Source: Erythroxylum novogranatense (Eukaryota > Streptophyta > Magnoliopsida > Malpighiales > Erythroxylaceae). From it: a stretch of 64,000 nucleotides of DNA. How positions within the stretch are numbered: position 1 is the stretch's first letter; each line of letters begins with the position of its first letter. Location of the stretch: NCBI GenBank assembly GCA_029891385.1, contig CM057235.1, forward strand, positions 12,798,001 through 12,862,000, written 5' to 3'. Shown piece by piece: positions 1-64,000 of the stretch. The notes beneath the pieces were generated by a model. It saw only the letters and a list, made by a program, of their open reading frames with translations, made no database searches and was not told where the DNA came from. The translations under genes and the position numbers were made by a program.

Positions 1-1882
1 CTTTCCTTTGGCTTTCTCGAGAACCCCTAAGAACTCCAAAGATCTTCACGTTTTTCTTCTTCTTCTTTCCCTTTGGATAGCCGAAATCATCTCTTCTTTT
101 TTTTTCTCTTTGGCTAGCCGAATCCCCCTCTCTTCTTCCTTTCATTTTCGTAGATTCCCTTCTCTTTTTTGTTTTCCCCAAAAATAACGAGCTCCTCTCT
201 CCTTTTTCTCCAAGTTTCCAGACCCTTCTATTGTTTTAAGCCATGTCATTAAATGGTAGGTAAGAGACCAAAGTGCCCTTCTCTTATTAGCCTATTTTCA
301 AGTTTGCCCCTGCACTTCCATTTGAAAAATCTGATACATTACGTCCAGAATTTGAGCAGCTAAACGAAATAATTTGGATAAAATTTCTTCATGGAAATTG
401 TTCCTCTTGATCATACGAATCCAACGCCACCGACAGCGCTCAAATCGGATCTAAAACGAAGAAGTTATGGCCAAATTACTAACTGACCTGCACAAAATCC
501 GAAACTGAACTTTAACATAACTTCAGTCCAGAATTTGACAATCTTAGGGATGAAATTAAATTTCGATCCCTTCACATGATTTGTAGCTCTATGTTTTAAC
601 TTTATTTTCCCTCAAGAATCAACTCAATCGGAGTTGTACAGCTCCCGAAAATCGCAAAATACTGAACCATATTCAGAAAATTATCCAACTTATAACCTAT
701 AACTCATCTCTTACTTTGGTTCAATCAATCTCTTTCCATATCATCTCCTAAAAATCATAATTCTTCATAAAAATGAACGTAATTGTCTTAGAAATTCAAC
801 GCTTCAAGAATCAAATCAATCGGATGTCGGAAGAAAGATTTATAACAAAAGATTGCAAAAGGGTCGAAGTTCAAGCAAAAGTTACAAAACCTTAAATACC
901 CACCTATAACTGAATTTTTCGAAAATCATATCTCTTAATTCCGAACTCGGAATTTGACGAATTTGGTGTCTATGGAAAGGTAAAAGGAAGCTCTACAATT
1001 TCCCTGAAGTACTCAAAATCAAATTAGGTCTTTAAAGGAGTCAAAACCTCAATCAAAGATTCTGTCCAAAACAGCTTTTCCTAAACGACTTCCAATTTTT
1101 AATCGCTCATAACTCCTAGTTCCGATATCGAAAAATTACAAATTTTATGGCGTCGGAAAGATCGACATACAAGCTACAACTTTCAGTAAAGCCACTTTTT
1201 TCAATTCCGACTAAATCCATACGACGAGTGGCCTCGAAGTACAGCACATGCAAATCTATACTTAATAACATTTTCAAAACAAAGCATATCTTCCGAAATT
1301 CATATCTCTCAATCCCGACGTCGAAAAATAGTAAACTTTATGTCCACGAAAAGCTCTCGACAGAGGCTACAAGTTTCACGTTGATCATTTTCTCGGATTT
1401 TGCCTCAATTAAAAAGTCAATTTTTTTTCTCAAAGTCAAACTTCAAACGAACTTTGACTGATCATAACTCTCACTCCCGATATTGAAAAATTGCAAACTT
1501 TATGTCTACAGAAAACTCTTGACATAAACTACAAGTTTTCAGAAGACCATTTTATCAAATTTTGCCTACATCAAAAGTCAACTCTTAAAGTCAAACATTC
1601 TCTCTCCAAAAAGTCAAACTTTCTAAATTCTTCAAATTTTCACACTTTTTCTCTTTAATTCTTGCTATTTAACTTCATTTCAATCAACTCATCCACTTTC
1701 CTCTCATAATCCATATAAGTTCACTCAAATATCAAAGTCCTCAAAATTAAACAATTCATTTCTCATAAATTTTTCTTAATTTCATCAAATTTTCTTAAAT
1801 TCATAATTTTCTCACCAATTTCTTTCTCATTTAAAATTCATTTTAATATTTCTATTTTTCATCAAAAGTTCGGGGTCCAACA
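1..1882 (-). repeat. K 3' LTR, partial
   Basis: This is the promoter-side portion of the 3' LTR of element K; the rest lies left of the window. It matches 6115-7996 with only scattered substitutions, for example one in the first 95 bases. The right edge TCCAACA (TGTTGGA on the minus strand) abuts a purine-rich tract of the internal region. Within it the phrase CTACAA plus a pyrimidine run recurs at 993, 1174, 1377 and 1529, part of the diverged tandem module found in all LTRs here. The open frame at 1147-1461 is incidental. Confidence 0.8.
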
Positions 1883-1896
1883 TTTCTCCCCCTCTT
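1883..1896 (-). promoter_or_regulatory. Polypurine tract of K
   Basis: Minus-strand AAGAGGGGGAGAAA sits directly against the 3' LTR start TGTTGGACC, the expected place for plus-strand DNA priming. Confidence 0.75.
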
Positions 1897-2555
1897 AAAA
1901 GAATTTCGTCCTCGAAATTCACATTTAAGAACATAATATTTCTTATCTCATTCCTTCTCATAAATATTTCTCAATCTCTTCATAATTTCTCAATTCTTAA
2001 ATCAATTTCTCCATCCAACATCATATCAAACTCACTAATTCTACAATTCCATATTCTTCAACATTTTGAACAAGTCAATGGTCCACGTCGTAATGACTCT
2101 TAATATCGACCATAATCATCATTTCACTTAATTCTTTGAATTGTTATACACATTTCTCTATCAATTTATCTCATTATTCAAAATTTGCATCTCACATATG
2201 CATATTCGAAAATTCCTCTAAATTCATCATGTAATTCTCCTCTCAACGTCCATTTACACTTTCTTCAAATCAAACATCACTCATCACCTTAATCAAACCA
2301 TCCACTAGGTTCTTCATATAATTCATAACAAGGACATTCACTTCATTTCTCAATTCTTACTTATTTAATCTTATCAATTTACCTCTTTTCAAAACCTCAT
2401 GCATATCACTTATACACATTCTCATAATTTCAATCTTACCAAACCTATAGCCTAAGTATGATCATAATACTGATCTCTGACATTCTCACAAATTCGATTT
2501 TTATCCTTATACACTTTCATCAATCTTATGTGCCCAGTTAAGACCATAGTACTGG

Positions 2556-2567
2556 GCTCTGATACCA
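2556..2567 (-). promoter_or_regulatory. Primer-binding site of K (initiator Met tRNA)
   Basis: Minus-strand TGGTATCAGAGC, four bases inside the 5' LTR edge at 2572, matches the standard plant LTR-retrotransposon primer site complementary to the 3' end of tRNA-iMet. It fixes the orientation and the LTR boundary of K. Confidence 0.88.
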
Positions 2568-2571
2568 CATA

Positions 2572-5500
2572 TGTTGGATCCCGTTTCCGAAACCCAACTA
2601 CTCATACAGATTTCCTCATAAACGTTAGAAACCTTAGACATTCTAAAATCGGTGTAAATTTTTTTTTCCTCATATTCTTCTATTCTCTTTTCCTTTATTC
2701 AAACTCAATCACATTCGAATTTCGGGTAAATCGGAGGTCCTCATAATTTTTTTTATTTTTATTTTTATTTTTATTTTTATTTATTCCTTACTCCGATTTG
2801 GACGCACCATACCTCGTTGGAGAAAATCTTAACAAGTTCTACACACCTTAAGAAATACCTCCAAAGCTAATTCCATCATTAAGATAGTCTAAACGCATGA
2901 AATGGAGTTTACCAAATTTAGGAGAATTTGGACAAGACCTCCCCAAAATTGGATCTAGCCAAATTTTCCATTTCATTCCCATCTATAACCCCGCATAAAA
3001 ACACTTCTATCTTCCAACTCAATTGCACAGCCCATCCCCAACTCAAGGGCCACATCGCAATCTTAATCATCTATCATTTGAATTCTTAAAACTATTTCAT
3101 CTCATCCTTATTTTTATCATTTCCATGCATACATCCAGACATTCCTTCTTATAATACATACACTATACAATTGAAACTTCTAAACCTTACTAATGACATA
3201 AAACCAAAGCAATACTAAGAGTCAAAGGACATTTAGCCCGATTACATTCTCAAATATAACATTTAAAATCAATTGCATCGAAGTTGCTTCACTTAGATGT
3301 GGGACTCGGGCCTTGTGCAAGACACATGGAGGGAAAAGGGGTGAGCTCGACGGCTCTGTGGGTAACACATTTATACATTAAACAATAAGTGAAAATTTGT
3401 CCTTTTTAACTTTCAAACATTTCCCATTCGGGAATTGAAAACCTTTCAAAACAGTCATTTTCTCATTTCTCAAAATCTCAAACCTTTTTCAAATCATGCC
3501 CAGCTTTAAACATGAATGCATCACATCATAATCAAATTAAAATCACATAATCAACTCAAAATCACATAATACGTCAAGGAGGTTAGTGTTGGACCCCACA
3601 CCCCACCCGTAGGTGTTTGCAGGTTATACTGTGGCGTGTGTTTGTGGGTGATACCGCGGCATCCAACACAAACCACATAACACATCAAATGGTTTGGTTT
3701 GGTCCTAACAAGACGTACTGCACATTCCCGCATAGCGGTTCTGTGCAGCCGTGAATAGAGGGAAGTCCGAGATCGGAACTCCTATACCACTAGCGGGCAG
3801 CCGGGCGAAGGCTATAAACATGTAGAGACCAGTGCACTGACTCACAACGGACCTAACCAAACCCACATAGCACTTAAGCAAAACGGAAATTCAAATTACC
3901 CGAAGGCACATTTCAAAATTTTGATTTTCATATTGGCACATTCTCATTCACAATTTCACATAATTCACATAGCAAATCAAATATCATTACCAGTCATCAA
4001 TAAAGTATGCAATACTTTTGATAATTTTATCAAAATCATTCATAAATGATAAATGCACAGAAGTATCAAATCTCCATAATTGACAAATCCTTCAAGTATC
4101 ATGAATTTCAGAAATTTTCTTCATTTATCAAAACATTTTGAAACTCGTAAAATAATACTTAGCTTATAATTCGAAGTATAAATATCTTACCCACCTGAAT
4201 TTTCCTTAAGCTTTAGGATTGACCACATTGTCCTTCTTTAATCTCCACGAGCCTTAATTAAGCATAACAATGCTAATTAACAATAATTCTCAAGGCTGGA
4301 ATTTTAAAAGAACGTCAAAACTTGACTTTCAACTTTCAAAAATCTCATTTATACTTTAACTCAACTATAACATCTAAAACCTATCTCAAATGAATCAATT
4401 ATATTTAACAATCTCATGTCTAAAAGCTACTCAACAAATCTAACTTTTTTTTTTTTTTTTGACTTTCACAACCCATGTTCCTTCCTTTAACTCTAAGATA
4501 GATCTCAATATCTCAATTCATTTTCAAGAAACCCATTAAACACAAAACCCTCATTTCGAGGATATATCATTGCTGAAATTTTGTAAAGAAAAGAAAACAT
4601 GCAAATTCTTTCATATAACCTCACAAAACCATAATCGACAAATGGGAACAATGCTGGAAATTTTCCCAAACCTCCATTTCTATCTAATTCTCCATACTAA
4701 GCACTTCAAATATACAAGTCATTCATTCCAAGGTGATGTGAACCATTTCTATTCACACTTCAACATCTCATACCCAATTACGAGTCCCTATATGATCATA
4801 CAACACAAATCATATCCTTTTAATTACACTAAACACTCGAATGAACATGATCAAGAACATCCATTTACAACTATCTCCACATTCCATCTTAGTACTTCAC
4901 TTACCCTACATTCATTCACTCAATAACCCAATCAATAACTCAAAACCAATCATGATGTAACATCTAGCATTAAACAAGAACCAAAACAGAACATATATAG
5001 CTACCCTTTTATAAACCTCTTCCTAACCCATCTTACCCATACTTTACTTAAACCAATAGCATCAACACGTATTAAATAACCATCAAGATTTGAAAATCTC
5101 TAAGTTTAAAACCCCTTCACAACAATTCTGATTTTTCCGAAACTCAAACCCCAACTTCATACTCATTCTTTTCTTCTACTCATTCTTCAAATCAAGCAAG
5201 AAAAGATAAAACCTAACAATCAAAACCATGAATTAACAACTAATACACATGCTGATTTTCTTTCCACTTTCCTAATTCTTCTTCTTTCATTTACTAATCC
5301 TTCACTCAAACCATCATTAGCAAATAAGAAAGAATAAACCTAACAATAATCATGAATTACCAATCAATACTCATGCTGAAATTTTTCTTGGAATGGCAAA
5401 CTTGGCTTAAACAATCATCGAACTTTACCTAACTTTACTTAAACCTTTCTTAAGTCATTTAAACCCAAAACCCATCAAGAAACTTAAACAAATTCCAGAA

Positions 5501-7996
5501 TTTTTCATACCCACGAAAACCAGATTTTCTCTCAACTTCCATTTACTCTTCTTCTTTTCTTATTCTTTCATAACCCAACTCTTCTAATCACTTCAACTCA
5601 TTCTAATCACCATTATCAAGCAAGAAAAACAAACGCTAAACAATAAAACCATAAATTACACATGCTGAAATTTTGGAAAGAATGGAAAAACTTCCATTTT
5701 CACTACCCTAACTTTCCTTATACCTTTGTTAAGCTACTCCAATTAAAACCCCCTTCAAAACCAACCCAAAAATTCGAAATTCCCAAACCCTAGGCCATAT
5801 ATGCATGCTGAAATTTTAATTAAGTCTCTATCATTCTTCCTCTTTTCTTTTTCCTTCACTATACTCTTCAATTCACCATCTTAACCAAGAAATGAAAAAA
5901 AAAAATCCAAATTCGAAACCCTAATTCATGAAATCTGAATTTTTAAACCTTCCTAATCTCTTCTTATTTCTTCATCAATCAACTTCCAATCATCATGCTT
6001 AAGCAAGAGAGGAAGAACTACAACAAGAAACTAAGAAAATTTCTAAATCCTTACCTTGAAAAGTGACCCATGACTTTCTTCTTCCTTTGGCTCAAATGGA
6101 AGACAACTCTTCCTCTTTCCTTTGGCTTTCTCGAGAACCCCTAAGAACTCCAAAGATCTTCACGTTTTTCTTCTTCTTCTTTCCCTTTGGATAGCCGAAA
6201 TCCTCTCTTCTTTTTTTTTTCTCTTTGGCTAGCCGAATCTCCCTCTCTTCTTCCTTTCATTTTCGTAGACTCCCTTCTCTTTTTTGTTTTCCCCAAAAAT
6301 AACGAGCTCCTCTCTCCTTTTTCTCCAAGTTTCCAGACCCTTCTATTGTTTTAAGCCATGTCATTAAATGGTAGGTAAGAGACCAAAGTGCCTTTCTCTT
6401 ATTAGCCTATTTTCAAGTTTGCCCCTGCACTTCCATTTGAAAAATCTGATACATTACGTCCAGAATTTGAGCAGCTAAACGAAATAATTTGGATAAACTT
6501 TCTGCATGGAAATTGTTCCTCTAGATCATACGAATCCAACGCCACTGACAGCACTCAAATCGGATCTAAAACGAAGAAGTTATAGCCAAATTACTAACTG
6601 ACCTGCACAAAATCCGAAACTGAACTTTAACATAACTTCAGTCCAGAATTTGACAATCTTAGGGATGAAATTAAATTTTGATCCCTTCACATGATTTGTA
6701 GCTCTATGTTTTAACTTTATTTTCCCTCAAGAATCAACTCAATCGGAGTTGTACAGCTCCCAAAAATCGCAAAATACTGAACCATGTTCAGAAAATTATC
6801 CAACTTATAACCTATAACTCATCTCTTACTTTGGTTCAATCAATCTCTTTCCATATCATCTCCTAAAAATCATAATTCTTCATAAAAATGAACGTAATTG
6901 TCTTAGGAATTCAATGCTTCAAGAATCAAATCAATCAGATGTCGGACGAAAGATTTATAACAAAAGATTGCAAAAGGGTCGGAGTTCAAGCAAAAGTTAC
7001 AAAACCTTAAATACCCACCTATAACTGAATTTTTCGAAAATCATATCTCTTAATTCCGAACTCGGAATTTGACGAATTTGGTGTCTATGGAAAGGTAAAA
7101 GGAAGCTCTACAATTTTCCTGAAGTACTCAAAATCAAATTAGGTCTTTAAAGGAGTCAAAACCTCAATCAAAGATTCTGTCCAAAATAGCTTTTCCTAAA
7201 CGACTTCCAATTTTTAATCGCTCATAACTCCTAGTCCCGATATCGAAAAATTACAAACTTTATGGCGTCGGAAAGATCGACATACAAGCTACAACTTTCA
7301 GTAAAGCCACTTTTTCCAATTCGACTAAATCCATAATGACGAGTGGCCTCAAGTACAAAGACATGCAAATCTATACTTAATAACATTTTCAAAACAAAGC
7401 ATATCTTTCGAAATTCATATCTCTCAATCCTGACGTCGAAAAATAGTAAACTTTATGTCCACGAAAAGCTCTCGACAGAGGCTACAAGTTTCACGTTGAT
7501 CATTTTCTCGGATTTTGCCTCAATTAAAAAGTCAATTTTTTTCTCAAAGTCAAACTTCAAACGAACTTTGACTGATCATAACTCTCACTCCCGATATCGA
7601 AAAATTGCAAACTTTATGTCTACAGAAAACTCTTGACATAAACTACAAGTTTCCAGAAGACCATTTTATCAAATTTTGCCTACATCAAAAGTCAACTCTC
7701 AAAGTCAAACATTCTCTCTCCAAAAAGTCAAACTTTCTAAATTCTTCAAATTTTCACACTTTTTCTCTTTAATTCTTGCTATTTAACTTCATTTCAATCA
7801 ACTCATCCACTTTCCTCTCATAATCCATATAAGTTCACTCAAATATCAAAGTCCTCAAAATTAAACAATTCATTTCTCATAAATTTTTCTTAATTTCATC
7901 AAATTTCCTTAAATTCATAATTTTCTCACCAATTTCTTTCTCATTTAAAATTTATTTTAATATTTCTATTTTTCATCAAAAGTTCGGGGTCCAACA
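2572..7996 (-). repeat. K 5' LTR (5425 bp)
   Basis: The terminus TGTTGG at 2572 and CCAACA at 7996 are inverted ends. Read on the minus strand, the LTR holds the 180-bp-scale modules (about 6500-7700), a purine-rich leader ending in a donor-like GTAAGG (6049-6054), a donor-like GTGGGTAAG near 4195, the 31-nt hairpin (3718-3748), a small GAGC/GCTC hairpin near 3342 and then the end. A (TTTTTA)n run lies at about 2747-2783 and a T run at about 4447-4460. No protein-coding gene is visible in the 5.4 kb. Confidence 0.78.
3718..3748 (-). other. 31-nt conserved hairpin in K LTR
   Basis: Plus-strand arms CTGCACA (3718-3724) and TGTGCAG (3742-3748) pair perfectly. Inside, CCGC (3728-3731) and GCGG (3735-3738) pair around ATA. 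Both internal-loop sides are TTC, which reads GAA/GAA in the element's sense strand. The same 7-3-4-3-4-3-7 geometry recurs in LTRs C, D, F and I. Confidence 0.75.
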
Positions 7997-8101
7997 AGCT
8001 ACATGGGAGACTGAGGAGTATATGAGGAGTCAGTATCCTCATCTATTCGATTGGACAGGTATTAAATTTCGAGGACGAATTTTTTTTTAGGAGGGGTGAA
8101 T
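7997..8101 (+). pseudogene. 3' tail of Tekay gypsy polyprotein of E1 (chromodomain end) and polypurine tract
   Basis: The frame at 7997-8090 gives a short chromodomain-like tail containing TWETEEYMRSQYPHLF, which closely matches the equivalent tail of E2 at 41574-41630. It is followed by the CGAGGACGAAT phrase and the polypurine tract AGGAGGGGTGAAT (8089-8101). The rest of the polyprotein is left of the inserted element K and outside the window. Tekay/Del integrases end in a chromodomain thought to guide insertion into heterochromatin. Confidence 0.8.
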
Positions 8102-8601
8102 TGTAACATCCCATTACTGATAGCAAGGGTATTTTCGTAATTCTGGGTTAGACTGATAAGTTTCATTGCATTCACTGATTGAACATGTTACTGCCCTCTA
8201 ATTATAGAGGCACTGGTTTCTTGCATATGCATTTATTCATAGGTACATGCATTCATGATTTTCCGGCATTTAATTGTGAGTGTAAATTGATTGGATTGTG
8301 AACTGACTGGACTGACTGGATTGTAATTGATTGAGAAATTAGGAGTAAATGGACTCGAATGACTGATTTAGAATAGCCTAAGAGTGACTGGTAATTGATA
8401 GTGATTTATAGGAAATTTTCGGGATATTTGGGAGAAAATACCCGGACCAAAAATTTTGGAGTGACAGACTGATTGACTGTATAATACTGAAAGAATGGTC
8501 CAATGACAAGGGAAATATTAGGGTTATACTGTTAGGAAATTAAAATGTTGAGCTATTGAAATTTAGAGACTGAAATTTGGACTGATTTGGAGACCTATGT
8601 C

Positions 8602-8609
8602 TATAAATA
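8602..8609 (+). promoter_or_regulatory. TATA box of E1 LTR
   Basis: TATAAATA lies 500 bp into the LTR, followed by a leader rich in TTCTTC and then a donor-like GTAAGT at 8867. This is the likely promoter of E1 transcripts. Confidence 0.6.
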
Positions 8610-9002
8610 GATAGGTTTGAAAGAAATTGAGGAAAATTGGTCTAAGGCATTTCGTTTCTTCTTCTTCCCCTCTACGGTGATCTTCGATTTCTCCCAACGG
8701 TGAGATCCTTCGATTTTTCCTTGTGGTTTTCTCCTCATTGTGTAAGGCTAACTTGTTTATTGTGATTGATGAAGGATTGAGAAGCTATAGAGTGGATCAT
8801 CGTTGATTTTGAAAGATTTTAGGGTTTACGGTATTTTTGAGAGATCTGTGGATTGGAGCTTGATTGGTAAGTTTTAATGGTTTTAATGTTGCTATTGATG
8901 GTTTTTATGGCATTTATTATGGTTGATTGAGTAGTTGGGAGAGTTAATGGTGGTTTTATAGAGAGAGAAATAGCTGAAAACGATCGGAGAAGACGAATGA
9001 TT

Positions 9003-9187
9003 CGTCGCACGCCGCGACCTGCGCGTGAGCCTCGCCGCGACGAGGGAGAAGAGGACGTCGCGGCGAGCGTCATTTAATTGACGCCGCGACGAGTCTTCTT
9101 CACCTCGCGGCGCGCCCGAATTGGATTGTTCGCCGCGACGAGCGGACCATTTCACGCAGTGGCGAGGGCCTCTTGGCCGCGACGAAG
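9003..9187 (+). repeat. GC-rich CGCCGCGACGAG cassette in E1 LTR
   Basis: An abrupt GC-rich island in an AT-rich LTR, made of imperfect repeats of CGCCGCGACGAG in both orientations. The overlapping open frames on both strands here come from the lack of AT-rich stop codons. It is followed by the shared phrase ACCTCCGATTGAGGTGATTC, as in other LTRs of the window. Confidence 0.65.
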
Positions 9188-9677
9188 GGGACTATTCCAT
9201 TGAATCAATTTCAAATTATTGGGCATAATTCATGGTGTAGACCTCCGATTGAGGTGATTCCAGATTCGTTACGGACTAGGGAAAGAGGTCTACAATTGAG
9301 GATAATTATAGGAATTAGAATTGATTTAAGTGACATTGATTTACAGAGAATAAAGTCGATTATGGTTCATAGTGTGACCTAAATATTGAATTGAGACAAT
9401 TGGAGTTTTAATTGGGATTCTCAATAGAGGTTTTGACCCAATGGATAGGAAATTGCTTTAGGAAATATGAATTGAAGAAATTGAACTGAATTTTAGGATT
9501 GGATCCATTATTGTCTATCAATTGAGCGAAGAGTTAGAATGGGACATAAGAGTTCAAATTGGGTTTTAGCGTCGGGAAAATCGTGAACATGCGTTGTACA
9601 TAATTTCACTGAGACATATGCATTACTGAACTATTTAATTGAGCATCTAGTAATGGGACTGTATTTTACTGTTATAG

Positions 9678-9744
9678 AGGCGTCGTTGGATCGTCATTCC
9701 ACGGACATTGCTGGAACTTCCAGGCAGTAGCTCGGAAGTTACAG
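9678..9744 (+). other. Putative 67-nt mini-exon in E1 LTR
   Basis: The segment is preceded by TTACTGTTATAG and followed by GTGAGTAACC, a consensus acceptor and donor. Segments of exactly 67 nt with the same borders occur in both LTRs of E2, although the families are well diverged. Splicing is inferred from these sites only. Confidence 0.45.
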
Positions 9745-10436
9745 GTGAGTAACCTAGTTGGTTTCTCAAATTCCTGACTGTTCAAATGCTCAACGTGAAT
9801 TACTTGCCAAATGTGAAACTGTATGATTACTGAAATATACATGATTGGATGGTATGTCTCTACTGTATTAGACTGTGAAATTGCATGATCACTTTCTACT
9901 GTACTGGATTGGATTCAGATCTTGGACCGAATTCTTGATATTATTGAGTAATACAATACTGGGCTTTTATAGCCATACACTGAATCACTGAATACCGAAT
10001 TACTGAACACTGCATTGCATGCATAAATGCATGATCAGATAATGGAATGTGACCCAAGTTGTTATTATCACTGAAAAGAGCCTCGAGCTCAAACATTGTA
10101 CTGACAGGGCCTCGAGCCCGGGGGGAGAAATCCCTGACGCGTCCCCCACTGAACACTAACTGAGCACTTGGGCACAATACTAAATAACTGGAAAGAGTCT
10201 CATATGCATTATATACATGACTGATTGAATTGCCAAATTGTGTGATGATTACTGAACTGTGTGATGCCATGATTTACTGTAAAATTGTGATGTGATATTG
10301 TAAATTGTTCTATGCTACTGTAATATTGTCACTGATACTGTACACTGTTATAAACTACTATAAATTGTTATATAATACTGTTAATTGAGTATTATCGTGC
10401 GTGTTGTGCATGATTTGCGTAATGCATGATTTGAGT

Positions 10437-10501
10437 GAACCATCGATGATGGTTTCTCACTGAGTTCGCAAACTCACCCAAAATTGCAACCTATTTTTCA
10501 G
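10437..10501 (+). promoter_or_regulatory. Double hairpin and acceptor-like TTTTTCAG in E1 LTR
   Basis: GAACCATC (10437-10444) pairs with GATGGTTT (10448-10455) around GAT, and TGAGTT (10461-10466) pairs with AACTCA (10471-10476). A U-rich stretch ending in CAG at 10501 follows. The same order is seen in E2, G and J, with the stem of the first hairpin changed in a compensatory way in J. Confidence 0.6.
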
Positions 10502-10894
10502 GACTGATAGAGTAGACCCCTAGCTCCGGAGATAGTCTTTTCCTGCCGTGCGAGCGTGTTAGCAAGAGAAGCGATGGCTCACAGGTCGATCAGCTGGGTT
10601 GGATTTTGAGGATGACTTAGGATAGATGCTTATATCAGTTCCCTTTTGGTTTTGTTTAGGGGACTGATAGACTTGTCTATTCTACTTTTGGATGACTGTA
10701 TTGAAATTGCTGCTATGATAAGATTATTTTGGATTTTTAAAAGTTACTGATTTCTGATATTATGGTTTTAATTATTGCGATGCCATGTGGATATTATTGA
10801 GAAAATGTTCTGGTAGTGCACCTTTATCGTGGGATACGTGTCGGAGCGACCTTTGGGTTTCCCGATGTGTACCCTACGGTAAGGGGGCGCTACA

Positions 10895-11773
10895 GTTCTG
10901 CGGAGTATGTGGACTGCGATTGAGCTACTGGATGTTCGAGAATTAGGTCCTAATCTGTACACTCTTTCCTTTCATCGATCTGAGCTAGCGGAGACTGCGA
11001 TTAGGAATGGACCATGGACGGTGATGGGATATTGTTTTGTATTGAAGCACTGGGGGCTCGATATGGCGATCAAAGAGGTTGACTTTTCCAGGTGTAGTTT
11101 CTGGATTCAGATCCATAATCTGCCTCTTGAGTTGCTTACTGGTAATAATGCTAGGCGAGGGGAACGTCTTGGTCGGGTTGTTGCCCTTGATGAGGATATA
11201 TGGGAACTAGGTATTGGTCGTAGCTTTTTGAGATTGAAGCTTGAGCTGGACATTACGGTGCCTCTGTTGCCCGATTTTTGGGTTCCTAGGGGCTCACAAA
11301 ATCGAATTTGGGCGGAAGTTAGGTATGAGAAGATGGCAGATTTTTGCTTTAATTGTGGTATTTTGGGACATTAAGGTCGTGATTGTCGGAGGGAAAAGGT
11401 AGATAGACCTTCAGCGGATGTGAGACGGTCCTTTGGTCCATGGATGAAGGCTATGCCGGTGCCATCTAAAGATCGGTTGAGTTCTATGTTGGAACCGACC
11501 AGGAGTCACTCTGTGGATCCTGAAATTTCTTTAACGACTAGAACAGGTGGAGTTGGTTTAGAGTTGAATCAGGGGGAGTATGGTGCAGGTGTAGGTTATG
11601 GAGAGAATATCCAGTTATCTGAATTGGGAAGTGATCAAATTGAGGATGATGGCAGTGTTGCTCCAGGTGTGGCAACTACAGTGACTCTGGATGGTAGGCT
11701 AGAGGGTAAAGGGAAGCGAGGAGTTGGAAGAGGTAGGGGGAGAGGGAGGAAGGGGGAGTTAGTGATGGTGTGA
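10895..11773 (+). pseudogene. LINE ORF1 (gag-like, DUF4283 and CCHC knuckle), interrupted
   Basis: The translated part shows a plant LINE DUF4283 domain (ELGPNLYTLSF, GPWTVMGYCFVLKHW, VDFSRCSFWIQIHNLPLELL) and then a zinc knuckle. In the knuckle CFNC...GH...C the residue after the histidine is replaced by a stop (TAA, 11372-11374). The frame continues unbroken past the stop to 11773 with a basic GRGRGRGRK tail. ORF1 proteins bind the LINE RNA in the cytoplasmic particle. The N-terminal part of DUF4283 is cut off by E1. The same reading frame on both sides of the stop shows a single nonsense change rather than a frameshift. Confidence 0.88.
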
Positions 11774-11843
11774 GTGCTATACTTGATATGCCAGGTACGG
11801 CTGGAGGTTTGGGTGACTGTCCTATAACAGTCCCCAATGACCT

Positions 11844-14800
11844 ATGAAGTGCCTGGCTTGGAATTGTCAAGGGGTGGGATCTCCCTTGACAGTCCATCAT
11901 TTGATGGGATTGCAAAAGAAGTATGATCCTACTTTTGTTTTTTTAATGGAAACCAAGAATAAGGAAGAAAAGTTGGAAAGTATTAGGAAAAAATGTCATA
12001 TGGATGCGGCGGTTTATGTTCCTCCTGCTGGCATTGGGGGAGGCCTAGCAGTGTGGTGGAAGGATTGTGTGTCTGTGAAGGTGGTGGAGGCTGATAAACA
12101 TCTTATTATTATGGATGTTAGTCATACTGATGATGGAGTCCCTTGGTTGATATTCTGGGTTTATGGGGATCCTGTTTTGAAGGAGAGGAAGTTGACTTGG
12201 GAGAGAATTGAGCAGAAAGCCAGGGATATTAAGGGTCCTTGGCTTTGTATGGGAGATTTTAATGATTTCCTATATAACTCTGAAAAAGTTGGGGGTCAAT
12301 GCAGGGCTGTTGGGAAACTGGAGGGATTTAGGAATATGATTGTGAGATCCGGGTTAATTGATTTGTCTTCTACAGGGTTATGGTATACTTGGATCAATAA
12401 GAGGACTGAAGGAGAGATTAGGGAGAAAATTGATCGAGTGTTAGCCAATCTACAGTGGGTTGAATCTTATCCTAGCTATCAGGTTATAAACTTACCAATT
12501 GTTGGGTATGATCATGCTCCGGTGCTGCTTGATACTAATCCTGGTGAGCAGAAGGGTTCACGACAGTTTAAATTTGAGGTTTTTTGGAGTGAGCATGGGG
12601 ATTGTGCTCAGATCATTTCAGAAGGTTGGGCACGGAAATTTGCTGGGTCTAGATTGTTTCAGTTGGTACAGAAACAGAAAGCTTGTAGATCTAAGCTCAT
12701 TACTTGGAGTAGGCAGGTTTTCCCAAATTTTCGTAAAGAGATTGATGGATTGATGCAACAGATGGGTGAGGTGCATGCTAAAACAGAATGTACGGTAGAG
12801 GATAAGCGACAGATTCAGAATTTGCTTGGAAATTTAAACAAAGCCTGGGTTGGAGAAGAGCAATACTGGTATGCTAGGTCTAGAGTACAGTGGCTTGGTG
12901 CTGGGGATAAGAATACTAAATTTTTTCATCAGTCAACTCTACATAGAAGGAGGGGCAATAGGATTCTTCGAATAAAGGGTAAATATGGGCAATGGATTGA
13001 GGATGAAGTTGGAGTGACAGCTCGGTTTTATGAGTTTTACCAACATTTGTTTACTAGTGAGGGGTGTGGTGATATGGATCAGGTTCTCCAAGCTGTTCCT
13101 AGGGTGGTTACTGCTGATATGAACTCGAGTTTAGTTGCTGAGGTCACTGAAGATGAAGTAATGGCAGCAGTGTTTAGTCTTGGAGCTTTAAAAGCCCCAG
13201 GTCCTGATGGGTACAATGGGTTGTTCTGTCAAAAGTTTTGGGATATTGTTAAGAAAGCTATTGTTGTTGGAGTTCAAAGTTTTTTTTGGACTAGTTTTCT
13301 GTTGACAGAACTGAATCAAACGTGTGTGACTTTAGTGCCCAAAGTGCAGAGTCCAGAAGATATGTCTCAGTTCAGACCTATCAGCTGTTGTAACTTTAGC
13401 TATAAGATAATCTCTAAGGTCATGACTGAACGATTAAAGGTCCATATGGGGGAGCTTATTACTTGCAATCAAAGTGGTTTTGTGGAAGGGAGGCAGATAC
13501 AGGATAACATTTTGGTGGCTAGTGAAGTATTCCACAATTTAAAGATTAGGAAAGGGAAGAGGTATGGGATGGCTTTGAAACTTGATATGACCAAAGCTTA
13601 TGACCGGGTGGAGTGGAGTTTTTTGAAACAAGTTATGGTGAAAATGGGGTTCAATTCAACTTGGATAAGGTGGATTATGGAGTGTATTTGCTCTGTTACC
13701 TATGTCCTTAATGTCAATGGTAAGAGGTCGGGTCTTATTTTTCCATCTAGAGGTCTTAGGCAAGGGGATCCTATATCCCCTTACCTATTTTTGTTTGTCG
13801 TGGATGTTTTATCCAGAATGGTTAATCAAGTCATTGAGTCTAGGCAATTAGAGGGTCTTCGGTTAGTGAGAGGATGTCCAGTTTTATCTCATCTACTGTT
13901 TGCTGATGATGCCTTATTTTTCTTATCGGTTGATACTGCTAACGTTTCCTTAATGTTTGCTATTCTTGATAAATACTGTCAAGCTTTGGGACAGAAAGTG
14001 AAATTTTCCAAATCCAGCATTATTTTCAGTTCTAATACTCCTGTGGTTAAGAGACATGAATTACAGCAGCTGATTGGCATTCCTGAAGCTTCTAATCCTG
14101 GAACTTATTTGGGTATGTCTAATTTTTGGGGCAAGACAAAGCGCAGAGCTATGGAGTTCCTCAAAGATCGCATTATCAAGAAGATCACAGGTTGGAAGGC
14201 TAAGTTGCTTAGCCTAGGAGGTAGGGAGGTTCTTATCAAAGCTGTTGCTTGTGCTATGCCTATCTATTTGATGCAGTGTATTAAGTTTCCTAAAACCATT
14301 TGTGATGACATTAATGCTGTGTTGGCTGATTACTGGTGAGGGAAGAAAGATAATGAATATATGATCCATTGGGCTAGCTGGATTAAAATGACAGTAAGTA
14401 AAAGTGTTGGTGGTATGGGTTTTAAGGATATGCATTTGTTGAAAATTGCTCTGTTGGCAAGGCAGTGCTGGAGATTATTATTATATCCAAATGCATTATG
14501 GGCAAGGGTATTGAAAGGATTATATTTTCCTCACACATCATGTTTGCAGGCTAGGAAAGGGTCGAGAGAGTCCTGGATCTAGTCTAGTATATTGGAAGGG
14601 TGGGACTTCTTGAAGCAACATATCCAATGGCAAGTTATAGATGGCAGAAGTATTAATCTTTGGGAAGAACCATGGTTACAGGGTTTAGCAGTGGCTAAAC
14701 ACGATGGCCTTCCTGATGGTTCTCCTATGAAAGTTGCTGACCTGATTGGTGCTTAAGATGGTAAGTGGCATCTGGAGGATATGCGTGATTTATTCACTCC

Positions 14801-15962
14801 TGAACAGATGAGCATAATTCGGTCTATTCCTCTGTGTGGTAAAGGTGTACAAGATAGATATGTTTGGCCACTAGCGGAAAATGGTATTTTCTCAGTCAAA
14901 GTTGGATATCAGGTTTTAAAGCAAGCTGATGGCATTTCCACAACTAGGCATGCAGATTTGTCTCATTCGGTGGACAAGGCTCTTTGGAAATGGATCTGGC
15001 AAGTTCATATTCCACCAAAGATTCAGGTATTTTTGTGGAAAGCAATTCACAATCTTTTGCCTACTAACTCAAATTTGGTTAGGAAAAGAGTTAACATAGA
15101 TGCATTGTGTCCTATCTGCTTATGTGAATCTGAGACACTTGAACACATGTTTTTATTATGTCCTTGGGTACAATGTGTTTGGTTTGGAAGTGTATTTGGG
15201 TTCACAATCACAAGAGATGGGCTTTCTACTTTAGATACATGGATCATGGATATGGTAGGTGATTTTAAGGATACAGCTAATGGAAAAGATCTCTTTGGTT
15301 TGATTGCGGTGTTGCTGTGGCATATTTGGAAACAGAGGTGTCTTATGGTTTTTAAACAGAGCAAACCTGATCCAAAGAAGTGTATTGAGAAAAGTTATGT
15401 TTTGTTGCATGAGTATCATCAAGTGAAGGTGTTGACTGATAGGCATCGACTACCAGTTCAGCAGCGGCATTGGGTTAAGCCAAATACTGGATTTCTGAAA
15501 TTGAATTGTGATGGATCTTTTAAAAATGGGGATGCAGGTTGGGCTGTGGTTCTTAGGGATGCTGATGGTCGTGTCCTTGATGGGCTAGCTTCAGATTGGA
15601 GGGCAGGTTCAACCTTAGAGGTTGAAGCTAAAGCTGTATGGGAAGGACTGAATTTTTTAGAGGATAAAGGCTATAATAATGTCCAGATTGAGATGGATTC
15701 TCACCTTCTTTATGCTAAACTTGTTAAAAATAAAGGGAATGGCAAATGGAGAATATTTCCATACATTTATGATATACTGTACAGGGTACAACACTTATAG
15801 GGGATAGATTTTGTTCTAATCTCTCGTGAAGCTAACAGAGTAGCTGATTGGTTAGCCAAGCAAGCCCAGAAGAAGATGTGCTTGGGTAACTGGGTCTTGT
15901 TACCTCCATCTTCTTTGATTGGCATTCTTAGTCGGGATGGATTACCAGCTCCACCTCCATGA
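11844..15962 (+). pseudogene. LINE ORF2: endonuclease, reverse transcriptase, zf-RVT, RNase H; four stops
   Basis: One frame of 1372 codons runs from the start at 11844 to TGA at 15960-15962. The AP-like endonuclease comes first (WNCQG near residue 7, LMET, GDFND, YDHAPVL). The reverse transcriptase follows (KAPGPDGYN, FRPISCCN, KLDMTKAYDRVEW, RQGDPISPYLF, FADD near residue 685). Then come a zf-RVT domain (about residues 1050-1120, CPICLCESETLEH) and an RNase H (about 1215-1350: NCDGSF, EVEAKAVWEGL, EMDS). Stops interrupt it at 14337 (TGA), 14580 (TAG), 14754 (TAA) and 15798 (TAG); the frame never shifts. The enzyme nicks target DNA and primes reverse transcription on it. The start is chosen because MKCLAWNCQG is the usual N-terminus. 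This copy is inactive. Confidence 0.93.
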
Positions 15963-16102
15963 ATGTTACTATGTTGTAGTAATAGGCCTAGAGATACTAT
16001 AGCAATTAGTTCTCTGATGTGTATTACTGTTTACTTTCTGGTTGTATACTGAACTTGTATTCATTTTTGCATTCGATTTTTCTTTATGACAAAAAAAAAA
16101 AA
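15963..16102 (+). other. LINE 3' UTR and poly(A) tail
   Basis: A 128-bp T-rich 3' UTR leads to twelve A residues at 16091-16102, marking target-primed insertion. Family A sequence starts directly after. Confidence 0.85.
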
Positions 16103-16372
16103 TTCATTGGCATCAAAAGCAATCAAGTCACAAAATGATTCAAGAATAAATCTTAAAATGAAATTAAAACATCATCAACATATTCAACATCCTTAATCAT
16201 GATGGAAGTAAATAAACAAGAGAAAGAAGAAAAGAACTTTAATGGATAAGGTTAGAGTGGTTGGATTGTTACTACAAATGCTCCTTTTCTCTTCTCTCCT
16301 TCTTGATTTTCCTTTAGGTTCTTTCTCAATTTGGAAAATAGAGGCTAGGTCTATTTTGGGTCGTGTAATGTT

Positions 16373-16380
16373 CTTATATA
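16373..16380 (-). promoter_or_regulatory. TATA box of family A copy 1
   Basis: Minus-strand TATATAAG lies about 110 bp downstream of the palindromic array on that strand. The same arrangement is seen at 56666-56674. Confidence 0.45.
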
Positions 16381-16486
16381 GTTCATGGGTCATTTAGAGT
16401 TAAGACTAGGTTTAACCATTGTCAAATTTTCTAAACAAACCTTTTAATTATCAAAATAGAAGGAGATCCCTAAGTCTGTCGAGCGT

Positions 16487-16685
16487 CTGTCACTATTATA
16501 ATAGGGGTGTCATGATCGTGACCTAGTGAAATTTACCTTTGTCATGATCGTGAGATGGGTGTCATGATCATGACCCAGTGTGAAGCTCTTCTGTCATGAT
16601 TATGAAAAAGGTGTCATAATCGTGACCCTGGGGAGAGATCTTCTGTCACAATCATGACAAGGGTGTCACGATTGTGACCCTGGCC
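16487..16685. repeat. Palindromic tandem array (GTCATGATCRTGAC)
   Basis: Seven copies of the phrase GTCATGATCRTGAC or its variants start at about 16510, 16541, 16561, 16593, 16613, 16645 and 16664. Spacings alternate between about 31 and 20 bp, giving a unit of about 52 bp with two palindromes each. The copy at 16561 is a perfect 14-bp palindrome. Similar arrays occur at 56770-56900 and 59213-59290. Confidence 0.8.
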
Positions 16686-17929
16686 TTTTGTTCAAGCTTT
16701 CTCTAACTTGTTTCAATCTTCTTCATCTGAGTTGACACATTAACAAACACATCAAAACACCTCAAATGTGTAAAGTTAAAGTCCAACATCATGCTCTAAA
16801 CCACAAAACACTCAAAAAACATAAACACAAATTCACATTAACTTAATTCTAAGCATAAACATACATAAATCATCTAATGAACACCTATAATGCACTAAAA
16901 CACCTACCAAAAAATAATGTAAATTATAACTATCACATGGTTCCATGTTGGGGGCATATTAGGCATAAAAATCAGAGTTTAATTTATTAAAAGAAGATGC
17001 AATGATAATGAGAGGAGGCTTTTAACACATATAAGTTTTAAAGCTATAAAAGTTAATTAGAAGTCAATCAAAATAGCTAAAGATAAAGTGAAAAAACAAT
17101 CTTGGAAAAGGAACAATGGTTTCAATAGATTTCATAAAGAATTCAAGATTTAAGATTCATGATGATGATTTTGTCATCCTTTATTCATTCTTATTTTTAT
17201 GTTGTTCTTTCTTGTTTATTCATAAACCAATTGGGATATAGATCTAGCTGGGATGGACCTTAAGATGTAATATTTTAAATTGATATTTTGATTTAATGAA
17301 ATCCCTAGTTTTTAAAAAGATTTGTTCATATTCTTATATTAGTTTGAATCAAAGGAACGAAAGATGAAGGTTTAATAATTAGATTCATACATTAATATTG
17401 AAAGAAGATATTAATGGATAGATTAAACATGAATGACGAGGGTTAAATGAGTTACTTAAAGAGAACTTCATAATCTTCTTAGGTTAAGGTAAGACCAATT
17501 ATGAGAAGTCTCAAATTATATTAATACATTTTATTTTCTGTTGATTAAATGAGATTTGAATTAATTTGATTTAAAATAAGGATTTTTTACTTGAGAAAGA
17601 GCATAATTGTAAATTAGAAATTCATATTAGTCCAAGAAATTTAAGTCATTCACTAAATCAAAGTGAAGTCTTAGAGAATATCTTACCTAGGTTTAGCTTA
17701 TTCATATATTTCTCTCTACCTAATCACTATTTTGGTTTGGTGCTTTAAAATTGTTTATTTTTTTCTTTTTTAATCAATCGTATTTTATAGTCTAGAAAAT
17801 TAGATTTATAAGTAATTGGTAATCAACAACTAGTCCTTATGGTATCAACCCGTACTCAGTAGTGTTACAACAACCACAATATGATCTTATAGTATAAAAT
17901 AGATACATTTCTTCCAAAACCATATCTCT

Positions 17930-18200
17930 AACTACATTCTTCATTTTTTTTATAAGAAGCAGGAATTAAAGCCATCAAGGTCAAGGGCTTTTTCAAATTC
18001 AAAGATAAATAAAGTAGTTTTTACATCCACTTTTGAGAATGGCTTGTCAAGTTTAAAAACTAGATTATGATCAAGTTGAGTTAAAATAAATGACCTTAAT
18101 TGTTTATATGGTGTAAACTCTATTAATAGAATATTACATGAGATCTTTGAATTAGTTGAGATTCATATTTTAAAGTCTCTCTTAGTCATTGATAAGATTA
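17930..18200 (-). pseudogene. Fragment of a LINE reverse transcriptase
   Basis: Read on the minus strand, the sequence encodes a stretch with KPFSKVDVKTTLF followed by KALDLDGFNS. This aligns with the conserved start of plant LINE reverse transcriptases, such as EVMAAVFSLGALKAPGPDGYN in the LINE at 11844. The fragment is short, decayed and flanked by family A sequence. Confidence 0.5.
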
Positions 18201-18319
18201 CCTTATTGATCACAGTTTTTTGATATGTATAGTTTTAATATTTTAACCTCGACATTCTATAAGTGTACGGGTCGTTCGTGTAGTATCTAAGGTGTCAATC
18301 CCACGAGGAGGGTTAATTT

Positions 18320-20678
18320 TGTAACACCCCACTCTCATAGGACATATCCCTGAATATATTGATGACATTCGAGAATATACTCTACGAGGGTGGCATGCTA
18401 GAATAGTCAGTCAGTCAATCAAAACTCATCACAAAATTTTCAAAACAATGCATGCTTATGCAAAAAATCAATAATCAATTTCTACCCATTTTATTCGTAA
18501 ACATTTTCAATCACAAGAGTTACAATCATTATACAACTCATCAAAATTTCTCCCATTTCAAATGCAAAATATTTTAGCCATAAAGTCATTACATTACAAA
18601 ATCATTCTTATACATATTAGACAGTATTTTTTACTACGTATTTTGATACAAAATAATGAAAAATCTTATGCAAATGCGAATTGATCCCGACCTTTATCTC
18701 ATACTCGAATGCAGTGGCTAGACTCCTATTTGCCTAACGGGGTAACTCCTCTGAGCCTGAAAAATAATGTTGCAATTTTCGTGAGTTTTGCGAACTCAGT
18801 GAGTTAACCATCCTTGTTGGTTCACTCAAATCATATAACACGTCAAATCATATATTCACATAACTTCTTTTATCATGTAGCATCACACATCAATTACTTC
18901 ACATATCACATTTAGAGCAGTCAAATAGATCATTTTGATCAATTTAAACATATATATCAATTATAAATGCAATGCACATGAGACTCATTTTCATTTATTA
19001 TTTTGTTATGACCGAGTACCTTTTTACTAGCTTATATCCCTTGTAGATACCGAGCTGTATCATATATGTCCCATATCCCTTAGTGGATATCAAGCTTTTT
19101 CAAACATTGTCCCATATCCCTTAGTGGATACTGAGTACAATAGCAACTGAGCCAGAGGCTCTTATCACATTCTAAGCTTTAAGCTCTTTTTACTAGCGAC
19201 TCTGGTCACAACTTTCTTTATCTTTCATACATTCATGAAATGAAATGCATCACATTCTCATATTTTCAACATTCATCAGATTCTATTTCACAGTCAGAAC
19301 ATATTTATTATTAGACCTTGGTCCGGAATTTAACAAAAATGTTGAGAATAACTTATTTCATTCATATGCGCATTCACATTTTTCTTTGGAACTTGATCTG
19401 GCATTCAACAATCAAGTTGAGTATCACATAGTCAGTCCAATTCACATTCAATGAGCACTTCTAATATTTTTCATGCATCAAACGCGTCAAACATTCAATA
19501 TTCGAAATCAACACAATCACATTCATATAATTCATTCAATGCAGAATTTAAATAGAACATTCATTTAAAGTAAGACCATCTAGGTCGACCTACAATTTTC
19601 TCCAGATTAGCATTAGCTTCCATGATCCAGAAATGTCTAGATGCGGACATTCTATCCTGTATCATCATTATGCAAAACACATATTGCACAAACATTATTA
19701 ATTACACAATCTTATGAATACTCAATCACATACATATGTATAGGTGTTGTGTATAATGCATGCTCAATGATAATCCCGAGTATATTATCTAAATTCACAT
19801 CTTATGCACATTCTCTTTTCATAATTCATTTATGTCTAATTGAACTTAGGTATACACTTCATTTGTACATAATCATTCTAAGTTCACCATTCAATCTTTA
19901 GCCTTTATAAGGGTCTAGCTTATTCTTAAGCTTAAACCTCAAGAACACTTACCCAATTCTCACTCACATTTAAGCACTTCATACATATTAATCAACTCCT
20001 TTGAATCATAACTATATCATATGAGCATCTTCATTCCCATTATACTCATGCCTTTGGTACTTTGATATCATCCATTCATTCACTAAGTTATAACCCCCAT
20101 GATCACTTTAAACATATCACACATTAGTCACTTAATTCAAGCCTCATTCTAGGTTTAATCCAAGCTCCATTTAAGCCTAATTAAAGACCAATGACCAATG
20201 AATGTTTGTTAGGCGGACATCCATGTTCGCTGAGCGGATCTTTATGGATCAGTTAAAGAAATTTGAAAATTTAACCCTTTACAAATCAAAATCTCTTGCC
20301 AAATTCTTCATATAATATGTAGAAATCGAAGTTCTCTTTAAAACCATACTTAATTGAACTCTATAGGATTTCTATAGAAAAAGTTATGCCTCTTTTCCCA
20401 ACATATATCCAATTGCATTCTTATTTCCAGATTTCTAACTCTTTACTTACTACATTCACTACCTTATGCTTAGTCTATTATTTCTAATTTAATTTCTCAT
20501 CATTTCCCCATTATTCTAACTCAAATTCAAATCAATATCATCCATAAATAAATTTTAATCGATGATTGATCATGAACAGTAAAACAGAACATATACATAT
20601 ATATACACTCATCATTAACTTTTTGCACCCAGTACTCAACTTCAAGTCAAAATTTGAAACTCTTAAAGGTAGAATTTG
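18320..20678 (-). repeat. LTR G, partial (TGTAACA group, minus orientation)
   Basis: It begins TGTAACACCCCACTC, like LTR J at 59291, and shares J's landmarks in order. These are the acceptor-like CTGAAAAATAAT at 18757 (TTTTTCAG on the minus strand), the TGAGTT/AACTCA hairpin near 18783 and a degraded version of the second hairpin near 18805. Next come the repeated GTCCCATATCCCTTAGTGGA (19068 and 19109) and GAGCC/GGCTC (about 19148). The right side is cut at 20678 by the start of LTR F. No gene is present; small frames at 19245 and 19641 are incidental. Confidence 0.7.
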
Positions 20679-20923
20679 TGTTGGCTCTTGAAATTTTTTA
20701 TAAATAAGCATAATTAAATTAATTTTAGGGTCTCGCTAGATTAATATATGTTGGAATTAATGAGCTTGCTAATGTGGGTAAGATAATATGACATATGTTA
20801 AGGGAATTGAACTATTAAAGTAGTAAGAGTGTGCAAGGGCAAATTTGGCAAGTCTCATAAGTTTAGAATTCATAAGGCTTTTAAATGAAGGGCAAAATGG
20901 ACATTGTGTAATCATTAAGGGTA

Positions 20924-20932
20924 TAAAAGGAG
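20924..20932 (+). promoter_or_regulatory. TATA box of LTR F
   Basis: TATAAAAGG is preceded by the phrase CATTAAGGG and followed by an AGAGAG-rich leader, the same context as TATAAAAAG in LTR H (48440). Confidence 0.6.
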
Positions 20933-21757
20933 AAGATGAAGGGTAGGATTGAGTTGGAAAAAGCCAAAAATGTGATTGAAGAAAAGAGAGAAGAGAGAAG
21001 CACGAAAAAAGAGAAAAAGAAGAGAAAGAAGAGAGTTATGCTAGGTTTTGATTTTTCTTAGTCTTAAAGAGTGATTTTGAAGTTAAGAAAGAAGGGAAAA
21101 AGGAAGAGGAAGATTAGAGCCTTCTTTTGATCCAAAAAACTCATTAAGTGGTAAAGATTCAAGATAAGTTGAAGTTAAATCTTTTGGAGTCTTGGAAAGG
21201 TTTTGGTACAAAGAGCTTAGAAAATGCATGGGTTTAAGTATTCTAGGACCAATTTTATGCATATGTTTCTTTGGGTTCTCATATGGAATTCCTATTAATT
21301 TGGGATTTGTATCAATGTTGAAGAAAATCAAGGGAGGCAAGAGGAGCAAGAGGAGAGGCACATTTGAGCAAGTTATAAGCACGAAATTCAAGATGGGTTT
21401 CACTTTTATAATTAAGTAATAAGCCATTAAAGTTTCTTTCAAGAAATGACAATAAATGATTTTCAACTACTTTATTTATGTGCATTTATTGTTTTTTGTA
21501 AATGTTGTAAGAATGTGCTACATGGTTGTATATGAATTGTGTTAATTGTTGATGAATTAAATGATGAAAATGATTTTTGAAAGAATAGCAAGTTTACTAA
21601 ATCAAGTTTTGAAAATGCATAAAAAATATTTCGTGCTCATGAAATACGAGTTTTCAAAAAGTGTCATTTTGGACAACAAGTTTACAAGTTATGAAATATG
21701 TGTTATGTGGCCAGCTAGTGGCACGGAGCTCCTTTATAGTCTTCCTCAAGTTTACGG

Positions 21758-21788
21758 CTAAACAGGACCATTATGTGGAAATGTGTAG
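21758..21788 (+). other. 31-nt conserved hairpin in LTR F
   Basis: Arms CTAAACA (21758-21764) and TGTGTAG (21782-21788) pair with one mismatch. The inner arms CCAT and GTGG pair with one G-T around TAT. Geometry 7-3-4-3-4-3-7. Confidence 0.65.
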
Positions 21789-22504
21789 TGTGTCATATTT
21801 ATGGATCTACCCAAACTGTTTTGATATGCTATGTGTTCATGATAAGTGGATAATAGTGATGCATACACATTTTGCATAAACGTGAATTTTTGCATTGGAA
21901 ATGACTTTATAAATGGTTTTGCTTGTTACCAATTATAAAATTGTTACCCACGGGCTTTAAGCTCACCCCCCATTCTCCTCCCCTATATCTAGGTGATGAG
22001 CAAGATATTGAGTAGTTAAGGGTCAAGGCATCACTGCAATTTTTGTTTATTTTGTATTTGAAGCCAATCTTGTAAAGTAAGGCTTTAGTTGCATTTTGAG
22101 CAAATCATGGTTCATGTATCTTTTGTATTTTGGGATTGTAAGATATTAATGTATTCTTGGCTTGAAATGCCCACTAAAGCTTTGTAAAACTCTTATCTTT
22201 TGATGCAAATGGAATATAATTGCATTTTTGCTCATGATTCTCTCTCTCAAGTTTGTTCATTGCATTTTTAAGTTTTCATAAGGGAAAAGTTCATGTTCAG
22301 ACGTCAGGGGAAGATCTGAATTAACCTAGGCTGATTGAGACAAATGTGCCTTCTAGAAAGTTGTAGGTCTTTCTTTTAGCTTTCCATCGGTATATAGTAT
22401 AGAATTTTTGGAAATTTGGGTCTAAAGTTATGGTCCTTAGAAGGAGAGATGCTTAGGAGTATAAAGTGGTATCGTTTGTGATGACGTCATATCATCTATA
22501 AAAT

Positions 22505-22800
22505 TTTATTTGTCTTAAGAGTTGCATTGTCTTAAGTTCATTTTACTTCGTAAAGAATTGCATTGTCTTAAGTTGACTTTGCTTTGTCTTAAGTTGACTC
22601 AGCTTCGTCTTAAGAGTTGTATTGCCTTAAGTTGATTTTACTTCATCTTAAGTTGACTTCGCTTCGTCTTAAGAGTTGCATCGTCTTAAGTTGACTTTGC
22701 TTCGTCTTAAGATGACTCTGTTTCATCTTATGTTGACTCTACTTCGTCTTAAGAGTTGCATCGTCTTAAGTTGACTTTGTTTCGTTATAAGTTGATTATG
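22505..22800. repeat. CTTAAG tandem array in LTR F
   Basis: Units of about 21 and 17 bp (TTGACTTTGCTTCGTCTTAAG and AGTTGCATCGTCTTAAG) alternate irregularly. Each ends in the palindrome CTTAAG. The array occupies the same relative place as other family-specific cassettes. Confidence 0.75.
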
Positions 22801-23444
22801 ATTCGTTTGCTTTTTACTTCGTCTCTTTTTTGCTTTGTCTGCTTTTTTCTTCGTCTACTTTCTACTTATATGACATAAACTTCTTCTTCTATACACTATT
22901 CATGTTGGGACCCGTTTGTTGGAACCTAACCCCTTGGGAATATCAGAAGTCTTGAACGTATCGTTACTACATCATACTCTTTAATACATTACACACAAAG
23001 GGGGTTTTACAAAGCTATGATGGCTTTTCAAGACACTTTACAACATAAATCCAAAATCTCAAACTACAAAAGTTACATAAACTTCAAATTCTTAAAGTGT
23101 GACTAATCCTTGCATTTTACAAAGATAACTTAAACTCCAAGATATGCAGAATTTGAAGTATCATCCTTATACTCTTGATCACTCGATCTCTTGCTCATTG
23201 AAGGGGGTAAGTTTGAAAGCTTGTGGGTAATAGTTTATAATAAAAAGGCGATAAACAAAACTTTTGAAACCATCTTACTTGTCATAGAAAATTTTCATTG
23301 AGTTTATAAAACACATGTTTCTTAGGCTTTCAGCCAAATCCATAAGTAGCAAAAACAAGAATGCAACAGACTTGCTAACGTAACATGAGCACATGAGCAC
23401 ATGAGCACGTCAGAATAGTTTGGGTAAGTCCAAAACATGACACA

Positions 23445-23475
23445 CTACACATTCCCATATAATGGTTCTGTGTAG
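23445..23475 (-). other. 31-nt conserved hairpin in C 3' LTR
   Basis: Arms CTACACA (23445-23451) and TGTGTAG (23469-23475) pair perfectly, and CCAT and ATGG pair around ATA. Compared with K both the outer and inner stems changed sequence while keeping pairing. The internal loop is GAA/GAA on the sense strand. Confidence 0.75.
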
Positions 23476-24283
23476 TCGTAAACTTGAGGGAGTCCTTGAA
23501 GGAGCTCCGTGCTACTAGCGGGCAGGCGGGAGAAGCCTATACTTGGGTCAACGTGCACGTGACGGTTCTTGAGAGACTACCACAAACCCACATAACACAT
23601 AGATTTCAAAAATCTTGAAAATTTGTTGCCCAAAATGACACTTCTTGTAAACTTGCTTTTTCATATACTTGATATATATCTTGAAAACCATTCTCGAAAA
23701 CATGATTTCATGTACATTTGATCTTTTCAAAAGAAATCATTTTTATAAATCATCTCACAACTCATGTAGAAAATACATAGCAGATTTCAAAAATCATGCA
23801 AAAACAAAAGATGCAACACTTATGATGCAATTGAAATTAGTAAACTCCTTTGCTTTAAAGAAAAATAGTAGTGGCTTATTTACTCTATTATAAACATGTA
23901 CCCACCTGATTTTCTTGCTTATTGGCTTGCTAAAAGTGTCTCTTCTCTTTGCAAACAACCTGGGGTCTCTAAGACTCTTTCCTGTTATATCATTAATGTG
24001 TTATCCGTGAGCTAATTTAACTGAAATAGGTCTCTTCGATCCTTTCGGTTCTTCAACAAATGAGGAGGTCCTTGGCTTAAATGGAAGCTCTTCTTTTCCT
24101 CTACCTTTTTCTCTTCTTGAACCACCTCAAAATTTCTCTTATAGGATAAGGAAATTGAAACCCTAGCTTGGTTTCTCTTCTCTCTCTCATTGTCTTCTTC
24201 TCTTTATATTTCTCTCTCTTTTTCATGACATTTTCTTTTTCTCTTTTTTTTTTCTCATTTTTTTATTCTCTTCTGCTTCCTTC

Positions 24284-24291
24284 CATTTATA
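24284..24291 (-). promoter_or_regulatory. TATA box of C 3' LTR
   Basis: Minus-strand TATAAATG lies before a purine-rich (AGAAGAG) leader. The same site in the other LTR is at 46209-46216. Confidence 0.5.
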
Positions 24292-25559
24292 GGCAAGGCA
24301 ACACTTCTTCTTCCAATTTTGCCATTCCATTTATGCCTTATGTCTTTTACACGTAAGTGTCTTGCCAAAAGCAACCTTGAATATTCTGACATAACACTTT
24401 ATTCTAGAAGAATCTTCTCTATTGTCTTACATTCCCAATGACACCAAAATCATTCCATTTGGGTCAGTGATTCAAAAATACACTTTAAACCTTTTTGGAC
24501 TGCTTTTGTCCAAATCAGCATATTGTGCACAACCCCTATTGAAAATTTTAAACCCTTTAAAAACTAAATTTGACTTCATATTCTTCATACCATTTGTAGC
24601 TCCGTGTATCTAGTTTATGTTGAAATAAGAATCATCTTATTCAAAGCTCTACTGATCCAGAAATCATTAAAATATTTAAGCATGTTTAGTAAAATATCCA
24701 ATTCCTCACTTCCAATTTATACCCTTACTTGATTTAATACATCTCTTTCAAATCAACACCAAAAGCTATGACCTTTAATGGAGACACAAAAAGAAAATTG
24801 TTAGGAATCAGAGGGTTCAAGAATCACTTCATTTAGAGGTCAGATAACAAAATTATGGCCGAAAGAATCAAACAAGATTTGGTCCTCAATCATATCAAAC
24901 TTGTCTCGGGACAAATGGCATAACTTTCACCAGAGATGTTGGATTAAGATCATATTAGGATGATTTCAAAGAGAAATTTGAGTTCTACAACTTTGAAGAA
25001 GAGCTTGAGGTCAGATTTTATCATCTGAATGGTCAAAATGGACCAGATAATAGGATTAGACAAAACCAAAGGAAAAAGCAGAAGAATGGAAAAAGACAAA
25101 AAGTGGGAAAATTGCTATAACTTTCCCTACAGATATTGGATTAAGATGTTCTTCATATGGTTTTAAAGAAGACTTAAAGATCTACAACTTTCATACAGAC
25201 CTTGAAGACAGATTTTATCTTCTGAAGGCAAAAATGGAACAGAAGATAGGTACAGATGAAGTCAAATGAAAAACAGAAGAATGGAAAAAGACAGAAGAAA
25301 TGGGAAAATTGCTATAACTTTCCCTACAAATATTGAATTAAGATGTTTTTTATATGGTTAGAAATAGGACTTCAATATCTACAACTTTTATGCAGACCTT
25401 GAAGACAGATTCTATCATCTGGAGGGTCAAAAATAAACTAGAAAATAGCAAAAAGCAGAAGAAGCAAAAAGACTGAAGAAGTTCATAAACAGTAACCCAG
25501 AAGAAGTTTATGAACAGTAACCTAAAAGAAGCAAAAGATAGAAGAAGTAAAACCTAGAA

Positions 25560-25960
25560 GGAACAAAACCCAGAACAAGACACGTCAACAAAACATAGAT
25601 GAAGACGTGTCAGCAAAACATAGAAGAAGTCACGTCAGCAAAACACAGACGAAGACGCGTCAGTAAAACACAAAAGAAGACGCGTAAAAAAACACAAAAG
25701 AAGACTCATCAGTAAAACACAAACAAAAACGCGTTAGCAAAATACAGAAGAAAATGCGTCAACAAAATACAAAAGAAGGCGCGTCAGCAAAACACAGAAG
25801 AAGACGTGTCAGCAAAACACAGAAGAAGACGCGTCAGCAAAACATAGACGATAGCAAAACACAGACTATTGCAAAACACAGACGATACAAAAACATAGAC
25901 GATAGCAAAACACATACGATAGCAAAATATAGAAGATAGCAAAAAATAGATGATACAAAA
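25560..25960. repeat. ACGCGT/CAGCAAAACACAG tandem array in C LTR
   Basis: Units of about 22-25 bp (GAAGACGCGTCAGCAAAACA) repeat more than ten times, decaying to 19-bp units at the right. The core ACGCGT or ACGTGT is palindromic or nearly so. The truncated 5' LTR copy ends within this array at 47308. Confidence 0.8.
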
Positions 25961-26860
25961 CACAGAAGGAGATGACATCATCACAAAGAAAACCCAGAAG
26001 GAGATGACGTCATCACAGAAGAAGCTACTCCTCTCTTGCACATCATCCCTTATAAGGACCATGATTTTCGGTCTAGAAGTCCAAAAACTCCATACTATAT
26101 AGCGTTGGAAAGATAAAAAAAGATCTTCAACTCTCGAGGAGGGAACTTTCCCAAAATCTATCTAGATCAATCCCAATTTTCCCCTAAAATCCCAAGATGA
26201 ATTTTACATTCATCCACCAATGTGCTACACTTAGTTATCACTTCATGACAAATTTGAGACTCTTAGAGACAGAATTGAAATTTGATGTCTTCATAAGAAA
26301 TGTAGCCATATGTTTCTAGTTTAATATAAATTAATAATCATCTTGTTTGGATAACTAGAGAAAAAGATATGGCTAACAGACCGAAGCAAACTCAATAAAC
26401 ATTTTCCAGATCAACCACCCAATTTTGTTTCACATTCTTTCCTTAACACAAATCATACTAAGGCTATCTTTTCTACTTCATTTACTCCTCATTCTCAACT
26501 CCATTTCAAATCAATATCGCCCATAAAGAAATTTATAATCCATGACTAATCATGAAAACCAATGACAAAACATAAACATATATACATATTCCTCATCAAC
26601 TTACTACACATATACAACTTCATTTTTGGCTTTCATTCTACTTCTAACTTTCACCTTAATTCTTCTTACTTCAAATTCTTTTATCCATTAGAAACACCAA
26701 AGCAAACTTAGACATATCCACATTTCTCATTTGCTACTTTACCCTTGTCTATCATTTCTTGGTTCAAGAATTTTCATTTATTTGCTCTTTACTCATGATT
26801 ACTTGCCAAAATTTCTCCTTCAAATAGTTCTAACTTCTATGAAACATTTAGGGTCCAACA

Positions 26861-29676
26861 CTTTCTCCCCGCTTTAAAGAATTTCGTCCTCAAAATTCCT
26901 ACAGGAGTGGTCAACCAAATGGATGTAACATTTGTCTTATGTTTTTCTCAGTCTCCCTAGTAACTTCTTCACTTGAATACTTTCTTTCAAATGATCACTA
27001 TCAAAAGACTCAATAGGTCCTTCAATCATTGATTCAGCTATCACACTATCTTGACTATTTCATCGATATATTTCAGATTACTCACTAGCTTTTACTTCGT
27101 ATGTTGTCAATCTATCTCTGTTGGTCATACCATTTTTTTAACCTATTCACATATCGCATATTATGAATCTAAAACCTCTTTCACTAGTAACACTAACTCA
27201 TAATAATTTTCATACAGACCAATTCATAATAGCTTAACTTATCCTTTCTCCAAATCTGAGCACACCTTGCCAAGGTGGTACTCACAAAAACATTTTACCT
27301 CTCCTTTGAAAATTTGCTTCTCTTCAGGGTTAATACCTTCAACTCTTATATCCATTTCACCATATTCCCTAAATCCGGTGTTGACTCACCTACCTCATTT
27401 ATCTTTCATGAGTCACTTCACTCTTATTTTCGATTCATCTCACTCACTAACAGTATCTCACATTTATTATGGCCTTATATCATTTTAGGCCCTCTCCATC
27501 TCAATGTAAGGGTAAATGACCACCTTTTTGTCATACCATGCCCCATACCGCGTTCTAATGATACCACTATAGTCACAATTGTAATGCCTGCAATCAATTT
27601 GAATTATAACTCAATCTCATCTTCCTATGAACTTAAAAATATAAGCTTCAAGAATATTCCTAACAGTTAAAACTGTTGGTAGTTCAAACATTCAACCACT
27701 TGTTTCTACATCCCTAGCAGCTAAAATACAATCTTAGCGTATTCCTACTAGGATGTCTAACTTAGGTTGTTATTTAGGCTTCTCTAACACTTTCTTTGCT
27801 TAATCATTTTTATCGGGTACACATACCTCTTATTTCGATCACCAAAAAACATTCTTCCGATTTCACTCAAAAGTTCAAATTTGTTTTCAATTTTTCTATG
27901 GGATTCACAATTATGAATCCTTAGCTTTTAGGTTTTCTTACTTCCTTCCAATAGAATTGATCTTAAATTTCAATGCAACTAGTAACACTTCATTTTACCC
28001 CATATTCCACTCAATATTTTGTACTCTTCATTGCACTAGATTTGGTAACTTCAATTTCTGACTTCGCACTATTTCATTTTAGAATTGTCTATTCAATGTG
28101 TCAGATTACATACCACCTTTACCAACATAGCACTCATTTGTACATTCCAGAAATGACTTTGTATATCTAATGTCTCCAAGACCTCAAAGCGATTTTTATT
28201 ATAGTAATTCTAAACCATGTATCAAAATCAACTCATAAGACTTTAATGGTCTTTATGCATACAAAAACCACTTTATGCTATTACAATATATTGTATCTTA
28301 CTCCCTGATGTGGAACTTCATTATAAATTGCATAATCTCCAAATCTAAATGATATTATTATCATCAGTGTCATATTCCTCAAATATTCATAACGTCCCTT
28401 TGTACTTTTTAAACACACTTAAAATACCATCTATGATCATAGTCACTAATTGATACAATTTTGCTTGGATCATTTAAATGTTCAATATCATAATTATTGG
28501 GTATTATTAATTCCAACAGATATTACTCAAATTTTCCTTGTGTCCTTAAGTGGCTAATTCCTCAATTAAGGTAATATTATCTCATGTCATTTCCAGTCTC
28601 CCCCTTGACTTCTTGTCTCTAATGATTTTTTCTTTTTATTTGATTTCCTTTAATTCACTTCGACTTATTCAAATACTTATTCAATCGTGCTAGCTTCTCT
28701 ACACATTTTCAATTTATTTGTATACTTCACTTTGCGTGTTGGTATCACTTCCTCATATTCAATTTGTATTTCCCCGAACATATTTACATCGAATATAATG
28801 TGGATGCGTATTCTTCTCACATTTGGAATAGTGTCACCTTGCATTTTAAAATTCACTCACGTAGTTGGATACTTTATTCGTTCCCAATTAATCACTATAA
28901 GTACTCTCACGTATTACTCTAACTCACCTTGAACTTTGAATTATAGGAACTATGATTTGTGTTTATCCAATAAGTTACTGATTGTTTCCCCTATCATCTC
29001 CACGCATATTATACTCATATTCTTGATATTTTCAATTTTTATGGTGATCTCACTATCAGTTGTGCACTTACAGTGGCAAATCAACCTAAACTCAACAACT
29101 TTTTCATATATCGCTCATCATTTCATCTTCCAATTGTCATTTATTTCATCTCACACATCTATATTCTCAATTGATTTATAATTGTAGGGGCATAACCCAT
29201 ATAAAGCTTAAATCTCCATTCCATAGATATATTCTCATACTGAACCATAAACTCTTATATCGGTAATCACACAACCATTCTAAGTCCAAATTCAACCTTT
29301 CAAGGTCATATTAACTTGGCCTATACACTTTAATCGTATCATTTCTACTCATATTCTCACTTTCCTCAATCAATCCACGACAATATACCGATTCACCCTT
29401 ATATCACCTTCAAAGGATATATACCCCTCGTGGTGGACTCTTATCTATCATGCAAAACTAGATACTATATTTTTTTCAAAATGTCCATATCCCCCACAAG
29501 ATTCTATCACTTAATTCGCTGACACAACTATAGATACTAAATCTTTATCTAACATATCGGATTATGTCTTTTTTCTTATCTATGGTCCCGAACTCTTAAC
29601 AGTCGCTCTTGCGATTGACACATATCTCATGAGATGCCCATGTAAGATCCTAATACTGACGCTATGATACCATAAG
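26861..29676 (-). pseudogene. C internal region with decayed Tekay polyprotein tail
   Basis: At the 3' end on the minus strand (about 26890-26975) a frame reads EEVTRETEKNIRQMLHPF, aligning with the chromodomain tail of E1 and E2. It is followed by GAATTTTGAGGACGAAATTC and the polypurine tract AAAGCGGGGAGAAAG. The rest of the 2.8 kb shows no recognisable gag or pol motif. The stretch 28225-28345 resembles 63885-64000 in element J, so both carry related internal DNA. Plus-strand frames at 27275 and 28687 have no family resemblance. Confidence 0.6.
29661..29672 (-). promoter_or_regulatory. Primer-binding site of C (mutated)
   Basis: Minus-strand TGGTATCATAGC differs from the initiator-Met site by one base and lies four bases from the LTR edge at 29677. 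Confidence 0.75.
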
Positions 29677-30023
29677 TGTTGGGACTTGTTTTCCAGAACC
29701 CAAACTCTTGCGAATATTAGAAGTCTTGAGCGTATCTTTACTACATCATACTCTTTAATACATTACATACAAAAGAGGTTTTACAAAGCTATGATGGCTT
29801 TTCAAGCCACATTACAACATAAATCCAAAATCTCAATCTACAAAAGTTACATGAACTACAAATTCTTAAAATGTGACTAATCCTTGCATTTTACAAAGAT
29901 AACTTAAACTCCAAGATATGTAGAATTTGAAGTAACATCCTTATACTCTTGATCACTCGATCTCTTCGTCATCACCTGAAGGTAGGGAAAGGAAGGGGGT
30001 GAGCTTGAAAGCTCGTGGTTAAC
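29677..30023 (-). repeat. C 5' LTR, piece 1
   Basis: It matches 22903-23230 with scattered differences. It includes a GAGCT/AGCTC mini-hairpin near 30001 and the acceptor-like CAG (29976-29978 on the minus strand), and ends with TTAAC, the left duplication of solo LTR D. Confidence 0.75.
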
Positions 30024-32886
30024 TGTTAGGACCCCACCCCTGCGAGTCATGTGCCCGACATCCTACGTGATATCTGGACGCACATCCCACAAGGGAGGAA
30101 TTCCACACCAAGCCAAACCTCAACGAAAATACTCAAATCACATACTTTCGAACAGATTTGAAAATTTAAAAGTCTTGGGTCCTAAATTGAAAATTGATTC
30201 CTTCAGATAAGTTGTAATTCCATGTCTCTAGTTTATTTTGAAATAAGAATCAACTCAAATGGATATCTATAGATCGAGATATCGTCAAAATATTAAATCT
30301 CATTCAGAAAATTTATCCAACTCAAACTCTTTTAACCGATCCTCTCACTTTGATTCAATCCATAATTTTCAAATTAATATCAAAACCTACAAAATTTTAT
30401 AGAGAGGTAGAGGAATGTCTTAGGAATCCAATGCTTTAAAAATCAGGTCAATCGAAGGTTGGATGAAAAAGTTATAAGCAAAAGAGTGGAAAGAGGTCAG
30501 GTCAAGGGAGGGAAAGGGCCATCGCGAGCGCCTGCGAATGAGCGGCGTCGCACTCGCGATGCGTGCGACCTCCTGATCCTTTTTCCTCCGATTACCTAAC
30601 TATCAAAATTCATATCTTTTGACCCAAAACTCCAAAATTTTCAAATTTGGTATCAATGGAAAGTTAAAAAGAAGCTCTACAACTTCCATGAAAGACTTGA
30701 AAACAATTCGGCCTCTAAAGGGGTCAAAATCCACCTCAAAGTGGTTGCCTGAAAAATGTCATCCTAAACAGTAACATAATCTCTAAAAATCATATCTTTT
30801 AGCCCCATGATCCAAAAATGTCATACTTCATATCAATGAAAAGATAAAAAGATAAAATTCCACCTTCAAGAAGACTTTATAAACAAATTTTACCTTTCTA
30901 AGGGTCAAAATTCCACTCAAACTTACTGTCCCGAAATTGCCAACCTAGACAGCACCCAACTTCTAAAAATTCACATCTTTCAACTCCCACATCTAAAAAT
31001 GGCATATTATACATCGTTGGAAAACTATGAAATTCCTCTATAACTTTCAAGAAGGCTACTTGATCCAATTTAACCTATATCAGTCTAGAATTTGCCTCAA
31101 AATCAGCATACACAAAACCTACCCTTATGGACATTTACAAAAACAATGCAAAGTAACCTTTGGAACAACATTGGCAAAACACAATAAAACCTGAATATCT
31201 TTCATTAATATCAAAATATGAGTTCTTACAAAGCTTTAGTGGGCATTTTTAGCTCCAACACATTAAAGTCTCAAAAATTCAAATTACAAAAAAGCCACAT
31301 GAACAGTAATTTTGCACCACAAATGCAACTAAAGCTTTGTTTACAAAATATAGCTTCAAAATCAACAAAAAGAAGCAAACGGGAGTGATGCCTTGACCTC
31401 AGCTTGGTCACTCGTTATCTTGCTCATTGCCTATGGATGGGAAGGAAAAGGGGGTGAGCTCGACGGCTCGTGGGTAACATGTTTAGAACTAAGAAACAAG
31501 CAAAACCCATTGAATCATTTATTTCCATAGCAAAATTTACATTGAAAACCATGCAACACATATTTTCCAAATTCACAACTTATTGAGCTATTCATAACAT
31601 CAAACATAACGCATGCATCAAAATGATCACAAATCATAAACACATACACATCGGAAATGGTTTGGGTAGATCCAAAACAGAACGTACTACACATTTTCGC
31701 GTAGCGGTCATATGTAGCCATGAACTTAGGGGAGTCTGTGAGGAGCTCCATGCCACTAGTGGGCAGGCGGGAAAAGCCTATAGACAAGTGCACTTGACTT
31801 ACTTAAGGGACCACCACAAACCCACATAAGTATGCATTTCACATTTTTCAAACATATTGCCCAAAATGACACATTTCCGAAAAGAAATTTTATAATAATA
31901 GTATCCTTTCAAAATCATTCACATACTTTTATAAATCATTAACACAATATGAAATCATTCCCAAAATTCATTTACAAAAACATAGGGCACATTCTTAACC
32001 CATCTTCAAGAGTAATAAATGTACATTTTCAAGGTAGTTGGAAATCATCTAATTATATTTATTTGAAAGAAGCTTTACTAGCTCATTTACTCAATTATAA
32101 AAATGTCACCCACCTTAAAAATCCCTTGCTTTAGACTTGCTCAAGATGCCTTTCCTCTAGCTCCTCTTGCCTCCCTTGAATTTCTTCATAATCACAAAAA
32201 CCCAAATCAAAAGAGATCTTAAAATTGGAAAACCTAAGGAAACAAAAGCATGAAATTTATCTTAGAACACTCATACCCATACTTTTCCTAAGCCATTTGA
32301 ACCAAAAACCCTTCAAAATTCCAAAAGATTTGAAAACAACTAACCTTGAATCTGCACTCACGATTTTTGCTCTTTGGCTCTAATGGAAGATCAAGTCTTC
32401 CTCTTTCTTTTTCCTTCTTAAAAAAAACTCTTAAAATCACTCTTCTAAAGCAAAGAAAGGTGAAACTCTAAGTTGTTCTTCTTCTTCTTTTCTTTCTCCT
32501 CTCAACCAAAACATTCTCCTCTCTTCTCCTTCTAATTTTTCATTCATTCTTCTCCTAACACACAACAAGTCTTCTTTCTTTCTTTTAATGAATCCAAAAA
32601 GACCAATCTACCCCTCCTTGTAAGCCTCGTACCTTTTTACCTTAAGTGATCTTCCCATTTTTCCCTTATACATTCATATTCCCTCAATTTAACTTACACC
32701 ATACTATACTCTAAGTTAATCTTAATTTCTCCATTTTATACTTCTAATTCCATCAATCTAAGCAATAAATCCTCCAACCATTGACATGCTAATTAAACTC
32801 TAACCAAAAGCAATAAATCAAACAAAACCTCAAAAATAAATTGAAAATCATGCTTATTCAATAAGAAAAGAATTTGGGGGCCAACA
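30024..32886 (-). mobile_element. Solo LTR D (2863 bp) with duplication TTAAC
   Basis: The ends are TGTTAGGACCCC and GGGGGCCAACA, flanked by TTAAC at 30019-30023 and 32887-32891. No internal region or second LTR is present, the usual outcome of LTR-LTR recombination. On the minus strand its start resembles LTR F. It contains modules about 180 bp apart (30677, 30859, 31037), a GC cassette with an ATCGCGAG/CTCGCGAT inverted repeat (30531-30560), the 31-nt hairpin and an acceptor-like CCATCCATAG (31431). Confidence 0.85.
31687..31717 (-). other. 31-nt conserved hairpin in solo LTR D
   Basis: CTACACA (31687-31693) pairs with TATGTAG (31711-31717) with one mismatch, and TCGC pairs with GCGG (one G-T) around GTA. 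Same 7-3-4-3-4-3-7 spacing. Confidence 0.65.
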
Positions 32887-33188
32887 TTAACAGTTTATAA
32901 TAAAAAGAAGATAAGCAAAACTTTTGAAACCATCTTACTTGTCATAGAAAATTTTCATTGAGTTTATAAAACACATGTTTCTTAGGCTGCCAAATCCATA
33001 AGTAGCAAAAACATGAATGCATCATACTTGTTAACATAACATGAGTACATGAGCACATCACAATGATTTGGGTAAGTCCAAAACATGACGCACTACACAT
33101 TACTATGTAATGGTTCTGTATAGTCGTAAACTTGAGGGAGTCCTTGTAGGAGCTCTGTGTCACTAGCAGGTAGGCGAGAGAAGCCTAT
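32887..33188 (-). repeat. C 5' LTR, piece 2, between D and E2
   Basis: It resumes with the TTAAC duplication and AGTTTATAATAAAAAG, matching 23231-23547. It contains the hairpin at 33093-33123 (CTACACA/TGTATAG, one mismatch; CTAT/ATGG) and ends in TATAC, the left duplication of E2. Confidence 0.78.
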
Positions 33189-35525
33189 ACTGTAACATCC
33201 CACCTTCAACGGGAATGGTAGAATAGTAATTTGGCATAGGATGAGAGTGATTGGGCTTCATTAGGACTGTTCATGTATACTAGTATTGGTACACAGTGAA
33301 TTTTATGCACATGAAATAACTGTACATGCATACATGACATTCCTGGTTTTTGTGCCTAATGTAGTTTTACTGTGATTAACATGGTTCTTGTGTTTGAAAA
33401 ATTATTTTGAGTGCGTCATTGAGTGTTTTATATTTTAAGGGATTTTTCTGAAATTTTTCAGAGAAAATTCCCGGACCAAAAAAATCACCAAGCAGCTAAC
33501 CGGTTGGTTTTCGGTAGCGAAAATTTCTATCCAATGGCACTATAATATTGGGTATATTATTTTGGGATTGAAATGAGAGCCATTGGACTTGAATGGGTCA
33601 AATTTCATTAGAGTTCTCAAGAAATCCTATTGCTTGTTTTGTTCTTGAGCTTATTTTGTCTTTTAGTTCAATATGCCAAGTGTCCTAAGTGAATAAATGC
33701 TTTTTTCTTCTTCCTCTCCTTGTGTTTTCGGTGGCTTCACATTAAAGGGATGAAAAAAGAAGAGTTATTGCTCATTTTCTCCTCATCATCCGAAAATCTT
33801 CACTTCTTTTCATCTCCATCGATTTTTTCTCCTTCTTTAAGTTACTTCCTCCCACCTTAAGAGCTTCTTCTTGTAAACAAGCTATTTTCTTACCATGGAG
33901 AACTTACCCTTGCATGGTTTTAGAAGAAGTTGTTAGTGAGAGTAGTAAAGAAAGAATTGAAGGAAGTGAAGAGTGGAATCTTTAAGTAGGTAAGTTTTTA
34001 AGTTAAGCTTTAATTATGCTTTGATTATGCATTTAATGAATCATAGTTGTTAGATGCATTCATTTGGAGTTATGGTGCAATTATTGTGTTTATTGATGCA
34101 CGAATTGAATGAAAATTTAAGTTTGAATTGGTGGGTAAGATTATGTTAGGTATGACTTGATGAAGTAGTATGAATGAATGTTTTAGCTTGATTTTGGATT
34201 GAATATTGATGACTAATCTTGCATAGAAATTAAGAGTTTAATGCTGCAAAATTTTGACTATGGGTCTAAATGAGTGTAGGAATGATCTAGGGACTGATTT
34301 TGTGTCCAATTGGGATGCTTATGGTAGTAGAAGTTCAATTGGCATGATAGGAAGTGTATTTGAGTAGTAAAGCTGAAAATTGGTTTCTGACCTACTGTAC
34401 TGTTTTGAGCATAACTCATTGCGTGGTTATGAAAATGAGGTGAGGTTTGTTCCAAATGAAACTTTCGCTTGTTGGATACATTTTTTTGTGAAATAGGTGT
34501 TGTCTAATTTTACCCTTAAGAGGGTGAATTTTGGCTTGAAACTTCTTCGTTGATGTGCTGTATGAGCGATGAAGAACCAATGACCTAAGTGTTTTGATGA
34601 TTTTTCTAAATTAATTTCGAAGGAATTGATGAAAATGGTCTTCATAAGAGTTGAAGCCTATATTGTTAGATTTTCATTGCCACTGATTTTGCAATTTCGA
34701 TATGTATATTGGGAGATATCCACTGTTAACTATTGACTGATTTTGTACATTGTGGTGAAACCTAGCCTAAGTGTCAGATTTGTGAGCATTCTGATTGGAA
34801 GAAATTTTAGCAATTTCTTTCAATTGAATTGGCTTTAGTGATCTGCTGAAGAGTTGTAAAGGAAGAAATTATCTTGAAAATGGTATATCGCATGTGATTT
34901 TTGGAGATCAGATTTGGGAGTTATGAGTTTTCAAAAAACTGAACCTGCATTAGGTTTTTAACTGCTGCCCTGATCAGTCACTTGTTTGGCAGTTTTAAAC
35001 TTGTAAGGGATGGAATTGGATTTTGCATCCTTCATGAAAATGGAATTATGAGATCTTATCTTTCCAGTGATATAAAGTAGTGATTGTTTTGACATTTGTG
35101 CTAGGAGATATGTTGCTTTGAAATGTACTTTATTCAGATTGGAAAATTTCAATTGGGGCGATGCTTTGGTGAATTGTTTGGACTAGTTAACAAATGAATT
35201 TGATTTCAGGTTGTTCATGAAAGTTGTCGATAACATTGGGATCTTTCTGATAATATTTATTATGTAATTTTTGACAAAGAAAATGAGAAGTTATTGAAGT
35301 TACAAGATAATGTACTATTTTAGAACCCATTGACTAGGCAGTAGGTTTAATTGGATTTTTGATACCCTTAGAGGTGAAATTGATTTTTATGGTCTTCATG
35401 AAACTTTTAGAGTTTTTCATGATCTTTCCAACGAGATTTGGTTTGTAATTTTCTGAATTGTGTGCAAAGAGTTATAGGTGTATGAATTTCGGTTTGAAAA
35501 TAAGAAAAAGAGAAGGAAATAGGGG

Positions 35526-35528
<3 letters not shown>

Positions 35529-35562
<34 letters not shown>
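35529..35562. repeat. AT microsatellite in E2 5' LTR
   Basis: An uninterrupted TA run; the 3' LTR has a shorter, interrupted version at about 43998-44020, showing expansion since insertion. Confidence 0.85.
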
Positions 35563-35566
<4 letters not shown>

Positions 35567-35941
35567 ATTTGATTTTTTGTGTTCTTTTGGGAATAATTTT
35601 TCCGTCCAACGTCCGATTGACCTGATTCTTGAGGCATCGGATTCATAGAATATTTATTTTCATTTTCTGAGATATTGGAAATTTTTGGACGGAAAATTGA
35701 CGTGGGTCCGGTTTATTGTTTTCTGGTCACTGTTTTATTTATTTTTGGACCTATAGAGGTCCAAATTGAGTATCGTCAGCGCCATTAGATTTCTAATTTT
35801 TAGACAGATTTTTATGATGGAAAAGTTTGGTTTAGGGCTAGGAATATCATGCACATGCACTGTACACCTTTTAATTGTTACGTATGCATCATTAACTCGT
35901 TCTGATTGGACAATAATAGTTATCTTCTCTTATTATTATAG

Positions 35942-36008
35942 AGGCACAATTGGAACGTCGACCTACCGACGTAGCAGAGACTTCTCGGTATTAGCTCGGA
36001 AGTAATAG
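35942..36008 (+). other. Putative 67-nt mini-exon in E2 5' LTR
   Basis: It is bounded by TTATTATTATAG and GTGAGTAACCTAG. The copy in the 3' LTR (44405-44471) is also 67 nt but is followed by GCGAGT, a rarer GC-type donor. The E1 copy at 9678-9744 is the same length. Inferred from sites only. Confidence 0.45.
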
Positions 36009-36535
36009 GTGAGTAACCTAGATGGGTTTCTCAATTATTATTTGTCTAATATGGGGATAATGACGGGATCAGGAATGTGTAAATTGTGTGACTTGTTTGC
36101 CCTTACTGGGATTTTTGTGATTAATTGTGACTTATAGACTGTTAGTTGTGAATTATAGACTGTTAATTGTGATTGATGGACTGTTAATTGTGTATGGGCT
36201 GTTAATTAACTATTCAATTGGGCATAGGCATTTCATACATAGATGCATAAACGGATATAAATAATTGTGAACCGAGTCGCCACTGAAACTGAAAACGAGC
36301 CTAGAGCGCGAAGGGAGATAATCCTCCCTATATGCGTCTATTGATTACTGATTACTGCTTAAACGCTCGGTCACAGCATTGAAATAAAACTGGAAAAAGA
36401 GTCACATGTGCATTGCATACTAGACTGAATACCTGAAATGAATTTTGTTGTATATGACTGTGTGATTGCTGAGCCTCTATTACCACTATGATTGCCTGAT
36501 TACTGGAACATGCTTATGTGACGCATGAATTGGGC

Positions 36536-36554
36536 GAACCATCGATGATGGTTC
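36536..36554 (+). other. 8-bp perfect hairpin GAACCATC-GAT-GATGGTTC
   Basis: Arms at 36536-36543 and 36547-36554 are perfectly complementary with a three-base loop, followed by a GAGTT/AACTC hairpin and an acceptor-like CAG. The 3' LTR copy is at about 45003-45021. Confidence 0.7.
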
Positions 36555-37006
36555 CTCATTGAGTTCTTAAACTCATCCAAAATTGTAATCTATTTTTCAG
36601 GGTTAAGAGTAGACTATTAGCTCCCTCAGGACTGTAGAGCCTTGGACATCGGATTGGCGAAAGAGGTTATGGCTCAAAGGTCGGTCAGCTGGGATTTCTT
36701 TTGGAGACTTATAGTTAGAACTGTTCTTTGTGCCTTATTGTACAGTACTTAATGTAAAGTGTTTTGAAGGATTGTATAGACTGAAAATACTGACAGTTTG
36801 TAAATTTCTAAGTTTGAGTAAATGAATGAAATGAAGTACAGTTTGGTTTTAAAAAGTTACCAATTTCTCATTTCTGTTTTATTATTGTGATGCCATGGAG
36901 AGTTTAGCGGTGGTTGTCAGTAGTGGTCTCTTATCGTAGGATATGTACCGGAATGACCTACGGACGTTCCAGTGGGTATTCAATGGTAAGGGGGCGCTAC
37001 ATTTGA

Positions 37007-37018
37007 TGGTATCAGAGC
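37007..37018 (+). promoter_or_regulatory. Primer-binding site of E2
   Basis: TGGTATCAGAGC, five bases after the 5' LTR end, is a perfect match to the plant initiator-Met tRNA primer site. Confidence 0.92.
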
Positions 37019-37129
37019 ATAGTTTGACATCTTTTGGGAAGAGTCAAATATGTTGGTATGAATTTTTACAGAACTGCAGAAATTGACTGGACTTCTTATT
37101 TTGTTCTAGGTTTTCTGTCTTAGGTGATC

Positions 37130-38260
37130 AGGTTGAACAACCAGCTGACCAAGGATCAGTCGGAGCCAGTAGAGAGTCTTCTATACCTCGATCTGAGGAG
37201 TTACCTCCTAGAGTTCCCGTGAGACGGGAGAGGAGATATGATTTATTGCGCAAGTAGGGGGTTGTAGACTTATGGCGATCTGAGACCCACCGAGGCCGAG
37301 GATGGTGGAGAGGATGAGAGAGTCTTGACGGATGGACTGTGAACTTGATGAGAGGTTCGATTATGCGGTCTCTCTTCTGCAGGGCCCAGCCTTCAAGTAG
37401 TGGAAGACTGTTCCAGGCAATACCACCAGGCCTTGCTTATTTTCATGGGGTGATTTTCTGAGGGCCTTTAGGGATAATTATATCTAATTATATGCCCAAG
37501 GTCTATCTTGATATAAAGATGCAGGAGTTTTTAGAGCTGAAGTAGGGTAGGATGTCTGTGGCAGAGTACGAGGTGAAGTTTAATGAGCTGATAGATTATG
37601 CTACTGTTATGATTCCTACTGAGGCTGATAAGTGCCGGAGGTTCGAGAATGGACTCAATACTGAGATCCGTACTCGGTTGGCCCGATCAGACATGGGCAC
37701 ATTTATTGAGTTGAGGGCTGCTGCAGTGCGAGTGGAGCAGCTTATGAGGCAGAGACAGGCTGAGTTGGGGTCCCGGGGAAAGAGGCCGAGTGACAGGCAG
37801 GGTAGCTCTGGCAGGAGTTTCAGTAAGCGCCAGGACAGGATTTTTAGGTCTCCGGGAGGATCAAGACAGTCTGGTTTTGGGCAGAGAGGAAGATTTATAT
37901 AGACTGGCAGTGGTAGTGGCAGAGGTTTAAGGCATCTTCCTCCAATGTGTGAGCATTGTGAGAGGAGACACAGTGGGGAGTGTCGATGGTTGACTGGAGC
38001 CTGCCTCAGATGCGGTTCCATGGAGCATCAGGTTAGGGATTGCACAGCCACATTGGGAGCTCAGTCTGCTGGTAGTGGACAAGCTGGGAGTTCTACTACT
38101 GTACAGCAGAGTAGAGTGGGTGGATCCGGACAGAGGGGTCGAGGTAGAGGCCATGGCAGAGTTGAGGGGTCCTTTGTGCGGACTGAGGGACGGGGTAGTC
38201 GACCCCAATCCAGTCGTGGTCTATCTATGACTAGGCAGAGGCCCAGATTCCCAGATGTAA
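37130..38260 (+). pseudogene. E2 gag (capsid and nucleocapsid), broken
   Basis: Recognisable Tekay gag blocks include LLQGPAF, WKTVPGNTTRP, FLELK and MSVAEYEVKFNELIDYA, then a basic linker and a CCHC-type knuckle CLRCGSMEHQVRDC near 38005. Stops occur at 37255, 37398, 37543 and 37900, all TAG. A small direct duplication near 37485 (ATTATATCTAATTATAT) changes the frame. The longest open piece is 37552-37902. Gag forms the cytoplasmic virus-like particle. No convincing start codon was found because the N-terminus is too decayed. Confidence 0.85.
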
Positions 38261-38867
38261 TGGCGAGTCGCTTCTTATTTCTGGCTTTGAAGCTTTTGCA
38301 CTGCTAGATCCAGGATCCACACACTCATTCATCGCACCGCATTTGGCATGTAGATTGCATGTGGATAGGGAGAGGTTATAGTATGGGTTAGAGGTGAGTA
38401 CACCTCTAGATAGCACTACTGCATTAGGAGAGGTCTGTAAGGGGTGTCTGATTGTGATTGATCAGAAAGAATTGAGGGCAGACCTGATAGTGTTACCGCT
38501 GAGAGAGATAGATGTGATTTTGGGGATGGGTAACTACGCACATAGGGCCATCATGGATTGCTATACCAAGGAGGTTATCCTAGAGTCTCTGGTCGACTAG
38601 AAGCGATGTTTAGAGGAGTTAGTCGAGCGGTGCCGGCCGGATGATCTCTTTTCGAAGTGCCACAAGTTGATGCAGGGGGGATGTGAGGCCTATCTGGCTC
38701 ATGTTATTGATGTGAGAGGTGAGCAGAGACTGCAGGATATTCTCGTGGTTCGGGAGTTTCCAGATGTATTTTCTGATGAGTTACCGGGTTTACCGCCGGA
38801 TCGAGAAACATAGTTTACCATTGATGTAGTTCCAGGTATTGCTCCTATATCTATTCCTCTATATAGG
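38261..38867 (+). pseudogene. E2 protease region, broken
   Basis: After a frame change near 38260 the frame reads ALLDPGSTHSFI, an aspartic-protease active-site block in the DPGS form common in plant gypsy elements. It then reads VILGMGN, the usual second conserved block. TAG stops lie at 38379, 38598 and 38811. The protease would cut the gag-pol polyprotein; this copy cannot. Confidence 0.82.
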
Positions 38868-39705
38868 ATGACACCTGTGGAACTGAAGGAGCTTAAGGCT
38901 CAACTGCAGGAGTTACTGGAGAAAGGTTTTATCAGGCCTAGTGTCTCACCGTGGGGAGCTCCAGTTTTATTTGTGAAGAAGAAGGATGGAACGTTAAGAC
39001 TGTGCATCGATTACAGGCAGTTGAATCGGGTGACAGTGAAGAATAAGTATCCACTGCCTAGGATTGATGACTTATTTGATCAGCTGCAGGGAGCTCAGGT
39101 ATTCACTAAGTTAGATTTGAGATCAGGGTATTATCAGCTGAAGATAGCCGAGGCTGATGTACCTAAGAGTGCCTTCAGGAGCAGGTATGGGCATTTCGAG
39201 TTTCTGGTGATGTCGTTTGGGTTGGCTAATGCCCCGGCAGCCTTCATGGCCTTGATGAATAAGGTATTTCAGCCCTACCTGGATCAGTTAGTAATTGTCT
39301 TTATTGATGACATTTTGGTGTATTCGAGGAACAGACAGGAGCATAGTGAACACTTGAGGATTGTTTCTGATATGAGGAGAGATATACTGTATGCCAAATT
39401 CAGTAAGTATGAATTTTGGCTGGATCAGGTGATCTTCTTGGGGCATATAGTGACTCGAGAGGGTATTCAGGTTGATCTGAGTAAGATTGAGGCAGTGCTG
39501 AAGTGGGAAGCTCCACGGAATGTGGCAGAGATTCGTAGTTTCCTTGGACTGGCCGGTTATTACCGGAGGTTTGTCGAGAGGTTTTCACTGATCTCAGCCC
39601 CTCTGACAAAACTTCTGAGGAAAAATGTACTTTTCAGATGGACTGACGAGTGCCAGAAGAGTTTTGAAGAGCTGAAACATCGGTTGACTACTGCACCAGT
39701 TAGCT
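38868..39705 (+). pseudogene. E2 reverse transcriptase
   Basis: This is the best-preserved domain, open for about 280 residues. It has [62 protein letters not shown], the catalytic [10 protein letters not shown] (the FIDD form typical of gypsy), FLGHIV and the RNase H linker [12 protein letters not shown]. It synthesises cDNA in the particle. A frameshift near 39705 breaks the link to RNase H. Confidence 0.93.
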
Positions 39706-40149
39706 ATTCCATCAGGGACTGGAGGATTTGAGGTGTTCAGTGATGCATCGCATCAGGGATTGGGGTGTGTTCTGATGCAACATGGTAGAGTGATTGCATA
39801 TGCCTCGAGATAGTTGAGAGCGCATGAGATAACTTATCCAGTGCATGATTTGGAGTTAGCTGCAGTTGTTTTTGCCCTAAAAATTTGGAGACATTATCTG
39901 TATGGTGAGACATTTCATATTTTCACGGATCATAAGAGTTTGAGGTATTTACTGAGCCAAAGAGAGTTGAATTTGAGACAGAGGAGATGGCTTGAGCTGC
40001 TGAAGGATTATGACTGTACCATCGAGTATCACCCTGGGAAGGCCAATGTAGTGGCAGATGCTCTGAGTAGGAAGTCTCATACTAGTACAACTCAGATTCA
40101 GGCAATGAGGTTATCGAATTTGATTCAGTTGAGAACCTTGAATGTATAG
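39706..40149 (+). pseudogene. E2 RNase H
   Basis: After the frameshift the frame reads FSDASHQGLGCVLMQ, then a TAG at 39811, then [43 protein letters not shown] and [15 protein letters not shown]. These are the standard RNase H blocks with the D, E, D residues retained. A TAG at 40147 ends the piece. Confidence 0.92.
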
Positions 40150-41110
40150 TTGAATCTGGAGCAGGATGGAGCTTTATTGGCCACCTTGAAGCTTAGACCG
40201 ATGCTACTGGATAGGATCAGGAGAGTTCAGGACAAGGATCCTACCTTAGTAAGACTGATTGAGAGAGCGAGATCTGATCGGGATTCTGATTTTGAGTTGA
40301 GAGATGGGACTTTATGGATGGGTCAGAGACTGTGTGAGCCCGATGTGGATGATCTGAGGCGAGAGATATTGGAGGAGGCTCATATGGCCGCCTATGCTAT
40401 GCATCCTGGTACTACCAAGATGTATAACACTCTTAAGCAACATTTCTGGTGGCCTGGCATGAAAATGCAGGTAGCGGAGTATGTATCCAGGTGTATGACG
40501 TGCCAGTAGGTTAAGGCTGAGCATCAGGCTCCAGTAGGGAAACTTCATTCATTGCCTATTCCTTAGTGGAAATGGGAACGGATTACTATGGATTTCATTA
40601 TGGGGTTGCCCAAGACTCCGAGGCAGCATGATGCTATCTGGGTCATAGTGGACCGGTTAACTAAATCGACCCATTTCTTGCCAGTGAGGGAGAATAATTC
40701 CCTTGATCAGTTGGCCCAGAAGTATGTGGCTGAGGTAGTGAGACTGCAAGAGGTTCCGGTATCGATAGTGTCAGACAGGGATCCTAGATTCACGTCGAGA
40801 TTCTAGCAGAGCTTGCAGTCTGCTATGGGAACTAGGTTGAATTTCAGTACAACATTTCATCCTCAGACAGATGGGCAGAGTGAGAGAACGATTAAGACTG
40901 TTGAGGACATGCTTCGGGCTTGTGTATTGGAGTTCAGAGGAGCATGGGATTAGTATTTGGCTCTGATTGAGTTCGCTTATAATAATCATTATCATAGCAG
41001 TATTGGGATGGCACAGTATGAGGCTCTGTATGGGCGGCAGTGTTGATCGCCTCTGTATTGGGATGAAGAGGGTGTGAGGATGATTGAGGTCTGGCTGATT
41101 GGATCTTAGT
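40150..41110 (+). pseudogene. E2 integrase (zinc-binding and catalytic core)
   Basis: The HHCC domain contains HMAAYAMHPGTTKMY and CMTC. The core contains MDFIMGLPKT, the second acidic block VSDRDPRFTSRF and the third DGQSERT, so the DDE triad is retained. Stops are at 40507, 40564, 40804 and 40951 (TAG) and 41044 (TGA). A frame change occurs at about 41090. Integrase joins cDNA to chromosomal DNA in the nucleus. Confidence 0.9.
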
Positions 41111-41117
41111 AGATAAG

Positions 41118-41630
41118 GTGAAACTGATTCGGAGTTGCATCAAGGCGGCTCAGGATAGACAGAAGAGTTATGTGGATCAGCATCGGAGGGAAATGGAGTG
41201 TAATGTGGGAGACAGAGCATTCTTACGGGTGTCACTGTGGCGTGGTGTACTGAGATTTGGTAAAAAGGAGAAGTTAAGCCCTAGGTACATTGGTCCCTAT
41301 GAGATTACTGAGAGGATAGGACCTTTGGCCTATAGGTTGGCTTTACCGACCGAGATGTCTCAGTTGCATGATGTCTTCCATGTGAGTATGCTCCGCAGAT
41401 ATCGGTCAGATCCGACACATGTGATACCGGCTCAAGAGATTGAGGTTGCTAGTAATCTGAGTTATGTTGAGGAGTCAATTCAGATTGTCGGGTCACAGGT
41501 TAAACAGATGAGGAATAAGAGTATCCCATTGGTGAAAGTTATCTGGAGAAATCACTCGACTGAGGAAGCCACTTAGGAGACCGAGGAGCATATGAGGAGA
41601 CAATATCCTCATTTATTCGATCAATCAGGT
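41118..41630 (+). pseudogene. E2 integrase C-terminus with chromodomain-like tail
   Basis: The frame carries GDRAFLRVSLW, LSPRYIGPYEI, LPTEMSQLHDVFHVSMLRRY (GPY/F-type region) and IPLVKVIWRNHSTEEAT. A TAG at 41574 follows, replacing the tryptophan seen in the E1 copy, and then the tail continues to HLFDQSG. The chromodomain tail supports assignment to chromoviruses, Tekay/Del lineage. Confidence 0.88.
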
Positions 41631-41657
41631 AAGAATTTCGTGGACGAAATTTTTATT

Positions 41658-41670
41658 AGGAGGGGGGAAT
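41658..41670 (+). promoter_or_regulatory. Polypurine tract of E2
   Basis: AGGAGGGGGGAAT directly precedes the 3' LTR; upstream is the conserved TTTCGTGGACGAAATTT. Confidence 0.88.
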
Positions 41671-44600
41671 TGTAACATCCCACCCTCAACGGGAAGGGTA
41701 GAATAGTAATTTGGCATAGGATGAGAGTGATTGGGCTTCATTAGGACTGTTCATGCATACTAGTATTGGTACACAGTGAATTTTGTGCACATGAAATAAC
41801 TGTAGATGCATACATGACATTTCCGATTTTTGTGCCTAATGTAGTTTTACTGTGATTAACGTGGTTCTTGTGTTTGAAAAATTATTCTGAGTGCGCCATT
41901 GAGTGTTTTATATTTTAAGGGATTTTTAGGAAATTTTCTGAAATTTTTCGGAAGAATTTTCTGGATCGGAAAAATCGCCAAGCGGCGAACCGGTTGGTTT
42001 TCGGTAGCGAAAATTTCTATCCAATAGCACTATAATATTGGGTATATTATTTTGGGATTGAAATGAGGGCCATTGGACTTGAATGGCTCAAATTTCATTA
42101 GGGTTCTCAAGAAATCCTATTGCTTGTTTTGTTCTTTAGCTTATTTTGTCTTTTAGTTCAATATGCCAAGTGTCCTAAGTGAATAAATGCTTTTGTCTTC
42201 TTCCTCTCCTTGTGTTTTCGGTGCCTTCACATTAAAGGGATGAAAAAAGAAGAGTTATTGCTCATTTTCTCCTCATCATCCGAAAATCTTCACTTCTTTT
42301 CATCTCCATCGATTTTTTCTCCTTCTTTAAGTTACTTCCTCCCACCTTAAGAGCTTCTTCTTGTAAACAAGCTATTTTCTTGCCATGGAGAACTTACCCT
42401 TGCATGGTGTTAGAAGAAGTTGTTAGTGAGAGTAGTAAAGAAAGAATTGAAGGAAGTGAAGCGTGGAAGCTTTAAGTAGGTAAGTTTTTAAGTTAAGCTT
42501 TAATTATGCTTTGATTATGCATTTAATGAATCATAGTCGTTAGATGCATTCATTTGGAGTTATGGTGCAATTATTGTGTTTATTGATGCATGAATTGAAT
42601 GAAAATTTAAGTTTGAATTGGTGGGTAAGATTATGTTAGGTATGACTTGATGAAGTAGTATGAATGAATGTTTTAGCTTGATTTTGGATTGAATATTGAT
42701 GACTAATCTTGCATAGAAATTAAGAGTTTAATGCTGCAAAATTTTAACTATGGGTCTAAGTGAGTGTAGGAATGATCTAGGGACTGATTTTGTGTCCAAT
42801 TGGGATGCTTATGGTAGTAGAAGTTCAATTGGCATGATAGGAAGTGTATTTGAGTAGTAAAGCTGAAAATTGGTTTCTGACCTACTGTACTATTTTGAGC
42901 ATAACTCATTGTGAGGTTTGTTCCAAATGAAACTTTGGCTTGTTGGATACATTTTTTTGTGAAATAGGTGTTGTCTAATTTTACCCTTAAGAGGGTGAAT
43001 TTTGGCTTGGAAAGTTCTTCTTGATGTGTGTATGAGCGATGAACCAACCAATGACCTAAGTGTTTTGATGATTTTTCTAAATTAATTTCGAAGGAATTGA
43101 TGAAAATGGTCTTCATAAGAGTTAAAGCCTATATTGTTAGATTTTCATTGCCACTGATTTTGCAATTTTGATATGTATATTGGGAGATATCCACTGTTAA
43201 CTATTGACTGATTTTGTACATTGTGGTGAAACCTAGCCTAAGTGTCAGATTTGTGAGCATTCTGATTGGAAGAAATTTTAGAAATTTCTTTCAATTGAAT
43301 TGGCTTTAGTGATCTGCTGAAGAGTTGTAAAGGAAGAAATTATCTTGAAAATGGTATATCGCATGTGATTTTTGGAGATCAGATTTGGGAGTTATGAGTT
43401 TTCAAAAAACTGAACCTGCATTAGGTTTTTAACTACTGCCCTGATCAGTCACTTGTTTGGCAGTTTTAAACTTGTAAGGGATGGAATTGGATTTTGCATC
43501 CTTCATGAAAATGGAATTATGAGATCTTATCATTCCAGTGATATAAAGTAGTGATTGTTTTGACATTTGTGCTAGGAGATATGTTGCTTTGAAATGTACT
43601 GTTCAGATTGGAAAATTTCAGTGGGCAGATGATTTGGTGAATTGTTTGGACTAGTTAACAAATGAATTTGATTTCAGGTTGTTCATGAAAGTTGTCGATA
43701 ACATTGGGATCTTTCTGATAATATTTATTATGTAATTTTTGACAAAGAAAATGAGAAGTTATTGAATTTACAAGATACTATACTATTTTAGAACCCATTG
43801 ACTAGGCAGTAGGTTTAATTGGATTTTTGACACCCTTAGAGGTGAAATTGATTTTTATGGTCTTCATGAAACTTTTAGAGTTTTTCATGATCTTTCCAAC
43901 GAGATTTGGTTTGTAATTTTCTGAATTGTGTGCAAAGAGTTATAGGTGTATGAATTTCGGTTTGAAAATAAGAAAAAGAGAAGGAAATAGGGGCAATATA
44001 TACACATATATATATATATTATTTTATTTGATTTTTTGTGTTCTTTTGGGAATAATTTTTCCGTCCGACGTCCGATTGACCTAATTCTTAAGGCATTGGA
44101 TTCATAGAATATTTATTTTCATTTTCTGAGAGATTGGGAATTTTTGGACGGGAAATTGATGTGGGTCAGGTTTATTATTTTCTGGTCACTGTTTTATTTA
44201 TTTTTTGACCTATAGAGGTCCGAATTGAGTACCGTCAGCGGCATTAGATTTCTAATTTTTAGACGGATTTTTGTGATGGAAAAATTTCATTTAGGGCTGG
44301 GAATATCATGCACATGCATTGTGCACCTTTTAATTGTTACGTATGCATCATTAACTCGTTCTGATTGGACAATTAGTAATAGTTATCTTCTCTGATTATT
44401 ATAGAGGCACAATTGGAGCGTCGACCTACCAACGTAGCAGAGATTTCCCAGTATTAGCTCAGAAGTAATAGGCGAGTAACCTAGATGGGTTTCTCAATTA
44501 TTATTTGTCTAATATGGGGATAATGGCGGGATCAGGAATGTGTAAATTGTGTGACTTGTTTGCCCTTACTGGGATTTTTGTGATTAATTGTGACTTATGG

Positions 44601-45463
44601 ACTATTAGTTGTGAATTATAGACTGTTAATTGTGACTGATGGACTGTTAATTGTGCATTATGGGCTGTTAATTAACTATTCAATTGGGCATAGGCATTTC
44701 ATACACAGATGCATAAACGGATATAAATAATTGTGAACCGAGTCGCCACTGAAACTGAAAACGAGCCTAGAGCTCGAAGGGAGATAATCCTCCCGAGACG
44801 CGTCTACTGATTACTGATTATTGCTTAAGCACTCGGTCACAACACTGAAATGAAACTAGAAAAAGAGTCACATGTGCATTGCATACTAGACTGAATACCT
44901 GAAATGACTATTGCTGTATATGAATGTGTGATTGCTGAGCCTGTATTACCGCTATGACTGCCTGATTACTAGAACATGCTTATGTGATGCATGAATTGGG
45001 CGAACCATCGATGATGGTTCCTCATTGAGTTCACAAACTCATCCAAAATTGCAATCTATTTTTCAGGGTTAAGAGTAGACTGTTAGCTCCCTCAGGACTG
45101 TAAAGCCTTGGACATCGGATTGGCGAGAGAGGTTATGGCTCAAAGGTCGGTCAGCTGGGATTTCTTTTGGAGACTTATAGTTAGAACTGTTCTTTGTGCC
45201 TTATTGTACAGTACTTAATGTAAAGTGTTTTGAAGGATTGTATAGACTGAAAATACTGACAGTTTGTAAATTTCTAAGTTTGAGTAAATGAAATGAAATA
45301 CAGTTTGGTTTTAAAAAGTTACCAATTTCTCATTTCTGTTTTGTTATTGTGATGCCATGGAGAGTTTAGCGGTGGATGTCAGTAGTGGTCTCTTATCGTA
45401 GGATATGTACCGGAATGACCTACGGGCTTTCCGGTGGGTACTCTATAGTAAGGAGACGCTACA
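41671..45463 (+). repeat. E2 3' LTR (3793 bp)
   Basis: A near copy of 33189-37001 with donor GTAAGT at 42480, the 67-nt segment at 44405-44471, double hairpin at about 45003 and TTTTTCAG ending at 45066. It lacks about 17 bp near 42910 relative to the 5' LTR. The end GACGCTACA meets the TATAC duplication. Confidence 0.92.
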
Positions 45464-47308
45464 TATACTTAGGTTAACGTGCACGTGACGATTCTTGAGG
45501 GACTACCATAAACCCACATAACACATAGATTTCAAAAATCTTGAAAGCTTGTTGCCCAAAATGACACTTCTTGTAAACTTGCTTTTTCATATACTTGATA
45601 TATATCTTGAAAACTATTCTCAAAAACATGATTTCATGTACATTTGATCTTTTCAAAAGAAATCACTTTTATAAATCATCACACAACTCATGTAGCAAAC
45701 ACATAGCAGATTTCACAAATCATGCAAAAGCAAAAGATGCAGCACTTATGATGCAATTGAAATTAGTAAACTGCTTTGCTTTAAAGAAAAATAGTAGTGG
45801 CTTATTTACTGTGTTATAAACATGTACCCACCTGATTTCCTTGCTTATTGGCTTGCTCAGAATGTCTCTTCTCTTTGCAAACAACATGAGGTCTCTAAGA
45901 CTCTTTCCTGTTGTATCTTTAATGTGTGCTCCGTGAGTTGATTTAACTGAAATAGGTCTCTTCGATCCTTTCGGTTCTTCACCAAATGAGGAGGTCCTTG
46001 GCTCAAATGGAAGCTCTTCTCTTCCTCTACCTTTTTCTCTTCATGAACCTCCTCAAAATCTCTCTTATAGACTAAGGAAATTAAAACCCTAGCTTGGTTT
46101 CTCTTCTCTCTCGCATTCTCTTCTTCTCTTTGTATTTTTCTCTCTTTTTCATGACATTCTCTTTTTCTCTTTCTTTCTCCTTTTTTTTAATTCTCTTCTG
46201 CTTCCTTCCATTTATAGGCAAGACAACACTTCTTCTTCCAATTTTTCCCTTCCACTTATACCTTATGTCTTTAACACGTAAGTGTCTTGCCAAAAGCACC
46301 CTTGAATATTTTGACATAACACTTTATTCTAGAAGAATCTTCTCTATTGTCTTACATTCCCAACGACACCAAAATCATTCCATTTGGGTCAGTGATTAAA
46401 AAGATACACTTCAAACCTTTTTGGACTGTTCTTATCCAAATCAGCATACTGTGCACAACTACTATCAGAAATTTTAAACCCCTTAGAAACTGAATTTGAC
46501 TTCAACTTCTTCATACCATTCGTAACTCCATGTATCTAGTTTATCTTGAAATAAGAATCATCTTATTCGAAGCTTTATTGATCCAGAAATCATCAAAATA
46601 TTTAAGCATGTTTAGTAAAATATCCAATTCCTACTCTTCCAATTTATACCCTGACTCGATTTAATACATCTCTTTCAAATCAACACCAAAAGCTATGACC
46701 TTCAATGGAGACACAAAAAAAAAAGTTTTAGGAATCTAAGGGTTTAAAAATCACTTCATTTGGAGGTCAGATAACAAAATTATAGTTGAAAAAATCAAAC
46801 AAGATTTCATCCTCAATCGTATCAAACTTGTCTCGGGACAAATAGCATAACTTTCACTGGAGACATTGGATTAAGATCATCTTAGGATGATTGCAAAGAG
46901 AAATTTGAGATCTACAACTTTGAAGAAGACCTTAAGGTTAGATTTTATCATCTAAAGGGTCAAATGGACAAAATAATAGGATTAGACGAAACCAAAGGAA
47001 AAAGCAGAAGAATGGAAAAAGACAAAAGAAGTGGGAAAATTGCTATAACTTTCCCTACAGATATCGGATTAAGATGTTCTTCATATGGTTTGAAAGAAGA
47101 CTTCAAGATCTACAACTTTTATGAAGATCTTGAAGATAGATTCTATCTTCTAAAGGCAAAAATGGAACTGAAGATAGGTACACATGAAGTCAAATGAAAA
47201 AGCAAAAGAATGGAAAAATACAGAAGAAGTAAAACCCAGAAGAAGACACGTTAGCAAAACATAGATGAAGACGTGTTAGCAAAACATAGAAGAAGACCCA
47301 TAAGCAAA
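45464..47308 (-). repeat. C 5' LTR, piece 3, truncated
   Basis: It resumes with TATAC and matches 23548 to about 25645. It includes the TATA box at 46209-46216 (minus strand) and modules near 46916 and 47107. Homology stops at 47308 inside the tandem array, so a deletion removed the rest of the LTR together with any right-hand continuation of F and G. Confidence 0.75.
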
Positions 47309-47699
47309 GTGGCATTTGCAACACACACTCAAGAATCATCCTAAAGGAACTATCAATTGAGAGAAAGGGGAATTTTTACTTATATTTAACTCTACCCTAA
47401 TCGATTATGAATTATCAGATTATTGGTCCTAGATGATCTTAGGGTTGATCATTGTCTCTTGTGTTATAACCATTAACCTTAAATTATAAACCCTAATCAG
47501 GTTATGGAAATTTGTAATTTCATAGTTAACAATATATCCAAAACTCTAATTAGATCTGAAGTTGTCCAATAAACTAACAGGAACCTATGTGAGATCTCTC
47601 TTTACACAATTACTGATTTGATTAATTTCTCATTCTTATTAAGTCACCTAACTTTTGTTAGCCTAATTTAATTATTTTTCATTTGATTATGTTGGACCC
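47309..47699 (-). repeat. Family A repeat, copy 2, piece 1
   Basis: An AT-rich segment with ACCCTAATCGATTATG and AGATCTCTCTTTACAC, which loosely aligns with 58600-58790. It ends in GATTA, the left duplication of element H. No gene is seen. Confidence 0.4.
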
Positions 47700-48439
47700 C
47701 GAACTTTTCTTCGAATGTAGAAATATGAAATGAGAAATTTTGACAATTATTCATGTGTAAAGAAAAGAAGAATTCTTGCATTTGAAATGAAGTGGAAAGG
47801 ATAGTTAGGACAAGATGGGTTATATGTGAAATATTGGAAGTTATAAGTTGAAACATGATCACAAAGTATGCTTCGGTATTTTAGTCATAACTTTTTCTCT
47901 AGTTATCTGAATGAGGTGATTCTTAATTTGGATTAAACTAGAGAAATAGGGTTACAAATTTTCTGATAAAATTGGGTTCTAATTCAGTCTCTAAGAAAGT
48001 CAATTTGTGGGTGGAATTTGAGCATAGCATATTGTTTCAACATAAAAACAGTTCAAAAATGTTTGGTGTATAACTTTCAGAGTACTGAACCGAATTGAAT
48101 GATTTTAGTATCATTGGAAAATTAAGACAATGAGGAACATTTCTTTAGAAGGAAGTACAAGCAAATTCCTTCAATTGCATGATTAGAAAAGGTGTTGATT
48201 TTTGGAAGTAGTTAAGCACGATTTAAATAAACTTTGAGGTCTTAATAGAGTATTTTGTGGAATTAATTACCATGTTAATGGGAGTTAATTAGCATGTTAA
48301 TTTGAGTAAGATCATATGGAATAGGTTGATTGAATTATTGTATTAAGGTGGTAAGTTTGCATGAGGGGCAAAATTGGAAGACCAATTAAGTCATTTAAGT
48401 TACAAGGCTTTAAGTGAAGGACAAAGTAGACATTAAGGG

Positions 48440-48448
48440 TATAAAAAG
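48440..48448 (+). promoter_or_regulatory. TATA box of LTR H
   Basis: TATAAAAAG after CATTAAGGG, then a purine-rich leader of about 130 bases ending AG followed by GTAAGTTT (48603), a strong donor-like site. Confidence 0.6.
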
Positions 48449-49677
48449 AAAGAAAGAAGACTTGGCTTAAATGGAAGAGGAAAGAAACGAAAATTTAAAG
48501 AGAAGAGGGAGAGAGAGTCATGGAGAGAAGAAAAGAAGAAGGAAAGAAGAAGAGAGAAGGAAGAAAAAAGAAGAAGAAAAGAAAGGGAATCATTTTGCTA
48601 AGGTAAGTTTATCTTCTTCTTCTTGCTTTGTTAGAGAAAGTGTTTATGTAGAGAATGGGTGTTGAAGAATATGATTTAAGGAACCCATTTGATTTTTAGG
48701 GTTTCTAAGCTAGGTTTTGGGTTTTCTAACCTAGATGGACAATGGGTAAGTTAGATTTGAGCTTGATTTATGTTAATTTCATTTGTTGTGATTTTAAAGT
48801 TTTAGGGATTTTGTGAAAATTGGGGATTTCCATTTGAATCAAAATTGAATGAGAGTTTTGGTTCGTTTTAGGAAATCAAAAGAAGCCCTATCCAAGACCA
48901 AGAGGAAGGGAACAATTGAGGTTGGATGTCCAAGCAAAATGAGACGGGTTTCATGTTTATAGTTAAATAATAAGCCATTAAAGTTTTTCCCAAATAAAGA
49001 GAATAAAATGATTTCAAGTATTTTATAACTGTGCATATATTGATTTCAAATGATTTAAAGAATTTGCTTATATGTGTGCAAATGCTCCATGAATTGGTTT
49101 TGAATTGTTGTGAATATGCAAAAATGCATTGTGATATATGATTATGTTATGTTTGATTTGAATGGAAAGAAGAAAAAGAACATGAAAAATATGAAAGCAT
49201 TTCATTTCGATGAAATGATTTTGAGCATTGCTTATGTGCTTTAGTTGGGCGAGAGAGGAACCGTTTCATTAGTCACGTGCACGTCAACATTAAGCCTTCT
49301 CCCGACTATCCTGTGGCCCACGAGATCTAAAAAATGGATTCATTTCGTTCATAGAGTAAACTTCGGTTTCTCTGTTTTGTTCACGAAACCCTCGAGCCAA
49401 ATTGTGTGTGCATTAGCATTTTGATGTGTTATGTTATGATGTGAATTGTGTGTTATGCTTGAATGAGAAATGACATCATTTGTGTTTAATGGGATGATGT
49501 ATTGAATTATGAGATGTGTATGGAAATTGTGAATTGTCAAGTTGGTGCATACATGATTTGCACTATTGTGAATTGGTTGAAAACTATGTTTTTCCTTAAA
49601 TTCGATAAGAATTTTTATATGATAAATGAATAATTTCAATGGTTTTGCTTATTATGGATTATAAACCTATTACCTAC

Positions 49678-49718
49678 GAGCTTTTTAAGCTCACCCCCAC
49701 TTTCCATCCCATCTTCAG
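49678..49718 (+). other. Mini-hairpin and acceptor-like pyrimidine tract in LTR H
   Basis: GAGCTT-TTT-AAGCTC (49678-49692) is followed by a pyrimidine-rich stretch ending TCTTCAG at 49718. Counterparts lie in F (21992), I (55707), C (29976, minus) and D (31431, minus), with the hairpin stem varying but usually paired. Confidence 0.55.
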
Positions 49719-50534
49719 GTAAAAAGAATGAGATCGGGAAATTAAGAGTCAAGGCATCATTTCGATTTTGTATATTTTGTGTTGGAAGTTAGATTTTGGA
49801 AAAATAAGATGTTTGAAGTATGTTGAGAATTATGGATTTTGTGTATTTCGTTGTATTTTGGATTTTTAATATTGATGATGTAATATGGCTTGGAATGCCA
49901 TTAAAGTTTTGTAAACATTTATCTTATGATGTAAATGAAGTATGATTTATGCATGGATGATGTGAAGTGAAACTAGGTATGTTTGAAATTATCAACTTAA
50001 GATGATGAGTCTTGAGCTTAAACTATTGTTATATATATATAAGTGAGATAGTATCGGAAAGAAAGATAGGATGTTTGGTGAATGATGAGATGGTATTGAA
50101 TATGAGGAGTCAAATGAATTGAGGGTGAGAGTTAGATGAATTCCAATTAGAAGTTGAATTGTTATGAATGATGTTGTAATAGAGGAAGTGAATTTGGGAT
50201 AATCCTTAAGTTTTTCATGAGGGTAAAATGTGTATTCTAACTTCTAAGGAAAAACTGAATTGATCTAGGAGGAATTAGACAAATATTTCTTCATGAAAGA
50301 TGTAGCTTGTCTTTTTATCTTTCCAACGATATAAAGCATGTCATTTTTGGATATCGGAGTTGAGAGTTATAACTATTACAAGTTAGGATGTCGTAAAGGA
50401 CGTGTATCCCGAATAATTAGAGCATATGAAGTGATATCGCAATAGAAAGAGTTGAATTTGGGAAGATTATGAGGAAAGGGGATGATAGAATGGGTTTAGT
50501 ATCCTTTGGAGGGGTCTTGGAGGGTGAAAAATTT

Positions 50535-50660
50535 GTGTCACCCGAAGGTTACACGGCCTTCCCGTGTAAAATTACATGGGTCGTGTGTTTCTGGTGCAGG
50601 AGCACATTCCACCCGAAGGTTACACAGCCAGCCCGTGTAAAATCACAGGGACCGTGTACA
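50535..50660 (+). repeat. ACACGG dyad cassette in LTR H
   Basis: TTACACGG (50549-50556) and CCGTGTAA (50562-50569) form a perfect 8-bp inverted repeat. The phrase CACCCGAAGGTTACAC recurs about 70 bp downstream with a weaker partner. The cassette lies before a GTCCGACCTCCGATTGAGGC phrase. Confidence 0.65.
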
Positions 50661-51446
50661 AAATGGCATAATACGATTTTTATGTCGACACAAAAGTTGT
50701 AGATCTGGGAATCTACTTTCTAATGGTACAAGAACAAATTCAATCAGATAACTATAGTGAGAGTTATGGCGTTTGCTCCAAAGCATGTTCAATAGGAGGA
50801 AAGATATGAACATGTTGGATTCGTTTGACCATAACTTTTTTGTCCGACCTCCGATTGAGGCGATTCATAAGGCGACAGATTCCTAACACGTTTTCATACC
50901 TCTCAATAAAAATTGATAGCCTTTGGATCTAAATTCAAAATTTTTTATGAAAAGGAAGTGAGGGATCGGTTTGGAGAACATGATTAGGTCATGAACATAC
51001 TTTGAATTTTAAGCATACCTTGAGCTAGAGAGCTCCGAATGAGGTGGTTCTTATTTCTACATAAACTAGAGACTAAGAGATACCATTTTGAAGAAGTAAA
51101 TTGTAATTGTTGTGATTTCGTTGTGTGGGCTCGCCTTTGTAGCTTGAGATGTCATGCGAATGAGGATTTTTTGATAAGGGTTAAAGAGCTTGGAAACCTG
51201 ATTATATTTTTTGACTCCGGTTCGATAGTTGTTATGCTCATGTTTTATGAATGGTTTTCGGATGTTGGGTTCCGAAAAAGGATCCAACATGTGTAGTATC
51301 AGAGCAAGCGGTTGGGCTTTGGAAATAAGCGGGGCCCAACAATTGTGGTATAAAAAAAATCAATGATGGTTAAGGAGACTTTATTGGAGTACGTTCATGT
51401 CTTATGGTTCCATTTAAGAGTTGGTTTCCGAAAATAGCGCCCAATA

Positions 51447-51809
51447 GATTCACACTCTCAGTCTATTACTGAATTATGTAATCATATAAATCAATCATAA
51501 TAAATCCAATAAACATAAAAAATCAAAGTTTATTAGATCAAAGATTTAAAAAAAGCCCAAAGGTGAGTATATAATTTCTCAACATTCACAATCCTATTAT
51601 TAAACTGCTATTCCTAATTCTATACAATAATAAAAATGGAAAATAATAGGAAATACGATTCTAAATGGAGACCAGAGGTAGCGACATCGGGAAATTCCAA
51701 ATTCAAGAAGTATGTCGATGTCGGTTTCTTCTCCACTTCTCTCATCCTTCTTCTCTTTCTCAATCTTTCAACAATTATCTCTAGGGTTTTTCTCTAAAGT
51801 GGCTGATAC
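51447..51809 (-). repeat. Family A repeat, copy 2, piece 2
   Basis: It lies between elements H and I and ends in GATAC, the left duplication of I. On the minus strand it carries AAAACCCTAGAG and a purine-rich stretch, a leader-like composition. No gene is recognised. Confidence 0.4.
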
Positions 51810-52099
51810 TATTAGAACCCAATTTTTAAGTGGAATTTAGAAATAATAATTGAAAAGAAATGAGTATTTTTGTATATATGTTATGGTATAGATGTATTTA
51901 TACTTAAAGGAAAGTGATGAAAAAAAATGATTGATTTTGATAATTTTGGGATTTGAATAGATTTGTATGGTTATGAAAGTTAACATGAATTAGTGGATTG
52001 AAATGGAAGTTGAAAATCAAGAAATAAAGAGAAAAAGTGTGAGAATTTAAAGAATTAAGAAAGTTTGACTTTTGGGGATGAATAGTGATAGAAAGTTTG

Positions 52100-52830
52100 A
52101 CTTCAGAGTTGACTTTTTGATTTAAGCAAAATTTGAGAAAATGATATTCATGAAACTTGTAGCTTCTGTTGAGAGCTTTTTGTCGCCATAAAGTATGATA
52201 TTTTTCAATGTCAGAATTAAAAATTATGAAATTTGGAAGTTTGAATTTGGCATAGGTTGACCAATTATACGACAGAAACTTTGACTGAAAAATTGACCAA
52301 GTTAGAGGTTGAAATTGCCTTTAAGTGCTTCATGAAAGTTGAAGATTTTTATTTGATCTTTATTTTGATATAAAGTATAGAATTTTTAGACTATGAAATA
52401 AGCAGTTATGATTTTTGGAAGTTTCTGTTATTGTTTTAGCATGATTATTAGTGGACAGAATCTATGATTGAAAATTTGACTCCTGTAGGGGTCAAATTGA
52501 TTTTTATATCCTTCATGAAAGTTATAGGTTACCTTTTCATCTTTGTATTGATATAAAATATGACATGTTTGGACATTGGGGTTGAAAGATAGAATTTTTC
52601 AAAGTTGTGTTATTGTTCAGGAATGTATTAATTGGACATAATATTTGATGAGAAATTTGATCACATTAGAGGCTGAATTAGTTTTTGAATTCCGCATGGA
52701 AGTTGTAGAGCTTCTTTTAAGTTTTCTTTTGATACCAAATTTGTTAATTTTGGATTTTGGAATTAAGAGTTATGATTTATGGAATTTTCGGATTTATAAT
52801 TGTGAAAAAAAAGAAAAAAATTGAAATTCC
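52100..52830 (+). repeat. Four diverged tandem modules, period about 182 bp
   Basis: The phrase TTCATGAAAGTTGTAG or its variants begins at 52147, 52329, 52512 and 52693. Each is followed at similar distance by a TTTTTGATCTT-like and a GATATAAAGTATG-like phrase and then TTATGATTTTTGGAA. The units are strongly diverged in sequence but evenly spaced. Confidence 0.7.
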
Positions 52831-52834
52831 GGAA

Positions 52835-52945
52835 CACAGGCGCCCCTCCCTCCCGAGGTCGAGCGCCTCGCCCAGCGAGTGCTCTCTCGAGGGCAAACGC
52901 TCGCGAGGGCAAACGTCTCGCCCTCGCCCCGACGCCGTTTCGCTT
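52835..52945 (+). repeat. GC-rich dyad cassette in solo LTR I
   Basis: Dense CTCGCGAG, GAGCGCCTCGCC and CGAGGGCAAACG repeats in an AT-rich background; CTCGCGAGGGCAAACG-like phrases occur twice in tandem around 52890-52915. Confidence 0.65.
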
Positions 52946-55279
52946 TGTCTCTGCTTTCCGCACGCACTTGTTCCCCAAACGACGTTGTTTTCGCTTCTTG
53001 TCTGCGATGTCGTTTCATTGTTATTCTCTTCAGCGTGCGGTCGTTCCTTCGCGTACGACGCCGTTTTCCTTTGCATGTTATGCGATGTCGTTTTGGTGCT
53101 TTTGTTAATTCCTTCTCCAAATCCGACCTTTGTTCAATCTTTCGCTTATAACTTTTCTGTCCGACATCCGATTGACTTGGTTTTTAAAGCGTTGAATTTC
53201 TAAGAGAATTATCTACATCCTTGTGGAAAATTTGTAAATTTTTGAGATTAAATTGAGGTTGATTAAATTAATCAAAATGAGTCGGGAAATTTTCCAAACA
53301 TAGTTCAGTATTTTGAGAAATTATTAATCTTTGATGATCCGATTGAAGTGATTCTTGAGTCAAAATAAAATTAAGACATGGGGCTATAAGTCATATGAAG
53401 AAATTGAATTTCAATTTAGCCCCTAAGACTTTCAATTTCTGAATGGCAGTTCGGATTTGTGTGCAGTCTTAGATTAGAAAAATCTGAAAGTATTTTGGCC
53501 TTAACTTTTGGTCTAATAATCCAAATGAGGTGATTTTTTATTTGGATTAAATTAGAGAAATAGATCTACAAATGTTATGAAGGACTTGAGTTTCAATTTT
53601 GTCTTTAAGAATGTCAATTTTTGGAAGGAAATAAAGTGCTGGAAAAATGTTTTAACATAAGACAAGTCCGAAATGTTTGGAGCATAACTTTTAGCATAGT
53701 GCACCAAATTAAATGATTTTGGTGGCGTTATGAAATTAAGACAATGAGGAACAATTCTCTAGAAGGAAGTTTTAGCAAATTCCTTCAAAATGATGATTTG
53801 AAAAATGACCTAAGCGAAACATGATTTTAATGAAATTTGGGACTTTGATTAATTTGATGATTTTAAGGACTTAATTAACATGTTAATGTGAATAATTAGC
53901 ATGTTAAATTGAGTAAAAGCATATGGGAAATTTGTGGAATTAAATTGAATTTAAATGTTAGAAATTATGGTTTAAAGAAGACATTAGGGGCAATTTTGGA
54001 AGATCACTTAAAGAGTTAAGGTTTTAGGCTTAAATGGAGGGGCTTTTTGGTCATTTTTCATTCATTAAAGGGGCAAGCAATGGGCTGTCGTTTTTAAGTG
54101 AATTAAAGAGCAACAAGTCATGACCTTAAGAGGAAAGAAGGAAAGAAATAAGAAGAGAGGAAGAATGAGAAGCTTCGAATGGGAGAAAATGAAGGAGAAA
54201 AAGAGAGAGTAACTAGGGTTTCGAATTTTTGGGCCTTCTAGCATGAGTTTTGAGTGATTCAAGGGGAAAGAGAAGGAAGAAGGTGAAAGCTTCCTCTCAA
54301 GCCCAATAAATCTGAAAATGGTGGAGAAATGAGGTAAGAGAAAATTTTGAGCTTTGAGTTTTTAATGAATTTTTGGTTTAGATAGCTTGGAAATCTTATG
54401 GGTTTGTGAGTTATGAAGTCAATTTTGGTGATTGCTTTGTTCTATTGGTTCAATTTTGGACAATTGTGAATTAGAGTTTATGCCCAATTTTTGTGGTTTA
54501 GAGATTTTGGAAGTTTTTGATTTAGATAGTTAGAATATATGAGAGATTTGTGTTTTCTAAGCTCAATTTGAGTAATTATGTTTTTTATGATGTTGAATTT
54601 TTGGGAATTTGGTTTAGGGAATTTTAAATTGGAGGAAAGAAGACAAGCTTCTAGCATTGATTCGAGGTGGGTAGTATGTTTATTTATTGAATTTTAAGCT
54701 AAGTGTGTATTTTTGAAAAATCAAGAAACAAAATTTTTTATAAATTATGTTTATGAAAATGTTTGAAATTTATGATTTTTGAAGGACTCAATTCCTTGCT
54801 TTGGGAATGATTTTAAGAAATTGCAAGATTTATGAAATTCATCGTTTTCGAATTATTCGAATATTTTGATGATATTGCTATGATTTATTAAATTGAAATA
54901 ATTGATGGATTTTATTGTTTTGAATAAAAGATGAGATTGCTACACGAAATTTTCGATGAAAAATGTTCTTTGTGTGTTTGAATTCTGATTTAAAGAAATT
55001 GATTGCCTTCTTTGTGATGAATTAAGATTGCATGTATTTTGCTATATGACTTTATGTGATTTGCGAATGTGATTTGTGTCGAGCACGACACTATATGAAA
55101 AATCAAGATTTAAAAATGTCCCTTCGGGCAATCCTAATTTTTCGATTTCAATTTATGTTATGTGGGTTTGGTCAGGTCCTATAAGTGGGACAAGTGCGCA
55201 CTTATCTATTTTTAAAAGCTTCTCTCGCCTGCTCACTAGTGGCATTGGAGTTTCGATTTAAGACTCCCATAAGTCACGG

Positions 55280-55357
55280 TTACATCGGGCCGCTATGCGG
55301 GAAGGTGTAGTACGTTTCGTTTACGGCTGCACAGGTCTGTTATGCAGGAATGTGCAG
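55280..55357 (+). other. Two tandem 31-nt conserved hairpins in solo LTR I
   Basis: First (55280-55310): TTACATC pairs with GGTGTAG through two G-T pairs, and CCGC pairs with GCGG around TAT. Second (55327-55357): CTGCACA pairs perfectly with TGTGCAG, and CTGT pairs with GCAG around TAT. Both keep the 7-3-4-3-4-3-7 spacing and are 47 bp apart start to start. This is the only LTR with two copies. Confidence 0.72.
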
Positions 55358-56631
55358 TACATTCCGTTTTGGACCGAACCAAATCATTCTGATATGTTAT
55401 GTGTTTTTGATTTTGTTTATTTTGTGTGTATCCATGTTTTTTAATTTGTTCATGAAATGTGTAGGTGTGAAAAATGTGAGAATTTTGAGAAATGAGCTAT
55501 TGAGGATTTTGTAGCCGTGAAACTATGTAAATTATTTAGCAATGATTTGCAAAGTTTGAGAAATAAGAAATTTGCTAGTTTTTCAACCTTGAAACCTTTA
55601 AAAATAAATGGCAAAAAGTTTTGAAAAATGTTTTCGCTTATCTTTCAATTTATAAACATATTATCCACGAGCTATCTAGCTTACCCCCCTTTCATCCCCA
55701 TCTCCAGGTATCGAGCGGGAGATCGGATGAAAGAAGGTCAAGGCTTATGTTCGATTTTGTTTGTTTTGTGTTTTAGGTATTCAGGATTTTGGTATATGGC
55801 TTGGAATGCCATTGTGTATTGTAAACGTTTGTTTTCTTATGTATTTGAATTATGAGATTTGTATGTTAATTTGAGTTATGGAATTGTTTATGATTATGAT
55901 TAGGTTGTGTATGGATGATTCTAATTAAGGATTGAGGCTTATTGAAGTGTTTTAGAAATAGGATTGTGTTTGTTTATGCTGAGTTTTCGGACGGGAGGTC
56001 CGAGGATTTTGATGATTGTGTGATTGAGCTGGTTTATAGAAGTGAATTTTTAAACCCTTTGCACGTTTGGGTTAGTTAAAATGCAGTCGTTATGCTGCCG
56101 AAATTTTTATGACAAAAGAAAGATAAGAATGAGATTTATGATTTTGTTAGCAAGATGAGAAATGATGAATTAGAGGAATATTATGAATTGAATTGTTGGA
56201 TTGAGGATAAATTTCCAAAAGGGGAATTAAGATTGCTTTGTATGAGTTTGATAAGTGAATGAAAGAAAGAGAGAAAAAAAATTTATACCGGATTTCATAT
56301 TAGTTTAGTCTAAGGTTTCCAACGCGATGGTTATTTCTACGCTATTTGTTCACAGATGTCAGAATTTGATTTTTGTTCGATCAAACCGTTTGTTGTTTTG
56401 ATTTGATTTGCTTTTGATTCCATTAAGAATTCGATTCGTTTTCGATATTCCTTTAGCATTCGATTCCGAGTAAATTTTCTTTGTCTCGACTCGGTTTCGC
56501 TACTTTCGTTTTCGATTATTTTTCGCCTTCCGATTTGATTTGTACATGTTTAGCATTCGTTTCTGCCTTTCGTTTTTGCTTTTGCTTTCCGCTTTCCGAT
56601 TAGGATCTGGTCTCCGGATTGGGTCCCAATA

Positions 56632-58250
56632 GATACAAAAGCTTCTTCATCTTCCTTGTCTTATTCTTTATATACCTTTTATGTTTTGGGTAGCCTTAAC
56701 GTTTTTTCGGGGTTCGAAAGGTCTAAAAACTCCCTTAAAATTTGACATTTTTAGTGTCTACGCATCTGTCTGACACAGGCCGCAATCGTGGGCCGTTTCC
56801 TGGGCTTCTGTCATGATCATGGCATATAGGTCACGATCGCGGGCTGACTCTAGTGCTTCTTTCATAATCGTGGCCTATTGTGCCATGATCGTAGGCTATT
56901 GTTTCGGTTCGAGTGTCTCCAAAACTTCTTCATTCTTCAATGTTTACCCTAAAACATTAACAAACACATTAAGGTACCTCAAAGATATAATAATTAAGCT
57001 CAAAGGCTTATACTAACCCATAAAAACACTTCAATACAATTAATTAACAAACTAACACAAGTCTAATCAGAACACATACTAAACGATTAAGTTAATACTT
57101 AAATGCATATCAAACTAAGCCCTAAAACATGATGGAATTCACACTTATCATGTGCATATAAACTTTAACATAAGCTCGTAATGTCATAATAATCAAAGAA
57201 GTCATACCACCTATCAAATGAAATTGTTTTATACATCTTATTAATTAGATTAACCTATCTAAGAATGTCCTAATCAATAAAGAAGGGTACCTTAAACTAT
57301 TTAGTGCAAAAGTTTTGGTACCTCTTTTACTTACCCTTATAGTGAAATGAAGTAGCAGGTGATCCAACTATGTTCGCTCTTATGAAGAAACCTATAGATC
57401 TACTAAAGGTAGTGGTAGTGGTAGTGGTAGTGTTAGGGGTATTTTCACTAGCCTCTATTGCCTCCTTAGAGAATGCATCTTTTAGGCAGTCTCATGTGAC
57501 AAAGAGGTAGTGGTGTCCACTCTACCCTTATTGCATAACAGTTGATGTATAAGTCTTTTGGGTCATCTAGGTGGTCCTTAAGTCCTTCCCATAATGTGAT
57601 TCCTAAAGAAAACATATTTGAGATTCTGAAAATATTAAATGATATCACAAAAATGCGTAAATTTGGAGTATAGTGAAAAATAATATGTAAAACATAAGAA
57701 TGAGCCATTAAATAGAATGTAACCAATTTATAGTACTTTCATGTCATATTTTCATTATTCATACATATTGTGACTGATTCCTACATCTTATAATGCTAAC
57801 ATATAAGTGCTCTTGTCCTTTATCCCGTTATGTAGCCTAAAATGATCAATCCTTAAAATTAAGGCACTAGAATAACCTATATGAGTCATATTAAGAATCT
57901 ATGATCATATAAAGAACATGTCATAATTCACCTAAGTCGTTTTTCTAACACCCTAAAAGTAATGCATAATGGATATCTAATCATCAAATATGCATAAGAA
58001 ATGATTAATAGGATTTAACATTTCAAAATGCATCTAAATAGTGGAAATAGGGATCTTATAGGAAAATATCTAGATGAAGCTAAGAAATTTGGTAAAGAAA
58101 GCGCTAAATCTGTACTAAAGTACCTTATGTATGACTTAGGAGGGCTAAAGATAGTTTATCTCTCTAAAAGATAAAAAGAGGAATTGAAATTTCTAATAAA
58201 ACTTAGGCAAAACATGGTTAAGAATAAGAAAACATGGGGTGTATTTGTTG
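56632..58250 (-). repeat. Family A repeat, copy 2, piece 3, with palindromes and TATA
   Basis: On the minus strand the order is a possible LTR start TGATAAGTGTGAATTCC at 57151, the palindromic array (56770-56900), a TATA box TATATAAAG (56666-56674) and a leader. Bases 57152-58250 would then be internal or flanking DNA and show no coding motif, apart from a GGTAGT triplet-type repeat near 57413-57440. Similar order to copy 1 at 16103. The classification is open. Confidence 0.42.
56770..56900. repeat. Palindromic array, second copy
   Basis: Four or five variants of TCATGATCATGGC and TCACGATCGCGGGC, spaced 30-40 bp. Less regular than the array at 16487. Confidence 0.65.
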
Positions 58251-59290
58251 AGCAAGTTTATATATAATAAAACTCTCAATACTGCAACTATACGAATCGT
58301 ATCTTATAGTATTAAACGATATTATTCCCACGAGGATTATAAACACCTAAACAATTTGATTCTAACTTTTCCTAAGGTACTAAGAAATTTATTTGAATTA
58401 AAATGAATAAAAAATTAAAAAGTAATAAAACAAAATAAGTAATTAAATAAACAAGAAAGTTATCAATTAAATCGGGTTTGATCAATTTTAATACTTAGTA
58501 TGTCCTTGTTTAATTTCCTTAATCTTGTTGATTCAATTTATGTTTGATTGTAGATTTTCTATGGTTTTGATTACACTCTCTCTCATGATCTAATCAATTA
58601 ACCCTAATTGCATTCGATATTTATAAATTTCTAATCTCTTGATTCACAAAGCTATTCCTAACTTATTTAATTAGATCTAAAACAATCTATTAGATGATTA
58701 ATTTCAAAACGAAGTTCTCTCTTTCATTGATTGTTAATTTAATAATTGTGGGTCTATTAAATTGCCAGCTCTCTTTATGCAACCTAACATTAATCACTTT
58801 GACTCACTTTCTTGATTTATTGTCAAGTATATGTACAACAATTATCACAAACATTTAAGATGTATTTAAATCAACAATAATGAAAGTTCACAAAATAAAT
58901 TTAAAATAATTTATAATATAGATTTAAAAATCCATAGGCGTGTTATACATTATAGAAATAAAAATACACACCAAGGATAATGAATAAAAATTGTTTGACT
59001 CCTTGATCTTGAATGTTGGAATTTCTTGAAGACCTTTTTTGATCTCTCCACTTTAATCTACTTTGATTTGTGGTTGCTACCTTTTTTTTATTTTTCACAT
59101 TCTTATGTAGTCTTTAGGGTTATGGGGTCATGTCTAGGGTTTCCCCATTTTGTTTGGTTCCAAAAATAGCCTCGGATCTTAAAAGCAGGAAAATATTTGA
59201 GCATAGAAAACCTTCATGACGATTATGACTCACACTGTCATAATAGTGATTGATAGAGAGTCATGTAACTCTATGCACGCCTGTCATGAA
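58251..59290 (-). repeat. Family A repeat, copy 3, partial
   Basis: It carries the terminal phrase ATTATTCCCACGAGGATTAT (about 58321), AATTAACCCTAATTGC, a segment parallel to 47309-47699, and palindromes at 59213-59290 (TCATGACGATTATGA). It is cut at 59290 by LTR J. No gene is present. Confidence 0.42.
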
Positions 59291-59631
59291 TGTAACACCC
59301 CACTCCCATATGACCCAAACCTGACATTGATGGTGATATCCGAGTTCAAGCCCTGCGAGGGTGGCGTGCTACATCACTCAGTCAAATCTCAGTATAATAA
59401 TTTTTTTAAACATACTCATACATTATAAATATTATGTGGGAACAATTTTCATAACAAAACCGAATCATTTATACAAAAATTTAGAAATACAAAATTTTAT
59501 ACAAAAATTTTCAGACACTAGTGCAGGCGCAACTGATCCCAACCTCTTCTCTTACTCGTAAGTGGTCACCATATGTCCGTTGCCTAACGGGGTATTCTTC
59601 TGAGTCCTGAAAAATAATTGCAAATTTTGGG

Positions 59632-59671
59632 TGAGTTTTGCGAACTCAATGAGTGACCATCATCGATGGTC
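59632..59671 (-). other. Double hairpin in J LTR
   Basis: TGAGTT/AACTCA (59632-59648) and GACCATC-ATC-GATGGTC (59655-59671, perfect 7 bp). Relative to E2 one A-T pair of the second stem is replaced by G-C, a compensatory change. Confidence 0.65.
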
Positions 59672-60237
59672 CACTCTATTCATGCAACAACATCAATTTA
59701 TATAACATATATTCGCATTGTTGAATATTTGATCACATTTCACAATTTGCATAACTCTAACTATATTTCATGATAAATTTTCACAAAATTGCACATTCAC
59801 ACTTTTACTGAAATCTACATTCATAATATCATAATTGATACATACATATGAAACTCACTTTCTATTTATTATAATTTTGCTGTGACCGAGTGCCTAAACT
59901 GTCCCCATAGTAGGGCTCATTAATATCTGTCCCTTATCCGATAGTGGATACAGGGCTCATTATACATTGAGCCTGAGGCTCTGAATCACTTATGAGCTCG
60001 AAGCTCATTTTCACACGTTGAGCTAAAAACTCTGGTCGGTGGCAACTCTGGTCAATAGCCATTGCATTTCATGCAACACTCAAACATATCACAGTTTATC
60101 ATAATTTCACAGTTAGAAGTACCCCATAAATATTATCACATCAGTATATGGCATTTTACCATTCATTCAACCAAATAGATCAAATCAAATACAGTGTGTA
60201 ACACTTTTTCAATTTATTTCGGTGTTGTGACCGAGCG

Positions 60238-60376
60238 CCTGAACTATCCCTATAAAGGCACATTAATCGTTGAGCCAGAGGCTCTTAAACTCTCCCTATA
60301 AGGGCACATTAATCGTTGAGCCAGAGGCTCTGAAACTGTCCCTATAAGGGCACATTAATCGTTGAGCCAGAGGCTC
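60238..60376. repeat. 46-bp tandem repeat, three units, in J LTR
   Basis: CATTAATCGTTGAGCCAGAG occurs at 60261, 60307 and 60353; each unit contains GAGCC-AGA-GGCTC, a perfect small hairpin. Confidence 0.85.
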
Positions 60377-61299
60377 TGAATCACTATAGGACTCGAGGCC
60401 CAAATAAACGTTGAGCTAAAAGCTCTGATCGGTAGCTGCTCCAGTCACAACTGTCATTTTCTATTCATGCATTCATGTAAGAACTGCATATGTCACAATT
60501 CATCACTTTATTATGCACGTATTCAGATTTCATACTCAATTAGCCTATGAATGCCACAATATACATTATGTATCAAAATCAATCACATGAATCCAAATCA
60601 GTCATATCATAGGCAAGTAGATCACAAATTGACGTACCCATAATACTTCTATATCATATCTTTCCAAATATTCCGGACCTTCTGTCCGGAATTCACAATC
60701 AAACACAATCCCACCATTATTCTCCACAGAGTGAAAATCAAATAATCATAAGCCAATGATAAGTAAGAAACCATCTAGGTCACTCGTAAATAGCTCCCGT
60801 GCTAAAGCCTAGAAGTCTCGGCTATGTCGATGGGCTGACATTCCAAATGCTCCTCTATCACAAGTCAAAACACTCATATTTTACACATTACCCAATCAGA
60901 ACTATTTAATAATGCACATGTAACAGTTTACAATATGTACTATGCACTTTCGTGACATTCCCGACACTATCTCAAAAAATTCCCGTCACAGTCTTCCCTC
61001 AAAATCAGAAACTCAATAGACACTAAAATCATTTAATCTGTTTCAAAAAAATCCGAGAGTTATTCTCCAAATAGATACCGACTATCTTTATGTCGAAACT
61101 ATATTTTACACACAACTTTCATCCAAAATTAAGAACTTTTATAAGCTGAACCAAAACTTCTTTTCTTCATAAAACTTGTAGCCCCATGTCTCTAGTTTAC
61201 ACCAAATCAAAAATCACCTTATTTGAATATCTGTACAAAAAGTTATGGTTTAAAAACCAAAACAAAACTGTCAGAAAAAGTGGTCTTCGCCATGCAGAA

Positions 61300-61390
61300 G
61301 GCAATCGCACACGTCGCATCATGGGCATCATGCACATGCCATGACGCACGCCATGCGTGCACACTTGCGTGCCCCGAGACATGCGAGCCC
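61300..61390. repeat. GC-rich dyad cassette in J LTR
   Basis: Short inverted phrases (GCATGGCG/CGCCATGC types, GCACACGTCGCATC, ATGCGTGCACACTTGCGTG) in an AT-rich LTR. Overlapping frames on both strands here are incidental. Confidence 0.6.
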
Positions 61391-61775
61391 AAAATCCTCC
61401 AGAAACCTGATTTTTCGGCATTTCAATCCAATTCTTCCCACTTTTCAAAACATAATTCATCCTAACTCTAAATCATCACTCACACATCATGTTCCAACTC
61501 ATTTCATACCAATATCATTCACAAAAATATCACAATTTATCCATGATCGAAAACCCTAAAAACCCAACATATAGGTAACCTGTTCTTTAACTTTTAATAC
61601 TCAAAACATGAATCATTCAGCTAATCAAGAGGGATGAAGCTTATACTTACTTGATTTGGCTTTAAAATTCTTCAAACTCTTCATGATTTCCACAAAAACC
61701 CAGCCTATCTCTCCCTCTCTTTTCCATCTCTTTCCACGGCAACTTCCACCATTTTTCCAACAAAATAATCCTTTC

Positions 61776-61784
61776 CTCTCCTTT
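61776..61784 (-). promoter_or_regulatory. TATA box of J LTR
   Basis: Minus-strand TATAAAAAG follows AGAAAGGG and precedes a GGAGAGGAAAGG leader; donor-like GTAAGTAT lies about 130 bp downstream. Confidence 0.6.
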
Positions 61785-62737
61785 TTATACCCTTTCTAAA
61801 TGTGAAATATCCATTTTGCCCCTTCCCTTAAGCCTTAAGCCTTAAAATCATAAGTGTCATGCCTAAATTGCCCTTATACAAATTCTTATAACTTTTCTAC
61901 TTCAATTCAGAAATTTAAACTCTTGGTGATTGAATTGAAAATTCAATTTCTTCAGATAATGTGCAGATCCATGTTTCTAGTTTATTTAGAAACAAACATT
62001 AACTTAATTAGATCTCTACAGGTCAAGAATTTCTCATCAGACTGAACCATGTTCAGAAAATATCCCATTCAAACATTTTCAATGCAAGATAATCGAGCCT
62101 TAACTTCAAAAAATTATTTCTTTCAATCTCGTTATAAAAAAATAACAAACTCTATGGCGATAGAAAGCCTTCAACATTTTCTACAAGTTCATGTAAATTA
62201 ATGTTTCAAATTTTGCCTAAATAAAAAAGTCAACACTATATCCCCAAAAAGTCAACTTTCTTATTTCTTCAAATTCACACACTTTCATTATTTCTTTCAT
62301 GCCTATCAATTTCCATTTCAATCAATTCATTTACTTTGACTTTCATAAACCTCTCCAAATTTCAATGGCTCATGTTAAAACAAAATTCCTAAATCACGTC
62401 ATTAATTTATAGTGTCAATTGGATAGTCATTTTCTGTACTGGAAATCTCATCGGTACCCACTTAGCAATTTTATGCAGAAAACACATAAATCACTCCAAT
62501 TTCATCATTTCATTTTTTTTCAAACACAAAAATTCACATTTTTCACAAAAGTTACACTTATAGACACATATGTCGGGAATTGTCACGAATGCATATACAG
62601 TTATGTGAATTTCAAAAAATTTCCATTCATATCAATATAGAGGCCATTTTACGCATGTATGTCGAGATACGTGTACACACTCACAACTCGATCCAATTTT
62701 ACCATTTTATCCTTCCCATCGGTGATGGGATGTTACA

Positions 62738-64000
62738 ATTCTCCCCTCCTAATACAAATTTGGTCCTCGAAATTCATTTTGACACTAAACAAGGTAGGGG
62801 TACTGTTATCTCATACACTCTTCTATTTCGTATATCAACCTTCTATTCGATGTTTCCTTTATAACATCACAATTGATGTTATCAATAGGTTTCACAATTC
62901 TCTGTTTAGATATCATTCTGTTTCAATTATGTCCTTGAGGAGTTTCAGAACATTCAACTCATTACTTCCAGTTTCAACAACACATGAAATGGATTAAAAC
63001 AATCCTAACCATAAAATCACTTATAACGCCATAGTCCCATTTTTGTCATCATTTAATATGGACCACTTTATGTCACACCTAGATTCCCTTATTACCTTGT
63101 ATCTTTTGAAATACACTTCGGTAATCGTACTCTGAACCTTCACATCATTCTCCAAATAATCACAACTTCTATGTAATCCACCATAATCCCTTTTGCTTTT
63201 CAAAACCACTTTATTCAGATTTAAAAAAAAATCATTTCACTTACCACTTTACTCACTAATAGTATTCCAAATTCATTCTGACTTTTATTCAGGGTGGTCG
63301 ACTCTTTTTGTTGTCTCACCAGGAAAAAAAATGAAGATTTTGCCTGTAGTCACTTTGCACTATATATTCTAGACGTATATACCTTATACCTTTATCCAAT
63401 AGTCCAAGTTACAAGGAACTCAAACATACAATCACTCAGGTCAACATTCTTAGTCACCAATTGTCTTTTTGAGATCCACTTACAAAGACCTCTCTTTATT
63501 AGGTAGTACACATATTTTATGTCATCAACATCCCCAAATCCACAATTTGGGCTTTCCTAATTTCTTTTTGCAAAACTAATATTACTTTTCCATAATTGGT
63601 AAATTTTCCTTTTTTCTCCACTTTAACTCATCACTATACCCTCTTTATTGCACTTGATTGAGTAACCCAGTATCCACAAATATGGTACTCTTCTATGCAA
63701 TGCTCTATTCGATACTGTTGATTGGAACATTTACGATATTAGGACAGGTTCCTCTATATAATCCTTCAATCTTTTCCAATTCCCATCTTACATTAATCTC
63801 CACTAATTTGTCTATTTATAGGTAAATCAACATTCCATTCCTTCAAACCCATTACTAGCTCAGCATCTTTCAAGACATATATCCAAATTCAGCTCATAAG
63901 ACTACAATTGTCCTTAAATACACAAATCGATATACTACTGTAGTATATTGTGTCTTAATCTCTCATGGGAGCTTGTCATAAATAGCAAAATCGTGAATTC
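62738..64000 (-). pseudogene. J internal region, 3' end with decayed Tekay polyprotein tail
   Basis: On the minus strand the polypurine tract TAGGAGGGGAGAAT (62738-62751) is preceded by GAATTTCGAGGACCAAATTT and by a frame reading YEIEECMR, a stop, then QYPYLV (about 62790-62850). This is the same chromodomain tail as E1. Further in, no conserved integrase motif survives. The right edge (63885-64000) resembles 28225-28345 in element C. The element continues beyond the window. Confidence 0.65.

Follow-up and report, generated by a model that had tools for sequence, protein, structure and literature searches.

Several known LTR systems bear some likeness to the structure described here. The parasitic element BARE2 is described as retaining conserved dimerization and packaging signals (PMC3735527), and a second source ties stem-loops to the conservation of long R regions (PMC3601003). 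Retroviral R-region stem-loops and the BARE signals are like the hairpin described here in being structured RNA in an LTR-derived leader, a likeness by description. Sirevirus LTRs also carry palindromic repeated motifs with a CCG/CGG core, but these are short, occur many times in an LTR and are treated as regulatory elements at the DNA level (PMC2829016). LARDs, like other non-autonomous LTR elements of plants whose RNA structure is conserved, are presumed to be mobilised in trans, as is the present family, in which the frames searched (at least 75 aa) gave no coding domain; in contrast to LARDs, the inter-LTR part of element A is only 689 bp, and the fold is a small hairpin inside the LTR. 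Among titles and abstract openings, from mostly non-subscription literature, there was no description of such an LTR hairpin.

Here we describe a hairpin in LTRs within one 64,000-nt stretch of Erythroxylum novogranatense DNA (GCA_029891385.1, CM057235.1:12,798,001-12,862,000, forward strand), the whole of which we call the window. Since its pairs can be tested, a hairpin of this kind would give a handle on how a helper Gag chooses a foreign RNA, the elements here seemingly borrowing all their proteins.

RESULTS

The hairpin-bearing LTR family

The hairpin lies in six diverged LTRs of a family with the ends TGTTGGACCC...GGATCCAACA (Table 1). Like a LARD-type non-autonomous element, element A has two long LTRs, a PBS and a PPT (at 1883), although its 3' LTR is truncated where the window starts. 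The coding search covered stop-to-stop frames of at least 75 aa. The sense (minus) strand had none in either 1883-2571 or 26861-29676, and the seven plus-strand frames of this size in 26861-29676 matched no Pfam family at E 0.1. The hairpin-bearing family is a long-LTR, apparently non-coding, Ty3/gypsy-like one.

Table 1. Positions of the LTRs, hairpins and companion motifs in the window
Feature	Positions	Strand	Details
LTR A	2572..7996	-	5' LTR, 5,425 bp, ends TGTTGGACCCC...GGATCCAACA
Element A PBS	2556..2567	-	TGGTATCAGAGC
Element A inter-LTR region	1883..2571	-	689 bp including PBS and PPT (AAGAGGGGGAGAAA)
Element A 3' LTR	1..1882	-	cut by window edge; 98% identical to 6115-7996
LTR C	22903..26860	-	3' LTR, 3,958 bp
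LTR G	47690..51289	+	same LTR family; motif 2 at 49670; no match to hairpin
LTR A hairpin	3713..3752	-	40-nt extended form of 31-mer 3718; core Watson-Crick 11/11; -21.3 kcal/mol
LTR C hairpin	23440..23479	-	31-mer 23445; core Watson-Crick 11/11; -14.8 kcal/mol
LTR E hairpin	31682..31721	-	31-mer 31687; one inner-stem C-A mismatch; -13.0 kcal/mol
LTR D hairpin	33088..33127	-	31-mer 33093; one C-A mismatch, inner stem decayed; -10.3 kcal/mol
LTR F hairpin	21754..21793	+	31-mer 21758; one A-G mismatch; not better than shuffles
LTR H hairpin 1	55276..55315	+	31-mer 55280; in 47-nt tandem duplication; A-U to C-G double transversion
LTR H hairpin 2	55323..55362	+	31-mer 55327; in 47-nt tandem duplication
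Small upstream hairpin, LTR A	3798..3814	-	AGCC/GGCT; G-C to C-G swap versus AGGC/GCCT elsewhere
Small upstream hairpin, LTR C	23523..23539	-	AGGC/GCCT
Small upstream hairpin, LTR E	31764..31780	-	AGGC/GCCT
Small upstream hairpin, LTR D	33171..33187	-	AGGC/GCCT
Small upstream hairpin, LTR H	55215..55231	+	two of five pairs broken
Motif 2, LTR E	31451..31476	-	ACCCACGAGC..AGCTCACCCC; downstream of hairpin
Motif 2, LTR piece ending at 29677	29996..30021	-	
Motif 2, LTR H	55662..55687	+	

The coding Ty3/gypsy element at 33191-45463, which we take to be Del/Tekay from its ends and RT, has the same PBS letters as element A and a similar PPT context (GAGGACGAA...GGGG). However, its LTR ends are TGTAACATCCC...GCTACA, compared to TGTTGG...CCAACA in the hairpin family, and whereas Del/Tekay elements are marked by a chromodomain Gag-Pol, the hairpin-bearing window copies yielded no coding domain; even with a cut-off of E 10, model R1 did not match this element. 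Del elements typically have long LTRs (PMC4029996).

Rfam returned no family at gathering score in the whole window and, in two sub-regions, one sub-threshold and unrelated match each (E 0.44, 0.45); a retrozyme or self-cleaving ribozyme was set aside, as no hammerhead or other known ribozyme motif was found via Rfam in the window. Pattern searches gave 0, 2, 0 and 0 matches in viral contigs, the two being unrelated by eye, and 0 and 0 in genome contigs, while a scan with RT proteins yielded no confirmed relatives. Model R1 found the six known loci in the window, as well as LTR G at E 0.12, in the right place and without a match to the hairpin.

Pairing and fold of the hairpin

All positions, strands, arms and loops claimed for seven 31-mers in the earlier note were reproduced, but its count of seven LTR sites comes down to six LTRs, each with one hairpin except LTR H, which holds two in tandem. 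The hairpin has a homologous position and the same orientation in all six. The 7-bp outer stem described previously was too short: with ACGG/U(bulge)CGU included, it reaches 11 bp and contains a single bulged purine. This 4-bp extension, which makes a 40-nt hairpin, is complete in six of the seven copies with G-U allowed, and 55327 has one C-A.

Of 77 stem cells, 74 held a standard pair, 68 of them Watson-Crick and six G-U; the remainder were two A-C and one A-G. Shifting the 3' partners by 1-3 columns left 10-56% of cells paired, compared to 96% unshifted. The claim that all seven sites fold stood for five 31-mers, which beat all 200 dinucleotide shuffles in folding, but not clearly for 33093 and 21758, for which 13 and 29 of 200 shuffles were as good; the 31687 31-mer has a shifted fold. 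On its own, the hairpin geometry is weak evidence, and the seven sites are homologous, hence not independent of one another. The window has 27 sites with at least 9 of 11 Watson-Crick pairs, compared to about 20 per shuffle, and two sites that reach 11 of 11, compared to none in 12 shuffles. The alifold energy of the alignment was -38.9 (column-shuffle mean -20.8, sd 3.9; 60 shuffles), and the antisense alignment folded about equally well (-38.2). The LTR sense strand was the more stable strand at each of the seven sites; PBS and PPT show directly which strand is sense in A and C, and alignment does so in the other copies. The 3x3 internal loop has been kept as well, unpaired in 18 of 21 cells and purine in 39 of 42 letters.

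The surrounding LTR sequence had been called far more diverged, and we did find the hairpin above its flanks, although the gap is modest (0.73 vs 0.64 mean identity). In a core of ~165 nt, identity in the 40-nt hairpin exceeded that of the flanks in 17 of 21 copy pairs; for the E/F pair, the hairpin window (0.68) was no better than its neighbours (0.72-0.78).

Paired changes compared with neutral decay

That the outer and inner stems vary together was borne out: two-sided changes occur at 5 of 11 pairs, pairing being kept with double changes, and pair 26-30 occurs as C-G, U-G and U-A. The covariation score was reached by none of 500 shuffles, although relatedness alone can produce such a score. 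Further pair types, the one of five shuffle measures without an excess, were as high in 434 of 500 shuffles, and in 203 of 500 in a further run. Single-side G-U outnumbered A-C by 6:2 on the 11 core pairs, which alone is not significant, and by 14:3 on 15 pairs, the added pairs having been chosen on the sense strand. Two double transversions occur, each in one copy: 55280 carries A-U/C-G, and the small hairpin upstream in LTR A carries G-C/C-G.

A palindrome in a methylated plant LTR can mimic covariation, and CpG/CHG rates from the same window provide a usable control against this. When LTRs of the window were compared (four comparisons, 91-98% identity), transitions were 6.5-8.6 times more frequent at sites in these contexts. 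We ran 4000 replicates of a neutral simulation, in which the transition fraction and the CpG/CHG rate were those found for this window, for three contrasts (55280/55327, 23445/33093 and 31687/21758). Observed were four double changes and 3-4 broken pairs, compared to ~1.0-1.4 and 8-11 simulated (joint P about 0.0005-0.003), and on the 11 core pairs four double and three broken, compared to simulated means of 1.04-1.23 and 8.4-9.0 (joint P 0.001-0.003); these values presume a perfect ancestral hairpin and come from a test picked after the data were seen, on seven related sequences from one window. With extreme deamination, joint P was 0.04 (20-fold, 95% transitions) or 0.07 (50-fold, 95%), and the LTR H tandem pair supplies three of the four double changes. 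The inference of selection from paired changes retains moderate support, with the excess of double changes and the few broken pairs in its favour, and the dominance of one contrast and the P of 0.07 under extreme deamination against it.

DISCUSSION

The arms changing together suggests that the RNA copy of the element needs the fold. We regard a cis-acting RNA structure as the best reading of the hairpin, with a probability of about one half. It would lie in R/U5, the part of the LTR presumed to be transcribed into the 5' leader of the genomic RNA, and would be recognised as RNA.

The main rival is a fossil palindrome, an ancestral inverted repeat that decays via methyl-cytosine deamination: with CpG/CHG contexts shared by the two arms, each arm would lose a given C/G pair on its own, and compensation would be only apparent. 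The double changes at 15-41, 24-32 and 25-31 in CHG or CpG contexts, the preponderance of transitions among stem changes and the transition excess in the window LTRs all fit this reading, and at 50-fold deamination the simulation is not rejected. We nonetheless think it unlikely, because deamination at measured rates predicts far more broken pairs than observed, because pairs 15-41 and 25-31 show no A-C or G-U intermediates in 14 cells, and because both double transversions are beyond what deamination can make.

Unlikely too, and ranked below deamination, is a dyad acting as DNA, comparable to the palindromic repeated-motif boxes of Sirevirus LTRs, at which a dimeric protein would bind. The CCGC..GCGG symmetry would suit such a site, and LTR palindromic boxes with a CGG-CCG core are already known (PMC2829016). 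However, an unpaired purine internal loop, kept though asymmetric as DNA (GAA vs TTC), counts against a plain DNA palindrome, as do the greater stability of the sense strand and the tolerance of G-U, although the 6:2 ratio over A-C is not significant. Moreover, a Sirevirus repeated-motif box needs many palindromes per LTR, where we find a single copy barring one tandem pair. Concerted changes can also arise without selection by quasi-palindrome correction, in which one arm is copied into the other through template switching in reverse transcription or replication. This process would be expected to give simultaneous double changes like those between 55280 and 55327, but it should also remove loop mismatches, and the persistence of most of these, as well as of G-U pairs, makes it improbable. 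The retrozyme, Sirevirus-box and quasi-palindrome readings were weighed and are not preferred.

Should the hairpin act in cis as RNA, then of the roles put forward in the earlier note (packaging, dimerisation and export), packaging, or dimerisation leading there, is the likeliest candidate: the Gag of a helper element would recognise the unspliced genomic RNA through the hairpin. Because only 689 bp separate the two LTRs of element A, all its recognition signals would have to lie within the LTRs and this inter-LTR part, which favours such a role for Gag. Copies would then decay neutrally after insertion, which would account for the broken copies D and F. An argument from age was rejected, since A (LTR pair 98% identical) has a perfect hairpin, but C (91% over 296 bp) has an equally perfect one.

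Companion motifs

A small hairpin upstream and a second motif downstream accompany the hairpin (Table 1), and a 12.3-kb element is inserted at the edge of the small upstream hairpin of LTR D. In motif 2, a short palindrome is followed by a branch-point-like CTCAC, a pyrimidine tract and YAG/G, an order of letters like that of a splice acceptor. It is conceivable, though rather doubtful, that plant long-LTR elements share a clade-wide psi-like RNA domain, with a conserved donor-like site on one side of the hairpins and a conserved acceptor on the other, such that only unspliced RNA would carry the domain and be chosen for replication. LTR G has, at 49350-49382, an unrelated hairpin (z -3.6), which was found by looking and so is not counted.

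Pairing, folding and orientation of the hairpin

We found all seven 31-mers as the earlier note had described them, and they do lie in LTRs, but in six LTR copies rather than seven (3718, 23445, 33093, 31687 and 21758 in LTRs A, C, D, E and F; 55280 and 55327 in tandem in LTR H). The 11 proposed pairs are formed in 74 of 77 cells (68 Watson-Crick and 6 G-U), and RNAalifold added four more pairs and one bulge to the stem, which brings the hairpin to 40 nt. Five of the seven 31-mers beat all 200 shuffles in folding, which 33093 and 21758 did not, and the sense strand was the more stable at every site. Window sites with at least 9 of 11 Watson-Crick pairs numbered 27, compared to about 20 per shuffle, and the two sites with all 11 were more than in any of 12 shuffles; "further pair types", one of five pair-count measures, showed no excess over shuffles. 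By itself, the geometry is weak evidence, and the real question is whether related copies retain pairing while changing.

The strand called sense in that description is the LTR sense strand, since PBS and PPT signals independent of the hairpin orient A and C (see table), and alignment to these orients the other copies. LTRs of this TGTTGG family start with TGTTGGACCC and end with GGATCCAACA, or near variants; the two LTRs of element A are 98% identical over the common 1.88 kb compared. The hairpin lies 1,146 nt from the LTR 3' end in A and 542 nt in C. The ratio of single-sided G-U to single-sided A-C was 6:2 on 11 pairs (not significant) and 14:3 on 15 pairs, a count biased because the extra pairs were chosen on the sense strand. 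In the whole-core alignment the antisense strand folds about as well as the sense strand (-38.2 vs -38.9); thus, the strand argument depends on the hairpin alone.

Positions of features in the window
Feature	Position	Strand	Remarks
Element A 5' LTR	7996-2572	minus	
Element A PBS	2556-2567	minus	TGGTATCAGAGC
Element A PPT	end at 1883	minus	689 bp between LTRs
Element A 3' LTR	from 1882	minus	runs off window edge
82-bp insert in LTR A	3587-3668	minus	between hairpin and motif 2
LTR C	26860-22903	minus	3' LTR; PPT precedes
PPT-adjacent hairpin or related sequence	1883-1925, 26861-26900	minus	
PPT-adjacent hairpin or related sequence	8060-8102, 41628-41671	plus	
Tandem repeats in hairpin-family LTRs	24893-25891		unit ~197 bp
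Tandem repeats in hairpin-family LTRs	46820-47358		unit ~25 bp
UUCG-loop hairpin in LTR G	49350-49382	plus	
Ty3/gypsy element splitting LTR D	33191-45463		12.3 kb, coding; TSD TATAC (33186-33190, 45464-45468)
Its reverse transcriptase	38868-39728		
Long open frames	11844-15800	plus	831 and 339 aa

Conservation and paired changes

Flanking sequence, said to be far more diverged, proved only modestly less conserved close by (mean identity 0.64 vs 0.73 for the hairpin in 21 copy pairs), with hairpin identity the higher in 17 of the 21. LTR G, a family LTR, has no match to the hairpin; at roughly the expected place it carries an unrelated UUCG-loop hairpin (z -3.6; 1 of 200 shuffles folds equally well).

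Deamination at CpG or CHG contexts common to both arms could imitate compensation, since the stem changes are mostly transitions, several of them within such contexts. The transition fraction was 0.67-0.74 and the context rate 6.5-8.6-fold in four window LTR comparisons (91-98% identity), and 0.53 and 2.9-fold in the E/F pair (65% identity). We simulated two neutral lineages from a perfect CpG-rich hairpin, matching the numbers of differences to those observed, and compared three contrasts (55280/55327, 23445/33093 and 31687/21758) by a double-change/broken-pair test picked after the data had been looked at. On 11 pairs, we observed 4 double changes (3 from the tandem pair 55280/55327) compared to 1.04-1.23 simulated, and 3 broken pairs compared to 8.4-9.0 (joint P 0.001-0.003; 0.008 at a transition fraction of 0.86). 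On 15 pairs, the values were 4 compared to 1.17-1.39 and 4 compared to 10.3-10.9 (joint P 0.0005-0.002; 0.0065 at 0.86). At 95% transitions, P rises to 0.04 with a 20-fold and 0.07 with a 50-fold context rate. With a flank identity of 0.69, E and F cannot clearly be called sisters. The E-F path should nonetheless have no branches in common with the C-D path, provided that C and D, which are 86% identical in the core flanks, are themselves sisters.

The 3x3 internal loop argues against a plain palindrome in DNA, and against copying between the arms as the source of the concerted changes: 18 of its 21 cells remain unpaired, 39 of its 42 letters are purines, and its first position is G-A in six of seven copies. 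We put the probability of an RNA-level constraint of some kind on the hairpin at about 0.5.

A possible role in RNA

Under such constraint, the hairpin would be an RNA element in the genomic RNA leader. Packaging or dimerisation is its likeliest role, if a doubtful one, because an element with 689 bp between LTRs has to hold its recognition signals within the LTRs and that interval, because BARE2, a parasite of BARE1, retains dimerisation and packaging signals (PMC3735527), and because stem-loops have been tied to residual conservation in long R regions (PMC3601003). Hairpin-family patterns found no relatives in the other sequence collections scanned.

Neighbouring motifs and other elements

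A small AGGC/GCCT stem about 45 nt upstream of the hairpin is paired in 23 of 25 cells in five copies (AGCC/GGCT in A); copy F is without it. Motif 2 (ACCCAC-GAGC..AGCTC-ACCCC or a variant), 200-400 nt downstream, has seven copies in the window, including two in hairpin-less LTRs; five of these seven copies are followed by a pyrimidine tract and YAG/G. Copies A, C and E have AG/GTGGGT between -399 and -449; this site is altered in F and was not found in LTR H. Four copies (A, C, E and F) have TTTATA(A/C)T between -353 and -434, and LTR D is interrupted in this region. These may be splice sites (with YAG/G) and a TATA box.

The LTR A insert starts with TGTTGGATGCC and ends with GTGGGGTCCAACA, resembling in miniature the ends of LTRs of this family. 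Immediately upstream of the PPT, two TGTTGG-family elements carry a hairpin, GAATTTCG-AGGA-CGAAATTC, whose pairing is perfect or nearly so; related sequence is also found before the PPT at LTR starts of the TGTAACATCCC type.

The Ty3/gypsy element, which we take to be Del/Tekay, is inserted at the exact edge of LTR D's AGGC/GCCT hairpin. Its reverse transcriptase has 7,996 scored relatives; among the best 120, those named are mostly from plants (e.g., Tanacetum, Smallanthus, Sesamum, Theobroma, Gossypium), and three have bacterial names. On this evidence, the window is plant DNA. By eye, the two long open frames suggest the reverse transcriptase of a non-LTR retrotransposon with an RNase H-like part after it.
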